Assembly (NCBI RefSeq): GCF_002162135.1
Contig: NZ_CP021382.1
Location: forward strand, 2,478,001-2,542,000
DNA: 64,000 bases
Direction of reading: 5' to 3'
Source of the DNA: Cellvibrio sp. PSBB006
GTDB lineage: Bacteria > Pseudomonadota > Gammaproteobacteria > Pseudomonadales > Cellvibrionaceae
The translations under genes and the position numbers were made by a program. The notes beneath the pieces are model-generated. The model did no database searches and was not told the DNA's origin. It saw only the letters and a program-made list of their open reading frames with translations. Below, one piece after another: positions 1-64,000 of the stretch. Position 1 is the first letter of the stretch; each line of letters opens with the position of its first letter.

Positions 1-1
1 A

Positions 2-1024
2 TTGGGAAAGCCCCCAAAAAAGAAAGGCGAAAAAATAAAAGGTTACGGTTATCTAAAGTATCAAGAATGGATTAGTTTCGAAATCCCAGCCGGAGGCGTG
101 TTAATTGAAGAACCCGGTGTAGTAGCGATATTTCTAAGAAATAAAAAGAATAAAGAGGAAATGTGGCTATCAGAAATTATTTTCACCTACAATCCGCAAA
201 AACCTTTGAATGCCAATGACGTTCAAGGAATTAGATCAAGACTAATGAGCTACAAGGAAGCAAAATTAGAGATAAAGTGCACTTCCTGCAATCAAAAATT
301 TCCCGCATATACAGGATTAAGTAGAAGCACCAAGCTAGAAAATGACGGTTGCATATGGCAGTCAGACTTACCAGAATATTTTAGGTGTAAATGCGGAAAA
401 GTAAATGCGCCATTAAGGTATTGCAAAGAGAGCATGCACGCGCTGCTATTCCAAAAATTCCTTTCCGCAGAATCAACAAGCACACAAAATCTATACTCCA
501 AGAACTCAATTAACTCTGTAGTAGGTGATTTTATAGGCATCCTTCAAACGGAAAATAATGAAAGCGTAATTCAAAGATTCATCGAAGAAAATCCGGTAAT
601 GCTTTGTATGTTCAATGCAAAAAAAGTATTTAACAAGCCCGAAATAATCGGAAATCACCAAGCAGACTTCGCAGTTTTAGATGCAAACAACAATTTAATA
701 TTTATAGAGATTGAAAGGCCAAAAATGAGACTGTTCAAAAGGAACGGACACGAAACCGCAGATCTAAATCATGCATATAGTCAGGTATCAGATTGGCTAT
801 TTGAAATCAGACGAAGCAAAAATCAGGTTCTTGAGAAAATGGAGTTGAGCGAAAAAGATATTAATAAAATAACAGGATTTGTGATAGCCGGGATAAAAGA
901 CAATGAAAATAAAGTATTTTATAACCGACACCAACAAAAGAATGAAAACAAATTAATCGGGTTCATCAGCCTAGATGAACTGGCCACAGCAGTCTTGAAT
1001 ATGTCAAGATCATTGGAAAATTGA
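2..1024 (+). CDS. Shedu-type (DUF4263) anti-phage nuclease-like protein, 5' end probably missing
   Basis: The frame is open from the first bases of the window, so the true start may lie outside; the first in-window start would be a TTG at base 2. A zinc-ribbon-like part has CxxC at residues 93-96 and CxC at 129-131. The C-terminal part has the Shedu SduA pattern: D222 in an ADF strand, the EIE strand at 236-238 followed by RPK, then an LF-K-G motif, LNHA and QVSDW at about 243-265. This is a PD-(D/E)xK-like nuclease fold. Shedu is known as a single-protein anti-phage system. The gene is AT-rich and lies beside an IS256 remnant, as expected of a defence patch. No partner gene is visible downstream. 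Family assignment is from motif recognition; nuclease activity is inferred. Confidence 0.72.
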   Translation: MGKPPKKKGEKIKGYGYLKYQEWISFEIPAGGVLIEEPGVVAIFLRNKKNKEEMWLSEIIFTYNPQKPLNANDVQGIRSRLMSYKEAKLEIKCTSCNQKFPAYTGLSRSTKLENDGCIWQSDLPEYFRCKCGKVNAPLRYCKESMHALLFQKFLSAESTSTQNLYSKNSINSVVGDFIGILQTENNESVIQRFIEENPVMLCMFNAKKVFNKPEIIGNHQADFAVLDANNNLIFIEIERPKMRLFKRNGHETADLNHAYSQVSDWLFEIRRSKNQVLEKMELSEKDINKITGFVIAGIKDNENKVFYNRHQQKNENKLIGFISLDELATAVLNMSRSLEN

Positions 1025-1079
1025 CCAGCTAAAAGCCGCAAAAAAAATGGAAATTTGGATCTTAGTAGCAGTAGCATGA

Positions 1080-1437
1080 GACTGTAATTAAATCTGTGTA
1101 ACTGTTTATCATTAACCCTCCGAAGGGAAGGATAAACAGTATGAACCCGAAAGACCTCGAAGCCTTCGCCTGTGAAGCGACGAAACACATGAATACCGAA
1201 AAGGATCTGAGTTACTTTACCCAGATGCTGACCAAGGTCGCCGTTGAGGCCGCTCTCAACGGCGAGTTGGATGTCCACCTCGGTTATGAAAAACACCAGA
1301 AATCCACCTCCACCAATAGCCGCAATGGCCATACGACAAAAACGCTGAAAACCGAAGACGGCGAATTCCAGCTCAACACACCCCGTGATCGTGAAGGCAG
1401 CTTTGAGCCGCAGCTGGTCAAGAAGCGAGGCTCGTAG
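1080..1437 (+). mobile_element. IS256-family element, left end only
   Basis: A terminal repeat at 1080-1102 (gactgtaattaaatctgtg and four more bases) is followed by a short leader with a GTTTATC/GATAAAC inner hairpin and then the start of a transposase gene. The same terminal repeat occurs inverted at 4137-4159 with 23 of 23 bases identical. The element loses its transposase after about 95 codons and no right end follows directly, so this copy is deleted. Confidence 0.8.
1141..1437 (+). pseudogene. Truncated IS256/Mutator-family transposase (N-terminal 98 residues)
   Basis: The translation has the N-terminal IS256 transposase signature: a helical start, then AALNGELDVHLGYEKH, a SRNGHTTKTL stretch and TPRDREGSFEPQLVKKR. 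In intact members the chain continues for some 300 more residues with a DDE catalytic core. Here it ends in GS-stop just after VKKR. No catalytic residue remains, so it cannot transpose by itself. It could still bind terminal repeats, because the DNA-binding part of these enzymes is N-terminal; that is inference. It has no relation to the PEP-CTERM gene that follows on the other strand. Confidence 0.88.
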
Positions 1438-1480
1438 AAAGACGGACTCTTTAAAGAAGCAAAACAGAGATAGCGAGTTT

Positions 1481-2089
1481 TTAATTATTTTGACGGCGAC
1501 GAGCGAAGACTAGCGCGGCGACACCCAAAAACAGCAATGCGATAGTCGACGGAGCAGGAACTGTTCTAGTTACAACAACATTGTCAATCGCAAAAGCGGC
1601 GTCAGCACTGATGATTATCTGGCGAATATTAGAAAATACCGAACCAAACTGAACTGCTTCAAAGCCAAAGATTTCATCAAGGCCCAGCACCCCCTGAACA
1701 AACTGATCTTCTGAATTGATTAACATATAGGTCAAAATGTTATTGGTGGGATGCATAAAATAAAACGACTCTGCGATATCAGCGCTTAACAGTGAAAAGA
1801 CCCCTCCACCAGCGAGCTCGATCCCCAAAGAAGAAGTGGCAAGCCAATCGGAGCCTGAATCGGGATAGATCCCGTTTTGGACATAAAAACTGGTCTCATT
1901 CCAGATTGAGCTACTGTTTATTGGCGAATAGGTGTAGAAGTCACCATGTTGAAGCGGAAAATCGGATGTAGAGATAGAATAACCGCCAAGTTGGGTTGCG
2001 GGGGCGTAGCCTTCGAAATCAATCAGATCAGCGTGAGATACGGCAGAGGCACAGAGGATGAGGGTAGCGAATATCAGTCGGACAAGCAT
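1481..2089 (-). CDS. PEP-CTERM sorting domain protein
   Basis: This is a 202-residue exported protein. Residues 1-20 form a signal peptide ending SHA. The middle is a Ser/Thr/Tyr-rich beta-type domain without cysteines after the signal. The C-terminus is a PEP-CTERM anchor: VPAPST, then the hydrophobic helix IALLFLGVAALVFA, then RRR. Such tails are normally cut by an exosortase, usually in bacteria that make an exopolysaccharide. No exosortase gene is in this window, although an Eps-type polysaccharide locus lies 8 kb away. The function of the mature domain is unknown. The gene reads toward the IS256 remnant. Confidence 0.82.
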   Translation of the reverse strand: MLVRLIFATLILCASAVSHADLIDFEGYAPATQLGGYSISTSDFPLQHGDFYTYSPINSSSIWNETSFYVQNGIYPDSGSDWLATSSLGIELAGGGVFSLLSADIAESFYFMHPTNNILTYMLINSEDQFVQGVLGLDEIFGFEAVQFGSVFSNIRQIIISADAAFAIDNVVVTRTVPAPSTIALLFLGVAALVFARRRQNN

Positions 2090-2285
2090 TTTTGAAAGCT
2101 CCTTTTAAAAGTGCGCGAATTATAACTTCACAAAACTCTAGGATCAATTCTCCGCCAACTAAACTGTATGACAGTCACTAACCAACTCACCAGTTTTTCT
2201 CAAAGCCCATGGTTCAATCAGGTTGCAATGGCTTTAAGTTGCTGTTTTAACTGATATTGTGGTTTAATATGCCTCGGTACACGGG

Positions 2286-2333
2286 ACTCATATAATGCTG
2301 GGGTCGGCGGTTCAAGTCCGCCTCTAGCTACCA
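2286..2333 (+). other. tRNA 3'-half relic (T-arm, acceptor strand and CCA)
   Basis: The stretch GGCGGTTCAAGTCCGCC forms a perfect 5-bp T-stem with a canonical TTCAAGT loop. It is followed by TCTAGCT, a discriminator A, and an encoded CCA. No 5' acceptor strand complementary to TCTAGCT, and no D-arm, can be found upstream, so this is not an intact tRNA gene. A terminator follows 11 bases later, as after a real tRNA gene. Such 3' ends are typical leftovers of element integration or deletion at a tRNA gene. The rest of 2090-2493 shows no gene. Confidence 0.6.
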
Positions 2334-2344
2334 TATGCGACAAG

Positions 2345-2376
2345 GGTCAGCAGGTTAACGCCTACTGACCTTTTTT
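2345..2376 (+). terminator. Rho-independent terminator after the tRNA relic
   Basis: GGTCAGCAGG (2345-2354) pairs with CCTACTGACC (2361-2370) with one mismatch over a TTAACG loop, followed by six T residues at 2371-2376. Confidence 0.8.
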
Positions 2377-2493
2377 ATGAAGCACCATCCATCTATTTAG
2401 TATCGAACCTCAAGTTGTACTGGAGCGGCCTCTTTATGCAAAAGATGGAAAAAGCCTGCTTAAACAACCCTTTAGCCACAAGGAAGACGTCAT

Positions 2494-2820
2494 ATGAAAA
2501 AATCTATTAAATTATTAATACCAGCACTGATTATTAGCTCAGCGGCTAGCGCAGATGGATATATTTCAGCGGGAGAGGTTAATGCAATTTACTTCCACGC
2601 ATCCCATACCGGGGTAGTAATAAAACACGAAAATTTAGCCGATCCTGATAATTGTGGCAGAAGTGATTACTTCATCCTGCCAAATTCACACCCAAGCTCC
2701 GATAAAATTTATTCGTTATTACTTTCCGCACAAATAGCAAATAAAAGAGTCAGCATGACAGTTTCGGGATGCCATGAAGGACTACCAGCCATTAAGCATA
2801 TTAGACTGGAGAAGTCTTAG
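2494..2820 (+). CDS. Small secreted two-cysteine protein, paralogue 1 of 4
   Basis: This is a 108-residue protein with a clear signal peptide (MKKSIKLLIPALIISSAASA) and a mature part of about 88 residues containing C54 and C93, a likely disulfide pair. A GGAAG ribosome site precedes the ATG. The block YSLLLSAQIANKRVSMTVSG before the second Cys recurs in altered form in the next three genes. The layout (beta strand, Cys, strand, YSL-A helix, strand, GC) resembles small OB-fold secreted proteins, but this is a weak structural guess. The product is exported to the periplasm or medium. Function unknown. Confidence 0.8.
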   Translation: MKKSIKLLIPALIISSAASADGYISAGEVNAIYFHASHTGVVIKHENLADPDNCGRSDYFILPNSHPSSDKIYSLLLSAQIANKRVSMTVSGCHEGLPAIKHIRLEKS

Positions 2821-2922
2821 TACTGCCAGACAGAAGGGGAACTAAAGCTCTGATCTTTTAAGGGATATTCCTAAGAAAAGTTATAGCTTGCAAATTTATC
2901 CAGGATTAAAAAGGAATTATCA

Positions 2923-3267
2923 ATGTTACCCTTTCCAAACAACTCCGTCTTTTTTAAAGCAGTTATTTTAGTGTTATCAGCCAATTCATTCCAAACTCTT
3001 GCTGCAGATATTAGTTGTACCGGGACAGTCACATGGGTCATGGGAGATCACCCTAACTGCACAGACGGGAATGGAAAAAAGCAACTTGCCTTTAAAATTA
3101 CCGGTTCAGACAACTGGCTTTGCAACAATAGCGATGCAGCATCCTCTCTTGTGTTAAGCGCCAAAGTTGCAGAAAAGCCCCTGCTAATTTACATGAACAG
3201 TGATAATGGCGAGACCTGCGCAACCCGCCCTCATTACGTTAAACCAAACTACACCATCATGAAGTAA
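2923..3267 (+). CDS. Small secreted four-cysteine protein, paralogue 2 of 4
   Basis: This is a 114-residue protein with a signal peptide cut near LAA-DIS and cysteines at 32, 46, 67 and 99. It is the most divergent member of the array, but it keeps the ASSLVLSAKVAEKPLLIYM block that matches the YSL-A-K-V block of its neighbours. An AAGGA site lies before the ATG. The 102-base gap to paralogue 1 shows no terminator, so co-transcription is plausible. Function unknown. Confidence 0.75.
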   Translation: MLPFPNNSVFFKAVILVLSANSFQTLAADISCTGTVTWVMGDHPNCTDGNGKKQLAFKITGSDNWLCNNSDAASSLVLSAKVAEKPLLIYMNSDNGETCATRPHYVKPNYTIMK

Positions 3268-3295
3268 TTTTTTATATCTATCGAGAAAAGACACT

Positions 3296-3625
3296 ATGAA
3301 AAAACTAATTCCATTTGCACTACTAATATTCTCTATTGCTGCACATGCAGCCAATGAAACCACACACCAAGTCACCATAACAAAAATGTCAGCATATGAC
3401 GATTATGCCGTTGTGTACTTCGAACCACCATTCACTCATGCACAAGAAAATTGCCTAGCTTCAAAAAGCAGGGCAATCATAAACTTTGAAGTAGGCACCA
3501 TAGAAAAGAGAGAAATGTATTCCTTAGCGATAGCAGCCGCAGTAGCACAAAAAACCGTCACATTGGGCATAGCAGATTGTTTCGCAGATCACCCCAAGGT
3601 ATATCGAGTCGACGTTAACTTCTAA
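3296..3625 (+). CDS. Small secreted two-cysteine protein, paralogue 3 of 4
   Basis: This is a 109-residue protein with the signal peptide MKKLIPFALLIFSIAAHA and mature cysteines at 53 and 95. It carries the shared block EMYSLAIAAAVAQKTVTLGI followed by ADC. It starts 28 bases after paralogue 2 and 41 bases before paralogue 4, so the set reads as one operon. The spacing between cysteines (42 residues) is close to that of paralogue 1 (39). Function unknown. Confidence 0.8.
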   Translation: MKKLIPFALLIFSIAAHAANETTHQVTITKMSAYDDYAVVYFEPPFTHAQENCLASKSRAIINFEVGTIEKREMYSLAIAAAVAQKTVTLGIADCFADHPKVYRVDVNF

Positions 3626-3666
3626 AGCCTTGTTTTAAACACTCTTTCATAAAAGAGGTAATAATC

Positions 3667-4002
3667 ATGAAAAATTTAGCTTTTATCCTTTTATTGATTC
3701 CGACATTAGGCTTCGCTGCTACGTTTAAACACACCGACACCATTTTAAGATTAGCAGTCATCGAATATCAGATCGACTCCGACATTATCATTCTTAATGG
3801 CTTTGAGTCAGCAGGTACCTGCCCGCTCTCCGCAGAGGGTTTAGTGATAGCCGCTTTTCGGACTGGCACCTCGGGCGATAGATCATACTCAATGGCATTA
3901 GCCGCAAAAATGGCAGGAAAAAGGGTAACGCTTTCGGTAGATGACAACAGCAAAAACGAAGTAGGTCAATGTTACGTCAGATTTATCGAAACAAAAGAGT
4001 AG
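3667..4002 (+). CDS. Small secreted two-cysteine protein, paralogue 4 of 4
   Basis: This is a 111-residue protein with a signal peptide ending GFA and mature cysteines at 52 and 102. It carries the shared block SYSMALAAKMAGKRVTLSVD. AGAGG is placed well before the ATG. It is the last gene before the miniature IS256-type element at 4078. The array therefore sits between two copies of the same terminal repeat. Function unknown. Confidence 0.8.
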   Translation: MKNLAFILLLIPTLGFAATFKHTDTILRLAVIEYQIDSDIIILNGFESAGTCPLSAEGLVIAAFRTGTSGDRSYSMALAAKMAGKRVTLSVDDNSKNEVGQCYVRFIETKE

Positions 4003-4077
4003 CCAACAGAAAGGATGCGCGGAAAAATGGGAAAAGTATCAACATAAAATCGTTGGGACCCCAAATAGGTTTCCGAT

Positions 4078-4158
4078 ACTGTAATTAAATCTGCGTAATA
4101 GTTTATCATTGCCCCGACCTAAGAGAAGGATAAACCGTTACACAGATTTAATTACAGT
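4078..4158. mobile_element. 81-bp miniature inverted-repeat element derived from IS256 family
   Basis: The left arm (actgtaattaaatctgcgt and on) and the right arm (4137-4158) are inverted copies of the IS256-type terminal repeat found at 1080. Between them is the same leader as at 1103-1140, with GTTTATC pairing with GATAAAC, and the transposase gene is gone. The whole element folds into one nested hairpin. No clear target duplication flanks it. It could be moved only by a transposase supplied in trans. Confidence 0.75.
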
Positions 4159-4159
4159 C

Positions 4160-4764
4160 CCTTCTATGCATCCAATGCCCTATCAGTATCAGGTACTTAG
4201 AAAATTTACCGGTTCTCATAAGATTATTACTATCACATCTGTCGCCCCACCCTTCGTCACATCCCAATCTCGATAATCACCCCACTACCAAAAAATTCGT
4301 TTTCGCAACAAGGTGAGCGAGAAACAACATGCTTCGTTATTTCACAGCGCTGGCGAAGATGCCGATGGGGTGCAGTAGTTCAGGTTAGTTCTTTTGCGAT
4401 AGGGGCCGGCTTGTTTTCGGTCTTTTTCCGTTTGGTGTCCGGCCGAAATAACTTTTTACCAGCACACTAAAATTGTGAACTTTCGCAGAGCACTCTTTAC
4501 TGGACGAGACACATCAGCTTCGATCAGAAATCCCAAAACAATTTTCACTACCCGAAGAGTCACCGCACTCCTTAATGAATTTTCTACAACCGCCTCGCTA
4601 ATGAATAATTTCTTTCATTATCAAAACGTTGACCTATTGGCCGAATGCTCTATGATCATCAGACGGACACAGATAATGAAAATATTTTTCGCTGACAGTA
4701 AATCTCTTTTTGCAACTTAAAGCGCCAATCTGGTTCACCGGCGATGGCTCCGATTATTATCTCT
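4160..4764. other. Intergenic region without supported gene
   Basis: About 600 bases separate the miniature element from the TonB-receptor gene. Short open frames here lack ribosome sites and family features. A GGCCGG (about 4406) can pair with CCGGCC (about 4439) over a long T-rich loop. This may be a weak terminator or a structured leader. The promoter of the receptor operon must lie in this stretch but no convincing -35/-10 pair was chosen. Confidence 0.5.
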
Positions 4765-6717
4765 ATGAAAATTCATCCGACATATCGGCACTCAAACTTT
4801 TACCATCGCCACCTTCTTCCCAAGGCGATATGGGTTGTCACATTTATATGCGCGGGCGTAATACATTCATCACAGGCAGCCGCCACACTTGCCGATCTGT
4901 CACTCGAACAGTTGGCAGAACTGCGTGTTACTTCTGTTTCAAAAAAGCCTAAACCGCTGGCTAATGAACCGGCATCCGTTTTCGTTATTACCGAACAGGA
5001 TATTCGCCGCTCAGGCTCCACCACCTTGCCAGAAGCCTTGCGTCTGGCACCCAACCTGCAAGTGGCGCGATTGGATGCGCGCAATTACGCGATTACCGCG
5101 CGCGGATTTAACAGCGCTTTCGCCAATAAATTATTGGTCTTGATCGACGGACGCAGTGTGTATTCACCCTTATTCTCCGGCGTGTACTGGGATGCGCAGG
5201 ATGTCATGCTGGCTGACCTGGATCGCATCGAGGTTATCAGCGGGCCAGGCGGCAGCCTGTGGGGTGCCAATGCGGTAAACGGTGTGGTGAATATCGTCAC
5301 GCGCTCGGCGGAAGACACGCAGGGTGAACTGATTTCCGTGGGCGGCAGTGTGCATGAGCAACAGGCCGCTGTGCGTCACGGCGGTGAATTGACCAACGAT
5401 GGTTTTTATCGCATCTATGCGAAGCACAGTCGTCACGATGACACCGAAACGGCGGGCGGGATTTCCACCCATACCGGTTGGGAGCGCAGCCAGACCGGTT
5501 TTCGCGCAGACTGGGAGGGCTATGATGATCACTACACCTTGCAGGGCGACGCCTACAGCGGCCGACTGCATCAGGCCGGCACCGACGACATAAAAATCAG
5601 CGGCGCCAATATTCTCGGACGCGCCAGCCGCGAGTTCGCGCCGGGTTCCCGGTTGACCTTCCAGGCTTATGTTGATCATACCCAACGCCATCAACCCAAC
5701 GCCTTCGTGCAACACCTGAATACCATCGACCTGGAATTGCAACACGAGTGTTTGATTGGCGAGCGGCAGATGTTTATGTGGGGCGGCGGTTATCGCTACA
5801 TGTCGGACCATGTCGATAACGATGTATTTTTTGCGTTCCTGCCTGAAGACCTGAACATGCAATGGCGCAATGTGTTTATTCAGGATGAAATCAAATTGAC
5901 CCGAAACCTGGAGCTGACAATCGGCGCCAAGTGGGAGGATAATCCCTTCACCGGCTGGGAAACCTTGCCCGCTATTCAATTGGGTTGGACGCCGGGACAT
6001 AACCAGCTGATATGGACCAAGGCGTCCCGTGCTGTACGCACGCCTTCACGCATCGACCGGGATTTTTATAGCCCCGCCAACCCGCCGGTTGTCGATGGCG
6101 TTCCCCAATATTTGATTGCCGGCGGCCCCGATTTTGAATCGGAAACTGCCAGTGTTTACGAACTGGGTTATCGCCAACAACCTGTCGCGCAGATGTCCTG
6201 GTCAATCACGGCGTTTTATAGTGAATACGATAAATTGCGCACCCTGGAGCTGAATGACCCAGCCACCGGTTATGTCTTTGAAAACCAGGCAAAAGCAGAC
6301 ACCTACGGTATGGAAATCTGGGGCAGTTGGCAGCCCGTGCATAACTGGCGGTTGCATGCCAGCCTGGTGACGCAGACGTTTGATGTGTACCTGGAGCCCG
6401 GCAGCACCGATATTTCCAACACCACCGGGTTGGCCAGCGAGGACCCGGACTTCTATTCCTCTATCCGTTCGTCTTATGATCTGTCGTCACACGTAACGAT
6501 TGATTCAACCCTGCGCTATGTGGATGAACTTGAGGGTTCACAAGTGCCGGCTTACACGGCGCTGGATGTCCGTGTAGCATGGGAGATCAGCCCACACCTC
6601 GAAATTTCACTGGTGGGGCAGAATCTTACCGATCACTCGCACCCGGAATTTGGCGCTTCGCCCGGTCGTAGCGAATATGAGCGTGCGCTCTACGGCAAAT
6701 TAATTTGGGATCTGTAA
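4765..6717 (+). CDS. TonB-dependent outer-membrane receptor
   Basis: The protein is about 650 residues, with a signal region ending SSQAAA. The plug domain follows: SVFVITEQDIRRSG, TLPEALRLAPNLQVARLDA, ITARGFNSAFANKLLVLIDG, VYWDAQDVMLADLDRIEVI and GPGGSLWGANAVNGVVNIVT. These are the classic plug motifs of the FepA/CirA type. The rest is a short barrel ending in LYGKLIWDL. I chose the ATG at 4765; an in-frame upstream ATG at 4744 adds seven residues. Substrate is unknown. It is followed by a YfiR-like gene and a hybrid kinase, so its cargo or occupancy may feed a signalling pathway (inference). Confidence 0.9.
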   Translation: MKIHPTYRHSNFYHRHLLPKAIWVVTFICAGVIHSSQAAATLADLSLEQLAELRVTSVSKKPKPLANEPASVFVITEQDIRRSGSTTLPEALRLAPNLQVARLDARNYAITARGFNSAFANKLLVLIDGRSVYSPLFSGVYWDAQDVMLADLDRIEVISGPGGSLWGANAVNGVVNIVTRSAEDTQGELISVGGSVHEQQAAVRHGGELTNDGFYRIYAKHSRHDDTETAGGISTHTGWERSQTGFRADWEGYDDHYTLQGDAYSGRLHQAGTDDIKISGANILGRASREFAPGSRLTFQAYVDHTQRHQPNAFVQHLNTIDLELQHECLIGERQMFMWGGGYRYMSDHVDNDVFFAFLPEDLNMQWRNVFIQDEIKLTRNLELTIGAKWEDNPFTGWETLPAIQLGWTPGHNQLIWTKASRAVRTPSRIDRDFYSPANPPVVDGVPQYLIAGGPDFESETASVYELGYRQQPVAQMSWSITAFYSEYDKLRTLELNDPATGYVFENQAKADTYGMEIWGSWQPVHNWRLHASLVTQTFDVYLEPGSTDISNTTGLASEDPDFYSSIRSSYDLSSHVTIDSTLRYVDELEGSQVPAYTALDVRVAWEISPHLEISLVGQNLTDHSHPEFGASPGRSEYERALYGKLIWDL

Positions 6718-6727
6718 AACATTGATC

Positions 6728-7330
6728 ATGTTAACGATGTGCGACCACACTGAAGATCGGTCCCCCAGACGAAAATGGTTATCCCGCCTGGTTTATCTCG
6801 CGGTGTTGATCGTCTGCGGATCACTCCATGTGGCCAACGCCGAGAACGCAACCGACTCGGCGGAAATCCAGATCAAAGCCGCCATGCTGTTTAAATTTCT
6901 CGACTACACTGAGTGGCCTGTCGAGTCCTTTGATGCACCTCAATCGCCCTATCGCATCTGGCTGTTGGATGCCAATGACATTGGTAATGAATTGCGAGTC
7001 ATTACCCGTGAGCGCAATTCTAACGACCGCGCTATTAACGTGTTCAAGACCCGCTTCGTTGATCGTATCGACGAACCTCATATTGTTTTTGTCGGGCGCA
7101 ATGCAGAACATCACCTGCCTCAACTGGCCCAAATGGCCGAGCAGCAGGCGATTTTGATCGTGACGGAAAATGACCAGGGGCTGGTGCCCGGCAGCACCAT
7201 CAACCTCCGCCTGCTGAACGACCGTATCGGTTTCGATGTGTCGCTTTCCGATGCGCGCCGCAACAACCTCAAGCTCAGTGCCCGGTTGCTCTCAGTCGCC
7301 TTGACCGTAGAACAGGAGACGTCCCAATGA
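6728..7330 (+). CDS. YfiR-family (DUF4154) periplasmic protein
   Basis: This is a 200-residue protein with an N-terminal membrane/signal segment (about residues 20-36). Its core is typical of YfiR: IQIKAAMLFKFLDYTEWP near the start, a central IVFVGRN segment, and AILIVTENDQGLVPGSTINL followed by IGFDVSLSDARRNNLKLSARLLSVA. In Pseudomonas, YfiR is a periplasmic repressor of the CHASE8-containing diguanylate cyclase YfiN. Here the next gene, overlapping by ATGA, is a kinase with a similar sensor, so YfiR probably controls the kinase. The ATG at 6728 is preferred over a TTG at 6722. Confidence 0.85.
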   Translation: MLTMCDHTEDRSPRRKWLSRLVYLAVLIVCGSLHVANAENATDSAEIQIKAAMLFKFLDYTEWPVESFDAPQSPYRIWLLDANDIGNELRVITRERNSNDRAINVFKTRFVDRIDEPHIVFVGRNAEHHLPQLAQMAEQQAILIVTENDQGLVPGSTINLRLLNDRIGFDVSLSDARRNNLKLSARLLSVALTVEQETSQ

Positions 7331-9258
7331 TGCATATCGCCAAACGGTCAATCTCCAACCGTCTGATGCTGGTCATTATGGCCACCACGCTGACGGCCCT
7401 GGTGGCTTATGCGATTGTCATGCTCGCCTATGACCTGAGCACCTACCGCGACAGCGTGATCAAGGATCTGACAACCCAGGCCAATATCATTGCGGAAGTC
7501 AGCACCCCGGCATTGGAATTTAATGACCCGGCGACGGGCAAGGAAAACCTGGACTTATTGCGCACCCGCCCGATGATTCTGCGAGCGGTGCTGTACGACA
7601 ATACCGGTGCGATCTTTGCGGAATATACGAACGACGGCGAGCTGGAATCTACCCCACCGCCACAACCGCAAACAAACAATGAAACCATCATTGACAGTAA
7701 TCGTATTCAGGTTTGGCAGCAGATTGTAAAAAACGACCTGCCTCTCGGCGCGGTTTATATTCACGCCCGGTACGAGTTAGGCGCCCGCCTGGTGGGTTAC
7801 GCCATCATCCTCGTGGGCGTGTTGATTTCCAGTTTGGGGCTGGCGCTGTTGGTCGCCATCTGGTTGCGCGGCGCGGTCACCAAACCGATCTTCGCCGTGA
7901 CCAACGTTGCTCGCCAAGTGATGCAGAGCCGCGACTTCTCCCTGCGTGCGAAAAAATTTACGGAGGATGAAATTGGCGTGCTGGTGGATGCCTTCAATGA
8001 CATGCTCAGCGAAGTCGAGCGCCGGGCCAGAGCATTGGAAGCATCGAATCAATCGCTGGAACACGAAATGACCGAGCGCAAAGCGGCTGAAGATGCCTTG
8101 CGATTGGCAGATCGCCGCAAAGATGAATTCCTGGCAACCCTCGCCCATGAATTGCGCAATCCGCTCGCGCCCCTCATCAACGGCTTACACATACTCCGCG
8201 CTAAAGATACCAACCCCGCCATTGCCGCCAACGCAAAGTCCGTTATGGAGCGCCAGCTCAAACAAATGGTGCGACTGGTGGATGACCTGTTGGATGTTTC
8301 GCGTATTACGACCGGGAAATTAACCATCAGCAAAACACGCATCGATGTGCAATCCATCATGCGCGATGCTGTAGAAGCCAGCCGCGGTTTTATTGAAAAT
8401 TGTGGCCATCAACTCAGCGTGAATATGCCGGAAGAATCACTGTATATCGATGCCGACCCGATTCGCCTTGCGCAGGTATTTTCCAACCTTTTGAACAACG
8501 CCGCCAAGTACACGAATCGCGGCGGGCTGATCAGCTTCAGCGGGCAATTAATAGACGATAAAGTCGTCGTGGAAGTCACCGATAATGGCATCGGTCTGGC
8601 GCCGGATATGCTCGACAATATTTTCCATATGTTCACCCAGGTTGACCAAACCCTTGAGCGCACGCACGCCGGCCTGGGCGTTGGTCTGGCATTGGCAAAA
8701 CGCCTGGTAGAACTGCACAGCGGACAATTGGTCGCCCACAGCGGCGGGCCCGGTTTGGGTAGCAGTTTTCGCGTGTATTTAGCCAGTGCAACAGCACCTT
8801 TTGCCACGTCTGAAAAATCGCCCGCCACCACCGCACACAAACAAGCGCCGCGCCGCATTTTATTGGTGGATGACAATGTGGATTACGTCGCAACCATGGC
8901 CACACTGCTCAGTGCAATGGGCCACGATGTCCGCACAGCCCATGAAGGCTCAACCGCCCAACATATCGCGCGCAATTTTATGCCCGAGTTTGCCTTTCTC
9001 GACATCGGCATGCCGGGGTTGAATGGTTATGATCTGGCACGCTTGTTACGCCAGTTTCCGGAAACACACCAATGCGTTCTGGTTGCCGTTACCGGTTGGG
9101 GCCAGGATAAAGATCGCGATCTATCCCGCAGTGCCGGCTTTAATCACCATCTGGTGAAACCGGTGGAGTTGGCGCAGATCCTGTCAATCATTGAAAAAGG
9201 CACCGCGCTGGTTAACGACACGGATGATGGACACCGACGTACCAACCATTCGCATTAA
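7327..9258 (+). CDS. Hybrid sensor histidine kinase (CHASE8-like, HAMP, HisKA, HATPase, REC)
   Basis: This is a 643-residue inner-membrane protein. TM1 lies at about 12-36. A periplasmic sensor follows (about 37-150) with YfiN/CHASE8-like features: YDLSTYRDSVIKDLTTQA, TPALEFNDP, LLRTRPMILRAVLYD. TM2 is at about 155-181 and HAMP reaches about 235. HisKA has H274 in AHELRNPLAP. HATPase has N387/N391, DNGIGL and the GVGLALAKRL G-box. A receiver domain (about 509-625) has DD, the phospho-acceptor D559 in LDIGMPG, and K611. There is no HPt or output domain, so the downstream partner is elsewhere. It forms an overlapping operon with yfiR. Confidence 0.93.
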   Translation: MMHIAKRSISNRLMLVIMATTLTALVAYAIVMLAYDLSTYRDSVIKDLTTQANIIAEVSTPALEFNDPATGKENLDLLRTRPMILRAVLYDNTGAIFAEYTNDGELESTPPPQPQTNNETIIDSNRIQVWQQIVKNDLPLGAVYIHARYELGARLVGYAIILVGVLISSLGLALLVAIWLRGAVTKPIFAVTNVARQVMQSRDFSLRAKKFTEDEIGVLVDAFNDMLSEVERRARALEASNQSLEHEMTERKAAEDALRLADRRKDEFLATLAHELRNPLAPLINGLHILRAKDTNPAIAANAKSVMERQLKQMVRLVDDLLDVSRITTGKLTISKTRIDVQSIMRDAVEASRGFIENCGHQLSVNMPEESLYIDADPIRLAQVFSNLLNNAAKYTNRGGLISFSGQLIDDKVVVEVTDNGIGLAPDMLDNIFHMFTQVDQTLERTHAGLGVGLALAKRLVELHSGQLVAHSGGPGLGSSFRVYLASATAPFATSEKSPATTAHKQAPRRILLVDDNVDYVATMATLLSAMGHDVRTAHEGSTAQHIARNFMPEFAFLDIGMPGLNGYDLARLLRQFPETHQCVLVAVTGWGQDKDRDLSRSAGFNHHLVKPVELAQILSIIEKGTALVNDTDDGHRRTNHSH

Positions 9259-9439
9259 ACGTTTATTCGCTATGCAAGATAAAAAATCTGTTCAGAAATT
9301 TTATTATTCATCCTGTTTTTTTCTTCTTGTCGCTGCAGCATAACCGCTCTCTTTCATGCCATCACGCACATTCATTGTGCGCACGCACCCCGCTGACTCA
9401 CGGACTTGGCGCACAAAATAAATCATGCGTCAGTTAAGT

Positions 9440-9497
9440 GTTAGCTTACGCACGGAAGCAATTAAACCCGAAGCGGTAGCTTACACACGGCTGTAAG
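9440..9497 (+). promoter_or_regulatory. Direct repeats with ops/JUMPstart-like GCGGTAGC element
   Basis: GTTAGCTTACGCACGG (9440-9455) and GGTAGCTTACACACGG (9475-9490) match at 14 of 16 positions, 35 bases apart. AGCGGTAGCTT at 9472-9482 matches 9 of 11 bases of the RfaH-recruiting ops element (GGCGGTAGCGT) known from leaders of polysaccharide operons. CTTACA (9480-9485) and TGTAAG (9492-9497) can form a small hairpin at the same place. Function is inferred from position and similarity. Confidence 0.35.
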
Positions 9498-9658
9498 ACA
9501 AAAGGCTCACACTAACTTCAAACCTGTGTTGTTACATCGATGCAACGACAGCGGAATACGCAAAGAGTGGTAACTCTTTCACACTTATTCACATTGTGTT
9601 CCGGTGATTGATGTAAAACGGCACTCCTTTTCTCCAGCACTCCCGAAGCGGCCTTTCT

Positions 9659-9682
9659 TTTGCATAGGTATTGCTATGCAAA
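9659..9682. repeat. Perfect 9-bp inverted repeat upstream of the export gene
   Basis: TTTGCATAG (9659-9667) and CTATGCAAA (9674-9682) are perfect inverted copies separated by six bases, about 50 bp upstream of the start codon. The arms have no following T-run, so an operator is more likely than a terminator. TATGCAAA also occurs at 25967-25974, upstream of the opposing operon. Confidence 0.5.
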
Positions 9683-9730
9683 GTCGTCGTTAACACGGGG
9701 AAAGGCCATTAACGCCACTAAGGAAAACCC

Positions 9731-10531
9731 ATGAAGGATTTTTTTCGAACAGTAGTATGGGGCGTCCTGATCTGCATGGCAGTTGCCAACGCCCACGCGC
9801 AAAGCCGTTATTTAATGGGTCCGGGCGATGAAATTCGTCTGACCGTTTACAACCAACCCGACCTCACGACCGAAGGGCAAATCAGTGGTGATGGCACGCT
9901 GGAAATTCCGTTATTGGGCAGCGTGCAGCTCGCTGGCCGCAGCAGCGCCGACGCCGCGCGGATGATCGCTGACCATTATGTGCGCGGTGATTTTTTGCAG
10001 GATGCCCACGTCAATATCCTGATCACCAAGTACCGCAGCCAATCGATTGCCATTCTGGGCAAAGTAAACAGCCCCGGAAAACTGGTGCTTGAAGGTCCGA
10101 CTTCTTTAACCGATGCCCTGGCCTTCGCCGGCGGTGTGGCAGAAACCGGCAGCGAACGCCTGATCCTGATCCGCACCGACAAAAACGGTAAGCAGGAACG
10201 TTACGAATACGACCTGCAGCAGTTGTTGAATCATCAGGCAGAAGATCAGCCAGTGGTGTGGATGAAGAATGGCGACACCATTTACGTGCCGGTAGCGGGC
10301 CGGTTTTATCTCAGCGGTGAGGTGCGCTCGCCGGGCATGTATCCCCTCGATCGTAAACTCAACGTGATGCAGGCACTGGGTGTCGGCGGCGGCCCCACCG
10401 CGCGCGCCAACGCCAAGGCCGTGAAACTTTATCGCCGGCAGCCCGATGGTTCAGCCAAAGAGTTGCGGGCCCAACCCGATGATCCGGTCATGGACGGCGA
10501 TGTATTGGTTATTCAGGAAAGTCTTTTTTAG
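9731..10531 (+). CDS. epsE: Polysaccharide export outer-membrane protein (Wza/EpsE type)
   Basis: This is a 266-residue protein with a signal peptide ending AHA at about residue 23. The Poly_export domain begins YLMGPGDEIRLTVYNQPDLT and continues through GDGTLEIPLLGSVQLAG. Two SLBB-type segments follow: IAILGKVNSPGKLVLEGPTS with LAFAGGVAETGS, and YLSGEVRSPGMYPLD with ALGVGGGPTARA. This protein forms the outer-membrane end of the polysaccharide secretion channel. No lipobox is visible, unlike Wza. It is the first gene of the rightward exopolysaccharide operon. Confidence 0.92.
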   Translation: MKDFFRTVVWGVLICMAVANAHAQSRYLMGPGDEIRLTVYNQPDLTTEGQISGDGTLEIPLLGSVQLAGRSSADAARMIADHYVRGDFLQDAHVNILITKYRSQSIAILGKVNSPGKLVLEGPTSLTDALAFAGGVAETGSERLILIRTDKNGKQERYEYDLQQLLNHQAEDQPVVWMKNGDTIYVPVAGRFYLSGEVRSPGMYPLDRKLNVMQALGVGGGPTARANAKAVKLYRRQPDGSAKELRAQPDDPVMDGDVLVIQESLF

Positions 10532-10543
10532 GGAGTCAGCAGT

Positions 10544-11923
10544 ATGAACCTGGCGGCACTTTTACGCATTTTGAGCGCGCGATGGATAACCATCGCCGGC
10601 CTCACCCTGATCGCCGTAGTGGTTGCAGGCGTAGTCACCTTACAAACACCCAAGTCCTACACAGCCGCCACGGAATTGATCATTGATGGCAAAGGGCAGG
10701 ACCCCATCAGTGGTGAATCCCTGCCGGCGCGGATGCTGTCCGGCTATATCGCCACCCAGGCCGATATCATCCGCAGCCGCAATGTCGCCAACAAGGTGAT
10801 TGATCAGCTCAACCTGATTGAAGAGCCGGCCCTGCAACCGGAATTTCGTGCGGCCAGCACTGAACCCCTGCCCTCGCGCGGCTGGCTGCTCTATTACCTC
10901 AAGACCGGGCTGGCAGTCACTCCCCAGCGCGACAGCAGCGTGTTGAGTATTTCCTTTAAGGCGCGGAACCCGGAACTGGCCGCCCGCATCGCCGATGCCT
11001 TTGCCCAGGCTTATATCCAGACCAACCTGGAACTGCGCATTGAACCGGCCAAACAAATCACCCAGTGGTACGACCTGCAACTGGCGTCCCTGCGCGAAAA
11101 CCTGGTGGACCGGCAGAATACGCTGGCGGCTTATCAGGAAGAACACAACATCATCGCGTCCAGTGATCGCCTGGATCTGGAGAGCGAAAAGCTGGCGGAG
11201 TTGTCCTCCATGTTGCTGGTGGTACAGGGGCAGCGGCTCGATGAACAAAGTCGCAGCAAACAACTGGATGGCAGCAAGCCCGGCGCCCTGCCGGAACATG
11301 TGCTGACCAATCCCCAGGTACAGAAGATCTCTGACGAATTGTCCCAGGCCCAAGCGCGCATGGCCGAGATTGGCTCCCAGGTCGGCAGCAATCACCCCCA
11401 GTATCGCCAGGCCCAGCGCGAAGTGGATGCCCTGCAAACCCAGTTACAGCGCACCCTCAAACTGGTGGGCGGCAGTCTGCGCTCCTCGGTTGAACTGTCA
11501 CAAAGCCGCGAGGAGCAGTTAAAGGCCGAGGTCGCCGCACAAAAAGAACATGTGCTGCAATTGAACCGCAATCGCAACCAACTCACCCTCTTACGTCAGG
11601 AAGTTGATAACGCCCAGGCTGCCTATGATGCAGCGCTGGCGCGGGCTTCCCAGACCAAACTGGAAAGCCGTATTGCACTCACGGATGTCGCCATCCTCAA
11701 CACCGCTGCGATCCCCAGCAAACCCACCGAACCCAAGCCGGCGCTAAACCTGCTCATTGCCATGGTTTTCGGCTTGTTGTTGGGTACGGCGGTCGCCTTG
11801 TGCTGGGAGTGGATTGATCGGCGAGTGCGCAGCGGCGAAGAACTGGAAGCCAGTCTCGGCATACCGGTGTTGGCTTATATACCTCTGGAGCGGAATTGGT
11901 CCAAAAGGGAGATCAAGCGATGA
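10544..11923 (+). CDS. epsF: Chain-length determinant protein (Wzz/EpsF type)
   Basis: This is a 459-residue polysaccharide co-polymerase. Its Wzz domain has TM1 at about 13-33 followed by YTAATELIIDGKGQDP. A long coiled-coil periplasmic region lies at about 170-380, with alternating Gln, Leu, Glu and Lys. The second TM is at about 400-422, preceded by the Pro-rich PSKPTEPKPAL typical of the family. It lacks a fused kinase domain; the kinase-like partner is the next gene, overlapping by ATGA. It controls polymer length in the inner membrane and contacts the export channel. Confidence 0.9.
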   Translation: MNLAALLRILSARWITIAGLTLIAVVVAGVVTLQTPKSYTAATELIIDGKGQDPISGESLPARMLSGYIATQADIIRSRNVANKVIDQLNLIEEPALQPEFRAASTEPLPSRGWLLYYLKTGLAVTPQRDSSVLSISFKARNPELAARIADAFAQAYIQTNLELRIEPAKQITQWYDLQLASLRENLVDRQNTLAAYQEEHNIIASSDRLDLESEKLAELSSMLLVVQGQRLDEQSRSKQLDGSKPGALPEHVLTNPQVQKISDELSQAQARMAEIGSQVGSNHPQYRQAQREVDALQTQLQRTLKLVGGSLRSSVELSQSREEQLKAEVAAQKEHVLQLNRNRNQLTLLRQEVDNAQAAYDAALARASQTKLESRIALTDVAILNTAAIPSKPTEPKPALNLLIAMVFGLLLGTAVALCWEWIDRRVRSGEELEASLGIPVLAYIPLERNWSKREIKR

Positions 11924-12795
11924 ACAACCTGGCACAGGCTACAACCGACGACCTGCAAGTCCCCAGTACGCGCGTCAAGATGGGCCACATGCTGGTGGAT
12001 AACGGCAAGATCACCGCCGCCGACCTCAAAGCCATCATCACCCTGCAAAACGAGCGGGGCATTCGCTTTGGTGAAGCGGCGCTGTTGCTCGGGCTGGTCA
12101 GCCCGGCGGATATCCGCTCGGTACTCGCCCGGCAATTTGCCTACACCGCCGTACCCGATGCCGCCAGCCGGCTCGCGCCTTCGCTCACGGCCATATTCAG
12201 GCCCGAAAGCAGCGAGGTAGAAGCCTTGCGCAGCCTGCGCAGCGAATTGATGCTGCGCTATTTCAATACCGCGCCCAACCTCAGTCTGGCTGTGGTCGGC
12301 GCGAACGAGGCCGAGACCATTGCCCGCACGACCGCCAATCTGGCTATCGTCTTTTCCCAGTTGGGTCTGCGCACATTGCTGATCGACAGCAATCTGCGCG
12401 AGCCGCAACTGCATAAATTGTTCGGCGTGGACGGCCGCCATCCGGGTTTATCGGACTTGCTGGCGGACCGCGCGCGCATCCAGCCGTTAACTGTGGCAGC
12501 CCTGCAATCGCTGTGGCTGTTGCCTGCCGGCACCCAGGCGCCCAATCCCCAGGAACTGCTGTCGGGCAGGAATTACCGCGATTATGTGGGCGAACTGTCC
12601 AATCGTTTCGATATCACCCTGATCAGCACACCGCCCATGGCGCGCAACCGTGATGCCCAGTTAGTGGCGGCGCAAGCCGGCGCGGCATTGTTAATCGCCC
12701 AGCAACACAGTTCGCGGATGAAAGATCTGGAAAAGCTCTGCGCCAACCTCTGGGGCGTGGGCGTCCGCGTCGTCGGTGTGGCACTGCGCCACTAA
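11920..12795 (+). CDS. epsG: EpsG-type BY-kinase homologue with degenerate nucleotide-binding motifs
   Basis: This is a 291-residue cytoplasmic protein. The start is the ATG overlapping the upstream stop, after GGGAG. Residues about 20-80 form a T2SSE_N/MshEN-like domain (MGHMLVDNGKITAADLKAII). The P-loop kinase-like domain follows with SSEVEALRSLRSELMLRYFN. The usual Walker A is replaced by GANEAETIARTT (about 127-138), with no GKS/GRS. Walker A' reads LLIDSNLREP, with the second Asp changed. Walker B reads TLISTPP, without Asp. There is no C-terminal tyrosine cluster. ATP binding and tyrosine kinase activity are therefore doubtful. It may act as a structural partner of the Wzz protein (inference). 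Confidence 0.85.
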   Translation: MNNLAQATTDDLQVPSTRVKMGHMLVDNGKITAADLKAIITLQNERGIRFGEAALLLGLVSPADIRSVLARQFAYTAVPDAASRLAPSLTAIFRPESSEVEALRSLRSELMLRYFNTAPNLSLAVVGANEAETIARTTANLAIVFSQLGLRTLLIDSNLREPQLHKLFGVDGRHPGLSDLLADRARIQPLTVAALQSLWLLPAGTQAPNPQELLSGRNYRDYVGELSNRFDITLISTPPMARNRDAQLVAAQAGAALLIAQQHSSRMKDLEKLCANLWGVGVRVVGVALRH

Positions 12796-12818
12796 GGCCC
12801 ATTGCGGGAGAATTCAGG

Positions 12819-14183
12819 ATGGGATTTGCACGGTACCAATCACCGCCCGGCCTGCTGGCCTCGCCAGTACCGACGGGTAATTCGCTGATGAGGGATACCT
12901 CTGCCGAGCAGGTGTTCGAGCAGCGTCTGGTGTTGGGTATTCTGGTGGCTGCCGTGTCTTACCAGGCGCTGTTGTGCCTGATCAATACCCAGGTCTTTTC
13001 CGTCTCCCGCGCCATGGTCGGTTTGGCCGAAGCGATTATCCTGGCCGCCTGCCTGCCCTTGTTGGTGCGCCGTCTGTTACCCGGTGTGATCGTCATCCTG
13101 GCGCTGATGGGCGCCCTGCTCTGCCTGCTGACCCTGCTCAGTGGTGAGCTTGAAATCAAGGCCTTCCGCGACTTGCTCATCCCGCTGGCGTTCTTCTGGC
13201 TCGGCTGCAATATTGGCCGCCCTGAACTGGCGGATCGCGCCCTGACCTATGCCTTCACAGTAGTGCTGACCATGGGGCTGTTCGAGTTTTTCCTGCTCGA
13301 CCTCTACACCCAATTTTTCAACATCTTCGGCTACTACGTGAACATCGGTAACCTGCAGGTCATCACCGAGTATGTGCGCGACAGCAAGCTGCAAATGAAC
13401 GGGATTCGCCCCGAAGGCATCGGCCGCACGCTGCTACCCGGTCTGTTGGGCAGCCACCGGGTGTCCTCGGTGTTTCTTGAACCTGTGTCGCTCGGCAACT
13501 TTGCGGCGATCACCGCCGCCTGGGGCCTGAGCCGCGATAAAGACGACTGGCGCGAGGGCATCTTCTTTGTCTGTGCCGCCGTGGTGCTGATGGTGCTCTC
13601 CGATTCGCGCTTCGCGCTGATGTCGGTATCGCTGATGGTAGCGATGCGCATGGTGCTGAGTGGCAAAGGTCTGTACCTCGCGATTCTTGCGCCCTTCGGC
13701 GCCATTGCCATTGTGATGGTGGCCGGGGCGATGATCGATGAACGCATCGGCGACACCTTCCTGGGGCGTCTGGCCATCAGTGGCTGGGCGCTGGCGGAAT
13801 TTGATGTAGCAACGCTGTTGGGCGCGGCACCGGGTGAGAATTTTGCGGATATGGGTTATGCCTATGTGCTGTCCACCTTCAGTCTGCCGCTGTGTCTGTT
13901 GCTGTGGTTCAGCCTGTGGCTGCTCAAGATTCCCGATGCGCGCGGCCAGCGTTTTCGCGCCTTTGTCTCGGTGTATATCGCCTTGATCCTCTGCGTTAGC
14001 GGCACCTCGTTATTTGCCTTCAAAACCGCTGCCCTGCTCTGGTTCCTGGTGGGCTGCACCCTGCGCAATCCGGCGCCGGAAAGCCCCTCAGCCCAACCCT
14101 TGATAAAGCGCGTCAACCAGTTCCACGAAGCCTATTCCCAGGCGCCCCAAACCCAAGCCACCCGGAGGAAGGATGTCTATTAA
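12819..14183 (+). CDS. Polysaccharide polymerase-like multi-pass membrane protein (Wzy/GumE role)
   Basis: This is a 454-residue protein with about ten to twelve predicted membrane helices across residues 35-420. A large periplasmic loop at about 165-220 contains Arg/Gly/Leu-rich IRPEGIGRTLLPGLLGSHR, followed by SSVFLEPVSLGNF. A loop of this type is typical of O-antigen ligase/polymerase proteins. It lies between the co-polymerase genes and the glycosyltransferases. It is the only candidate polymerase in the locus. Sequence families of Wzy are very divergent, so the role rests on topology and context. Confidence 0.72.
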   Translation: MGFARYQSPPGLLASPVPTGNSLMRDTSAEQVFEQRLVLGILVAAVSYQALLCLINTQVFSVSRAMVGLAEAIILAACLPLLVRRLLPGVIVILALMGALLCLLTLLSGELEIKAFRDLLIPLAFFWLGCNIGRPELADRALTYAFTVVLTMGLFEFFLLDLYTQFFNIFGYYVNIGNLQVITEYVRDSKLQMNGIRPEGIGRTLLPGLLGSHRVSSVFLEPVSLGNFAAITAAWGLSRDKDDWREGIFFVCAAVVLMVLSDSRFALMSVSLMVAMRMVLSGKGLYLAILAPFGAIAIVMVAGAMIDERIGDTFLGRLAISGWALAEFDVATLLGAAPGENFADMGYAYVLSTFSLPLCLLLWFSLWLLKIPDARGQRFRAFVSVYIALILCVSGTSLFAFKTAALLWFLVGCTLRNPAPESPSAQPLIKRVNQFHEAYSQAPQTQATRRKDVY

Positions 14184-15306
14184 CGTCACCCATATTGTTC
14201 GCCAGTATTTGCCGTCTATCGGCGGCATGGAAGAAGTGGTGCGTAACATTGCCCTGCATCAGGCGCGCACGGGGCAACAGGCAACCCGCATCATCACGCT
14301 GGACCGCTTGTTCCGTAATACCAGCCAGCGGTTGCCGGAGCGCGAAGAGATCGGTGGCGTGGAGGTGGTGCGGCTGCCTTACTACGGTTCCAGCCGCTAT
14401 CCGCTGTGCCCGAGTATCCTCGGCCAGTTGGGTTCTACCGATGTGGTGCATGTACACGGTGTGGATTTCTTCTATGACTTTCTGGCGCTGACCAAGTGGT
14501 GGCACCGTCGCCCGCTGGTGTTGTCGACCCACGGCGGCTTCTTCCATACCAGCTTTGCCTCCCGCGCCAAGCAGGCCTATTTCAAGACAGTTACCCGATT
14601 GTCGGCCAAGGCCTACAGCCAGGTGGTAGCCACCAGTGCCAATGACGGCCAGCTATTCAGCCGTATCATGAGCGGGCCTAAATTGCAGGTGATTGAAAAC
14701 GGCGTGGATGTGGACAAGTACCACGACCAGGCGTCCCTCAGCCTGCAGCCGACCTTGATGTATTTCGGACGCTGGTCGTCCAACAAAGGGTTGGTGGAAT
14801 CCCTGCAACTGATCGCCAGACTCAAGGCGCGCGACCCGTGCTGGCAGCTGATTATTGCCGGGCGCGAATATGATCACAGCCTCTCCGAGCTGCAAACGCG
14901 GGTTGCCGAACTGGGGATCAAGGATCACGTACAACTGGTGGCCAACCCCAGCGATGAGCAGATCCGCACCCTGTTGCAGCAGGCCAGTTATTTTCTCTGC
15001 CTGTCGCGCCATGAGGGTTTCGGCATCGCGCCCATTGAAGGCATGAGCGCCGGGCTGACGCCCATCCTTTCTGATATTCCTCCATTCCAGCGCTTGGCTA
15101 AGCGCTCCGGTCTGGGCTTCACTATCAATACCGATGCATCCCCGGATGCCGCCATAGACAGCCTCCTGCAACTTCATGCGGAGGGGCAGGATGCCTATCT
15201 GGCGCGGCGGCGCATTGCCATGTCTTTCTCCCGGCAGTACGCCTGGCCCAGAGTAGCTGATCGCTACCTGGAGTTGTACGACAAGTTAGGAGGTCGACCG
15301 TCATGA
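14173..15306 (+). CDS. GT4-family glycosyltransferase
   Basis: This is a 377-residue GT-B enzyme. The N-terminal domain begins INVTHIVRQYLPSIGGMEEVVRNIA, with the Gly-rich acceptor loop. The C-terminal domain has YFGRWSSNKGLVESLQLIARL, then SRHEGFGIAPIEGMSAGLTPI, the EGFGxxxxEGM motif that binds the sugar nucleotide. It overlaps the polymerase gene by 11 bases and the GH5 gene by ATGA. In a xanthan-like scheme it would be the GumH-type alpha-mannosyltransferase; this is inference by elimination. Confidence 0.88.
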   Translation: MSINVTHIVRQYLPSIGGMEEVVRNIALHQARTGQQATRIITLDRLFRNTSQRLPEREEIGGVEVVRLPYYGSSRYPLCPSILGQLGSTDVVHVHGVDFFYDFLALTKWWHRRPLVLSTHGGFFHTSFASRAKQAYFKTVTRLSAKAYSQVVATSANDGQLFSRIMSGPKLQVIENGVDVDKYHDQASLSLQPTLMYFGRWSSNKGLVESLQLIARLKARDPCWQLIIAGREYDHSLSELQTRVAELGIKDHVQLVANPSDEQIRTLLQQASYFLCLSRHEGFGIAPIEGMSAGLTPILSDIPPFQRLAKRSGLGFTINTDASPDAAIDSLLQLHAEGQDAYLARRRIAMSFSRQYAWPRVADRYLELYDKLGGRPS

Positions 15307-16355
15307 AATCCCTTATCCACCTTGTTATCTGCGCACCCTTGGCATTGTTGCTCACGGTGTCCACTGCCCATGCGAATAATTGCCTGAGTTCACCACGCCT
15401 CACCGGCGTCAATATTGCCGGTGCCGAGTTTAATTCGAAGCGTTTACCGGGCGTGATCTTCAAGGATTACACCTACCCGAAAGACTCGGAACTGGCGTAC
15501 ATCGCCGCCCAGGGCGCCAACATCATTCGCCTGCCCTTCCGCTGGGAACGCATACAGCCGGAAGCGAACAAAGCCCTCAATGCCGACGAACTCAAACGGT
15601 TGAAAAATACCGTTAGCAAAGCCAGCGCCGAGGGGTTATGCGTCCTGCTGGATGTGCATAACTATGCCCAGTATTACGGCGAGTCCTTCAAAGAAAAGCC
15701 CGCCCTGGAAGATGCGTTTGTCGACTTGTGGAAGCGCCTTGCAGATGAGTTTACCGATCCGACCCAAACTATCTTCGGTCTGATGAACGAGCCGGCGCAT
15801 ATGCCGGTAGATAGCTGGGCCGACCTGGCCAAACGCACCCTGAAAACCCTGCGCGATGAAGGCGCCACCAACCGCATATTTGTCGGCGGCGGCGGCTGGA
15901 GCGGTTTACACGATTGGTTCAAACCCAAGGGCGACACCACCAATGCAGCGGAATTCGCGGACCTGAAAGATCCGCTCAAGCGCACCACCATTGAAGTGCA
16001 TCAGTACGCCGATGAGTGGTATTCCGGCACCAAGATCGACTGCCATCCGCCAGATCATTTTGATCCCAGGTTCGAACGCATCAGCGCCTGGGCCGCGGAA
16101 CATAATCAGCAACTGTTCCTCGGCGAATTCGGCATGGCCACCACCGAAGAATGTTTGCAGGTGTTGGAACGTATCCTGTCACTAATGGAAGGGCCGGTGT
16201 GGAAAGGTTGGAGCTACTGGGCTGCTGGCGGCTGGTGGGGCGACTATCCCTTTGCGTTGAACACCAACGCCGCAACACCCTCCTTGCAGTGGAAACCGCT
16301 GAAAGATCATTTCTATGTTGAAAATCCACCTAATCCGCCGGAACCGGTGAATTAA
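15303..16355 (+). CDS. Secreted GH5-family glycoside hydrolase (endoglucanase type)
   Basis: This is a 350-residue protein with a signal peptide ending AHA (about residue 24). The barrel shows GH5 motifs: LTGVNIAGAEF, IIRLPFRWERIQP, LLDVHNYAQYY, the acid/base E163 in GLMNEPAH, EVHQYAD, the nucleophile E275 in FLGEFGM, and YWAAGGWWG. The family is typically active on beta-1,4-glucans. It lies inside the exopolysaccharide operon after AGGAGG. It may therefore trim or release a polymer with a cellulose-like backbone during export, rather than digest food polymer (inference). Confidence 0.92.
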   Translation: MKSLIHLVICAPLALLLTVSTAHANNCLSSPRLTGVNIAGAEFNSKRLPGVIFKDYTYPKDSELAYIAAQGANIIRLPFRWERIQPEANKALNADELKRLKNTVSKASAEGLCVLLDVHNYAQYYGESFKEKPALEDAFVDLWKRLADEFTDPTQTIFGLMNEPAHMPVDSWADLAKRTLKTLRDEGATNRIFVGGGGWSGLHDWFKPKGDTTNAAEFADLKDPLKRTTIEVHQYADEWYSGTKIDCHPPDHFDPRFERISAWAAEHNQQLFLGEFGMATTEECLQVLERILSLMEGPVWKGWSYWAAGGWWGDYPFALNTNAATPSLQWKPLKDHFYVENPPNPPEPVN

Positions 16356-16382
16356 TTTTTCGCACGCTATGGGAGCCTGCCT

Positions 16383-17543
16383 ATGAATTCGCAAGCCGCT
16401 GTTAAGGAACAACCGTCTACCGCGACGGATAATTTCCTGGTGCTTTCAGCGCACGACTATCGCTCTCCGCGCAAGGCGAGTATCCATTTCATTACCAATG
16501 AATTGGCCAAGCGCGGACCGACGCGATTTTTTTCACTGCGTTACAGCATGCTCTCGCGTTACACCGCCGACCCGCGTTTGTCGCTGGATGACCAGGCCAA
16601 TCGCATCGCCACCCATCAGGGTGTGGAATGTTATTTGTGGAAGACCATGATCCACCCGTTCAACACGCGGCGTTCCTGGCTGCGCCCGGCGGAGAGCATC
16701 ATGTATCGTTGGTACAGCCAGGGGCGTAACAATGTGTTGCGCCAGTGGATCAAGGACGCGACGGTCATCCTGTTGGAAAGCGGTGTCGCACCGGTATTTT
16801 TTGATTTGATTAAACAGTTAAATCCTTCCGCTAAAATTTTGTATCGCGCGTCGGATTCGCTGGAAGCCATCAACGTGGCCGAGTATGTCAATGATGCTTT
16901 CGCGCGTATCGCTGGCGACATCAATACTATCGCCCTACCGTCCAGAGCATTGGTGGACAGTATTCCCAGTCGCCACAATTTGATTTTTGTTCCTCACGGT
17001 ATTGATCATTCCGTCGCGGAGAAAGCTGATCCATCGCCCTATGAAGGCGAGGGTATTCACGCGGTATCCGTGGGTTCCATGTTGTTTGATCCCAGCTTTT
17101 TTGTGCTCGCGTCCAAACGTTTTCCGCAGATCCATTTTCATGTGATCGGCTCGGGGCATCCGCGTCATCCGGAGTACGGCGATAACGTTACCGTGTATGG
17201 TGAGATGCCTTTCGCGCAGACACTGCGTTACATCAAACACGCGCGCATCGGTATTGCGCCCTATTCCAGCACCAATTTACCGGCTTATTTGCGCGATACC
17301 TCGCTGAAATTAATTCAATACGAATTTTTTAAATTACCGGCGATCTGCCCGACATTTATTGCGGCGGATTACCCGACCCGTTTCGGCTACGAGATTGGCG
17401 ATGGCGATTCGATCGAACAGGCCATCAATCGCGCACTGAGCCCGGTGCAGCCGTTGGTTACACGGCAGGTGTTGAGCTGGGGCGAAGTAACAGAACGCAT
17501 GCTTACCCCGCAATTCTTTCGCGATACGGAGATGACTGCATGA
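16383..17543 (+). CDS. GumK-like (GT70) glucuronosyltransferase
   Basis: This is a 386-residue GT-B protein. It matches the GumK layout: an N-terminal LVLSAHDYRSPRKASIHFI, a central LYRASDSLEAIN, FVPHGIDHS, then VSVGSMLFDPSFFVLASKRF and GIAPYSSTNLPAYLRDTSLKL. GumK adds glucuronic acid beta-1,2 to mannose on the xanthan lipid-linked intermediate at the inner membrane. The substrate here is inferred from this similarity and from the presence of GumM-, GumI- and pyruvyl-transferase-like neighbours. It overlaps the next gene by ATGA. Confidence 0.78.
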   Translation: MNSQAAVKEQPSTATDNFLVLSAHDYRSPRKASIHFITNELAKRGPTRFFSLRYSMLSRYTADPRLSLDDQANRIATHQGVECYLWKTMIHPFNTRRSWLRPAESIMYRWYSQGRNNVLRQWIKDATVILLESGVAPVFFDLIKQLNPSAKILYRASDSLEAINVAEYVNDAFARIAGDINTIALPSRALVDSIPSRHNLIFVPHGIDHSVAEKADPSPYEGEGIHAVSVGSMLFDPSFFVLASKRFPQIHFHVIGSGHPRHPEYGDNVTVYGEMPFAQTLRYIKHARIGIAPYSSTNLPAYLRDTSLKLIQYEFFKLPAICPTFIAADYPTRFGYEIGDGDSIEQAINRALSPVQPLVTRQVLSWGEVTERMLTPQFFRDTEMTA

Positions 17544-18313
17544 ATATGTCAGTAAACCCATCGCCAGACACCTTGTCGCTGGGCGGCTTTCCCTTGCTGC
17601 GCACGACAGCAACCGAACTCGCACAGCAATTACAACGCGCATTGGAAACCGGTGAAACACACACACTGTTTTTTGCCAACACCAACTTCATCGTTAAATG
17701 CCAGCCGATGAAAGAGGCCATGAACGAGCAGCGCACCCTGATCGTCAACGACGGCATCGGCGTGGATATCGCTACCTGGCTGGTGCATCGCCGCAAATTT
17801 CCGCAGAACCTGAACGGCACTGATTTTACGCCGCAGTATTTGCACAGTGTGCGCGGCAAAGCGCGGGTATTTTTATTTGGCGGTAAACCCGGCATTGCGC
17901 AGCGCGCGGCGGACACGTTAAAAAAAGATTTTGATGTCGAGGTGGTCGGCACCTGCGACGGCTATGAACAGGGGCGCGATCCTGAAAAGGTGATCACCGC
18001 CATCAACGCCGCCGAGGCCAATATTGTGTTGGTCGCCATGGGCAATCCCATGCAGGAGCAATGGATTCTCGACAACCGTCAGCACACCACGGCGACGGTA
18101 TTTATCGGCGTCGGCGCGCTGCTGGATTTTCTCGCCGGTGATAAACCCCGCGCACCGCGCTTGGTGCAAAGCCTGCGACTCGAATGGCTGTATCGTTTAT
18201 GCCTTGAGCCCACGCGCCTGATGCGGCGTTACACCATCGACATCGCTGTGTTTCTGGCACTGTGCCTGCGCGCCGGCAAACAACAACCCACCCGGGTACC
18301 GGTACAGGATTGA
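17540..18313 (+). CDS. WecG/TagA/CpsF-family (GT26, GumM-like) glycosyltransferase
   Basis: This is a 257-residue protein with the full family core: FFANTNFIVKCQP, VNDGIGVDIATWLVHRR with the conserved Asp, NLNGTDF, VFLFGGKPGIAQRAADTL, a central IVLVAMGNPMQEQWI, and FIGVGALLDFLAGDKPRAP followed by LEWLYRLCLEPTRL. In xanthan synthesis GumM adds the second backbone glucose, beta-1,4, to lipid-linked glucose. It would act at the cytoplasmic membrane face after the priming transferase. The start overlaps the upstream stop. Confidence 0.9.
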   Translation: MNMSVNPSPDTLSLGGFPLLRTTATELAQQLQRALETGETHTLFFANTNFIVKCQPMKEAMNEQRTLIVNDGIGVDIATWLVHRRKFPQNLNGTDFTPQYLHSVRGKARVFLFGGKPGIAQRAADTLKKDFDVEVVGTCDGYEQGRDPEKVITAINAAEANIVLVAMGNPMQEQWILDNRQHTTATVFIGVGALLDFLAGDKPRAPRLVQSLRLEWLYRLCLEPTRLMRRYTIDIAVFLALCLRAGKQQPTRVPVQD

Positions 18314-18315
18314 GC

Positions 18316-19419
18316 ATGCAAACCTCATCAAACAGCGAACCACTTTATGTAAAGGGTCGCGATAAAAGTAGCGGAGCCACGCACGCGATGCGCATACTTG
18401 CTTCACCGGCTTTTTCCAATGAACGGGTTAATCCCTACAACGCTTTGCTCTACCGCGAGATGCAGAAATTGGGCGTACCGGTTGACGAGTATTCACACCG
18501 CAAGGCGGTGCTGGAACCTTACGATATCGTGCATTTCCATTGGCCCGATGGCTACATGAATGAGCGCGGTTTTTTTAAGGCCTGGCAGCGTATTGCGCTG
18601 TTTGTGTTGATCATTACCCTGCTGAAATTAAAAGGCACCAAGGTGGTATGGACCGCACACAATGTCGCACCCCACGACGCGTTTCGCCCGGCGTTATCCC
18701 AGCGCTTTATGAATTGGTTTATCCAGCGTTGCGACGGTTTAATCTTTATGAGCGAAGACAGCAAGAATGCGTTCTTCAAACAGTATCAGGCACCGCAACA
18801 GCTGAAATATGCCATTATCCCCCACGGCCATTATCGTAATTCTTATCCCGCCGCCATTGATCAACAACAAGCCAAGGCTACGCTGGGATTGCTGCCCGAT
18901 AAAAAAGTGCTGTTGTTTTTCGGCATGATCAAACCCTATAAAAATGTCGACAACCTGATTAAAGTGTTTAACCAGGCACAGCTTGAACAATACACACTGG
19001 TGGTGGCCGGGAGCCCGGAAACCAGCGCGCTGGCGAATGACATCAAGCACCTCGCCGAAAGCAATCCCGATGTGCACGTGTTTTTGCGGTTCATTCCGGA
19101 CAATGAATTACACACTTATCTGAGCGCCGCCGACATTGTTGTCCTGCCCTACAAGGCGATCTTTAATTCGGGCGCGCTCTTGCTGGCCCTGTCGTTCGAC
19201 AAACCGGTGATTGCACCGCACATCGGCGCCATGGTGGTATTACAAAAACAACTCGGCGAACAATGGATACACAGTTACCGCGACGATTTTCAGACACAAA
19301 CCTTGCAGCAGGCGATTGCGCAACTGGAAACTGCTGAGCGCCCCGCTGTATGCCCGCTGGATGAATACAACTGGGATCATCTGGCCGATGCAACCGTGAA
19401 GTTGTATCAGCGTTTATAA
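18316..19419 (+). CDS. GumI-like/GT4-type glycosyltransferase
   Basis: This is a 367-residue protein. It has MRILASPAFSNERVNPYNALLY, DIVHFHWPDG, VVWTAHNVAPHD and ADIVVLPYKAIFNSGALLLA. The pattern fits GT-B mannosyltransferases like GumI (GT94), which cap the xanthan side chain. The ATG at 18316 sits three bases after the previous stop. An internal ATG at 18388 would begin at MRILASP and is a real alternative, because the first 24 residues look unstructured. Donor and acceptor are not determined. Confidence 0.8.
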   Translation: MQTSSNSEPLYVKGRDKSSGATHAMRILASPAFSNERVNPYNALLYREMQKLGVPVDEYSHRKAVLEPYDIVHFHWPDGYMNERGFFKAWQRIALFVLIITLLKLKGTKVVWTAHNVAPHDAFRPALSQRFMNWFIQRCDGLIFMSEDSKNAFFKQYQAPQQLKYAIIPHGHYRNSYPAAIDQQQAKATLGLLPDKKVLLFFGMIKPYKNVDNLIKVFNQAQLEQYTLVVAGSPETSALANDIKHLAESNPDVHVFLRFIPDNELHTYLSAADIVVLPYKAIFNSGALLLALSFDKPVIAPHIGAMVVLQKQLGEQWIHSYRDDFQTQTLQQAIAQLETAERPAVCPLDEYNWDHLADATVKLYQRL

Positions 19420-19469
19420 CCGGCCCGCCGTGTTATTTTTTTATTTCTTTTTCTGATCGATAAACCTAC

Positions 19470-20957
19470 ATGACCTTAAAACAACGTTTGGGCCGCAGTA
19501 CAGTCTGGATGAGCGCGGCGGCCAGTGGTAACAGTGTCGTCAGCTTTCTGATTTTTATTGTCCTTTCCCGCATCCTCGCGCCGGCTGAAATTGGCTTGGT
19601 GGCTTTTGCATTGATTGTGGTAGAGGCGGGCAAGATCATCGTCAACGCCGGTTTTCCCCAGGCCATTGTGCAACGCCAATTGTGGGACGATGTTTACGCC
19701 TCCACCTGCTTTCACCTCAATATGGTTTTTGCGTTATTAATCAGCACACTGATTTTCTTTATCGGTGTACCCTTGGTGGAAGCCTATTACGAGCCCGATG
19801 CCGGGCCAATCCTGGAAGTTCTGTCGGTTATCTTTTTTATCGAAGGCGCCAAGGCAGTCCACGAAGGAAAGTTGAAGCGGGAATTTGCATTTCAGGTCAT
19901 CGCAATACGCATGGTGGTCGCGGGTTTGTTGTCCGGCGCGGTGGGTATTTTTCTCGCGATCAAAGGTTTCGGTGTCTGGGCACTGGTGTGGCAACAATTG
20001 ATCAACCACAGTGTCATCACCCTGTTTACCCTGACTGCTTCACGCTGGGTACCACGCCTGGTATTTTCCAAAGAGGATTGCAAACAACTGCTGAAATTCT
20101 CGTCGCCTCTGATGGCTGCACAATTGATCGGCAATATCAGTTCAAAGATTTTTGAAGTGTTGATCGGGGTGATGGTCGGGCCAGCGGCACTCGGGTTTTT
20201 TCGCGTCGGCGGACGCGCGCTGTTTATCTTGCAGGAAATTGTACTCAAACCGTTTGAACAGACCGTCTTGTCGGCACTGTCACGCATTCCTGAGCGCGAT
20301 CAGCAGGCGGCTGGCACCTTACGTGTCATCAAGATCAGCGCCTACATCACCTTTCCGATCTTCTTCGGCGCGGCAGCCATAGGACCGGAATTTATTATCT
20401 TTGCGTTTGGTGAAAAATGGGCGCTCAGCGGCCAGATCATGACCATCCTCGCCCTGGGTACTGCGCCATTGGTTATCGGTTTTCAAATCAATGCGGCACT
20501 AACCGCCAGCGGCAACTCGCGCATGGTTATGGCGTTGGCCAGTGTTGTCTTTGTGATTAACTGTGGTCTGGGACTAGTGTCCGTATCCTACGGATTGATT
20601 GCCGCCGCTTATGGTTTTGCTGTGCGTAGTTACCTGACTATATTTTTTAATATGTATTTCTTCAGAAAAGTGTTCGGGATAAATATCCTGTTCGTCATGC
20701 GCTCTGTTGCCGCGTCTTTTATCGCCGCGGTGATTATGTTTGCGCTGGTATCTCTTATCAGGTTCTACCTGCCCGATGACCTGCCGGCGATCACGAGCCT
20801 TCTGATACTTTGTCTTGCGGGCGCCACCCTTTATGCCGCACTGATGATCACTGTCTTTCGCAAAGAGACACGCAATTTTTTAAACGAGGGACAGGATATG
20901 GTGCCGCAAAAATTCAGACCTGTACTGGCAAAGGGACGGAGATTACTCAGAATGTAA
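19470..20957 (+). CDS. Wzx-type oligosaccharide flippase (MOP superfamily)
   Basis: This is a 495-residue protein with about twelve to fourteen membrane helices. It starts with LGRSTVWMSAAASGNSVVSF and RILAPAEIGLVAFALIVVE, and has an internal QLLKFSSPLMAAQLIGNISS segment, all typical of polysaccharide export flippases. It carries the lipid-linked repeat unit across the inner membrane for polymerisation by the Wzy-like protein. It is the last gene of the rightward operon. Confidence 0.92.
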   Translation: MTLKQRLGRSTVWMSAAASGNSVVSFLIFIVLSRILAPAEIGLVAFALIVVEAGKIIVNAGFPQAIVQRQLWDDVYASTCFHLNMVFALLISTLIFFIGVPLVEAYYEPDAGPILEVLSVIFFIEGAKAVHEGKLKREFAFQVIAIRMVVAGLLSGAVGIFLAIKGFGVWALVWQQLINHSVITLFTLTASRWVPRLVFSKEDCKQLLKFSSPLMAAQLIGNISSKIFEVLIGVMVGPAALGFFRVGGRALFILQEIVLKPFEQTVLSALSRIPERDQQAAGTLRVIKISAYITFPIFFGAAAIGPEFIIFAFGEKWALSGQIMTILALGTAPLVIGFQINAALTASGNSRMVMALASVVFVINCGLGLVSVSYGLIAAAYGFAVRSYLTIFFNMYFFRKVFGINILFVMRSVAASFIAAVIMFALVSLIRFYLPDDLPAITSLLILCLAGATLYAALMITVFRKETRNFLNEGQDMVPQKFRPVLAKGRRLLRM

Positions 20958-21042
20958 GTATTCTCCGTCATGACGAAAAAATTATAGACAGAAATAATCA
21001 AGGAAGCCGTAGAAATCAAATCCGCAAGAGGTCTAACGTTGC

Positions 21043-21096
21043 TTATTAGTCTAGTTTTCCTTATTAGCCTAATTTTCCTTATAAGCCAAATTTTCC
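21043..21096. repeat. Three 18-bp tandem repeats abutting a stop codon
   Basis: The units are TTATTAGTCTAGTTTTCC, TTATTAGCCTAATTTTCC and TTATAAGCCAAATTTTCC, directly joined. They lie between the ends of the two convergent exopolysaccharide operons. On the minus strand each unit is in frame with the pyruvyl-transferase gene and ends in TAA, so read-through would meet repeated stops. Confidence 0.9.
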
Positions 21097-22305
21097 TTAT
21101 AAAAAGTTGCGTTTAGCCAAGTCAATTACACCGGGTAGGTGTTGCCCGATATGCTCACCAAGACGCTCTTTGTCATTGAGCAGAGAAATCACCCGATCCG
21201 CAACACGTTTGGGGTCCGTCGCTAATTCTTCCGGTGACGACAGCAACTCCTGGTGCTCCAGATCGAATAGCTGCAGCAAGCCTTCAAATTTATCCTGATA
21301 AGCAAAACTGAAGGTTGGTGTACCGCCACTCATGGCCAGGATAGCCGCGTGCATACGCCCGGTCACAAGCATATCCAGCTCGGCCAGCACCGCACGAACA
21401 GCGCCCGGACTTTCCGGCGGCAGCAAATAAAGACGCGCACGATCCTTCTCTTCCACGGCAGATACGGCGTCCAGAAGAACCGCTTCATCGGGTTTGCTGG
21501 AACGCGTATCGTGCGGAACTAACAGCAGTGAAATATTATGTTCCAATAATTTTTTCACCAGCACTTGTAAGGCCGCCGGAATATCTTTGTTTCGCTCGGC
21601 GTGGAGAAAATTGGCATTTAAGCCGATAACCTGATCACCCGCTTTGCGGCGCTCATGAATCCAGGCTGTAGCACTGATAGCTGACGGCCATCCGGGTCTG
21701 GGTGCAACCAGGAAAGCCAAGTCAGCTACTTGTCGAATAGGTCGGTTCAGCATTTCCTCCATGCGCTGTTTGGAGTAAGGATCGCGCGCACAAATCGTCA
21801 CGTTGTCCGGCATTTCCCGCAAAATTTTCCGGGTAGGTTCCTGGGCTTTTTTACTAAAACTTGAACCAAGCAGGGTTGCTTTTCTGCCGAGCCGGGCAGC
21901 CTCGGAAAATAAGGCCAGACGGCCGGTGATGGATTTGAGATTGTATGAACCGTCAATGACGTCTGCACCAATCATGTAGAACTCAGCATAACCAGGTAAG
22001 CAGGACACCAGCAGCGCATGTTGTAGCGGTGAGCGTTTGTAAAAATAACGTTCGGATTTGATTCTGCGATCTATTTTTTCATCCAGGTCCCAGGTTTTTC
22101 CGGACATAAGATCAACTTGCCAGAAACCTTTATCCCGCAGGATACCCGCCGTAGCGGAGATCATTGCCGAATCACCCAAGCTGCCCGGCACGGTCGGCGG
22201 GATAATTAACGCGCGCTGATCAACAGCAACGCCTGCCCCGGTTGTTTCAGATTTGTTGCGTATGCTGCCAAGCATACGTCCTACAGAGATCGCTAACTTT
22301 TCCAT
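21097..22305 (-). CDS. Polysaccharide pyruvyl transferase family protein
   Basis: This is a 402-residue PF04230-type protein. Motifs include LIIPPTVPGSLGDSAMI near the N-terminus, YMIGADVIDGSY, RDPYSKQRMEEM, VIGLNANF and a late LVTGRMHAAILAMSGG with PTFSFAYQDKFEGL. The family moves a pyruvyl group from phosphoenolpyruvate onto sugar hydroxyls. I chose the ATG at 22305 because AAGGA lies seven bases before it; an upstream in-frame ATG at 22320 lacks a ribosome site. It is the last gene of the leftward operon and differs strongly from the second pyruvyl transferase beside it. Confidence 0.85.
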   Translation of the reverse strand: MEKLAISVGRMLGSIRNKSETTGAGVAVDQRALIIPPTVPGSLGDSAMISATAGILRDKGFWQVDLMSGKTWDLDEKIDRRIKSERYFYKRSPLQHALLVSCLPGYAEFYMIGADVIDGSYNLKSITGRLALFSEAARLGRKATLLGSSFSKKAQEPTRKILREMPDNVTICARDPYSKQRMEEMLNRPIRQVADLAFLVAPRPGWPSAISATAWIHERRKAGDQVIGLNANFLHAERNKDIPAALQVLVKKLLEHNISLLLVPHDTRSSKPDEAVLLDAVSAVEEKDRARLYLLPPESPGAVRAVLAELDMLVTGRMHAAILAMSGGTPTFSFAYQDKFEGLLQLFDLEHQELLSSPEELATDPKRVADRVISLLNDKERLGEHIGQHLPGVIDLAKRNFL

Positions 22306-22374
22306 AATGTAATCCTTCATAACGCATTAACATGAAGCTCCCTCACCCAGAAAAACTGCATCAACCCGATATTG

Positions 22375-23196
22375 CTAATTCCACAATTCCAGCGGAAACG
22401 CATACATCAAAGCTGTATGATCATAGCGAATAGCAGGAGCACCTCCCATTTCCAAACCTTCTTGTAAAGATGTAGCGAAGCTGAACTCAGCTTCCGTTCT
22501 TCCACTTCCCAGGTGGTAGTCTTTGTATTTAAACAAATCTTCCGTTTGCGACAAGCGTACGTAACGGGCCGGGATGCCGAAGGCTTCGGCAATAATTAAA
22601 CCGTGGAGTGAACTGGCCAACACAAACTTTGCTTTCAGAATTTTATTAATAACAATATTCCAACCCCACAATGGCGACACCAGTTTGGGATGATCATTGA
22701 CCAACGCCAGGTCATGCAGGTTGGGCACGACGACGTAATCGTCTTCAGCGGTAGCCACGAAACGATTCTTGAAGATATACGGCAGAAGCAATGCCGGATC
22801 ACCGTAGACGTCCGGCACAACAATGCCGCGCTTGCGCAAAAACTCAGCAGTCAAAGGGCCGCGTACGGCATGCACTTTTAAATCGCCTGCGGTGAATTCT
22901 TTCTCCGGAATTTTGCCATTCCAGCCCGAGCCCCACACGTTGTCACCGGTCTGGGCAAAATGCAGGATAGACCCTATCGCTAACAGGCGCGCCGGATCGC
23001 GGACTTGATCGTCAAGGCTTAATCCGTGGAACGCCAGCATCTGGCGCGTCACAATGTCGGAAAGTCGATCACCGAAATTCACATTGCCGTTGTCAGGTGA
23101 CCAATGAAATAAATCCACATGGGGATAAGGCAAACGTCCCACCAGGGGTGACGCTTGGGTAAGGTTTTTGGCGAGTGTTGATAACTTTGCTAACAC
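22375..23196 (-). CDS. GumL/ExoV-like polysaccharide pyruvyl transferase
   Basis: This is a 273-residue protein starting at GTG after AAGGAG. Motifs: NFGDRLSDIVTRQML, LLAIGSILHFAQTGDNVWGSGW, VHAVRGPLTAEFLRKRGI, VYGDPALLLPYIF and FVLASSLHGLIIAEAFGIPARYV. This is the compact GumL/ExoV form that adds pyruvate ketals to terminal sugars of xanthan or succinoglycan. The product would be an acidic ketal on the repeat unit. It sits between the EpsL-like barrel and the longer pyruvyl transferase gene. Confidence 0.88.
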   Translation of the reverse strand: MLAKLSTLAKNLTQASPLVGRLPYPHVDLFHWSPDNGNVNFGDRLSDIVTRQMLAFHGLSLDDQVRDPARLLAIGSILHFAQTGDNVWGSGWNGKIPEKEFTAGDLKVHAVRGPLTAEFLRKRGIVVPDVYGDPALLLPYIFKNRFVATAEDDYVVVPNLHDLALVNDHPKLVSPLWGWNIVINKILKAKFVLASSLHGLIIAEAFGIPARYVRLSQTEDLFKYKDYHLGSGRTEAEFSFATSLQEGLEMGGAPAIRYDHTALMYAFPLELWN

Positions 23197-23245
23197 GTTT
23201 GCTCCTTAACGGAAATAAGAGCGGCGATAAATTACGCTCAACAAA

Positions 23246-24427
23246 TTAATAACGAAACGATAATCCCAAAATAGCCTGGGAAGACGTGTAGGTCCGATAC
23301 GCCAAAGGTGAATCACGGTCGACCCAGCGGGTATCCAGACGAATAGAGAACTGTTCGGAAAATTCATAAACCATTTGCAAGGGTGAAATGCTATAAACCG
23401 TTTCGTCGCGGTCAGGGCCGGGGCTGTCGTCCTGATAATTTTGTCTAATAACATTAACATCGGCACCCACGCTTATCTTGGGTGTCCATTGCCACTCTGT
23501 GCCAACAAATACGGTGTGCGTGCCTGCGGGTGAGTCAGACGTTTCACCGACGGCTTGTTCACGATAGGAATAGCCGCCATTGAATTCGGTTTTTTCTGTC
23601 ATCGCCCAATTAGCTTCCAGTATCGCGAGCACACCAGTGCCATCGTTCACCACACCATCGCGATTGAAGTAACCGAGTGTTGCCGTCAGATTGGTTTTGG
23701 CAGAAGTTTCCCAGACTGTTTCCAGTTCCGCTTGCTGGTAGTCAAAATCCAGATCTTCATAGGGCTCCAACGTACCCGGATCAACATCCGGATCATCGAC
23801 CGGCAAACCTATTTGCTGGTTGGGATAAATACGTTCACCGTAGCGAACGCGCAAGAATAACGTCGATTGAATACCGGTTTTGTAACCCGCCTCGAAGTAA
23901 CCTTCGTCTTCTTCAAAGTCCAGTCCTTCACGCAGGCCATTAGAGTGAGTTTGTTCGGCCTGACGACCACCAACACCCAAGGTCAAACGATGGCCGGCGC
24001 CATAACTGATCAAGGCGTGGGCTTCATCGCGCTTCACAATATCCTTGTCGCGAAATTCCAGGCGATCGACAGGGTAAGAATCGCGCATCCATTCGAGGCG
24101 CGACTTCAACCGGTTGCCCCATTGACCCTGCCAGGTAACACGCCCTTCATTGAGCGTTGCATCCAGATCGGGGCGTTCAGCATGATCATAGTGAGACAAT
24201 TGCCACCGCGCGATAAAACGCTGACGACTCAGCGTTTTATCCAGCGAGACAAACGCCGATGACATGGTGATGCGTTCCGAATTTTCCTCAGGCGTACGTT
24301 CGTAATTGCTGTCCCACAATTGTCGTACCGACGCGCCCATGGAAAATAAATCCGTCTGCGCCGCTGCCGGCATTGCCACTAACGTACACAGAGGTATAAC
24401 ACGAAAAAAACTCACTGATTCCCGCAT
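23246..24427 (-). CDS. EpsL-like outer-membrane beta-barrel protein
   Basis: This is a 393-residue protein with a signal peptide ending AAAQ. The remainder is a series of amphipathic strands (SVRQLWDSNYERTP, TLGVGGRQAEQ, LFLRVRYGERIYPNQQ and others) ending in ILGLSFRY, the usual barrel C-terminal Tyr. It resembles EpsL-type barrels of Eps exopolysaccharide loci. It may help the polymer cross or attach at the outer membrane. The ATG at 24427 has GGGA upstream and follows the previous stop by 16 bases; a longer frame overlaps that gene. Confidence 0.75.
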   Translation of the reverse strand: MRESVSFFRVIPLCTLVAMPAAAQTDLFSMGASVRQLWDSNYERTPEENSERITMSSAFVSLDKTLSRQRFIARWQLSHYDHAERPDLDATLNEGRVTWQGQWGNRLKSRLEWMRDSYPVDRLEFRDKDIVKRDEAHALISYGAGHRLTLGVGGRQAEQTHSNGLREGLDFEEDEGYFEAGYKTGIQSTLFLRVRYGERIYPNQQIGLPVDDPDVDPGTLEPYEDLDFDYQQAELETVWETSAKTNLTATLGYFNRDGVVNDGTGVLAILEANWAMTEKTEFNGGYSYREQAVGETSDSPAGTHTVFVGTEWQWTPKISVGADVNVIRQNYQDDSPGPDRDETVYSISPLQMVYEFSEQFSIRLDTRWVDRDSPLAYRTYTSSQAILGLSFRY

Positions 24428-24443
24428 GAACAATATCCCGATA

Positions 24444-25898
24444 TCAATAGGCGTGTTGACCAACAAAGCCCTTGAATACCGTCATCCACAGGATTCTTAA
24501 ATCCATCAGCAAGGACCAATTGCGAATGTATTCCAGATCGTAAGCAATGCGCCCGGACATTTTGTCGAGGGTTTCCGTTTCACCGCGGAAGCCGTTAACT
24601 TGTGCGAGCCCGGTAATGCCAGGTTTCACTTTATGGCGCAACATATAGCCCTTGATCTGGCTGCGATAATATTCATTGTGTGACACCGCATGTGGGCGCG
24701 GTCCAACCAATGACATGCTGCCGGACAACACATTAAACAGCTGCGGCAATTCATCCAGCGACGTGCGCCGCAGAAATCCGCCGAAGGGTGTCACGCGCGG
24801 ATCTTCTTTACGCGCCTGAGCAACATTTTCACCATCTTCACACACCGTCATGGAACGGAATTTCCAGACTTTGATGCGTTCACCGCGCATGCCGTAGCGG
24901 GTTTGCTTGAAGAATACCGGTCCGGGCGATGATAACTTCACCCCCAGCGCAATGATTAACATCGGTAGCGCCAGCGCGATCATCATGCCGGTGCCGAGCA
25001 CAATATCTTCCATGCGCTTGGCCCACCCGTTATCTACCATCGGCGAATCATAGATGCTCAGTGCCGGTATGCCTTGCAAGCACGTTAAGCGCGAGTGCAA
25101 TAAGTCAAAGTTGAAGACATCGGGGATTAAATAGGCTGAGACGGTAGTATCAGCAAGGCGTGCGATCAACGAATGCGTGCGCAACTCTGCACGCATCGGC
25201 AAGGTGATAAATACAATATCAATCTTGCCATCACGCGCGTCGGCATAGAGTTGCTCGAAGCCGCCGCGGATGGTGGTGTCACTTTCGTTGAGCCGACGAG
25301 TTGGATCATCGGTGCCTTGGCGATCGTCGTAATAACCCACCACGCGGTAACCCATCCACGGCATACCGCGCATGGATTTAGCCACGCGGGAACCGAGGTT
25401 ATTGGCCCCGACAATCGCAACGCGGCGCGGCTCTGTAGGTTTGGAGCGCAGGCGCGTCAACAATGCGCGGCGTGCCCAATGCAACCCTATCATCACCACC
25501 GGCGTGGCTACCATCCAGGTAAAAATTGCCTGCAAATTTACATCGCGGAAAATATAAATCGTCAGCGCAGCGAGGCTGGCCGCCGCTGCCGTTCCCAGCC
25601 AGGCACCCATCAAACGATAGGCGAGACTTTCTGTGGAGTGGCCGCGCCACAAATAATAGACTTCATTACCTTCGGCAAAAAAGCCGAAGATAATCACCGC
25701 ACTGATACCCAACGCGGTGTAGGAATTGGTCCATGCCAAATCCATACTACGCAGAGTGAACCAGAGGAGAAAAATAATCAGAAAACTATCCAGCGCGCGA
25801 AATAACGCGAGGATTTTTGAGTGATGTAGCCGGATAACTGGCGGCTGAGTGGATACAACCGGGGTCCCCGAAATACCTGGTATTTGTTGACTGCCCAT
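24444..25898 (-). CDS. Undecaprenyl-phosphate glucose phosphotransferase (WcaJ/GumD type)
   Basis: This is a 484-residue polyprenyl-phosphate hexose-1-phosphate transferase. Four N-terminal membrane helices (about residues 30-150) and a CoA-binding-like cytoplasmic region (VAIVGANNLGSRVAKSM) precede the catalytic part: a helix, KLSSPGPVFFKQTRYGMRGE, KVWKFRSMT, LRRTSLDELPQLFNVLSG, MSLVGPRPHAV and KPGITGLAQVNGFRGET. It starts repeat-unit assembly by loading glucose-1-phosphate on the lipid carrier. The start at 25898 has GGAGGTAGTT before it. It is the first gene of the leftward operon. Confidence 0.93.
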   Translation of the reverse strand: MGSQQIPGISGTPVVSTQPPVIRLHHSKILALFRALDSFLIIFLLWFTLRSMDLAWTNSYTALGISAVIIFGFFAEGNEVYYLWRGHSTESLAYRLMGAWLGTAAAASLAALTIYIFRDVNLQAIFTWMVATPVVMIGLHWARRALLTRLRSKPTEPRRVAIVGANNLGSRVAKSMRGMPWMGYRVVGYYDDRQGTDDPTRRLNESDTTIRGGFEQLYADARDGKIDIVFITLPMRAELRTHSLIARLADTTVSAYLIPDVFNFDLLHSRLTCLQGIPALSIYDSPMVDNGWAKRMEDIVLGTGMMIALALPMLIIALGVKLSSPGPVFFKQTRYGMRGERIKVWKFRSMTVCEDGENVAQARKEDPRVTPFGGFLRRTSLDELPQLFNVLSGSMSLVGPRPHAVSHNEYYRSQIKGYMLRHKVKPGITGLAQVNGFRGETETLDKMSGRIAYDLEYIRNWSLLMDLRILWMTVFKGFVGQHAY

Positions 25899-26790
25899 AA
25901 CTACCTCCATGCGCGTTACTGCTTGAACTATTCCAGCTTGCATTTTTTAAGCCAGAGATGGATATGTATGCAAACAGCGTGAGATAAGTCTCGTCGGGCT
26001 GTGAAAAAGTACTAAAAAAACTGTTCAGAAATACTTTTTCCGCCACCACTGTTTACCGTAGTGATTTCGCTGCAAGTCGCTCGCCCCACTTTAAGGCACT
26101 TTTACGACCCTACGCCCACAAAATGAAACCGTTTGAATTCAATTTTGTTGTTAGAGTTGCTAACCATAATGTTTAAAACTGCTGACCTGTTGATGAAACC
26201 TCTACTACATTTGACGCGCCAACCTCCCCTGTCATCAGGTTAACCATAAACACAACACCGACCGTGAGCACCGTCCGAAATTAAACGGCAAGTCGTCCTT
26301 TGCCTGAAAACAAACCGTGGAAAAAATTTCAGCAATGAGCATCAAAACCACAGGAAGGACTTCTCATTTTTGCGCTGGCATATCCATGAAACGTCAGGTT
26401 TTTTTACACCGCGCTCAAGGCAGCCAGATCGATTGGTGGACGTAGCTTGCATTCACCACCAAACTCCTTCTGTTCGCTTCCACTCACTAACTTAAGAGAA
26501 AAGGTAATCTGTGAACTACAATGCACAACGGATTAAAACGCTGAATCATTTCCAATGTATGAATGCCTGGAATTTCTCATCATTTTTCCGCACTTATTTT
26601 TTTAATGTAAATTGCGATGACGCAAAACAGGATACGGATCACAATCGATGGCACTTAAGCTATCCATGTCAACCCGCAGTCTTCAGGTCTGGTATTTTTT
26701 ATTGAACTGGTTTAAGGTGCGCCTTCAACAACGAAGCGCTAATTAACGCGCTGGGCCTGACCCAAGGATTAACATTCAAGGAAGAAATCT
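25899..26790. promoter_or_regulatory. Long intergenic region between the leftward exopolysaccharide operon and a rightward gene
   Basis: These 892 bases show no convincing gene; the longest frame (26511-26705) has no signal or family feature. At 26014-26032 an A-run followed by CTGTTCAGAAAT matches 9281-9299 in 18 of 19 bases. TATGCAAA occurs at 25967-25974. TTGGTGG (26433-26439) and CCACCAA (26456-26462) form an inverted repeat. It must hold the promoter for the WcaJ-type gene. Confidence 0.5.
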
Positions 26791-27327
26791 ATGCGATACA
26801 TCGCCATCTATTGTCTGGCAATCTGCCTCTTTATCCCCTTCTCATCCCACGCCTGCGAACATCTGCAAGCAAAGGTGGACCGTTACACCCAATTAAAGCG
26901 TGCCGGTGGCAGCGCCAAGCAGATGAATCGCTGGCAGGCGCAACGCAAACAATATTCAGCGCGTTATCGCGAATGCCTGCGCGCGCAACCCAGCATGCAC
27001 CGGGCCACCGGCAGCAAGCAAACAAAGCGCACGAAACCGGATATTCAAAAGCTGCGTAAGGCAGACAGCGACCATCCTGTGGTTCAAAAATTATTGACGA
27101 CCTGCAACTTCTGGATCAAATCCTACAACCGCAACCCCTCACCGGAAAATAAAACCTACCGTGATACCGCTTGCCGCGCGTTGGATGATGCGCAACGTCA
27201 CCCTCCTACCCTTGCGGAAAATCAAACTCGCCAGCGGCCGTTAAATGAATGCATAAAACCCGGCAATTTGCTCGACGATGATGTGCGCGAATGTATGGCG
27301 GGCACGCGGGAACCTGACTGGCAATAA
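26791..27327 (+). CDS. Secreted basic protein of unknown function
   Basis: This is a 178-residue protein with a signal peptide ending SSHA-CEH. The mature part is rich in Lys, Arg and Gln, with no membrane segment. Its cysteines occur in spaced positions (CEHLQ, YRECLR, TTCNFW, DTACRALDD, NECIKP, RECMAG), three plausible disulfides. An AAGGAAG site lies before the ATG. It has no close relation to the flanking genes. Not recognised as any named family. Confidence 0.75.
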   Translation: MRYIAIYCLAICLFIPFSSHACEHLQAKVDRYTQLKRAGGSAKQMNRWQAQRKQYSARYRECLRAQPSMHRATGSKQTKRTKPDIQKLRKADSDHPVVQKLLTTCNFWIKSYNRNPSPENKTYRDTACRALDDAQRHPPTLAENQTRQRPLNECIKPGNLLDDDVRECMAGTREPDWQ

Positions 27328-27377
27328 ATGCGATGTGTCTTTAGAATCATCACCACCCTGACGTTGAGTGGATATTT

Positions 27378-27863
27378 ATGAGCGATTCCCTGCAAACCTT
27401 GTTGGATACTCTGCCCCAGATTGGCGAAGTACGATGGATTGCCACGCGCCCTGAGCGCGGTGCGACCATGGAGATTGTTTCGGCAGTAGAGGCGGTGGCG
27501 GGAAAAGGTTTAACGGGCGATCGTTACGCCAGCCGCAACGGCAAACGTCAGGTCACCTTGATTCAGTGGGAACACCTGGCCGTTATCGGTGGATTGCTCG
27601 GCCGCCCTGCTATCGAACCGGAATTATTGCGACGCAATATTGCGGTTGCCGGGCTTAATTTATTGGCGTTGAAAAATAAACGTTTTGCGATTGGCGATGC
27701 CGTTCTGGAATACACTGGTTTATGTCATCCCTGCTCGCAAATGGAAACACGTTTTGGTCCCGGTGGTTACAACGCCGTGCGTGGCCACGGTGGCATTACT
27801 GCACGCATTCTCGAAAGCGGCGTTATTCGGGTAAACGACAAGGTGCGGGTATTAGAAAAGTAA
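27378..27863 (+). CDS. MOSC domain protein
   Basis: This is a 161-residue protein made of one MOSC domain. Motifs are AVAGKGLTGDRYASRNGKRQ, VTLIQWEHL, LLRRNIAVAGLNLLAL, and YTGLCHPCSQME with C116 and C119; the Cys of this motif corresponds to the sulfur/molybdenum-handling Cys of the family. Single-domain members include YiiM, which detoxifies N-hydroxylated compounds using Moco, but the substrate here is unknown. The gene is monocistronic and converges on the TauE-type gene. Confidence 0.88.
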   Translation: MSDSLQTLLDTLPQIGEVRWIATRPERGATMEIVSAVEAVAGKGLTGDRYASRNGKRQVTLIQWEHLAVIGGLLGRPAIEPELLRRNIAVAGLNLLALKNKRFAIGDAVLEYTGLCHPCSQMETRFGPGGYNAVRGHGGITARILESGVIRVNDKVRVLEK

Positions 27864-27880
27864 TCGATCCATTTTATCTG

Positions 27881-28648
27881 CTATGGATTCAGCAGATTGA
27901 TTAAGCCTTCCAGAAATAATTTGATGCCTGCCATCATCAGAAATCCGTAACACGTCCAATAAAACCATCGCTCCGACACGCGATGCAGCAAATAAACCCC
28001 AATCTTCACGCCGATAGGTGCCAAAGGCAAAAGTACCAGCGATGTCATCAAGGTCGCCGTATTCAATTGTCCCAACCAGACATAGGGTACCAACTTGATC
28101 AGGTTGATGATGGCAAAAAATAATACGGTGGTGCCCACCAGGGTTATCTTGGGCAATTGTTGCGGCAAGAGATAAATGGACACCGGCGGACCACCGGCAT
28201 GGGCAATGTAACTGGTATAACCCGCCATCGCGCCCCAGAAAGTTCCGCCGATATTTCCCGGCTCGCGACGTGCCGCCTGTTGCAACAATCGCAATCCCCA
28301 CAGGTAGTGGCCGACAAAATACATCGCCAGGATACCGACAAGAATGCGGATCATATCGACGTTGGTAATAGAAAATGTGAGGGCACCGGCGAGAATACCG
28401 AGCAAGGCACCGGGCATCAGCCGTTTAAGATTCGCTTTATCCCAGGCGCCGCGAAAACTCCAGACACTGAAGATGTCCATAACGCAGAGGATAGGCAACA
28501 GGAGCGCGGCGGCGATGCGCGGATCGATCATCAAGGACAACAGCGGAACAGCGAGAACGCCCAGCCCACCACCAAAACCGCCTTTGGAAATACCCACCAA
28601 TAACACCACGGGTATTGCCAGTAAATAAAACGCCGGATCGTTAATCAT
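27881..28648 (-). CDS. TauE/SafE-family sulfite/organosulfonate exporter-like permease
   Basis: The protein is about 255 residues with eight predicted membrane helices. Motifs: VGISKGGFGGGLGVLAVPLL near the N-terminus, LLLPILCVMDIFSVW, and GAMAGYTSYIAHAGGPPVSI after the middle, the inverted duplicate of the first motif. The family exports small anions such as sulfite or sulfoacetate. I placed the start at 28648 (MINDPAFYLL); the frame begins 8 residues earlier without a better ribosome site. Substrate unknown. Confidence 0.88.
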   Translation of the reverse strand: MINDPAFYLLAIPVVLLVGISKGGFGGGLGVLAVPLLSLMIDPRIAAALLLPILCVMDIFSVWSFRGAWDKANLKRLMPGALLGILAGALTFSITNVDMIRILVGILAMYFVGHYLWGLRLLQQAARREPGNIGGTFWGAMAGYTSYIAHAGGPPVSIYLLPQQLPKITLVGTTVLFFAIINLIKLVPYVWLGQLNTATLMTSLVLLPLAPIGVKIGVYLLHRVSERWFYWTCYGFLMMAGIKLFLEGLINLLNP

Positions 28649-28699
28649 ATCTACAGTTGATGTGCGACACACTCATCACCAATGCGTACTGACTCTGTA

Positions 28700-29392
28700 T
28701 TAATCCTGAAGGTCTTCCAAGGTAAAGCCGTTAAGGTCGAGCAATTTATCCACCAATTTCTGCAATTGCTCCACCTGGGCTTCCAGTTTTTCAACCCGCT
28801 CTTCCAGCTCCGGTGATGCAGATTTTTTTGCACTGCTGCCCATGGCGGCAATGGCATTAAGATCAGGTTTACCGCACAGCAAATGCATGTAGCGATCTTC
28901 CCGCTGCCCCGGTTGACGCGGAATACGCAGGATGATGGGGTGGGTTTTAGCGCAGAGTTGATCAAGTTTTTCCTGCAAATTTTCAGGCGAGGAAAAATCA
29001 AACATGCGCTGGGTGCGCGTCAACAACTCCACCAGGGTTTGCGGCCCGCGCAGCAACATGACGTTAAGGATAGCTTGGGCAGATTTATCAAGACTGAGGA
29101 CACGCGTCAGACGCTGGTCAAAGCGATTAGCGCGCGAGCCGTAATCCACTTCAATCAGTTTTTTGTCCTGCATCTGACTCAAACAGCGCTGGACTTCACC
29201 AGCTTCAAGATTGGTAATCGGTTCACGGCTGGTTTTTTGGTTACACGCCAATACCAGGCTATTCAGGGTCAGCGGGTAGGCATCCGGCGTCGCCAGTTGC
29301 TTCTCCATCAAGGCGCCGAGGATACGCGCTTCAATTTCTGTTAACAGGGGCTCGGCTGAGCCGGTTTCAGTCTCTGACTCGGGGGAATTCAT
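28700..29392 (-). CDS. yceH: YceH-family (DUF480) protein
   Basis: This is a 230-residue protein with the DUF480 double winged-helix core. Motifs: LTEIEARILGALMEKQLATPD, YPLTLNSLVLACNQKTSREP, RANRFDQRL, a second winged helix around NVMLLRGPQTLVELLTRT, and PRQPGQREDRYMHLL. The last 35 residues form a coiled coil (ELEERVEKLEAQVEQLQKLV). Its molecular role is not established. The DNA-binding-like fold suggests regulation. It stands alone on the minus strand. Confidence 0.92.
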   Translation of the reverse strand: MNSPESETETGSAEPLLTEIEARILGALMEKQLATPDAYPLTLNSLVLACNQKTSREPITNLEAGEVQRCLSQMQDKKLIEVDYGSRANRFDQRLTRVLSLDKSAQAILNVMLLRGPQTLVELLTRTQRMFDFSSPENLQEKLDQLCAKTHPIILRIPRQPGQREDRYMHLLCGKPDLNAIAAMGSSAKKSASPELEERVEKLEAQVEQLQKLVDKLLDLNGFTLEDLQD

Positions 29393-29470
29393 GCACTCTT
29401 CTCCACTCTGGCGGGAGGCATAGAGTATGCCTCCTGCGGAGAGATTGCATCCCCTTTTGCGGGTGCGGAA

Positions 29471-29986
29471 TTATTCCATGGTCACCGGATAATAATCGTA
29501 CTCACAATAAGGTGAATCGATATCGCAGATCTCCAGGAATAAATAGAGATCCTCAGGAATGGTATAGAAGAGGTAGCTGATATCCACAGGATCGGCGCTG
29601 GTGTCACAGGAGAGCGTCAAGTCTGCACCGTATTCGCAGATCAGGCTGCCACCTTGGTCACACCATAAGCCGGCACCGCAGCGTTCGTTGTGAATCTCCA
29701 CACTGTCGGTCAGACTTGGGCGGTCGTTGATAGACAGCCGAACCCGATAATCTTCCAGACTGTTAGCGGTCCAGTAGACTTCAAATAACCCGTAATAGAG
29801 ATAGGGATTTAATGCCAGCGGTGCATTAGATACCGCGGTGTCGGTGTCGTAGCTGTCGAGCATGTCATAGCTGTACAGCGCCGGCGTATAGTTGTAGGAC
29901 GGGTCGGGCGCTGCCGAGCTGCCACCGCCACATCCGATAATCATCAGGCTTGTCAGCATAACCAGACCGAGCGCGATCTTCTTCAT
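29471..29986 (-). CDS. Lipoprotein of unknown function, Asp/Tyr-rich
   Basis: This is a 171-residue protein. The start MKKIALGLVMLTSLMIIGC follows GGAGG at the right spacing and ends in a lipobox with Cys then GGGSS, so the mature protein is anchored to a membrane. The rest is acidic and rich in Tyr and Asp with several cysteines (ERCGAGLWC, GSLICEY, LTLSCD, EICDIDSPYCEYD). The protein may be a small beta-type surface domain. Not recognised as a named family. Confidence 0.75.
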   Translation of the reverse strand: MKKIALGLVMLTSLMIIGCGGGSSAAPDPSYNYTPALYSYDMLDSYDTDTAVSNAPLALNPYLYYGLFEVYWTANSLEDYRVRLSINDRPSLTDSVEIHNERCGAGLWCDQGGSLICEYGADLTLSCDTSADPVDISYLFYTIPEDLYLFLEICDIDSPYCEYDYYPVTME

Positions 29987-30183
29987 AACCTGCACCTCCA
30001 CAATAGATACTGGCGCCAGAATAGGACGCAGCAACTGAATGCGACCTGAATTAACACTTCCTTACAAGATCAAGCCGGGTTATGAAAACGCAATGAACAG
30101 GTTAGAATCCTGCGTGATCAGGGATGCCTCTAATAAAAAGCACCGGAACCCGCTTTCCTATCAACCTGTATGGATTAATCACG

Positions 30184-30609
30184 ATGAAAAAAATATTACC
30201 CTTTCTTTTTATTTTGTTCGTATCTCACACTGTGTTTGCCGATTCACCCGCAACCGAACTGGAGCAACGCATCAACGCCTTGAGTAAAGCCATGATTGAT
30301 GCCGATGAAAAAGCCTTGCAGTCGCTGACGGCAACGGCATTGAATTACGGCCATTCCAGTGGTCGGGTAGAAGATCAGAAGACGTTTATCAGCAACCTCG
30401 TGAATGGCTCGTCAGATTTCATCACCATTGAGTTACAGGAACAAAACATCAGTATGGTAGGCGATATCGCCATCGTGCGTCATATCCTGACAGGAGACAC
30501 CAACGACAGCGGCAAACCCGGCAGTGTGCGCATCGGGGTGATGATGGTATGGCAGAAACAGCAAGGTGAATGGACCTTACTTGCGCGCCAGGCATTCAAG
30601 TTGTCATAA
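30184..30609 (+). CDS. Secreted DUF4440/NTF2-like protein
   Basis: This is a 141-residue protein with the signal peptide MKKILPFLFILFVSHTVFA. The mature domain has the NTF2-like layout: an ELEQRINALSKAMIDADEKAL helix, LTATALNYGHSSGRVE, DQKTFISNLVNGSS, DIAIVRHILTGD and MMVWQKQQGEWTLLARQAF. Such domains bind small molecules or act as periplasmic helpers; no catalytic site can be assigned. The chosen start excludes a 20-residue upstream extension that would mask the signal peptide. Confidence 0.78.
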   Translation: MKKILPFLFILFVSHTVFADSPATELEQRINALSKAMIDADEKALQSLTATALNYGHSSGRVEDQKTFISNLVNGSSDFITIELQEQNISMVGDIAIVRHILTGDTNDSGKPGSVRIGVMMVWQKQQGEWTLLARQAFKLS

Positions 30610-30742
30610 AAACCGTTACGCAGTTACGTTACATTTGATCTATGTTTGCTATATGACGCTGATGTTGCCCCCTGTTGTTGACAGGCGGGCAATCTAAATC
30701 GGCACGCGTTTTTCACCACAGAATCCGTCAACAGGAGCCAAG

Positions 30743-31300
30743 ATGAAACTCTACGGCAGCTACACCTCACCCTTTGTGCGCCATTGTCGCATCCTCTTAC
30801 TGGAAAGCGGATTGCCGTGTGAATTTATCGTGACGGATGGCGTTGCCAGCTCGGCCAAGTCGCCGACCAAGAAGGTACCCTTCCTGGAAGATGGCGAATT
30901 ATTTTTAACGGATTCCTGCTCCATTATTAAATATCTGCGCGAAAAAAATATGCAGGCATTTTGTTTTACGGCGATTGAGTACGACCGCTTCTGCCTGGTG
31001 AACACCTTGCTCGAAGCCTCGGTCAATTTATTTATGCTGGAGAAAGACGGCATCCTGCCCGCACAGAGTGCTTATCTGCAACGCCACGTCGCGCGCATCC
31101 AATCGGGCCTTGCAACACTTGATGATATGCGTTGGCCATCGGCCGGCCCTTACAATGATGCGGAACTACGCTTGCTCTGTTTTCTGGATTGGGCATTATT
31201 CCGCAAGCGTTTTACCTTTGATGAATATACCAACCTCACCGCATTCCTGGCCGGCGCACGCGCCTATCAGCCTTTTACCCAAACGATTCCGCACGGATAA
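30743..31300 (+). CDS. Glutathione S-transferase family protein
   Basis: The protein is 185 residues. It has a thioredoxin-like N-terminal domain (MKLYGSYTSPFVRHCRILLLE, KKVPFLEDGELFLTDSCSIIKYL), with Ser/Thr at the usual activating position, and a shorter all-helical C-terminal domain. The glutathione-binding ES/DS motif is present as DSCSII. Length is slightly below the usual 200. It converges on the ABC permease gene. Substrate unknown. Confidence 0.88.
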   Translation: MKLYGSYTSPFVRHCRILLLESGLPCEFIVTDGVASSAKSPTKKVPFLEDGELFLTDSCSIIKYLREKNMQAFCFTAIEYDRFCLVNTLLEASVNLFMLEKDGILPAQSAYLQRHVARIQSGLATLDDMRWPSAGPYNDAELRLLCFLDWALFRKRFTFDEYTNLTAFLAGARAYQPFTQTIPHG

Positions 31301-31303
31301 AAA

Positions 31304-31339
31304 AAACGGTAAGCATCGCGCCGCCAAGTGCGCGATGCT
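31304..31339 (-). terminator. Terminator after the ABC permease gene
   Basis: On the minus strand AGCATCGCGC pairs with GCGCGATGCT (31312-31321 with 31330-31339) and a T-run follows a few bases later (plus-strand A-run at 31299-31306). The hairpin overlaps the permease stop codon. Confidence 0.6.
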
Positions 31340-32534
31340 AGCCGTACACGATTCGTGGTCGACGCAATTGTTTGGCGGCCAGCGGCAGGCAGATCAACCA
31401 CAACACCAGCGCCACCAGCCAGAATTTCAGCAGCGCGAAAGGCGCCAGTTCACCGCCCAGGAATAATTCCTTGATAGCGACCTGCTGGCCCAATACCGGC
31501 ACCCACAAAAACCACTCGTGGTATACACCGGGATTAAAAATACTGTACAAAATCGGCACCATTGGCAGAAACACGAGCAGGCCGATATAGGTTTGTGCAT
31601 CCTTGAATGAACGCGCAAAAACCGCCACCAATAATTGCAAGGCCACCGCAAAAAAAATCACCGGCAACAGGCAACAGAAGACGTACACCATATCCAACAG
31701 ACTCACGTCGACGCGCAGCCCTAACTGGTTAAAGGGCAGAAGGTTTAACGCAACCCCCAATAGCGACATTGTTACCAGCAACACGGCTATCGTAATCAGC
31801 ACCGACGTAAACCACTTGCCCAACATAATCGCCATGGATGCGGTGGGAGTGATCAACAAAGATTCCAGTGAGCGTCGCTCACGTTCGCCCGCTGTCATGT
31901 CGGCAGAAAATCCTACGCTGCCGATAAAGGCGCTGAGCAACAACAGCATGGGCAAACTGCCGAGGATATAAACACCCATCTTCTGATCGCTGGCCACGTT
32001 ACTTTCGCGCAGGTTAATGGCGTTACGCAGCTCGGGCGAAATACCGCGCGCCATCAATTGCACGCTGCCGGTTTTGGCACTCCAGGCGTGAATCTGCCCG
32101 CGCACAAAACCTACGCCAGAATGCACCTTGGGGTTGGCCGCGTCATACACCAACCACAGGGTTGCCGCTTTACCCTGGGCGCGTTCTTCTTTGGCCGAGG
32201 GCGGAATAATAAGCGCAAAATCCAGGGTTTTATCTTTGACTTGCTGATAGGCATCCCCGGTTACAGGCTTGAGTTCTGCACCGCGTTCGGTGAGCCATTG
32301 CGTCAGCTCCGGTAAATTTTCCGCACCGGAAATAGCAACAGGTACATTAAGCAGGCCACCCTCCTGGTGATCTTTTTGCAGGTTGATAGCAAACAACACG
32401 CCCGCCGCAAACATTCCCACAAAATAGAGCGCCGGTAAAAATGCCAGGCGCATGGTGCGTTTATCACGCACGGCATCCTTGATTTCCTTGCGCAGGACAA
32501 TGGCGACTGAGCGCCAGAATAATTTATTCAGCAT
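31338..32534 (-). CDS. ABC-2 type (NatB-like) permease
   Basis: The protein is 398 residues. TM1 (LAFLPALYFVGMFAAGVLFAI) is followed by a large extracytoplasmic domain of about 150 residues. Five further helices lie in the C-terminal half, ending with LVALVLWLICLPLA. The membrane motif SADMTAGERERRSLESLLITP is typical of NatB/CcmB-like ABC-2 permeases. The start MLNKLFW overlaps the ATPase gene end by 11 bases. With that ATPase it forms an efflux ABC transporter. Substrate unknown; NatAB exports Na+ in Bacillus, but related pumps export peptides or drugs. Confidence 0.88.
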   Translation of the reverse strand: MLNKLFWRSVAIVLRKEIKDAVRDKRTMRLAFLPALYFVGMFAAGVLFAINLQKDHQEGGLLNVPVAISGAENLPELTQWLTERGAELKPVTGDAYQQVKDKTLDFALIIPPSAKEERAQGKAATLWLVYDAANPKVHSGVGFVRGQIHAWSAKTGSVQLMARGISPELRNAINLRESNVASDQKMGVYILGSLPMLLLLSAFIGSVGFSADMTAGERERRSLESLLITPTASMAIMLGKWFTSVLITIAVLLVTMSLLGVALNLLPFNQLGLRVDVSLLDMVYVFCCLLPVIFFAVALQLLVAVFARSFKDAQTYIGLLVFLPMVPILYSIFNPGVYHEWFLWVPVLGQQVAIKELFLGGELAPFALLKFWLVALVLWLICLPLAAKQLRRPRIVYG

Positions 32535-33267
32535 GGGTGACTTCCTGTGCGGGTAATTCCGACAAATAAATAAATGCCTCTTCCAACGAGGTCGTTTGCG
32601 TTTGTTCAATCACTGCGGCCACGGAGCCATCAGCAACAATGCGGCCTTGGGCGATAACAATAATACGGTCACACAAGCCAGTCACTTCGTGCATTAAATG
32701 ACTGGAGAATAATACACACCGCCCCTGATCGCGCAGTGCGACCAACATGCGCCGCACGGCGCGTGTGGTAATCACGTCCAGCCCGTTCGTTGGTTCATCG
32801 AGCATGATGTGTTGCGGTTGATGCACGATGGCGCGCGCCAGCGCCGTCTTCATTCGCTCACCCAGGGAAAATCCTTCCGCGCGACGGTCCGCGATATTGT
32901 GCATACCAAGCAGTTCAATTAATTCCTCACAACTCTCGGTCAGGGACGCTGGCGATAAATGATGCAACTCACCGAAGTAGCGAATGTTCTCCCGCGCCGT
33001 CAGTCGTTTGTACAAACCGGTATCGTCAGGCAAGACACCCAGGCGTTGCCGCGCGCGATCCGGTTGCTGCGCGACCTCAACACCATCCACCAGGATGCGG
33101 CCGCTGCTGGGTTGCAGCAATCCGTAGATCAAGCGCATCAGGGTGGTTTTGCCCGCACCATTGACACCCAGCAAGCCGGTGATTTCACCATCATTCAACG
33201 TGAAGCTGACATCCTTGAGTGCTTCAATTTTTCCAAATTGTTTACTGATGTGTTCAACCTGAATCAT
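32524..33267 (-). CDS. ABC transporter ATP-binding protein (NatA-like)
   Basis: This is a 247-residue nucleotide-binding subunit. Walker A is GVNGAGKTT (about 34-42), the signature is FSLGERMKTALARAIV, Walker B is HIMLDEPTNGLD, and the H-loop is LFSSHLMHEV. It overlaps both neighbours (hydrolase upstream, permease downstream), so the three are translationally coupled. It powers the adjacent ABC-2 permease at the inner membrane. Confidence 0.94.
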   Translation of the reverse strand: MIQVEHISKQFGKIEALKDVSFTLNDGEITGLLGVNGAGKTTLMRLIYGLLQPSSGRILVDGVEVAQQPDRARQRLGVLPDDTGLYKRLTARENIRYFGELHHLSPASLTESCEELIELLGMHNIADRRAEGFSLGERMKTALARAIVHQPQHIMLDEPTNGLDVITTRAVRRMLVALRDQGRCVLFSSHLMHEVTGLCDRIIVIAQGRIVADGSVAAVIEQTQTTSLEEAFIYLSELPAQEVTHAE

Positions 33268-34784
33268 GGTGTTAGCTCTCCCGATGTGTCTTCCGCATCC
33301 GTGTCTGTTTCAACCGCTTGCCCAACTGCAAAATAAGGTGTGAGTGGCTGGATGTTCTCTACACAGCCTGTTTCCAGTGTTTCTGCGCTGGCGCGCTGGA
33401 TAAATTGGGCAATCAATTGCGCTACACAACCGTCGTGGGTGATTGAGTGATGACCGCCGGGAGCAATCAAATGACGCGCCTGCGATAAATGCTGGCCGAC
33501 TTGCTCGGCCCAGCGTGGCGGCGTGACCGGATCGCGCCGGCCGGACAACATCAAGGTGGGAATATCGCTTTCAATTGGCGTGAAATAGTTTTCATCCAGC
33601 GGATAACGCGGCCAGATCTCGCACACGTCCGCAAAAGCGGTTGCCAGATTGGCCGACAAAAAATCCACCGAAGCCTCGGTGCGCGACTGGTACTGTGGAT
33701 AATCTTCGTTGCACAACACGGTGAAATGCATTCCGTAACTGATACCCATTAATTCCGTTTGTTCACCGGCCATCACAATCAACGATGCCAGCAAGTCATA
33801 GTTGTCATCCTGTGCATTGCTGATAGCCAGCGGTAGCAGCACCGACAAATCGCGCGTGTAAAGCGCCATGCGAATCATCGACGCAAAAATCTGGTGATTC
33901 ATCGACAAGGTAAAAGGCGCCTGGGTACGAGGATGCGCAACGGTGACCTCCACCGGTTGTTCCGCCAATCGTTGCGCGATGCTTTCGGCATTGCGCAACA
34001 CATCACCGAATTTTTCTGCACAAGCGTCCATCGCACTGCACTGCTCGCTCAGTAAACGCAGCGAGGCCAAAGCGTCTTCTCCGCCGTGCCAGGGCAAGGC
34101 AATATTGACCGGTGCGACACCATCCAAAATGCTGCTGCGCGTTGCCTCCGGATAGCGGCGCATATATTCCAGTGCAACGCGTGTACCGTAGGAAACGCCC
34201 CACACATTAATACGCTGATAACCTAACACCTGCCGCACGGTGTCGAGATCCTGCACGGCGTAAGGCGTAGTGTAAAACTGCAACTGTTCACCCAGTTTTT
34301 CTGCGCAAGCTTGCACGATGGTTTTTAAGCGCTGCTGTTGTTCGAGCAATGACAACTGGTAATGAACCTCATCAAACTCTGCACATTCCAGCGGGTTGGA
34401 TTTTCCTGTGCCGCGCTGATCGATAAAAACAATATCGCGATTTTTTCTGACTTCGTTGAAGGTGTAGAAAATATGCTCCGCGATCTCCACTGCGGATTGG
34501 CCGGGACCGCCGGCAATGATAAACAGCGGGTCAGGCTGTGGGGTCGGATTAATCGCCGGTAAACGCAAAACATTCAAACCAATCTCGCGGCTGTTCGCAT
34601 CCTGCGGATTTTCTTTTACGTGCAGGACGCCGCATTGTGCATTTTGTACAATCGGCGGCTTTCCGGTTTCGGAAAAATCCGGGCACGCCGTTAGCAACCC
34701 TTGAGTGATCGGTGACTCCTCTACCGACGGGTTATCGCAACTCGCCAGGAAGACACTCAACAGTGCAACAGGGATGATTCGCAT
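33264..34784 (-). CDS. Alpha/beta hydrolase lipoprotein (proline iminopeptidase/TAP-like)
   Basis: This is a 506-residue protein. It starts MRIIPVALLSVFLASC after GGAGC, giving a lipobox Cys16. Motifs: FIIAGGPGQSA, DIVFIDQRGTGKSNPLEC, the nucleophile elbow GVSYGT with Ser at about 198, SGRRDPVTPP for the acid, and GGHHSITHDGC for the His. The C-terminus has TAP-C-like features. It probably cleaves peptides or esters in the periplasm. An alternative ATG at 34802 overlaps the GntR gene. It belongs to a five-gene operon with an exporter. Confidence 0.88.
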   Translation of the reverse strand: MRIIPVALLSVFLASCDNPSVEESPITQGLLTACPDFSETGKPPIVQNAQCGVLHVKENPQDANSREIGLNVLRLPAINPTPQPDPLFIIAGGPGQSAVEIAEHIFYTFNEVRKNRDIVFIDQRGTGKSNPLECAEFDEVHYQLSLLEQQQRLKTIVQACAEKLGEQLQFYTTPYAVQDLDTVRQVLGYQRINVWGVSYGTRVALEYMRRYPEATRSSILDGVAPVNIALPWHGGEDALASLRLLSEQCSAMDACAEKFGDVLRNAESIAQRLAEQPVEVTVAHPRTQAPFTLSMNHQIFASMIRMALYTRDLSVLLPLAISNAQDDNYDLLASLIVMAGEQTELMGISYGMHFTVLCNEDYPQYQSRTEASVDFLSANLATAFADVCEIWPRYPLDENYFTPIESDIPTLMLSGRRDPVTPPRWAEQVGQHLSQARHLIAPGGHHSITHDGCVAQLIAQFIQRASAETLETGCVENIQPLTPYFAVGQAVETDTDAEDTSGELTP

Positions 34785-34798
34785 AGGTGCTCCTTGCT

Positions 34799-35176
34799 TC
34801 ATGATGATGGCTTCAATAATTGTTTACTTAACGCATCCAGTAACATTTGATCAGATACCTCCAACTGCCGCGCAGCCAGAATAAGTTGTTCCAATTGCGG
34901 CGCAAGCCGCTCAATACGTTTATTCGCTGTCTCACGGGTTTTTAATGCCGCAACCTGCATCGGCTTGCCTTGCTGACGCACCAGTAAACCTTCGCGTTGC
35001 AACAACCCGTAGGCTTTGGAGATGGTCATGGGATTCACCGAATGCGTAAGCGCAAGATCGCGCACCGATGGCAAAGCATCGCCTTTTTTTAACTGCCCAC
35101 TGGCGATCATGCGTTTGATCTGCTCAACCAGTTGCCGATAAATCGGTATATCGGAATGTGGATCGAGGATGAACAT
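34799..35176 (-). CDS. GntR/YtrA-subfamily transcriptional regulator
   Basis: This is a 125-residue protein. The N-terminal winged helix reads DIPIYRQLVEQIKRMIASGQLKKGDALPSVRDLALTHSVNP, MTISKAYGLLQREGLL. The C-terminal part is a short helical tail of about 50 residues, the size expected of the YtrA subfamily, which usually controls its own ABC transporter operon. It lies between the CPBP protease and hydrolase genes, so it is the likely regulator of this operon. Confidence 0.93.
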   Translation of the reverse strand: MFILDPHSDIPIYRQLVEQIKRMIASGQLKKGDALPSVRDLALTHSVNPMTISKAYGLLQREGLLVRQQGKPMQVAALKTRETANKRIERLAPQLEQLILAARQLEVSDQMLLDALSKQLLKPSS

Positions 35177-35191
35177 TGTTGTGTTTCCGCC

Positions 35192-36031
35192 TCAGAGCAT
35201 GCCCAAATAAATAATCGTGACCGTTGCCACCAGATTGTTGGCGGCATGAATGGCCAAAGGCACCCAGATTGAACCGGATTTCTCGCGCGCAAGGCCGAGG
35301 ATAAGCGACAGCACGAAAATCATCGACAGGTAAATCCAGTTGTATTGGCTGAGGTGTAACGCGGTAAATAGCAGCGAGGTTAACAAGAGCGTGCCGGATA
35401 ACCCCAGGCGGCTGTGGCGCCAGGCTTTAAACAGATAGCCGCGAAAGATTAATTCTTCCAGCAGCGGTGCTCCAATCACCAATACCAGTGCCACACCGAA
35501 ATGCTGGCTGCCATTGAGGGAACGCATAAAATCGCCCGGGTCCACGTCCGCCAGCAAGTTGATGACATAAGTAATGGCGAGATAAGCGAGCCATATCAGC
35601 ATCCACACTGCCAGGCTTTGCACAGCAAACCCCCGGAACCCCAGGGTGACAGACCAATGCTGTGTGCGGAAGTGGGCCACAGCCGCAATCACTGGCAACA
35701 GGATCAGGCATTGCAACAAGTACAAACCCGCCAGCCCGTTGGGCTGCCCCAAATGTTCCTGAATCATGACTTCTATTTGCGCGGGATCAGGCAACGCGAC
35801 GCCTTGCACAGCGGATTGATAGCCGAGCACCGCGCCATAACCCACCACGTAAAAGACGGCGGAAGCAAAAAACAACACCAGAAAAAGCAGCAGCCAACCA
35901 AATGATGGCCCGACCCGCGGCAACTGTTGCGGAACGGGTGGAGAAGCCGGAGCTTGCGGCGTAAGGGGAGGTTCAGGTGCGTTTGCAGAGGAGGAGTCTG
36001 GATTGATGATGTCGAGCGATGAGTCATTCAT
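35192..36031 (-). CDS. CPBP-family intramembrane metalloprotease
   Basis: The protein is 279 residues: a Pro/Ala-rich cytoplasmic N-terminus, then about seven membrane helices. The CPBP motifs are present: LLEELIFRGYLFKAW (EExxxR), FTALHLSQYNW and a final HAANNLVA. The family includes CAAX proteases and bacteriocin self-immunity proteins. It is the first gene of the operon with GntR, hydrolase and ABC genes. Confidence 0.92.
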   Translation of the reverse strand: MNDSSLDIINPDSSSANAPEPPLTPQAPASPPVPQQLPRVGPSFGWLLLFLVLFFASAVFYVVGYGAVLGYQSAVQGVALPDPAQIEVMIQEHLGQPNGLAGLYLLQCLILLPVIAAVAHFRTQHWSVTLGFRGFAVQSLAVWMLIWLAYLAITYVINLLADVDPGDFMRSLNGSQHFGVALVLVIGAPLLEELIFRGYLFKAWRHSRLGLSGTLLLTSLLFTALHLSQYNWIYLSMIFVLSLILGLAREKSGSIWVPLAIHAANNLVATVTIIYLGML

Positions 36032-36150
36032 AAGCGAGTCCCTGACAAATTATGGTTGGAAATAGTCTTAACCGATGACGCCTGTTCAGGCGTATCAGAA
36101 CACTAATACACATAAGTCGGGAATGCAAAAATTTTATTTTGTCCTGCAAT

Positions 36151-36175
36151 AAAAAAGCCCGGCGTTAAACCGGGC
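36151..36175 (-). terminator. Terminator after the DUF4397 lipoprotein gene
   Basis: On the minus strand GCCCGG and CCGGGC close a short TTTAACG loop (plus-strand 36157-36175) and a T6 run follows (plus-strand A-run 36151-36156). Confidence 0.85.
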
Positions 36176-36202
36176 CAAGAGGAGACGTTATTCCGGAAAA
36201 AA

Positions 36203-39022
36203 TCAGGGAGCAAGACCATCCAGGCCGATAACCCCCAGGGGTATCGTCAAACCGGCACCATCGCGAGCGATAGCGGTGTAGATACCGCCAGCGGCAAAGT
36301 CGAGGGTTGCACTGATCGCCGCCGTGGTAGTGCCGGTAGGCGTAATCACCACATCGTATTCACCGGCGGCCAGGGAGACATAACCGGTCTCTGCCTTGAA
36401 GGGCACATCGGCAAACGCAGGCTCGGCGGAGGTAATCGCCGTACCGGCAGGCACCACGTAGATATCCACATTACCGGCCAGGGTAGAGCCGTGAACCAGA
36501 CGTACGCGCGCCTCGGTAGCCACGGAACGGTTGTTATCGGTCAGCAGCAGCGGCTCGATATCCGCCAGGGCACCGACGGCCAACAAGCTGTAGGCCATAC
36601 CATTGCCCAAGGCCACATCGGCATCGATCACCGCCGGGGTCAGGGTACCGGTGGCGGTTACCTTGAAGTTGTAGGTATCGGCAGCCAGGTTGACGTAGCC
36701 GGTCGCATCCGGGAACGCCAGGTTACTGATAGCCGCTGAACCGGCATTGTTAACGATCACATCAACCGCAGGCGCGTCGGCTGACGCATGTACAACGCGC
36801 AGGTCAGCACCGGCCATAGCGTCCGAAAGAATCGTCACATCATCGCCATCCAATACCGCCAATTGAATCGGTGAGTCACCGGTGCCAACATTCGGCACCG
36901 CGCCGATCAACAGATCCTTACCACCCATCAAGGGCACTTCACCGGAATCAAACACCACGGTGTTGTCTGCCAGGGTGACCCGAATCTGGTAAGTCCCTGC
37001 ATCCACCTCTACCGGGCCAAGGGTTTCCTTGAACACGAAACTGCCCAGCTCGGTCGCGCCCGCAAGGTCAGCGCCAGGCGCGGTCACGAAGACTTTCACT
37101 TCCGGCGCGGCAGCGGCCAGGTGAGCGACGCGCACGCGCACTTTGCTGCCGTCCATCAACTTGCCGTCGTCTTCCAATACCAGAGGTTCGATGTCCGCCA
37201 CGGTATTAACCGCGATGACGTCGTAGTTCATATCGGTCATGAAATCGAGATTGGCCGGGCCAATCACCACGGCATTGCCACCGGGGATAATCCCTTCTAC
37301 AGCAATTTCGTAGGTGCCTTCATCCAGGGCGAGGTAGCCGGTAGATTCCTGGTAATCCAGCTCCTCTACCGCGACAGCGCCATCAACCCAGAGGTTGACC
37401 ATGGGCGCATCGGCGGAGGCATGGAATACCCGAACCATCGCCTGCATAGGTGCCAGGCCGTCCAGTGCAATCACACCCAGCGGGGCGATCAAACCGGCAC
37501 CGTCACGGGCTACAGCGGTGTACACACCACCGGCTTCCAGATCCAGGGTCACCATGATGGCCTGGGTTTCCGGCGCACCGGCCGGGGTAATAATCACATC
37601 ATAAGCACCCGCGGCCAGGGAAACATAGCCGGTGTCAGCCTTGAAGGGCACGTCGGCAAACGCCGGGGCATTGGTGCCGATAGGTGTGCCTTCCGGCAGT
37701 ACATATATGTCCACATTACCCGCCAGAGTGGAGCCATGTACCAGGCGCACCTTGGCTTCAGTCGCCACCGAACGGTTGTCATCAGTCAAGACGAGGGGTT
37801 CGATATCGGCCAGCGCACCAACCGCCAGCAGCGTATAGGCAGCGCCATTCGCCAGGGTGAGATCCGCATCGATAACCACCGGCTCAGTTGCTGCATTGGG
37901 GGTTACCTTGAAGTTGTAATCACCGCCAGGGAGATTCAGGTAATTGGTGGTATCGGGGAACGCCAGGTTGGCGATAGCCGGTGTGTCGCCATCATTGGCG
38001 GTAACATCGACAGCAGGCGCATCGGCGGATGCGTGGACCACACGCAGGTCAGCACCGGCAGAGGCGTCAGACAGTATCGCGACTTCACCGCCGTCCAGAA
38101 CGGCCAGCTCAATGGGCGAATCACCGGTGCCCACATTCGGTACTGCACCAATCAGCAGGTCTTTACCCGCAGCCAGGGACACAGTGCCCGAGTCGTACAC
38201 CAGAGTATCGTCCATCAGCGTTACGCGAATGCGGTAATCGCCGGCAGCTACTTCGACCGGGCCGAGAGTGTCCTTGAACATGAAACTGCCCAAGGGCTCT
38301 GTGCCGGCAATCTCGGCATCCGGAGCGGTAACAAAGACTTTCACTTCCGGCGCGGCGTGTGCCAGATGCGCTACGCGGACCCGCACCATGGACTCATCGC
38401 TCAGGCTGCCGGTATCGCTTAACACCAGCGGCTCAATAGCATCAACACTGTTAACTGCGATGATGTCGTAATCGGTGCTACCCATAAATTCCAGATCAAC
38501 CGGGCCAATTACCACCGCGTTACCGCCAGGAATGATGCCCTCTACAGCGATCTCATAGGTATCTTCCGGTACGGTCAGATAGCCGGTGGATTCCTGATAG
38601 TCGACCATCTCGGCAGCCACTTCACCATTTACCCAGATATTCACCTTGGGGGCGTTGGAGGATGCATGGAATACCCGCACCATGGCGTTCTCCGGCGGGG
38701 GTGCCGTCACAGTAACTGTCGCACTGGCAGACCGCCTGTCATCAGCCTCGCTGGTAGCGACAACCGTGTAAGTGCCCGCTGTCATGGGAGCGGTGTACAC
38801 ACCGCTGGCGGAGATACTGCCACCGCCGGACTCTTCAACAGACCAGGTTACTGCGCGGTTACTGGTACCGGTCACGGATGCTGTGAAGGTTTGCGTTCCG
38901 CCCGTCACCACAGAAGCTGTGGTCGGTGAAATATTGACTCTAACGCGTGGGTCATCATCGCCGGAACAGGCGACCATGAACACGCACATCAACAACACAC
39001 TGAATAGCGCTCTTATGTTCAT
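36203..39022 (-). CDS. DUF4397-repeat lipoprotein with internal duplication
   Basis: This is a 939-residue protein. The start MNIRALFSVLLMCVFMVAC has AAAGGA before it and a lipobox Cys19. An Ig-like (BIG-type) domain (about 28-105) has SPTTASVVTGGTQTFTASV. Eight DUF4397-like modules follow in two sets of four; each set has the order MVRVFHAS, VRVRVAHLA, LRVVHASADAP, VRLVHGSTLAGNVDIYV. Each set is about 410 residues and the two sets are highly alike. It is likely a long surface-anchored binding or structural protein. No catalytic motif is visible. Confidence 0.88.
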   Translation of the reverse strand: MNIRALFSVLLMCVFMVACSGDDDPRVRVNISPTTASVVTGGTQTFTASVTGTSNRAVTWSVEESGGGSISASGVYTAPMTAGTYTVVATSEADDRRSASATVTVTAPPPENAMVRVFHASSNAPKVNIWVNGEVAAEMVDYQESTGYLTVPEDTYEIAVEGIIPGGNAVVIGPVDLEFMGSTDYDIIAVNSVDAIEPLVLSDTGSLSDESMVRVRVAHLAHAAPEVKVFVTAPDAEIAGTEPLGSFMFKDTLGPVEVAAGDYRIRVTLMDDTLVYDSGTVSLAAGKDLLIGAVPNVGTGDSPIELAVLDGGEVAILSDASAGADLRVVHASADAPAVDVTANDGDTPAIANLAFPDTTNYLNLPGGDYNFKVTPNAATEPVVIDADLTLANGAAYTLLAVGALADIEPLVLTDDNRSVATEAKVRLVHGSTLAGNVDIYVLPEGTPIGTNAPAFADVPFKADTGYVSLAAGAYDVIITPAGAPETQAIMVTLDLEAGGVYTAVARDGAGLIAPLGVIALDGLAPMQAMVRVFHASADAPMVNLWVDGAVAVEELDYQESTGYLALDEGTYEIAVEGIIPGGNAVVIGPANLDFMTDMNYDVIAVNTVADIEPLVLEDDGKLMDGSKVRVRVAHLAAAAPEVKVFVTAPGADLAGATELGSFVFKETLGPVEVDAGTYQIRVTLADNTVVFDSGEVPLMGGKDLLIGAVPNVGTGDSPIQLAVLDGDDVTILSDAMAGADLRVVHASADAPAVDVIVNNAGSAAISNLAFPDATGYVNLAADTYNFKVTATGTLTPAVIDADVALGNGMAYSLLAVGALADIEPLLLTDNNRSVATEARVRLVHGSTLAGNVDIYVVPAGTAITSAEPAFADVPFKAETGYVSLAAGEYDVVITPTGTTTAAISATLDFAAGGIYTAIARDGAGLTIPLGVIGLDGLAP
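36206..38690. repeat. Tandem 1.24-kb intragenic duplication
   Basis: The two halves of the DUF4397 gene, about 36206-37445 and 37446-38690, encode the same four-module series with most residues shared. Long identical DNA stretches exist between them, for example around the IIPGGNAVVIGP and GSTLAGNVDIYV coding parts. Confidence 0.8.
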
Positions 39023-39329
39023 TATCCTTTCCTCAAAGTGCTGATGGGTGATCAACAAGTGCATTGATCGGTGGGAGATGGGGGATGAAATACGTCAGGC
39101 TGCTCATCCCGATTAACTGACTCGGCCATTTACGGCGCGATTTTTTTTGTAGATCACAATTCGGAAAGGAAAAAAAGCGCTATGTATGAATTTAACGTAC
39201 CACTGAAAAATCTTTATTTTTGGTGGCGGTTGATTGATCTGTTCTAAGAGGCGGAGCGTAATTAGTGGGCTATTTCTTCACCTTATCGGGTGTTTAACTT
39301 CAACCAATCAGCGATAATCGAGGCATTGC
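39023..39329. promoter_or_regulatory. Divergent region with possible ECF-type promoter
   Basis: This 307-base gap separates the divergent DUF4397 and sigma-factor genes. TGATCT at 39235-39240 and CGTA at 39257-39260 are 16 bases apart. They resemble promoters of the RpoE/ChrR (ECF11) group (TGATCC...CGTA), which would give autoregulation. The match is short and unproven. Confidence 0.35.
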
Positions 39330-39935
39330 ATGTTAACCACCAAGGCAAAGCCAATGAACGAGAGGAACGCAACCAAGGCCGACGACCAGGATTGGCCTGC
39401 CCTGCTCGCCCGCGTCGCGCAACACGGGGACAGAGACGCCTTTCGTAAGATTTACAGCTATTTTGCTCCGCGCATAAAGGCCTACGCCATTAATCAGGGA
39501 TTTGGTCAGCACGCCGAGGTTTTAGTACAGGAAGTTATGACCAATGTCTGGCGCAATGCCGATAAGTACAGCGAAGCCCTTGCCTCCGTATCCACCTGGA
39601 TCTTCACCATTTCGCGCAACCAGCGCATTGATCTGCTGCGCAAGATGAACCGTACCAAAGCGGAAGTTGTTATCGAGACGGAAGAGCTGTGGCAGATTCC
39701 GATGGAAGACACCACCGTGCGCTCCATTCAAAATGCATCAACGGAAAAATGTATTCGTGAATCTATCGACACCTTGCCGGAAGAACAAATGATTGCTGTG
39801 CGCAAGGTTTATTACGAAGGAAAAACCCATCAGGAAGTGGCGGAGGAACTGAATATTCCCTTGGGAACACTGAAAGGTCGATTGCGCCTTTCGCTGAAAA
39901 AATTACGCGTTATGTTAGAGGCAACAGAGTTATGA
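39330..39935 (+). CDS. rpoE: ECF RNA polymerase sigma factor (RpoE/ChrR group)
   Basis: This is a 201-residue sigma factor. Region 2 reads ALLARVAQHGDRDAFRKIYSY, VLVQEVMTNVWRNADKY, STWIFTISRNQRIDLLRK. Region 4 reads IDTLPEEQMIAVRKVYYEGK, THQEVAEELNIPLGTLKGRL. There is no region 3, as usual for ECF factors. The next gene, overlapping by ATGA, is a ChrR-like anti-sigma factor. In Rhodobacter this pair responds to singlet oxygen. The ATG at 39330 has GAGG at a good distance; a second ATG is at 39354. Confidence 0.93.
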   Translation: MLTTKAKPMNERNATKADDQDWPALLARVAQHGDRDAFRKIYSYFAPRIKAYAINQGFGQHAEVLVQEVMTNVWRNADKYSEALASVSTWIFTISRNQRIDLLRKMNRTKAEVVIETEELWQIPMEDTTVRSIQNASTEKCIRESIDTLPEEQMIAVRKVYYEGKTHQEVAEELNIPLGTLKGRLRLSLKKLRVMLEATEL

Positions 39936-40612
39936 GCGCGCATCACCCCGACGATATGGTATTGCTTGATTATGCAGCCGGTAGCTTATCGCTACCCTAC
40001 GCGCTGGCCGTATCGGTCCACTTATGCTTTTGCAGCCACTGCCGCAACCAGCTGAAAAAATTGAACAGCATCGGCGGCGTGCTATTGGAAAACACCAAGC
40101 CAGCCAGTTTGGAAGATGATGCTTTTGATCAGTTAATGGTGCAACTCGAAAGCGACGATAAGGGAAATACTGAAACAATAATCGCCGAGAACCTTGCGAC
40201 AGAAGCGCGATCGGCACCGAAAAAAGACATCACCAATCCACTGTTGTCCTATTTACCGGCTCCACTACAGAATCTGCCCTGGCAGCAGCAGACGCGGGAA
40301 ATCAGCAAATATGATTTGACCAGCATTATTAACGTAAGTGGTTTTCAGGTCGCCTTGCAAAAGATTACCGCCGGAGCAAAAGTGCCGGTGCATACGCACA
40401 AAGGCCATGAGCTGACCGTGATATTGCACGGTGGTTTTTCTGATGAACTGGGGGTTTATCACGCGGGTGATTTTATTGCACGCGATGGCAGCCACAAACA
40501 CAGCCCGACCGCATTACAAAATGAAGACTGTATTTGCCTGACAGTGTTGGATGCGCCGATTAAATTTACCGGTTGGCAACGTATTTTTAATCCATTTATG
40601 GCGTGGCATTAA
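39932..40612 (+). CDS. chrR: ChrR-type zinc anti-sigma factor with cupin domain
   Basis: This is a 226-residue protein. The N-terminal zinc anti-sigma domain has H4/H5 and HLCFCSHC (H30-x3-C34-x2-C37), as in ChrR. The C-terminal cupin has PVHTHKGHE (H154, H156, E160) and GSHKH (H188/H190), matching the second metal site that senses singlet oxygen or organic peroxides in ChrR. It would hold the upstream sigma factor inactive in the cytoplasm until the stress signal. The start overlaps the sigma gene stop. Confidence 0.93.
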   Translation: MSAHHPDDMVLLDYAAGSLSLPYALAVSVHLCFCSHCRNQLKKLNSIGGVLLENTKPASLEDDAFDQLMVQLESDDKGNTETIIAENLATEARSAPKKDITNPLLSYLPAPLQNLPWQQQTREISKYDLTSIINVSGFQVALQKITAGAKVPVHTHKGHELTVILHGGFSDELGVYHAGDFIARDGSHKHSPTALQNEDCICLTVLDAPIKFTGWQRIFNPFMAWH

Positions 40613-40654
40613 CACGTTTCAAGTTAGCCCCATAAATAAAAACTTAGCCCATAA

Positions 40655-40684
40655 ATAAAAACGCCCGCAGAGCGGGCGTTTTTA
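40655..40684. terminator. Bidirectional terminator between chrR and pnp
   Basis: ACGCCCGC (40661-40668) and GCGGGCGT (40672-40679) pair over AGA, with A-rich bases before and T-rich bases after, so it works on both strands for the convergent genes. A small duplication of about 19 bases (TTAGCCCATAAATAAAAAC) lies just upstream. Confidence 0.9.
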
Positions 40685-40706
40685 TTTATCTTGCAAAACC
40701 GCTTGA

Positions 40707-42833
40707 TTACTCAGCAGCCTCTTCAACATTTGATGCAGAACCATTCTCGTCGGCCACAGCTTCCTTGATCGAAAGCTTGATACGACCGCGTTGATCCACA
40801 TCCAGACATTTCACCTTCACTACCTGACCTTCTTTCAGATAGTCGCTGACGTTGTTAACACGCTCGTCGGCGATTTGTGAGATGTGCACCAGACCGTCTT
40901 TGCCCGGCAGGAAGTTAACGAATGCGCCGAAGTCTACGATACGCACAACGGTACCTTCATAGATCGCACCGATTTCTGCTTCAGCCACGATGCTCTCGAT
41001 ACGCAAGATAGCCTCTTTGAGGTTCTCACCGTTGTCAGCATAAATCTTCACTGTGCCGTTATCATCGATGTCGATAGAAGAACCGGTTTCTTCAGTAATT
41101 GCACGGATAGTAGCGCCGCCCTTACCGATGATGTCGCGGATCTTATCCGGATGAACCTTGATGGTTTCAAAGCGCGGCGCAGTATCGCTGATAGTGGAAC
41201 GCGGCTTGGAGATAACCTTGTTCATTTCAGCGAGGATATGCAAACGTGCATGCAATGCCTGCTCAAGGGCGATCTCCATGATCTCTTCGGTGATGCCTTC
41301 GATCTTGATATCCATCTGCAACGCGGTAACGCCGCTGGTGGTACCGGCCACTTTAAAGTCCATATCGCCCAGGTGATCTTCGTCACCGAGGATATCGGTC
41401 AGTACGGCGAAACCGTTGTCTTCTTTCACCAGGCCCATGGCAATACCGGCAACCGGTGCTTTCAAAGGCACGCCCGCATCCATCAACGCCAGGCTGGAAC
41501 CACACACAGAAGCCATAGAGCTGGAACCGTTGGACTCGGTAATTTCACTTACGACACGCAGGGTGTAAGGGAAGCTATCCTGATCCGGCAACATGGCAGC
41601 AACACCGCGACGCGCCAGGCGACCGTGACCGATTTCGCGGCGACCGGTTGAACCCATACGACCGCACTCACCGACAGAATAAGGCGGGAAGTTGTAATGC
41701 AGCATGAAAGGATCTTTACGCTCGCCTTCCAGTGCATCAATGATCTGTACATCGCGCGCATTACCCAGAGTCGCAACAACCAATGCCTGGGTTTCACCGC
41801 GGGTGAACAATGCAGAGCCGTGAACCCGCGGCAATACACCGACTTCCACTTCAATCGGACGAACTGTTTTATTATCGCGGCCATCAATGCGCGGCTCGCC
41901 GGCCACGATGCGCGAACGCACGATGTTCGACTCTACGCGACCAAACATGTCTTTAACATCATCAGCTGAAACACCAGCTTCTTCATTAACCAGTTCTGCA
42001 ACAGCCTGGGTGCGCAGTTCTGACAAACGATCATAGCGCTTGGCCTTGTCAGTGATGCGGTATGCCACGCCGATGGAGTCAGCAAAATGCTTTTCTACCG
42101 CTGCTTTCAAATCAGCATTCACAACCGGTGCTTGCCAATCCCAACGCGCCTTGCCTGCATCGCGCGCCAGCTCAACACACGCCTGAATCACCACTTGCAT
42201 CTCCTGGTGCGCATAAAGTACGGCACCAAGCATGATGTCTTCCGGCAATTCTTTTGCTTCAGATTCCACCATCAACACGGCATCTTTGGTACCGGCAACA
42301 ACCATGTCCAATTCGGAGGTAGCCAGTTCCTTGAAGCTCGGGTTGAGCAGATAACCTTGTTCCGTGGTGTAGCCCACGCGTGCACCACCAATGGGACCAT
42401 TAAACGGAATACCGGAAACTGACAGTGCCGCAGAGGTGCCGATCATGGCAGCGATATCCGGATCGTTCACTTTGTCAGTCGACAAAACAGTACAAACAAC
42501 CTGGACTTCGTTCAGGAAACCTTCGGGAAACAGGGGGCGGATGGGACGATCAATCAAACGGGAGGTTAATGTTTCTTTCTCGGATGGACGACCTTCGCGT
42601 TTGAAGAAGCCGCCGGGGATTTTTCCGGCAGCGTAGGCTTTTTCAATATAGTGTACAGATAACGGGAAGAAATCCTGCCCGGGCGATGCCTCTTTCGCGC
42701 CCACAACGGTACATAAAACGGCAGTTTCTCCCATGGTAACCACCACTGCACCGGTAGCCTGGCGCGCGATGCGGCCAGTTTCCAGGGTGACAGTTTGGTT
42801 GCCGTATTGGAATTTTTTAATAATCGGATTCAC
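40707..42833 (-). CDS. pnp: Polynucleotide phosphorylase
   Basis: This is a 708-residue protein starting at GTG. It has two RNase PH cores ([40 protein letters not shown] with [10 protein letters not shown]), the inner helical domain, a KH domain ([20 protein letters not shown]) and an S1 domain ([31 protein letters not shown]). The length equals the family norm. It performs 3'-5' phosphorolytic RNA decay as a trimer and is part of the degradosome in relatives. It lies downstream of rpsO as in most gammaproteobacteria. Confidence 0.98.
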
Positions 42834-42979
42834 TCTTCTATCCTTTCTTTTGCGTTAACTTTTTACGCGCCTGTAATAAAAACATGTCTTTTAAAAAAAT
42901 ACACAGTAGTGTCATTGCTCCCTGCCAACGCGATATTTCTAAACCCGGATACCGCTGTCGCCGCCTCCTGCGAACTGAA

Positions 42980-43015
42980 TAAAAAAATAAAAAAGTGCCC
43001 GCACTAGGCGGGCAC
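42980..43015 (-). terminator. Terminator between rpsO and pnp
   Basis: On the minus strand GTGCCCGC pairs with GCGGGCAC (plus-strand 42995-43002 and 43008-43015) over a five-base loop. A T-rich tract follows (plus-strand A-run 42980-42994). It can separate rpsO transcripts from pnp. Confidence 0.85.
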
Positions 43016-43024
43016 GGGACAAAC

Positions 43025-43294
43025 TTAACGGCGCAGACCCAATTTTTGAATCAGTGCTGAGTAACGATCAGTATTTTTGCTCTTCAGGTAATCCAACAAT
43101 TTACGACGTTGGTTAACCATGCGGATCAATCCACGACGGGAATGGTGATCGTGCTTGTGACCAGCAAAGTGGTCTTGCAGCTTGTTGATGTTGACCGTCA
43201 ACAGCGCTACTTGCACTTCCGGTGAACCGGTATCACCTTCAGCTTGTTGGTACTCTTTTACTACAGCAGCTTTTTCAACAGCACTCAGTGCCAT
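43025..43294 (-). CDS. rpsO: 30S ribosomal protein S15
   Basis: This 89-residue protein has the standard S15 sequence: [29 protein letters not shown] is centred at residues 38-66, and LGLRR ends the chain. It binds 16S rRNA in the platform and is often autoregulated by its own leader in relatives. It is separated from truB by about 150 bases and from pnp by a terminator. Confidence 0.98.
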
Positions 43295-43445
43295 GATGTT
43301 TTCCTCAAATTAATATGCGACAGAGATTACGGCCGCACCCGTGCATATTTACAGGTGGGCTATGGCAACAGGAATGAGATCCATCCCAGTGCCGCTGGTT
43401 TTGCCTTGACGAAAATCGCCACGACAAATTTCACGCCAATCCAAA

Positions 43446-44408
43446 TCAGACGGATGCTGAACGGTTGGCAATAATACGTTTCGGCGCTACACGGCCGTCT
43501 TCAGTCAATTCGCCAAGCCCCAGAAACTGGGCCGGCTGCTCCGCTGAAGCGGATAAAAAGACGCGTACAATATCACCTTGATCCCCTACGCGATAGACCT
43601 GCGGGTCCATCACCGGGTTGCCCTGACGGAAGTAATAACCGCTTTGTTCGGGCAGCTCCAAAGCTGGCAGACTGGCCACAGGCGAGTCCGGCGGAAGCAG
43701 GAGCGCGTCCAGCGCGGGGTAACCACCCTGCTCAGCGGCCATCTCCAGCGCATCCAGGGTCAGGGTGCGCGTTTCATCAAACGCCCCGGCGGCCGAGCGA
43801 TGCAAGGTTTTAACATGCGCGCCACACCCCAAAGCAATTCCCAGATCTTCGGCAATGGAGCGGATATATGTCCCCTTGCTACAGCGCACGTCAACATCAA
43901 CCTCGGCTGTCGGGCCGGGTCTGAAATCCAGCAAGGTCAGACTGTAAATCGTTACCTGGCGCGGCGGACGCTCAATCTCTACTCCCTGACGCGCCATCTT
44001 GTAGAGTGGCTGGCCCTGGTGCTTGAGCGCTGAGTACATTGACGGCACCTGCTGAATCTCACCCACAAAAGCGGTCAATGCCTGCTCAACCTGGGGCCGG
44101 GTGATAGCTTCCGTCGAGCACTCTGCCAGAACCTCACCGTCAGCGTCGCTGGTGGTTGTGCGAACACCCAGGCGAAAGGTGCTGCGATAACCTTTGTCTG
44201 CATCCAGCAAAAACTGGGAAAACTTGGTCGCCTCTCCGAAGCACAGTGGCAATACACCGGTAGCTAACGGGTCGAGACTGCCGGTATGACCCGCCTTTTC
44301 AGCAAAATACAGGCGCTTGGCAATCTGCAGTGCGCGATTGGACGTCATTCCGGCCGGTTTGTGCAACAACAATACACCGTCCACCGGACGGCCTTTTCTA
44401 CGCGCCAT
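43446..44408 (-). CDS. truB: tRNA pseudouridine-55 synthase
   Basis: The protein is 320 residues. It has GVLLLHKPAGMTSNRALQ, GHTGSLDPLATGVLPLC with the catalytic Asp, SMYSALKHQGQPLYKMARQG and a PUA-like C-terminal domain. It modifies U55 in the T-loop of tRNAs. Its start shares one base with the rbfA stop (TAATG), so translation is coupled. Length is normal. Confidence 0.97.
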   Translation of the reverse strand: MARRKGRPVDGVLLLHKPAGMTSNRALQIAKRLYFAEKAGHTGSLDPLATGVLPLCFGEATKFSQFLLDADKGYRSTFRLGVRTTTSDADGEVLAECSTEAITRPQVEQALTAFVGEIQQVPSMYSALKHQGQPLYKMARQGVEIERPPRQVTIYSLTLLDFRPGPTAEVDVDVRCSKGTYIRSIAEDLGIALGCGAHVKTLHRSAAGAFDETRTLTLDALEMAAEQGGYPALDALLLPPDSPVASLPALELPEQSGYYFRQGNPVMDPQVYRVGDQGDIVRVFLSASAEQPAQFLGLGELTEDGRVAPKRIIANRSASV

Positions 44409-44827
44409 TACTTGTTACCGGCCTCGTCATCGCCACTTTCCAGATCGTCTTCATCCTGATGATGCTCGCGATCTTCAGCTATAGCCCGGTCAATAAGGAA
44501 GGACAATTCCTGCCCGCGAATAGCTGATTTGTCATAGATAAACTGTAATTTCGGCACCGTGCGCATGCTCAGCTCTTTGGCCAGAAAAGTGCGCAAAAAG
44601 CCTGATGCCTTGTTGAGCACTGCCGCCGCGTCGAGACTGGCTTGTTCATCCTGCATACCGACAAAGGTGACGTACACCTTGGCATAGGCCATATCACGAG
44701 TCACGGTCACGCCGTTGATGTTGACCATTCCCACCCGTGGATCGCGGATTTCCTGGGGAATCAATTGTCCCAAAAGTCGCTGTATCGCATCCGACACCCG
44801 GTCGGAACGCGTGAATTCTCTAGGCAT
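44408..44827 (-). CDS. rbfA: Ribosome-binding factor A
   Basis: This 139-residue protein starts at MPREFTRSDRVSDAIQ, after AGGG. It has the KH-type core (RDPRVGMVNINGVTVTRDMAYAKVYV) and PKLQFIYDKSAIRGQELS. The acidic C-terminus is typical. It helps 30S maturation and cold adaptation. An upstream in-frame ATG at 44857 would add ten residues with no conserved features and was not chosen. Confidence 0.96.
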   Translation of the reverse strand: MPREFTRSDRVSDAIQRLLGQLIPQEIRDPRVGMVNINGVTVTRDMAYAKVYVTFVGMQDEQASLDAAAVLNKASGFLRTFLAKELSMRTVPKLQFIYDKSAIRGQELSFLIDRAIAEDREHHQDEDDLESGDDEAGNK

Positions 44828-44869
44828 AGCCCTAAACCTCCATTTGCCGATTCCCACGCCATTACGCGG

Positions 44870-44916
44870 TCGACAAAAATAACAACGCCCCGAACACCGG
44901 ATTGGCTGTTCGGGGC
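44870..44916 (-). terminator. Terminator-like hairpin between infB and rbfA
   Basis: GCCCCGAACA (44887-44896) and TGTTCGGGGC (44907-44916) are perfect 10-bp arms over a ten-base loop. On the minus strand a GTTGTTATTTTTG tract follows. It lies inside an operon, so it may be leaky or an RNA processing site. Confidence 0.7.
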
Positions 44917-44935
44917 GGATGCAGGCAATCAGCGA

Positions 44936-47656
44936 TTACAGCTGACGCGCCACTTCTTTAACTTCATAGACTTCGATCTGATCGCCGACCTTAACGTCGT
45001 AGTTCTTCACACCGATGCCACATTCGATGCCGTTGCGCACTTCGTTGACGTCATCTTTGAAGCGACGCAGAGACTCCAGTTCACCCTCGAAGATCACCAC
45101 ATTGTCGCGCAGTACACGGATGGGCTTGCTGCGGTAGACGGTACCTTCCACCACCATACAACCTGCCACTTGACCGAATTTCGGTGAGGTAAAGACTTCG
45201 CGAACGTTGGCGATACCGACGATGGTCTCGACGCGCTCCGGATCAAGCATCCCGCTGAGGGCCGCTTTGATCTCATCCAGCAACTGATAAATGATGCTGT
45301 AGTAGCGAATATCCACACCTTCGGCTTCGGCAATCCGACGCGTCCCCGCATCAGCCCGCACATTGAAGCCGACGATGATCGAACCGGTAGTCAAGGCCAG
45401 GTTGACATCGTTTTCGGTGATACCACCGACACCGGAAGACACCACGTTGACCTGCACCTCTTCGTTGCCGATCTCCGCCAGTGAAGACAGAATCGCTTCC
45501 AGCGAGCCACGCACATCGGCTTTGACCACGACAGACAGGGTCTTCTTCTGACCGGCATCCATCCCGGCAAACATGTTTTCCAACTTGGATGCCTGCTGGC
45601 GAGCCAGCTTATCCTTACGTTCTTTCTCAGCACGGAACTGTGCCACTTCACGAGCCTTGCGCTCATCGGCCAGGACAACAAAGTCATCACCGGCACTGGG
45701 CGTTGTATCCAGACCCAATATTTCTACTGGCGTTGAAGGACCGGCATCCTTGACTTGCTGGCCGCGCTCGTTGCTCATGGCACGCACGCGACCATAGCTC
45801 TGACCTGCCAGCACAAGATCACCATGCTTCAGGGTGCCCTGTTGGATCAGCAGGGTGGCGACTACGCCGCGACCTTTGTCCATACGGGATTCAATGACCA
45901 CACCTTTAGCGGCAGCATCGACCACCGAGGTAAGTTCAAGCACTTCCGCCTGTAGTGAGATGGCTTCGAGCAATTCATCAATACCCTGGCCGGTGTGCGC
46001 GGAGACTTCCACAAACTGGGTGTCGCCACCCCAGGCTTCCGGAATAACCCCTTTCGCCACCAGTTCGTTCTTGACACGATCCGGATCGGCGCTGGGCTTG
46101 TCACATTTGTTGATCGCTACCACCAAAGGCACTTCCGCCGCACGGGCGTGCAGGATGGCTTCTTCGGTTTGCGGCATCACACCATCATCAGCAGCGACGA
46201 CCAGAATCACCACGTCGGTTGCTTTGGCACCGCGGGCACGCATGGCAGTAAACGCGGCGTGGCCGGGAGTATCCAGAAAGGTAATCTCACCCCGGCTGGT
46301 AGCAACGCGATAGGCGCCGATATGCTGGGTAATACCGCCCGCTTCCCCGGCGGCCACCTTGGCTTCACGAATATAATCGAGCAGCGAGGTTTTACCGTGG
46401 TCAACGTGGCCCATTACCGTAACGACCGGCGCACGCGACAACAACTCCCCTTCGGTTTCCAGGGACTTTTCCAATGCATGTTCGATATCGTTCTCGCTAA
46501 CCAGATTAGCCTGGTGACCCAACTCTTCCACAATCAATACGGCCGTATCCTGATCAATGGCTTCGTTCATAGAGGCCATAACGCCCATCTTCATCAGGCG
46601 TTTGATCAGCTCGCCCACTTTTACCGTCAGGCGCTGCGCCAACTCGGAGACCACGATAGTTTCGGGGACATCCACCTGGTGCACGATCTTGGTCGTCGGT
46701 TTCTTAAAGGCGTGTTTGTTAGAGGCTTTATGGTTAGCCCGCACACTGCGGCGACGAGCTAACAGATCCATATCCTCACCGTCATCACCTTCCAGCTCCA
46801 GCAAATCGACCTTGGCGCCTTTCTTGGGCATGCCCACTTTCTTGGTCGCTTTACCAGCACGCTTACGGTGCTTGTCTTCTTCATCAAAATCTTCTTCGCG
46901 ACGGGTTTCACGCTTACGGCCATGCTTTTCATCGCGATCTGCTGCTGTTGCCGGGGTTGCTGCGGCAGCCGGCTTGGGACGTGCAGGACGTGCAGCGTCT
47001 TCCGCGGTTTTTGCTGCCGGTTTTGCTTCCGCTGTACGCGTCTGCTGTTGCTCCACGCGCTTGGCTTCTTCTTTAGCGGCCGCCTCAGCCTTGCGCTGAG
47101 CCTCTTCCGCCATACGACGCTCCTGGGCAGCGCGGCGTTTTTCTTCAATACCATCGGTAAATGATGAGCGGCCAGCAGCATCGGCATCTGGCTGTGCGGC
47201 TTCCACAACGGGCACATCTTCTGTGACGTCCGGCTCAGGTTCGGGCGCGGGAGTCGGCTCCTCCACAGGTGCCTCTACCACGGGTTGCGGTTCCTGCACC
47301 AGCAACTCTTCGTTTTCCTGAACAGCGTCTAACTCCGCACCGGGCTGATCTTCCGCTTCTTCGCGTTTGACGTAGGTGCGCTTTTTGCGCACTTCAACAT
47401 TCACCGTTTTACGCGCACTGCCAGAACCCGTCTTCAACGTGGTTGTGGTCTTGCGCTGCAAGGTAATTTTCTTTGGCTCGCCGCTTGTTTCACCGTGGCT
47501 GGTCTTTAAAAAGTCCAACAACTTTTGCTTTTCTTCATCAGACACCACCGCATCAGCGGTTTTCTGTTTCAGCCCGGCTTCCTGCATTTGTTTCAGCAGT
47601 CGCTCAACCGGTGCTCCCACAGATTTGGCGAGTTCGCTTACTGTTACTTCTGCCAT
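44936..47656 (-). CDS. infB: Translation initiation factor IF-2
   Basis: The protein is 906 residues. The N-terminal IF2_N begins [21 protein letters not shown] charged Ala/Glu/Arg-rich linker spans about 100-300. The GTPase has G1 GHVDHGKT, G3 DTPGH and G4 NKCD, followed by the beta-barrel and C-terminal fMet-tRNA-binding domains ending [12 protein letters not shown]. It delivers initiator tRNA to the ribosome. An initiator tRNA gene heads the same cluster. Confidence 0.98.
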
Positions 47657-47709
47657 TGCTTTTCCTCAGTCTTGTTCATTGCCCACGACAATTCATACTT
47701 TGGCAGCAA

Positions 47710-49191
47710 TCATGCAAACCAAGGCTCGCGGGCTTTCATAATCAGTGCAGCTGCACGGGTTTCGTCCATGCCGTCGATGTCCAACAGATCATCGATGGCT
47801 TGCTCGGCCAAATCTTCCATCGTCACAATGCCGCGGCGCGCCAAATTCGCAGCCAATGCGTCATCCATACCTTCCATCCCCAATAAGTCTTCTGCCGGAG
47901 CAGCACCTTCAAGACGCTCTTCCGATGCCAACGCTTGGGTCAGGAGCGCATCTTTAGCGCGCGCGCGCAGTTCTTCAGCGATGTCCTCATCGAAACCGTC
48001 AATCGCCAGCATTTCTTCCAAGGGTACGTAGGCTACTTCTTCCAATGTGGTGAAGCCTTCTTCAACCAGAACCGTGGCGACATCTTCATCCACATCCAGC
48101 GCGTTCATAAATACCTGAATATAACTACCGGACTCTGCCTGCTGCTTGGCCTGCCACTCTGGCACGCTCATCACATTGATATCCCAGCCAGTTAACTCAC
48201 AAGCCAAACGCACATTCTGGCCACCGCGACCGATGGCCATGGCGAGATTGTCTTCGCTGACGGCAACATCCATCGAGCCTGCATCTTCATCCACCACAAT
48301 GGATTCGATTTCAGCGGGCGACATAGCGTTGATAACAAACTGCGCCGGGTTATCGTCCCACAACACAATATCAACGCGCTCGTTACCCAACTCGTTGGAA
48401 ACTGCCTGCACACGCGAACCGCGCATACCAACACAGGCACCCACAGGGTCGATACGCCCGTCATTGGTTTTTACAGCAATCTTGGCGCGAGAACCGGGAT
48501 CGCGGGCTGCACCTTTGATTTCGATAACTTCTTCTGCAATCTCCGGCACTTCAATCTTGAACAGCTCGATCAACATCTGCGGACATGAGCGGCTCAAAAA
48601 TAATTGCGGACCGCGTGCTTCAGTACGAACATCCAGTAGCAGTGCGCGAATACGATCACCGACACGGAAAATTTCACGGCCAACCAATTGATCGCGCGGC
48701 AGTAAGCCTTCAGCGTTATTACCCAGATCCACAATAATGCTGTCACGGGTCACTTTCTTGACACTACCGCTGATCAGGTCACCCATGCGATCGCGGTATT
48801 CTTCTACCATTTGCGCGCGCTCAGCTTCACGCACTTTTTGCACGATCACTTGCTTGGCAGTCTGGGCAGCAATACGACCGAACTCAACGTTTTCGATTTT
48901 TTCGCGATAGGTATCACCCGCTTTTAATGCGGTGTCTTTTTCGTGTGCTTCTTCCAGCGTAAATTGAGTACCTAATTCCGCCACCACATCATCGGCTACT
49001 ACATCCCAGATACGGAAAGTTTCGTAATCTCCAGTGGAGCGGTTGATGATGACTTCAATTGTAGAGTCTTCATCAAAACGTTTTTTCGTGGCGGTAGCCA
49101 GTGCGGTTTCAATGGCTTCGAAGATCAGTTCCTTGTCGACACCTTTCTCATTGGAAACTGCATCAGCGACCAGCAAAATTTCTTTGTTCAT
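47710..49191 (-). CDS. nusA: Transcription termination/antitermination factor NusA
   Basis: The protein is 493 residues. It has an N-terminal RNA-polymerase-binding domain ([20 protein letters not shown]), an S1 domain ([21 protein letters not shown]), two KH domains ([41 protein letters not shown]), and two acidic AR repeats at the end ([39 protein letters not shown]). The double AR tail is typical of gammaproteobacteria. Confidence 0.98.
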
Positions 49192-49326
49192 CTCTTTGCC
49201 TCTGTTAACTCCTCAACCCGACACCGCAAACCACTGCGCCGGTAACGTGGAACTCAGGTTGCGCGCAACTGACCTTCGCTGCGCGCACATTATGTGATGT
49301 AAATCGAAAATAGTTGTTGGGCAATA

Positions 49327-49788
49327 TCAATCAAAGCGAGGAACAATATTCGCTTTATCGATAGCATCCAGATGTAAAACATATTCTTTGTCATCAACAC
49401 CAATACGGACTTCATCGCCTTCTACGGCCATGATGGTGCCTTTGAATTTACGACGACCATCGCGCGCAAGACGTAAGCGAACATTAATTTGCTCGCCGAT
49501 ATAACGCGCGTATTGGTCCAGTGTGTACAAGGGGCGATCCATACCGGGAGAAGATACTTCCAGCGTGTATTCACCGTCGATTGGGTCTTCCACGTCCATC
49601 ACGCTGCTGACCTGGCGACTGACCTTTTCGCAGTCTTCCAACATCACACCACCGTCTTCGCGATCAATATAAATTCGCAGTGTGGTATAGCGCCCCTGGG
49701 TCAAATATTCCAACCCCCAGAGCTCGCAGCCTAATGACGCGGCAACCGGAGCAATCAATGCGTGTAACTGTTCTTGTTTGGACGCCAT
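49327..49788 (-). CDS. rimP: Ribosome maturation factor RimP
   Basis: The protein is 153 residues with the RimP alpha/beta domain (PVAASLGCELWGLEYLTQGR, LRIYIDREDGGVMLEDCEKV, VEDPIDGEYTLEVSSPGMDRPL) and an SH3-like tail (KFKGTIMAVEGDEVRIGVDD). It helps 30S assembly. It is the first protein gene of the nusA-infB cluster. Confidence 0.97.
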   Translation of the reverse strand: MASKQEQLHALIAPVAASLGCELWGLEYLTQGRYTTLRIYIDREDGGVMLEDCEKVSRQVSSVMDVEDPIDGEYTLEVSSPGMDRPLYTLDQYARYIGEQINVRLRLARDGRRKFKGTIMAVEGDEVRIGVDDKEYVLHLDAIDKANIVPRFD

Positions 49789-49826
49789 GACAACACCTTT
49801 CTGTGCTCAGCGAGCGAGAGTCCACA

Positions 49827-49852
49827 AATAAAAAATGGGCTCAAGGCCCATT
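49827..49852 (-). terminator. Terminator-like hairpin just upstream of rimP
   Basis: On the minus strand AATGGGC pairs with GCCCATT over a five-base loop (plus-strand 49834-49852). A T-run follows (plus-strand A-run 49831-49834 and more A-rich bases). It lies between the tRNA gene and rimP. Confidence 0.7.
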
Positions 49853-49920
49853 CGCAACAACTTCACAACACTACAGGCCTCTGTAGCTGGGGGCGGCCCC
49901 CTGTGGCAAAAACAAATACA

Positions 49921-49942
49921 AAAAAGCCCCATATAGGGGCTT
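49921..49942 (-). terminator. Terminator downstream of the initiator tRNA gene
   Basis: On the minus strand AAGCCCC pairs with GGGGCTT over five bases, followed by T residues (plus-strand A-run at 49919-49925). Confidence 0.75.
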
Positions 49943-50053
49943 ATCGATGACAAGCAACTTCTACGGCTGCCTGTTTTACGCTGATACGAGGCCGACTGGA
50001 GAAGAAGCCTGCGTCGGTTTTGTCGCTTGAGATCAAGCCACAAAACATAAAGC

Positions 50054-50130
<77 letters not shown>

Positions 50131-50223
50131 TCCTCAACTCACTGGACTGTGTCCAAGTGAGGCCGCGAATTATAGGGACGCATCTCACAACGGTCAAGGG
50201 AAAAGTCTAACTAAATCACGAAT

Positions 50224-50403
50224 CTACACGACACCGTGTAACCAGGCGATGATGTAGCTGAAGATACTCAAACCTGTTAGCACAAGCAGGATAACGCCGA
50301 GTAATACCCAGACACGAAAAGGCGCTCGCTCAACACTGTTAACACCACGGGACGTCACACTGTCCACCCGCGCCTGATCTTCCGGCGATAACTTGCTCGT
50401 CAT
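50224..50403 (-). CDS. DUF3094-family small membrane protein
   Basis: This is a 59-residue protein. The N-terminus MTSKLSPEDQARVDSVTSRG then VNSVERAPFRVW matches the DUF3094 pattern, followed by one membrane helix (LLGVILLVLTGLSIFSYIIAW). Function unknown. It lies alone upstream of the tRNA gene on the same strand. The family is found in Pseudomonas and relatives, supporting the gammaproteobacterial placement. Confidence 0.85.
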   Translation of the reverse strand: MTSKLSPEDQARVDSVTSRGVNSVERAPFRVWVLLGVILLVLTGLSIFSYIIAWLHGVV

Positions 50404-50495
50404 GTCACGACCTCAACCTTATTGGCGTTATGGATTTTTTGCGCGAGACAAAACTCTAGGGGATCAACACGAATGACGCAAGAGCAACCGGCAGA

Positions 50496-51353
50496 CTAGG
50501 CCTGACGATCGAGAAAGGAACCAATGACAGGGATATTGTTATTCACACCGATGTCGAGCAGGCGACGGTTGATATCGATATTGCGGCGGCTTGCTTCCGC
50601 CAGCGCGTCGGCACGCTGTGCGCGCTGCTGTTCAGCACGTTCGCTGGCAGCTTGCTGGGCTTCGCTTTCTTTTTCCTTGCGCGCGTCTTCTGCTTTTTTC
50701 TCATCGGCACGCTCGATTTTTTCTTCGCGGGCTTGCTCACTCTCAGCGACCCGCTCCTGACGCAGCACTGCTCGCGCCTCGGCTTCCATCAGGGATGCCT
50801 CCGCCGCCACGCGGCGATCCTGTGATGAAGGCTCCGCTGGCGCGTTGGCGGCGCGACGAATCTGTTGCGCCTTGGCAATAGTCGCTTCGGGATCACCGGG
50901 AATAGGGCTGGTATCAATGCTGACCTCGCCACCCACGGCATAGCTCACACCATCGGGGCCGCGCACGAATTCATAGACGGGGCTTCCCGCATATTTACCG
51001 CCTACGGCTGCATGCGCTTGCTCATGGCTGCGCACCTCACGATCACGAGCCGCGAGCTCACGAACTTCTTGCAGCTCTTGATCCTCGCCTGCTTTTTCGG
51101 GATCACCGCGACGCCCACCCTGGGCATCATCACCCCTGACCCGCCCTTCGCGGAGGCGCTCTTGCTCGCCTATATCATTGGGACGTTCATCGGGAGAGCG
51201 GCGGTTTTCCCCCCGTGCGGCGTCAGCGGATTGCTCCAGGGCTTTGAAGTTCGACGATTTGAGATCAACCCCTTCCTCGCTCACTACCTGACGACCGAGC
51301 GGCGCGAAGGGTGCGACGGCGTTGGCAAAGCTGGAAGGGATATTGGTAATCAT
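50496..51353 (-). CDS. SprA-related putative metalloprotease (CJM1_0395 family)
   Basis: The protein is 285 residues from MITNIPSSF. The central family core is VRSHEQAHAAVGGKYAGSPV with the HExxH-like HEQAH, then GPDGVSYAVGGEVSID and DPEATIAKAQQIRRAANAPAEPSSQDRRVA. The C-terminal 110 residues are a highly charged Glu/Arg/Ala coiled coil ending IGSFLDRQA. The long upstream frame to 51422 overlaps the next gene and lacks a ribosome site. Function unknown; members are often linked to flagella or surface proteins. Confidence 0.82.
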   Translation of the reverse strand: MITNIPSSFANAVAPFAPLGRQVVSEEGVDLKSSNFKALEQSADAARGENRRSPDERPNDIGEQERLREGRVRGDDAQGGRRGDPEKAGEDQELQEVRELAARDREVRSHEQAHAAVGGKYAGSPVYEFVRGPDGVSYAVGGEVSIDTSPIPGDPEATIAKAQQIRRAANAPAEPSSQDRRVAAEASLMEAEARAVLRQERVAESEQAREEKIERADEKKAEDARKEKESEAQQAASERAEQQRAQRADALAEASRRNIDINRRLLDIGVNNNIPVIGSFLDRQA

Positions 51354-51366
51354 GGATGGGTATCCG

Positions 51367-51609
51367 TCAGGCCTTGGTATCAAGCAAAGTGCCCAGGGTT
51401 TCGTCAGCGACCTGCACCACACGTGCAGAACTGTCGAATAATTGCGACTGCAATTGCAGGTTGATCAAAGGCTCGACCAAATCGGTAGCTTGAGGATTGT
51501 CACTCTGGGTGGTAGTAGCCTGGGCAATCTGGGTAGCGGAGCGGGTCATCTCCGCCTGGCTGTTCTGCATCCCGATCAAACCCTGGGTGATGACTGAACC
51601 GATTTGCAT
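51367..51609 (-). CDS. Small protein, possibly motility-related
   Basis: This is an 80-residue protein after GGAGC. It is rich in Gln, Thr and Ser, with a C-terminal VVQVADETLGTLLDTKA that resembles the C-terminal helix of flagellar rod/hook proteins. There is no signal peptide. It probably forms an operon with the SprA-type gene 13 bases downstream. Function not established. Confidence 0.65.
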   Translation of the reverse strand: MQIGSVITQGLIGMQNSQAEMTRSATQIAQATTTQSDNPQATDLVEPLINLQLQSQLFDSSARVVQVADETLGTLLDTKA

Positions 51610-51832
51610 GGCAGCTCCTCGTAAAATAACGGTAACAGGTTAGTTGCGATGGAAAAAGCAGACTTACCCACAATTGAAGCCATTTTACGCTTGGCTTTGC
51701 CTGAAAAACAGCCAGAATTGCCGCTCCAGCCCGGATTTTTAAGACCGGTTTGGCGCAAAAGCCGGTTCTATATAACAAGCCACATATAACTGACTACTGT
51801 CATAGGGTCATTTTTTGTGGCCCGGCAGGTAA

Positions 51833-53524
51833 TCAATCAACCCGCAGGATACGTTCCGCCGGCTCAGCACGCCCCGCCGGAGCGCCTGCTTTCTCCTGGG
51901 CAACCAGATAATCTGTCAGCGCCTTGAGGTCCGGTATGCCGGTATCAATCCGCTCGCTAGCTTCCGTTAGCGCTGAAAAATTATCGCCGCCATCCGCGAG
52001 AAAGGCGTTAACAGAAATGCGATAGGTTTCTGTCGGCAAGATTGGTTCACCATCAAGCGACAGGCTGTCAGCCAGAACACGCTGGCCGCGTGGCTGCGAT
52101 CCATCCCAACGGTAAGTGAACGAGTGTGAAATCTGTAAGGGTTTAAAACTACCCGCGCCCTCGCCCTGCCATTGCTGCTCCAACACAGCCTTTATTTGTG
52201 CACCGGTCAAGCTGATGACTTGCAGCGTCCCTTTAAACGGATGAACTGCAGCTACCTGCGAAAAATTTAACGGTGTTTCAACATCTTTCAGCACCAGGTC
52301 ACTGCGAATACCGCCACTGTTCATCAACGCGATTTGCGCTCCCAAAGCTTGAGTCGCAGCAAGTTGCGCATCGGCGACCAGATCGCCCATGGCTGATTCG
52401 CCGTGACGATTAGGTACGCGCGTGATTGTCGCTGCACCCATACGCGCAATCGGCCGCTCAAGCACCGCGCGACTGCGTGCCTCAACCGTCGCCTGCCAGG
52501 CCAATAATTCCGGATCGGGTTCATAGCGCTGTGGGTCAACAATCAGGTTACGTGCCTGCACATCCAACAATTTTTCCCCGGCGGGCTCGAATACCAGGGT
52601 AAGGTGCGTCACCAGGCGACCGTAGGATGCCGCTTGCGTTACCGGTACATCGCCCACCATGCATAAATAGGCTTCATGAGTGTGCGCGCTCAATACCAGG
52701 TCAACGGCGGGATCGAGGCGCTCAACAATATCCACGATGTCGCCCTCCAGGTCAGTACAATCGGGTTGATCAAACGCGGCGAGGGTATTGCCACCCTGAT
52801 GCACAACGGCGACAACAATATCTGCGCCCTTGCGTTTAATCTCCGGGATAAAACGGTTGATTGCTTCAGCTTCATCCTCAACGCGAATGCCTTGCATGGA
52901 ACTGGCAGAGACGACCGACGCAAGGTCTTCCACTTGTGCACCGACAAACGCGATCTTTATTCCACGCACGGTTTCAATCACATAGGGCGCAACCAGAGTA
53001 TTCTCTGTTTCTGTATCGATCAGGTTCGCAGCAATATACGGAAAACCTGCACCGCTAAAATCGTTGCGCCATTGGCAGGCTTTCTCCGGGCGCGGGGAAT
53101 CACACCCACCGTTGATCTGGCGCAATAGCTCGGCTTTGCCTTCATCCAGCTCATGATTGCCGAGCGATGAAAGGCGCAGCTCCAACAATTTCATCGCTTC
53201 CAGACTCGGTTCATCGGCCCACATAGCCGAGATCGGCGGGGAAGCACCGATTAGATCACCCACCCCGACAAACAGTAATTGCGGATCATCCTGCCGTAAT
53301 TTATTCAGCAAACCGCCAAGCGTCGCGACGCCGCCAGCCTGAACCGTAATAACCGCATCCGGATTACCGGGGTCGGTGTAACTGAATGGACTCGGCTGCA
53401 GGTAACCGTGAAAGTCATTGAGGGCAACCAGATTGATTTCCACCGGCTCGCGGGACCCGGGGCCTGCACAACTTACCAATAAGGTATTGAGAAATAGAAT
53501 CAGAAGAAATGTTTTTGCCTTCAC
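51833..53524 (-). CDS. 5'-nucleotidase/2',3'-cyclic phosphodiesterase-like lipoprotein
   Basis: The protein is 563 residues with a lipobox signal (LNTLLVSC). The metallophosphatase domain has LVALNDFHGYLQPS, VGVGDLIGASP, SLGNHELDEGKAEL, VVAVVHQGGNTLA and LVLSAHTHEAYL. The C-terminal nucleotidase domain has GDLVADAQLAATQALGAQIA, LMNSGGIRSDL and ISVNAFLADGGDNF. It follows the UshA plan and degrades nucleotides outside the inner membrane. It stands alone, downstream of bioD. Confidence 0.93.
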   Translation of the reverse strand: MKAKTFLLILFLNTLLVSCAGPGSREPVEINLVALNDFHGYLQPSPFSYTDPGNPDAVITVQAGGVATLGGLLNKLRQDDPQLLFVGVGDLIGASPPISAMWADEPSLEAMKLLELRLSSLGNHELDEGKAELLRQINGGCDSPRPEKACQWRNDFSGAGFPYIAANLIDTETENTLVAPYVIETVRGIKIAFVGAQVEDLASVVSASSMQGIRVEDEAEAINRFIPEIKRKGADIVVAVVHQGGNTLAAFDQPDCTDLEGDIVDIVERLDPAVDLVLSAHTHEAYLCMVGDVPVTQAASYGRLVTHLTLVFEPAGEKLLDVQARNLIVDPQRYEPDPELLAWQATVEARSRAVLERPIARMGAATITRVPNRHGESAMGDLVADAQLAATQALGAQIALMNSGGIRSDLVLKDVETPLNFSQVAAVHPFKGTLQVISLTGAQIKAVLEQQWQGEGAGSFKPLQISHSFTYRWDGSQPRGQRVLADSLSLDGEPILPTETYRISVNAFLADGGDNFSALTEASERIDTGIPDLKALTDYLVAQEKAGAPAGRAEPAERILRVD

Positions 53525-53686
53525 GCAGAACCCCTCGTTTTTACCTAACCGAACTTGCTATTGTCGCAACGATACTCGCGTTTTTCAGGCATGGACCATG
53601 CCAGCCTCGGTCAGGTTTTTAACCAATGCTTACGGCAATAATGCAAGGCCAGGATGACTGTTCGGTGACGCTCAGCCAGAAGTGAG

Positions 53687-54382
53687 CTATTGGAAAAGAG
53701 ACGCGACAGAGGTGTTGGAAAAAAATTCTTTCAGTTGTACCGGGGATGCGCCCTGCCCCAGGTAAGGCACAACACCCAAACAAGGCGCTGCCAAGCGTTG
53801 CTGCAAGGACACAATATTTTCCTGCTGGCACGGCATATCCGGATCAATAATATTGGCCACCCAGCCGGCAAGGGGTAAACCATCCCGCGCGATGGCTTCG
53901 ACCGTTAGCATGGCGTGGTTAATACATCCCAAACGTATCCCCACAATCAATATCACCGGCAACTGCAAGGTGCGCGCAAGATCCGCCAGGGTTTCTGCTG
54001 AATTTAACGGCACTCGCCAACCGCCAGCACCTTCCACCAGAGTAAAGTCCGCCTGATTTAAAACCCCGCGACAAAACCCGGTCAGGCGATCCACCGATAA
54101 CACACGCCGGGCTTGTTGTGCCGCAATGTGTGGGGCAATGGCCGGCTCAAGCGCGATGGGATTGATTTGCTCATAAGCCAAAGACTGCGTGATGACAGAC
54201 TGCAACAACAACGCATCGTCATTGCGCAAGCCCTCTGCGGTGACCTCGCAACCTGCAGCCACTGGTTTTAATGCAGCGGTCGATAAACCACGCTCTTTTG
54301 CAGCCAACAGCAGTCCGGCGGACATCAATGTTTTGCCTACACCGGTATCCGTACCTGTTACGAAAAACGTTTTTTTAGTCAT
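53687..54382 (-). CDS. bioD: Dethiobiotin synthase
   Basis: The protein is 231 residues. It has P-loop FFVTGTDTGVGKTLMSAGLL, ALKPVAAGCE, VEGAGGWRVPLN and LAGWVANIIDP. It makes the ureido ring from DAPA, CO2 and ATP. It is the last gene of the biotin operon, 21 bases after the bioH-bioC stop. Confidence 0.97.
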   Translation of the reverse strand: MTKKTFFVTGTDTGVGKTLMSAGLLLAAKERGLSTAALKPVAAGCEVTAEGLRNDDALLLQSVITQSLAYEQINPIALEPAIAPHIAAQQARRVLSVDRLTGFCRGVLNQADFTLVEGAGGWRVPLNSAETLADLARTLQLPVILIVGIRLGCINHAMLTVEAIARDGLPLAGWVANIIDPDMPCQQENIVSLQQRLAAPCLGVVPYLGQGASPVQLKEFFSNTSVASLFQ

Positions 54383-54403
54383 AAATTTGATGAATGTTGA
54401 ATG

Positions 54404-56008
54404 TTAATTTTCCGAGGTTGCCCAAGGCGCCTGCACCAATACATAGAACAACTCGTAACTTGCCGGCAATGCATCATCGCGACGAAATTGTTCGTATGCC
54501 TGCTTAAAGGCCTCAATTTTTTTGCGGCCGGTCAGACCTCCCGGTTTCCCGGCATTGATATTGTGCGCGCCCAGGGCTTTCAGCTCCCGGGTCAAATCCA
54601 CCAGGCGATCGTAGTGCAATTCCCGTTGTTCAGTTTGCCAATCAGCCAACACTAAATCGGATGCTGCAATAGACGCTTGTAAGTTTTCAGCGGTTTCAAA
54701 CCGATTGACATGCACATAGCCATCCACCTGTTGCCAGGCATGACGCAACTCATGCAAGGTGGCTGGCCCGAGAGTGGCCAGCAAAGCAACGCCACCCGGT
54801 GTTAATACGCGGCGAATTTCTGCGAATAGTCGATCAGTGTCAGTGCACCACTGAATGGCCAGACTGGAAAAAATCAATTCCACACTGGCGTCAGCAAGGG
54901 AAAGCTGTTCTGCATCGCAACATAACCAGGTCGCCAGATCACCGTGAGTTTCACGAGCGAAATCCAACATGCCTTGCGCAATATCCACACCGATAAGTTC
55001 GGCGGGCGGAAACTGCTGCCGGAGCTGCTGACTAAAAAACCCCGTACCACAACCTAGGTCAATGACTCGGTGTGGTACCAGATGTTTCGGCAATTGCTGT
55101 AATAAGTGCTGACCGACATCGCGCTGCAATTTCGCCACCGCATCATAGGTGCGCGCTGCGCGACTGAAGGATTGCGCGACTTTGCATTTATCCAAAACAC
55201 CCGGAGTGGGCTGCAAAAATATGTTGATCAACTGCACGACCTGATGCGGTTGACTCCAGTGAATCGCATGAGCAGAATCAGACAGGACTTCTATGTGTTG
55301 ATGCGGGTTGAGTTTACGCAGTTCATCTGCAGCGCTTACCGGCACCAAAGCATCGGCTTCGGTCAGAATGTGCAACCCAGGTTGAGAGAGCTGCGCAAAA
55401 GCAGTGCGATTATCCAATTGCGCCAACAACAAGAGTGCATCTTGCCACGCAGTGTTAGGCTCACCTGTTTTTATGCCGCGCAAGGTTTTCAGCAGCGAAC
55501 GTTCCCGTGCATCACCCTGCGCCAGCAAACCGGTAAACAGCTTCAAGGTCTGGTGCGGGTCGGCGGCAAATTGCTGATTAAAGTTGCGATTGATCGCGCG
55601 CGGCATAGCCGCTGGATAATCGGCGGACGCGACAAATTTTACATTGGTGGCCAACGTAATCACACGAGACACTTTTTCTGGCGCACGCGCCGCCAGCGCG
55701 ACCGCGAGCATGCCGCCCAGCGACCAGCCCATCAGCACAGCGCGCGCGGGCAATTGTTGCGCCAGCAAATCCAGCACCGTATCCAGCCCAGCAAAAGGTA
55801 TGGATTCACTGCCGCCAAAACCGGGCAGATCTATAGCATAGAGATCACCGAACTGTTGCAAGTCGTGCAGCAATGGCTGCCAGGTTTGGCTGTCACACCC
55901 CCAGCCATGCAACAGCACCAACGGCTCGCGCTGTACCGGCAATTTCTGTGCAGGATAATAATGAACAGCCAACCGGGTCGGCGATGATGATTGTCTTGCC
56001 GGAATCAC
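54404..56008 (-). CDS. bioHC: BioH-BioC fusion protein
   Basis: This is a 534-residue protein starting at GTG that overlaps the bioF stop. Residues 1-265 are a BioH-type alpha/beta hydrolase ([28 protein letters not shown], nucleophile GWSLGG, an Asp in [10 protein letters not shown], and His in [10 protein letters not shown]). Residues about 275-534 are BioC, an SAM methyltransferase ([44 protein letters not shown]). BioC methylates malonyl-thioester to open pimelate synthesis and BioH removes the methyl group. One chain thus carries both opposing steps. Confidence 0.96.
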
Positions 56009-57189
56009 GCGCGCACCTTGTTGTTAATGTCGGTGAGTGCATTCAATAACGCATCGACCTGGGCAACGGAATGTGCTGCTGACAAGGTGACGCGCAAACG
56101 CGAACTGCCGACCGGTACTGTGGGAGGACGAATCGCTATCACCAAAAAGCCACGCGCTGCGAGCTCTTCAGAAAAAGCCAGGGCGCGAGCTTCATCGCCC
56201 AAAATAATCGGTTGGATTGGCGAGGCTGAATAGAGCAACTGCAAACCAATTTCCGCCGCACCACGGCGAAAATGCACGATGAGTTGTTGCAAATGTTCGC
56301 GCCGCCAGGATTCCTGTTGCAGCAATTGCAAACTGGTGCGAGTAGCCGCTGCGACAGCTGGCGGCATGGCGGTGGTGTAGATGTACGGGCGCGCAAATTG
56401 AATCAGTGTTTCTATCAGCACTTCACTGCCGGCGATAAACGCACCGAAGGTTCCAAACGCTTTTCCTAATGTGCCCATCAGAATCGGTAATTGTGCTTGC
56501 GTTAAACCGAAATGTTCAGCAGTGCCACCACCACGTTGACCGAAGCAGCCGAAGCCGTGCGCATCATCTACCATCAGCCAGGCATTATGTTGCTGCGCCA
56601 GTTGCGCCAGTTGCGGCAGCGGCGCAAAGTCGCCATCCATACTGAACACACCATCCACCACAATTAATTTTCGCGCAGCTTCGGTTTTTTCCAAACGGGT
56701 TTGCAAGTTATCCAGGTCGTTGTGCAGAAAACGTTGAAAGCGCGCACTGCTGAGCAGCCCGGCGTCCAGTAACGATGCATGGTTTAACCGATCTTCAAAG
56801 ACGGCATCGCCCTGCCCGACCAAGGCGGTAATCGCACCGAAATTGGCCATGTAGCCGGTGGAAAATAACAAGGCGCGTTCGCGCCCGCAAAACGCCGCCA
56901 ATTCTTCTTCGAGTGCGTGGTGTTCTGAGGAATGGCCGTTGACCAGATGCGATGCGCCGCTGCCCACACCGAAGTGCTCCGCTGCGCTCTGCAAACGTTT
57001 TATTACCGCAGGATGATTGGCAAGGCCGAGATAGTCGTTGCTGCAAAATGCCTGATAGGATTTACCATCAACAACCAGTTCCGGCAACTGCGGCGTTTCC
57101 AGCACCCGCCGATGGCGATAACGATGAGCGGCGCGGCGCTCGGAAAGCGCCGGCGCGAGAATGTGTTCGAGAGAATTGTCCACGGGCAA
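56005..57189 (-). CDS. bioF: 8-amino-7-oxononanoate synthase
   Basis: This is a 394-residue PLP enzyme. Motifs: [74 protein letters not shown], and [18 protein letters not shown] with the PLP Lys. It condenses pimeloyl-ACP with alanine. It is coupled to bioH-bioC by a GTGA overlap and follows the outer-membrane barrel gene by 46 bases. Confidence 0.97.
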
Positions 57190-57235
57190 ATCTGTTACAC
57201 CTGTTAAAAATGATCGGCCCTGTTACCCGGCCCGT

Positions 57236-57847
57236 TTAGAAATCGCCACGCAAGGAAATAGATAAATAGTTCGCACTAAATTCATCATCAAAAAGTGCAT
57301 CAGAATCAATGGAGCGCCAGGTTTGCCATTGGATGCGTACAACGCCGGTATAGCTTGTTGCAAACTCCACCCCGGCAGTCCAACCGATATTCATACCAAA
57401 GGTGGTATCGCTCGATTCACGCGTTTCCCATGTTTCATCGCCAGCCTCAACAAAGCGAGTGTCGCCCCAGGATGTATGGACCATTGAACCGCCAACGCCA
57501 GGGCCAGCGAATAAGCGAGCTTCATCCGCAAGCGGCAGTGACATCAATCCGTAAGCACCGACAGTTGCACCGTCGATTTGCGTTTTTCCATGTCCGCCGC
57601 CAAACCAACCGCGCGGATCGAGAATGGCATCAAAGCTAAGTTCAAGACTGACAAAATCGGAAAACCGATGACCCGCGTAACCACGCAGCAAGAATCTTGG
57701 GTTTAAACAATCGCCACCGAAAAAACCGGACTCGCCGGCCCCTTCACAAAACTCTGCCGCACCTAGTGCAAAGCCACCGTAATTTTCCGCGTGAACCGGC
57801 AGGGCGAACAATCCACACATTGCCAGCGCAATCCATCCGTATTTCAT
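57236..57847 (-). CDS. Outer-membrane beta-barrel protein inside the biotin operon
   Basis: This is a 203-residue protein. It starts MKYGWIALAMCGLFALPVHA (signal peptide). The rest alternates Gly-rich turns and amphipathic strands: YGGFALGAAEFCEGAGES, FLLRGYAGHRFSDFVSLELS, LFAGPGVGGSMVH, IGWTAGVEFATSY, VVRIQWQTWRSID. It ends YLSISLRGDF with a terminal Phe. This is the 8-strand OmpA/OmpW-like size. It has 22 bases to bioB upstream and 46 to bioF downstream, so co-transcription is likely. A biotin role is possible but unproven. Confidence 0.8.
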   Translation of the reverse strand: MKYGWIALAMCGLFALPVHAENYGGFALGAAEFCEGAGESGFFGGDCLNPRFLLRGYAGHRFSDFVSLELSFDAILDPRGWFGGGHGKTQIDGATVGAYGLMSLPLADEARLFAGPGVGGSMVHTSWGDTRFVEAGDETWETRESSDTTFGMNIGWTAGVEFATSYTGVVRIQWQTWRSIDSDALFDDEFSANYLSISLRGDF

Positions 57848-57869
57848 ATTCAATCCCTGGGTGAATAAA

Positions 57870-58928
57870 TTATTTGGCAGCGTTGTAGAAAAATGAATCG
57901 AGTTGCGCTTCTTGCAATTGATTGACGACGGCCGCTTCTTGCTCGGCTTCATCTTCATGAATTTCATAGGCTTCCGGCGTAATGCCAAGACGCTTGAACA
58001 ATTGCATGTCCTTGCTGGCTTCCGGATTGGGCGTGGTCAATAATTTTTCGCCGTAGAAAATCGAATTGGCGCCGGCGAGAAATGCCATGGCTTGCATTTG
58101 CTCGTTCATCTGTTCACGACCGGCCGATAAACGAACGTGGGATTTGGGCATCAGGATGCGGGCAACGGCGATGGTGCGGATAAAATCAAACGGATCAAGA
58201 TCTGCCTGATCTGCCAGTGGTGTGCCTTCCACTTTAACCAGCATGTTCACCGGCACCGATTCCGGGTGCTCCGGCATGGTCGCCAATTGCACCAGCAAGC
58301 CCGCGCGATCACCTTCTTCTTCGCCCATACCGACGATGCCGCCACAGCAGACTTTCATGCCGGCTTTGCGCACATTGCTGAGGGTTTGCAGGCGATCCTG
58401 ATAGGTGCGGGTGGTGATGATTTCGCCATAGTATTCCGGCGAGGTATCGAGATTGTGGTTGTAATAATCCAGACCGGCGTCAGCCAGTTCCTGCGCCTGA
58501 TCTTCATTCAACATACCCAGGGTCATACAGGTTTCCAGCCCCAGCGACTTCACGCCTTTAACCATGCTGGTGACGTAAGGCATATCTTTACCTTTAGGTG
58601 ACCGCCAGGCCGCGCCCATACAGAAACGAGTGGCGCCGCTGGCCTTGGCCGCTTTGGCTTCCTCGATGACTTTTTCAACCGCCATGAGTTTTTCGCGTTC
58701 CAGCCCGGTGTCGTAGCGGGCGGACTGCGGACAGTAAGCGCAATCTTCCGGGCAGGCACCGGTCTTGATGGAACACAAGGTACTGACCTGGACTTCGTTG
58801 GGATTAAAAAAACTGCGATGGACCGTCTGGGCTTGATACATCAGATCACTGAAAGGTAATTCAAACAGCGCTTTCACTTCAGCGCGGGTCCAGTCATGGC
58901 GAATCAGGGGGTGGCTGGTAGCATTCAT
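57870..58928 (-). CDS. bioB: Biotin synthase
   Basis: The protein is 352 residues from [13 protein letters not shown]. It has the radical-SAM cluster [46 protein letters not shown]-like [21 protein letters not shown] and [22 protein letters not shown]. It inserts sulfur into dethiobiotin. It is the first gene of the operon. The frame extends 40 codons upstream into the promoter; that extension was rejected because it would cover the -10 and operator. Confidence 0.97.
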
Positions 58929-58980
58929 AGGAAGATAGTCGCAAGGTTTAGCAGCATGTTGCTGGGTTGAGATGGGCTCT

Positions 58981-59033
58981 ATCTTAGCGGGGCAATAAAA
59001 GCTGTCAACCTGAAAATGAAAACAGGTTAACAA
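58981..59033 (-). promoter_or_regulatory. bioB promoter with overlapping BirA-type operator
   Basis: Reading the minus strand, TTGACA (plus 59003-59008) and TAAGAT (plus 58981-58986) are 16 bases apart, a good sigma-70 promoter. TGTCAACC (59003-59010) and GGTTAACA (59025-59032) form an inverted repeat with a 14-base spacer, which fits the BirA operator plan (TTGTAAACC-N14/15-GGTTTACAA). The -35 is inside the operator, so biotinyl-AMP-loaded BirA would block transcription. birA itself is not in the window. Confidence 0.78.
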
Positions 59034-59096
59034 CTCATCACTTGGCAAATGGATGCGCAGCCATTAGAGTCCGGCGACACACAAGGAGGAGGGAAA

Positions 59097-59840
59097 ATGA
59101 TGTTTCCGCATATTCACCACAGGATCGGGGAATTTTTTAATCGACTGTCGCCCACGGCCTGCCTGCTATGCAGCTGCGGCCTACACGGCGAGCTTCTCTG
59201 CCACAACTGTGAGTTATCACTTCCTCACATTTCATTCGCTGAGCACTCATGCCAACAGTGTGCATTACCACTGACCAGCGACGCCGGTTATTGCGGCCAG
59301 TGTTTACAGAAACCGCCCGCTTTTTCACGCACTATTGCGCCCTTTCGTTACCAGCACCCGGTGGATTTCCTGATCCACAATTTCAAATATCGTCGCCAAC
59401 TCACCGCAGGCAGAGCATTAGGGAATGCGTTGGCGCAGTGCATCCAGCACACCTACAGTGAACAAGGTTGGCATTTACCGGAACTGATAATTCCCGTGCC
59501 TTTGCACTGGGCGCGGCGCTGGTTGCGCGGCTTCAATCAAACCGAGCTACTCGGACGGCAACTGGCCAGACATCTGGATATTCCATTGCAATCCCGGCTT
59601 TGCCGGCGCACGCGATACACGCCGTCACAAAAAGGCTTGAGCCGCGCAAAACGGCAGGAGAATCTGCGTCAGGTGTTTTGTGTGACGGCGACCGGGCGCA
59701 CTGCAATGGACGGACGGTGTATTGCACTGCTGGATGATGTAGTTACAACCACAGCCACCACGCGTGAATTGAGCAGGTTATTGATTCAGCAGGGGGCAAA
59801 GGAGGTACATGTCTGGGCGGTCGCCCGAACAGACCTATGA
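59097..59840 (+). CDS. comF: ComF/GntX-family phosphoribosyltransferase-like protein
   Basis: The protein is 247 residues, starting after GGAGGAGGG. A zinc-finger part has CLLCSCGL, CHNCEL, CQQCALPL and YCGQCLQ. The PRT domain has NFKYRRQLTAGRALGN, IIPVPLHWARRWLRGFNQTE and the PRPP loop IALLDDVVTTTATTRELSRL. ComF is needed for DNA uptake in competent bacteria; GntX-type roles also occur. It diverges from bioB and ends overlapping the ParA gene on the opposite strand by six bases. Confidence 0.92.
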   Translation: MMFPHIHHRIGEFFNRLSPTACLLCSCGLHGELLCHNCELSLPHISFAEHSCQQCALPLTSDAGYCGQCLQKPPAFSRTIAPFRYQHPVDFLIHNFKYRRQLTAGRALGNALAQCIQHTYSEQGWHLPELIIPVPLHWARRWLRGFNQTELLGRQLARHLDIPLQSRLCRRTRYTPSQKGLSRAKRQENLRQVFCVTATGRTAMDGRCIALLDDVVTTTATTRELSRLLIQQGAKEVHVWAVARTDL

Positions 59841-60602
59841 GGCAACGCTGGCTTCCCGCTCAGTCTTCCGTAACAAACGGGCCAATTCCTTCCACATTTC
59901 CTGATAAGCCAGCGCGGCGCGGCCATGGCTCGCGTAGCTGGTCAGCGGTGCCTGCCGCAGCGCCATTTGCTCTACCGCTGAGTTCATGGGAATCCAGCTT
60001 TTAAGCATAGGTACCGGCATTTGCTTGAGGTTTTCCACCGCCTGGCGGTGCAGGTTGCGGCGCATATCTACCTGGTTAAAAAAGCCCACGATCTTTTGCG
60101 GGCTGTTTTTCTTTTCGCCAAAGAACGCGATGACCTGTTCCATGGCACGAATCGACAGCGGACTGGGAATCATGGGAATCAGCACAATATCGACATCGCT
60201 CAACAGCTGCTCCATGGCAGGCGAAAGGGAGGGGGCGCAGTCGTAGATCAGGATGTCGTTCTTATCAGCGAGGGGTTTGATGAGGTTCTTCAACCAGCGA
60301 TTGCCGCTCTGGCCTTCAAACTCCTTCTCCATCTTGCGCAGGCTCAGGTCTGCCGGAATGACGCTCAAACCGGGGAAGGGTGTAGCCACCTCCAGGTCGG
60401 CAACCGCTCTACCCTTGCTGAAGACTTTAATGGCCCGGGATTTGGCATTCTCTTGCTGACACAACCAGGTCGCTGCGGCCTGGGGGTCCAGATCCCACAA
60501 CACCGTGTTTTTCCCGGCCGCCGCCGCCATGTAAGCCATGTTTACGGCGGTAGTGGTTTTACCCACGCCACCTTTGAGGTTGTAGAACGCAATCGTGATC
60601 AT
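59835..60602 (-). CDS. ParA-family ATPase (orphan)
   Basis: The protein is 255 residues. It has deviant Walker A (FYNLKGGVGKTTTAVNMAYM), A' (VLWDLDPQAAATWL), a Walker B-like ILIYDCAPSLSPAM and a C-terminal GFFNQVDMRRN segment. No ParB or centromere-like repeat is next to it. Such orphans often position cellulose, chemotaxis or polar proteins. The gene is monocistronic, preceded by a 212-base gap. Confidence 0.9.
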   Translation of the reverse strand: MITIAFYNLKGGVGKTTTAVNMAYMAAAAGKNTVLWDLDPQAAATWLCQQENAKSRAIKVFSKGRAVADLEVATPFPGLSVIPADLSLRKMEKEFEGQSGNRWLKNLIKPLADKNDILIYDCAPSLSPAMEQLLSDVDIVLIPMIPSPLSIRAMEQVIAFFGEKKNSPQKIVGFFNQVDMRRNLHRQAVENLKQMPVPMLKSWIPMNSAVEQMALRQAPLTSYASHGRAALAYQEMWKELARLLRKTEREASVAS

Positions 60603-60814
60603 AGGGCTCTCGCTGATTAGACGAACTTATTATTAGGCTCTTAATAGACCCCAACTCCTTTAGTTCTGGCTCTTTAAGCTTCTATCTCCTTATAGCCTCT
60701 ATCCGGCCAGGATGAAAGTCCCGACACGGCTGATGAGCCCTGCTCCACAAAAATTTACATTTGCTATTCATGATTTTTATAGAGTTTTAACAGTGGTTGG
60801 GCGATTTTCCGCCC

Positions 60815-61198
60815 CTATTCCGCCACACAGTCCACATTGAGCGGCCAGCGGCTCTGGTCGGCGGCGCGCACCAACAAACAGACATCACCGTTGCGCATCA
60901 GGACAAATTGCTCCCCCGGTCCGGACAGGTCAGTTCCCATCACCAACCCCTGCTCCAGGTGGCGATGTTGTTTGCGTTCGATAATCAGACGGCTGCTGGA
61001 ACTGAATACATCGTCAGCCAGCATTACCGGTATACCCAATGCCTTCTCAACCACTTGCTGAACCTGTTCGCGGGTAGCGGGTGAAGGATCAGCAAGGCGC
61101 GCGGGCCGATCAGCACGGGGATCGAGATCCGGTGTGGCGCAGGCGGTGAACAACACCGCCAGGAGCAGCCAGCCGATATTGCTTCCGCCCCAACTCAT
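60815..61198 (-). CDS. Small lipoprotein of unknown function
   Basis: This is a 127-residue protein with a lipobox signal (LLLAVLFTAC) and a mature part with two cysteines near the end (DVCLLVR, LNVDCVAE). It overlaps the upstream S41 peptidase gene by ATGA, so it may be a partner or inhibitor of that enzyme (inference). Not recognised as a named family. Confidence 0.75.
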   Translation of the reverse strand: MSWGGSNIGWLLLAVLFTACATPDLDPRADRPARLADPSPATREQVQQVVEKALGIPVMLADDVFSSSSRLIIERKQHRHLEQGLVMGTDLSGPGEQFVLMRNGDVCLLVRAADQSRWPLNVDCVAE

Positions 61199-62805
61199 TG
61201 CTCAGCTCCGGTATCCGGAGGCAACAGGATCGTGTTTTGCAGCGCGGCCGGCTTATGCACATAGCCCTCGGCCATTGGTCGTGCTTGTTTTTGCAGCCCC
61301 TTTTGCATACCCGTGCCACTCACTGCCGGACACTCGCCCGTCTCGTGATAGGTCAATGCAGCCGCCAGACGCGCCTCTGCCGGATCACCCAAGGCGTGCA
61401 GGTAGTCGTCTGCCACCATACAGCCGGGCAAACTGGCGGCATCTGCCGGATTGCTGCCCGGTGTGAAGCCATCGGAATATTCACCAAAGCCTTTGGCGTT
61501 ATCGCCCTTGAATTGAACCGTAAAATAGGTGGTGCCGCAGTTGTCGGTGGGGTAGAAGCCGTAAGGTTTGCCGCAGGTTGAAGTGCCTATCTGGATAACT
61601 TCTACATCCACGCCGCGCAGGCCATTGATAATCGCCTCACTGGCGGAGCAGGTGTTGGCCCCGGTCAGGATATATACCCGCGTCAGATTGAGACTGGGCA
61701 ACGGCTGGCCGGTGGCGGTAGAAAACCCCAGCGTTCGATCATAAAACGGAATAGGCGTCAGGCTCTGGCCGGTAACCGGGTCGCGGTCGGGATGTTTGTC
61801 GTTAAAGCTGATGCCGTAAAACACCTGGTCTGCGGTGGGCGTATCCCCGGCAAGCATATAGGCCAGCTGGCTGGCGATAGCGAGCAAACCACCGCCGTTG
61901 TAGCGCAGATCCAGCACTAGCTGTGTGGCGCCGGCTGAACTGAGCTCATCAATGGCATCAATCAGCAGCTCTTCCGAGGTGGCAATATGATCATTGAATA
62001 ACAGATAGCCCACCTGCTCGCCGGATTCACTTTCCAGGGTTTTGACATATTGCACCGGCGTGGAAGTGATGGTGGTCGATGTCAGGGTAAGGGTGCGCGG
62101 CTCGTCGGAGCCGATATCTTGGACAACCAGCGTGACACTTTGCCCGGTATCGGACGGAAAAAGACCTTCATTCAAGGTATCCACACCGGCCCCGGTGTTG
62201 TCCTCGACAGCATCGACACCATTCACTTCCAGCACCAGCGTACCGCGGGCCAGATCCACGCCTTCCGCTGTCGCGGGAGTATTGGGTTCTGTGTAGGCCA
62301 CGCGAATTTCACGCGGCGGCACGCTATTGATTACAGCCCAGGTTACCCCATAACCAGCAGAAACCCCGGAACCGGATAGTGCATTCCATTCGGCCGTGTC
62401 GTAGGTGAAGTGGAACTGGTCTTTAGGTGCGCCCGAGGGCGTCAGATCATTGGTTTTGAGTAGGCTGAAATAGGTGATCGGATCGTCAAATTCGGCCGGA
62501 TCAAGATCGATAATCTCGTCGTACCACAGATAGGTCTCATTGCTCCAGGAGCGTAACCAGTTGTTTTCATCAAGCGTTTTACCGGAGCGGTCGGGGTAGC
62601 TGTTACCGGTATAGGGATCTGTACCCGAGCGCGGCGCAGCGCAGCGACTCTCAAAATCACTGGCGGGTTTAAAGACCCCCGGTTCCCATGCCGTATTGGT
62701 GTTATTGTTGTTGCCGGTTCGATCATCAAGCAAGGAGGAACCACCTCCGCCGCCACAACCCGCCAAACCCGCTAACAACAGCACAAAAAATAAACGACTG
62801 AACAT
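61195..62805 (-). CDS. S41-family (tail-specific/C-terminal processing) peptidase lipoprotein
   Basis: The protein is 536 residues from MFSRLFFVLLLAGLAGC, a lipobox, after AAGG. A Gly/Asn-rich linker leads to an N-terminal helical part (WLRSWSNETYLWYDEI), a PDZ-like part (GTLVLEVNGVDAVEDN), and the S41 domain: VLDLRYNGGGLLAIASQLA, VYILTGANTCSASEAIINGL with the catalytic Ser, and GTSTCGKPYGFYPTDNCG. The catalytic Lys is probably in TCGKPYG. It is likely an outer-membrane-anchored periplasmic protease. Confidence 0.88.
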   Translation of the reverse strand: MFSRLFFVLLLAGLAGCGGGGGSSLLDDRTGNNNNTNTAWEPGVFKPASDFESRCAAPRSGTDPYTGNSYPDRSGKTLDENNWLRSWSNETYLWYDEIIDLDPAEFDDPITYFSLLKTNDLTPSGAPKDQFHFTYDTAEWNALSGSGVSAGYGVTWAVINSVPPREIRVAYTEPNTPATAEGVDLARGTLVLEVNGVDAVEDNTGAGVDTLNEGLFPSDTGQSVTLVVQDIGSDEPRTLTLTSTTITSTPVQYVKTLESESGEQVGYLLFNDHIATSEELLIDAIDELSSAGATQLVLDLRYNGGGLLAIASQLAYMLAGDTPTADQVFYGISFNDKHPDRDPVTGQSLTPIPFYDRTLGFSTATGQPLPSLNLTRVYILTGANTCSASEAIINGLRGVDVEVIQIGTSTCGKPYGFYPTDNCGTTYFTVQFKGDNAKGFGEYSDGFTPGSNPADAASLPGCMVADDYLHALGDPAEARLAAALTYHETGECPAVSGTGMQKGLQKQARPMAEGYVHKPAALQNTILLPPDTGAEQ

Positions 62806-63032
62806 ATTAAGCCTTGCTGCAAATGTGTGAATCACACTGAATTCCTTCTGTTATCTATTATCTCCGCCGGCAAACGCCGCTGACGACATTTACCTGCATT
62901 ATTTACCCACATTAAAGGTTCCGCTCCTCTGGCCGGTGAGGCACACTGTCCGACCGCGTCGAGGCTATCCAGAACTATGCCTCAGCCTAGGATATTTGTC
63001 CGTGAACTTCCATGCATAAAAGGCCAACCTCC

Positions 63033-64000
63033 ATGAATCAGCCCACAGCCCATCCATACGAAGCGCTCAGCCCCGACCTGGTGCTGGATGCCGTAGAAAG
63101 TTGCGGCTACCTGAGCGACGCCCGCGTCCTGGCATTAAACAGCTACGAAAATCGGGTATACCAGGTCGGTGTTGAAGAGGGCGCGCCCCTGATCGCCAAG
63201 TTCTACCGCCCACAGCGCTGGAGCGACGCGCAGATTCTGGAGGAGCATACCTTCACCCAGGCTTTGCATGAGTTGGAGATTTCCGTGGTGCCACCGATTG
63301 CCGATGCGGACGGTAATACCCTGCGGACATTCACCCGTCAGGACAACAGTTTTCGTTTTGCGCTTTACCCCCGCCAGGGCGGCCATGCGCCCAATCTGGA
63401 TGACTATGACCAGCTGCTCTCCCTAGGCCGGGTACTGGGCCGCATCCACGCACTGGGCCGCGCGCGCCCCTTTATCGAACGCCCCATGCTGGATGTCCAG
63501 AGCTTTGCACGGGACAGTTACACCTTCCTGATGGAGCATGATTTTATTCCACCCAGCCTGCGCGAATCCTACCGCAGCCTGGGCGCGGACCTGATCCGCC
63601 GCCTGGAAGATCGCTTTGCCCAGACCCGCTTCACCCCCATTCGCTTACATGGCGATTGCCACCCCGGCAATATCCTGTGGCGCAATGATGCGCCCCATTT
63701 CGTGGACTTTGATGATGCGCGCAACGGGCCAGCCGTGCAGGATCTGTGGATGCTGCTGTCCGGCGAGCGCGAGCAGCAAAGTTTGCAGTTGGCTGAAATT
63801 CTGGATGGTTATCGGGAATTTTGTGACTTTGATCTGGCCGAACTGAATTTGATCGAAGCTCTGCGTACCTTACGTATCATGCATTACAGCGCCTGGCTCG
63901 CGCGCCGCTGGGACGACCCGGCCTTTCCCCGGCACTTTCCCTGGTTCAATACCGAGCGTTACTGGGGCGAACATATACTCGAATTGCGCGAACAACTGGC
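63033..64000 (+). CDS. srkA: SrkA (YihE/RdoA) stress-response kinase, 3' end cut
   Basis: Translation from ATG at 63033 gives 322 residues before the window ends. Motifs: LSPDLVLDAVESCGYLSDAR, LNSYENRVYQVGVEEGAPLI with AKFYRPQRW, LGRVLGRIHALGRARPF, the catalytic loop IRLHGDCHPGNILW and the metal-binding FVDFDDARNGPAVQDLWML. The kinase acts on Ser/Thr and counters MazF-linked death in E. coli. Only a few C-terminal residues are likely missing. The 227 bases before it show no other gene. Confidence 0.94.
   Translation, partial: MNQPTAHPYEALSPDLVLDAVESCGYLSDARVLALNSYENRVYQVGVEEGAPLIAKFYRPQRWSDAQILEEHTFTQALHELEISVVPPIADADGNTLRTFTRQDNSFRFALYPRQGGHAPNLDDYDQLLSLGRVLGRIHALGRARPFIERPMLDVQSFARDSYTFLMEHDFIPPSLRESYRSLGADLIRRLEDRFAQTRFTPIRLHGDCHPGNILWRNDAPHFVDFDDARNGPAVQDLWMLLSGEREQQSLQLAEILDGYREFCDFDLAELNLIEALRTLRIMHYSAWLARRWDDPAFPRHFPWFNTERYWGEHILELREQL

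Follow-up and report, generated by a model that had tools for sequence, protein, structure and literature searches.

The window, the whole 64,000-nucleotide stretch of Cellvibrio sp. PSBB006 DNA analysed here, holds between positions 9731 and 25943 a cluster of 14 ORFs, all uninterrupted, that were identified from the ORF list and profile searches. These genes form a forward operon (9731-20957), running from EpsE to a flippase, and a reverse operon (25943-21097), running from GumD/WcaJ to a second pyruvyltransferase-family protein, which converge at approximately 20957/21097. A first-pass annotation of this DNA had described two convergent operons, and ORFs, Pfam and NCBIfam profiles and BLASTP located each gene class that it listed in the place it had given. 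Its end of the cluster, 25898, is an internal Met within the GumD ORF, which extends to 25943. The genes are:

9731..10531, forward: EpsE-type polysaccharide export (OPX) protein, 266 aa; Pfam Poly_export and SLBB; TIGR03028 230.6 bits (cut-off 262.65)
10544..11923, forward: EpsF-type chain-length determinant (PCP), distant GumC homologue; TIGR03017 448 bits (cut-off 422.75)
11896..12795, forward: EpsG-type tyrosine autokinase with MshEN-like N-terminus; TIGR03029 267.8 (cut-off 313.8), NF053729 42.9 (cut-off 38)
12819..14183, forward: Wzy/GumE-type polymerase without Pfam or NCBIfam family; 28% to GumE over 412 aa, E 5e-23, mutual best
14173..15306, forward: GT4 in the GumH role (putative alpha-mannosyltransferase); 52% to GumH; EX7E motif at residue 281
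15303..16355, forward: GH5 endo-glucanase; PF00150 160.8 bits; catalytic Glu 163 and Glu 275; PDB cellulase 5hpc E 1.4e-76
16383..17543, forward: GumK, GT70 glucuronosyltransferase; PF22059 224.9 bits; PDB 2hy7 E 2e-142; catalytic Asp D158
17540..18313, forward: GT26 in the GumM role (putative beta-1,4-glucosyltransferase); PF03808 183 bits; 48% to GumM
18262..19419, forward: GumI-like (GT94-type) transferase; 28% to GumI over 338 aa, E 1e-38, mutual best; Trp68, Asn108 and His112 equivalents
19470..20957, forward: MOP-family flippase in the Wzx/GumJ role; PF13440 229.7 bits; 28% to GumJ over 350 aa, E 7e-24, mutual best
21097..22320, reverse: second pyruvyltransferase-family protein (WcaK/CsaB-like), not GumL; PF04230 89.4 bits
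22375..23196, reverse: GumL-type ketal-pyruvyltransferase; PF04230 47.8 bits; 42% to GumL over 251 aa, mutual best
23246..24466, reverse: EpsL-type outer-membrane beta-barrel, 18 predicted strands; TIGR03014 127 bits (cut-off 275); AlphaFold model pLDDT 86
24444..25943, reverse: GumD/WcaJ undecaprenyl-phosphate glucose-1-phosphate transferase; TIGR03023 518 bits (cut-off 410.75); 37% to GumD over 459 aa, mutual best

Reciprocal BLASTP of the cluster proteins against the gum frames of one Xanthomonas euvesicatoria locus gave eight gum genes, GumD, E, H, I, J, K, L and M, as mutual best partners. Identities were 57% for GumK, 52% for GumH, 48% for GumM and 42% for GumL, while GumI, GumE and GumJ were the least similar at approximately 28% each. 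The gum locus of X. melonis gave the same pairing and that of X. phaseoli similar pairs; the 47% identity of GumD to X. phaseoli spans 267 aa only, the X. phaseoli record breaking both gumD and gumE across two frames. EpsF is 26-27% identical to the GumC frames of the X. melonis and X. euvesicatoria loci. The GumE-type polymerase is conserved at the same position in sister loci, and the GT26 protein combines a WecG/TagA/CpsF domain (PF03808) with its homology to GumM. Pfam and NCBIfam profiles detected no acetyltransferase or acyltransferase family among the 14 cluster proteins, as the annotation had reported for acetyltransferases, and GumF and GumG of the xanthan operon therefore have no counterpart in the cluster.

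The GT70 protein carries the GumK_N domain (PF22059), the catalytic Asp and six donor-site residues. Asp158, Met233, Leu234, Tyr294, Leu303, Ser307 and Lys309 (window numbering) are invariant in an alignment of six GumK sequences and are, by transfer of numbering through this alignment, the equivalents of Asp157, Met231, Leu232, Tyr292, Leu301, Ser305 and Lys307, whose catalytic and GlcA donor-site roles are described in excerpts of PMC12768416. GumK is rare, scoring above the Pfam cut-off in three of 398 genomes of the phylum (own genome included), and occurs in 16 of 21 genomes of the genus Cellvibrio. With both GT70 and a GumI-like (GT94-type) protein among the transferases, the family assignments (GumD, GT26 GumM, EX7E GT4 GumH, GT70 GumK, GumI-like and GumL) lend support to the near-complete five-sugar xanthan logic put forward in the annotation. 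Its gene set stands; its xanthan-type reading was incomplete, omitting the GH5, the second pyruvyltransferase-family protein, export by a short OPX and a barrel, and the likeness to acetan loci.

Assignment of the GumI-like protein to GumI/GT94 rests on homology and on equivalents of Trp68, Asn108 and His112, which belong to the GumI site as set out in excerpts of PMC13104830. This Trp, Asn and His were found in nine of nine scorable Cellvibrio rows, one further row not being covered by the alignment. Two other positions of the site differ in the window (Arg179 to Lys and Thr260 to Ala), and Ala occupies the Thr260 position in eight of nine scored Cellvibrio rows and in one of eight further Xanthomonadaceae rows. 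Classification of this gene as an ordinary GT4 was rejected because it pairs with GumI rather than GumH and lacks an E-x7-E string, the motif of retaining enzymes; Xanthomonas GumI contains E-x7-E twice, at other places in the protein. The neighbouring GumL assignment combines the PS_pyruv_trans domain (PF04230) with identity to GumL, and the notion that 22375-23196 is a pyruvyltransferase fragment was discarded since the gene is GumL-sized and 42% identical to GumL. Searched at E 1e-4 against three Xanthomonas gum loci, the second pyruvyltransferase-family protein found no counterpart, and its model (pLDDT 95.5) resembles GT-B-type enzymes in structure comparison; a sequence search of solved structures with both family members gave no match at E 0.001.

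Comparison of the 16 Cellvibrio GumK loci revealed a constant inner core of GumD, M and H and a variable outer arm of GumI, GumL, GT25 and extra GT4 genes, some loci having GT25 but no GumI and some no outer-arm gene at all. Six duplicate loci (contigs already represented) had been removed before counting, seven of 15 plasmid matches were taken in, and counts involving GumD were seeded with the GumD of the window. GumL was confined to loci bearing GumI (8/10 with GumI, 0/6 without; tblastn), GumI presence being scored from tblastn because the GT4b profile also matches GT4a. These patterns bear on the possibility that the polymer is an acetan-type or unrelated heteropolymer, with the same inner tetrasaccharide and a sugar other than beta-mannose added by the GumI-like enzyme, such that the cap and substituents would differ from those of xanthan. 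The low identity of this enzyme (28%), its substitutions at positions 260 (Ala for Thr) and 179 (Lys for Arg), the occurrence of an endoglucanase and a barrel porin, as in printed acetan loci, and the GT25 genes or additional GT4 genes that other Cellvibrio species carry close to the GumI-like slot would fit such a product. We nevertheless regard it as unlikely, because the Asn108-type residue is kept, GumL is found only with GumI, and every glycosyltransferase family that profile searches found in the 14 proteins belongs to a partner of GumD, H, I, K or M.

Export by Eps-type proteins, as proposed in the annotation, was borne out in that the EpsE, F, G and L families were all matched, EpsF above its curated NCBIfam cut-off and EpsE, EpsG and EpsL below theirs. 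We take this set to be methanolan-type export, here joined to gum-type transferases. EpsE has no Wza_C match in Pfam, and the AlphaFold model of EpsL (pLDDT 86) contains 18 long strands, and its PDB matches include AlgE and barrels of the OprD type (TM about 0.5-0.57). A short OPX without a Wza_C match in the same cluster as a predicted 18-stranded barrel is shared with the composite OPX/beta-barrel systems (Myxococcus EpsY/EpsX, WzaX/S/B) described in excerpts of PMC9603273, and we infer an export topology of this type. In the window, epsE belongs to the forward operon and epsL to the reverse one, and their products are putative partners. The N-terminus of EpsG matches NF053729 above the cut-off and is a candidate MshEN c-di-GMP domain. 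Presumably this domain comprises two motifs, each with an Arg and a Gln; across 18 loci the second-motif Arg and Gln and the first-motif Gln were present in 18/18 and the first Arg was not conserved.

Taken with the retained active-site residues and conserved gene order, this gene content makes it probable that the locus produces a xanthan-type branched exopolysaccharide, exported through EpsE and the EpsL barrel, with the GH5 acting on the same polymer. The donor sugars and linkages would be those of the homologous enzymes. GumD would transfer glucose-1-phosphate onto undecaprenyl phosphate, GT26 would add the second, beta-1,4-linked glucose to give a cellobiosyl lipid, the EX7E GT4 would then add alpha-mannose, and GumK would place beta-glucuronate on the mannose-bearing lipid. 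A terminal beta-mannose may be added by the GumI-like enzyme and then pyruvylated by the GumL-type enzyme. The lipid-linked pentasaccharide would be turned over by the flippase and repeat units joined by the GumE-type polymerase, with EpsF/EpsG controlling length, before the polymer leaves by way of EpsE, a short OPX in the periplasm, and EpsL, the separate barrel of 18 strands to which EpsE would be coupled in the outer membrane. The Cellvibrio cluster is not expected to supply acetyl groups. Elsewhere in the genome are a GDP-mannose gene (GMP_PMI, 679 bits) and two full-length NDP-sugar dehydrogenases, although genes of both types match many control genomes too.

Alternatively, the cluster genes may have decayed or be silent, leaving Cellvibrio sp. 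PSBB006 without any such polymer. In a C. japonicus-like genome the gumD homologue was matched in two separate open frames, indicating that the cluster can be interrupted within the genus, and a promoter scan was weak, with five promoter-like sites against a shuffle mean of 13.7, i.e. fewer than in shuffles. An Rfam search of window positions 4000-30000 gave no matches. Decay is, however, highly improbable given the 14 unbroken ORFs of the window, the preservation of the catalytic residues checked and the retention of GumK across most of the genus.

The GH5 gene sits between gumH and gumK. Its product has the PF00150 domain and both catalytic Glu of endo-beta-1,4-glucanases, a pair that all 25 cluster homologues retain; the start is signal-peptide-like as judged by eye, and the enzyme is probably secreted. 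The gene is present in all 16 Cellvibrio GumK loci, in one further Cellvibrio cluster without GumK, and in clusters of Marinobacter, Roseibium, Labrenzia and Aquitalea, and the order epsEFG-wzy-gumH-GH5-gumK-gumM is common to the Cellvibrio locus, Marinobacter and one Ectothiorhodospiraceae MAG. None of 33 Xanthomonadaceae gum loci contained a GH5, so that an in-cluster GH5 is not a requirement for xanthan itself. Among 20 other GumK loci, GH5 was found in 7/8 with GT26 versus 1/12 without (Fisher p 0.0008, from loci that are not statistically independent of one another), the one GT26-bearing locus lacking it being that of Rhodoblastus; a second Fisher test dropped four loci (one 5 kb contig, one at a contig end and two kin of retained loci). 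GH5 as a marker of GumK clusters per se was rejected, as GumK loci without GT26 are mostly without GH5.

Cellvibrio lives on cellulose. The GH5 could be an ordinary enzyme of plant cellulose degradation, co-expressed in the gum operon by chance, with the exopolysaccharide merely aiding plant attachment. Its closest solved relatives by sequence are cellulases, the cellulose-living habit is described for C. japonicus in excerpts of PMC12542752, and an endoglucanase of the Kozakia gum-like cluster is tied to plant cell wall degradation in excerpts of PMC5050591. We find this explanation doubtful, though deserving of some weight, because the GH5 tracks GT26 rather than lifestyle, its slot is constant in the Cellvibrio, Marinobacter and Ectothiorhodospiraceae loci, and Pfam finds no CBM or other additional domain in the protein. 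Moreover, excerpts of PMC12542752 report cellulose growth defects for only two of the eight C. japonicus cel5 genes, among which a counterpart of the cluster GH5 may or may not be included.

Most likely, on comparison of the loci, the GH5 cuts the beta-1,4-glucan backbone of the cluster's own polymer, in the periplasm or the matrix. AlgL, BcsZ and PslG are further glycoside hydrolases inside EPS systems. PelA is likewise a hydrolase within a biosynthetic operon and makes the secreted form of Pel (excerpts of PMC9894940), whereas the Cellvibrio case would be a GH5, of predicted activity, in a Wzx/Wzy pathway for a branched cellulosic polymer; backbone cleavage may serve trimming, clearing or release, as with PelA for Pel. 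A wider reading, which we advance tentatively and hold at somewhat short of even, is that such GH5 enzymes are a dedicated class of polymer-processing hydrolases for Wzx/Wzy pathways with a cellobiosyl backbone, tracking GumD, M and H even without GumK and setting chain length or release by cutting their own branched glucan. One counted Cellvibrio cellulase would then really be an EPS-maturation enzyme, and Cellvibrio species would together make up a natural collection of xanthan variants that share one backbone core and exchange their outer arms.

Among industrial gums xanthan is a major one, and engineering has aimed at forms of it whose side chains are shortened or altered. The cluster appears to be a natural variant of this pathway, with another export machine and a cellulase-family enzyme built in. 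With the Xanthomonas gumB-gumM operon it has in common the GumD, E, H, I, J, K, L and M homologues, the five-sugar logic and a pyruvyltransferase. Instead of a single operon with GumB/GumC export, there are two convergent operons with a changed gene order, no GumF/GumG, EpsE/F/G/L export with a kinase and barrel, the embedded GH5 and the extra pyruvyltransferase-family protein. The acetan or acetan-like loci of Komagataeibacter, Kozakia and Acetobacter, as described in the printed excerpts, resemble it in their GumK, GumE and AceA/AceB/AceC cores, endoglucanase (Eg) and beta-barrel porin, but their rhamnosyl branch gene has no counterpart in the window cluster, and the Kozakia gum-like cluster is given in excerpts of PMC5050591 as without gumF, G, I and L, of which the window cluster has GumI and GumL. 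No published report of a Cellvibrio xanthan-like cluster was among the matches listed in the open-licence literature, which is no proof of absence from print. Across the genus there appear to be natural xanthan variants with the same core and with GumI and GumL present, absent or joined by other transferases. Cellvibrio is also well suited to a clear-cut examination of the function of hydrolases encoded in EPS operons, C. japonicus having working genetics and a published GH5 deletion set (excerpts of PMC12542752).

In seven deep loci, the identity profiles of GH5 and GT26 were weakly correlated (rho 0.40, p 0.07), and the GH5 profile correlated better with those of GT4a (0.53), wzy (0.59) and GT70 (0.61). 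The presence of GH5 follows GT26, yet its identity correlation with GT26 is weaker than with these three.

Open-reading-frame (ORF) calls and Pfam/NCBIfam scans placed 14 genes within 9731-25943, in two convergent operons as the first-pass annotation had claimed:

9731-20957, forward strand: EpsE, EpsF, EpsG, a family-less protein, GT4, GH5, GumK, GT26, a GT4-like protein and a MOP flippase
25943-21097, reverse strand: GumD/WcaJ, EpsL and two PS_pyruv_trans proteins

Acetyltransferase families, also said to be missing, were matched by none of the cluster proteins in these scans. The genome is a single contig of 5.26 Mb. A hairpin where the flippase gene ends, between the two operons (20935-20969; 13-nt arms, 92% complementary), is a candidate terminator, and was not among the sites listed by a terminator scan. 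Directly upstream of the EPS operon, 4744-9258 encodes a TOL_0244-family TonB receptor, a YfiR-like protein and a CHASE8 hybrid histidine kinase, which form a possible signalling link to EPS.

Comparison with gum loci, suggested as a check by the first-pass annotation, was performed both ways between window proteins and stop-to-stop frames of X. euvesicatoria (L032) and X. melonis (L027), and gave mutual best partners for GumD, E, H, I, J, K, L and M. Identities to X. euvesicatoria were 52, 57 and 48% for GumH, GumK and GumM, 42% for GumL and 37% for GumD; identity was low for GumI, GumE and GumJ (28% each). A separate comparison with X. phaseoli (L040), in whose record gumD and gumE are each split over two frames, gave the same pairs. 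These mutual best pairings identify the family-less protein as the GumE-type polymerase; the GumI partner is the GT4-like protein at 18262, and the GumL partner the 273-residue pyruvyltransferase. EpsF matched the GumC frame distantly (26-27%; L032, L027), and gumB falls outside L032 and L040, both of which start inside gumC. The 407-residue pyruvyltransferase-family protein, GH5, EpsE, EpsG and EpsL had no match in the Xanthomonas gum loci at E 1e-4. The ORF calls, scans and mutual best partners bear out the proposed split xanthan/acetan-type pathway with Eps-type export, and the cluster belongs to the gum/acetan kind of system rather than to a separate kind.

GumK matched the X. campestris enzyme of known structure (E 2e-142), and equivalents of the catalytic Asp, Met231, Leu232, Tyr292, Leu301, Ser305 and Lys307, which excerpts of PMC12768416 single out in GumK, were invariant in a six-sequence alignment with transferred numbering. 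For GumI, passages of a preprint (PMC13104830) propose stacking by Trp68, place a flexible His112 nearby and take Asn108, an Asp in other GT94 members, as a possible mark of an acidic acceptor. Trp, Asn and His were all kept in 9/9 scorable Cellvibrio rows of GumI-like proteins; the Arg179 position was Lys in all nine and the Thr260 position Ala in eight. The GT4 of GumH role carries an EX7E motif, as in GumH, and no EX7E-type string occurs in the window GumI-like protein. Outside the window, the genome has a bifunctional GMP/PMI gene (679 bits) and two nucleotide-sugar dehydrogenases, all three full-length, which covers the need for GDP-mannose and UDP-glucuronate; these families, however, also have matches in most of 14 control genomes, exceeding the cut-off in 4 and 13, respectively. 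Gum partners and kept residues thus support the xanthan-type interpretation of the first-pass annotation, which is nonetheless incomplete.

GumK was found in 16/21 Cellvibrio genomes, was absent from the relatives sampled in 36 other genera, and exceeded the cut-off in 3/398 phylum genomes, our own included. One genome without GumK (G019) has a cluster with gumH, GH5 and gumM; in two others (G011, G008) contig ends fall inside the cluster, and the remaining two (G015, G020) gave no EpsF match either. GumD, GumH and GumM occur in all 16 Cellvibrio GumK loci, as does GumK by choice of loci. By tblastn, GumI is present in 10/16 and GumL in 8/16, each time alongside GumI. GT25 and an extra GT4 each occur in five (L074 being counted for the latter by position and kinship to L073, unscanned), a second pyruvyltransferase-family gene in two (the window and the C. 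japonicus-like L079), and one locus (L068) lacks GumI, GumL, GT25 and the extra GT4. When gene states assigned by hand were mapped onto a phylogeny built from four core proteins (4/15 inner branches open), the fewest changes were four each for GumI, GumL and GT25, two for the second pyruvyltransferase-family gene and one for the extra GT4. This pattern is most simply read as a backbone core that stays fixed and an outer arm that can be exchanged.

Individual loci showed further variation. A GumK-less Cellvibrio cluster (L111, 12325-14784) holds an additional GT4 as well as a pyruvyltransferase-family protein of 382 aa. In L079 (1725-3116 and onward) the match to the gumD/wcaJ homologue is divided between two stretches covering 82% and 17% of the query, so the priming gene there may be misread or interrupted; in a further genome (G002, L113), pieces of EpsE and EpsF likewise appear interrupted. 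A Sulfotransfer_2 gene follows gumM in an Ectothiorhodospiraceae cluster (L063, 11983-12759), hinting at a sulfated variant, and plasmid loci of Thioclava, Sulfitobacter and Roseivivax, whose GumK homologues are remote, likewise have annotated sulfotransferases.

GH5 lies between gumH and gumK in 16/16 Cellvibrio GumK loci, with the same surrounding order in Marinobacter (L022) and the Ectothiorhodospiraceae MAG (L063), and occurs in 0/33 Xanthomonadaceae gum loci. Among 20 further GumK loci, GH5 was present in 7/8 with GT26 versus 1/12 without (Fisher p 0.0008), or 6/7 versus 0/9 (p 0.0009) once kin and cut contigs were removed; these p-values are indicative, since the loci are related to each other and several GT26-less ones hold remote GumK homologues (25-40% identity). 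Rhodoblastus is an exception to this pairing, and GH5 and GT26 identity profiles correlate weakly (rho 0.40, p 0.07). Both catalytic Glu are present in 25/25 cluster homologues, most of which have N-terminal starts that look signal-peptide-like by eye. At E 1e-20, homologues are rare, occurring in 6/369 class genomes, our own included; the other five share 31-36% identity, and two of these have EPS-gene homologues adjoining a GH5. Sections of PMC5050591, PMC6528568 and PMC7961339 list an endoglucanase in gum-like/acetan loci of Kozakia and Komagataeibacter and there give it no polymer-making role, PMC5050591 proposing plant cell wall degradation. The presence of such a gene was therefore already known; what is new here is the link of GH5 to backbone genes across the compared lineages.

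EpsE is an OPX protein of 266 residues with no Pfam match to Wza_C. Built from nine sequences with a mean pLDDT of 86, the EpsL model shows 18 long strands. The PDB matches listed for it share about 10% identity and are outer-membrane barrels: AlgE and OprD-family porins reach TM about 0.5-0.58, and the top entry by E-value is a FadL mutant (TM 0.39). EpsE and the predicted barrel conform to the pairing of short OPX proteins with 18-stranded barrels described in parts of PMC9603273; the portions of text of PMC9601211 and PMC9603273 consulted do not mention EpsL, Cellvibrio or Methylobacillus. EpsE, EpsG and EpsL fall below curated cut-offs. The EpsG N-terminus is MshEN-like over the NCBIfam cut-off, with the second motif kept in 18/18 loci and the first Arg not kept, so direct c-di-GMP control is possible.

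Read from the observed gene content, residues and gene order, the best-supported model is one in which a repeat unit of predicted sugars and linkages would be assembled in xanthan fashion, polymerized by the GumE-type polymerase and exported through the OPX protein and outer-membrane barrel in a presumed topology, with GH5, of predicted location and substrate, trimming or releasing the polymer. Counted against it are the low GumI, GumE and GumJ identities, the sub-threshold Eps proteins, the absence of GH5 from all 33 Xanthomonadaceae loci, the weakness of the correlation between GH5 and GT26 identities, and the Rhodoblastus exception.

Elsewhere in the window, an ORF at 2-1024 carries the C-terminal domain of Shedu SduA (PF14082, 67.7 bits), which belongs to an anti-phage defence family, and lies next to a short ORF (1141-1437) for a Mutator-family transposase at the AT-rich left end (GC 0.41). 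Four successive short ORFs at 2494-4002 (108-114 aa, no Pfam match) are possibly diverged tandem paralogues, the other three sharing 22-28% identity with the first, with five invariant columns. In a 953-aa protein (36203-39064), DUF4397 stretches occur seven times and a Big_2 domain once. Finally, a single ORF at 54404-56008 with alpha/beta-hydrolase and methyltransferase domains adjoins genes for an aminotransferase and for a radical SAM/BATS protein, and resembles a BioH-BioC fusion within a biotin operon.
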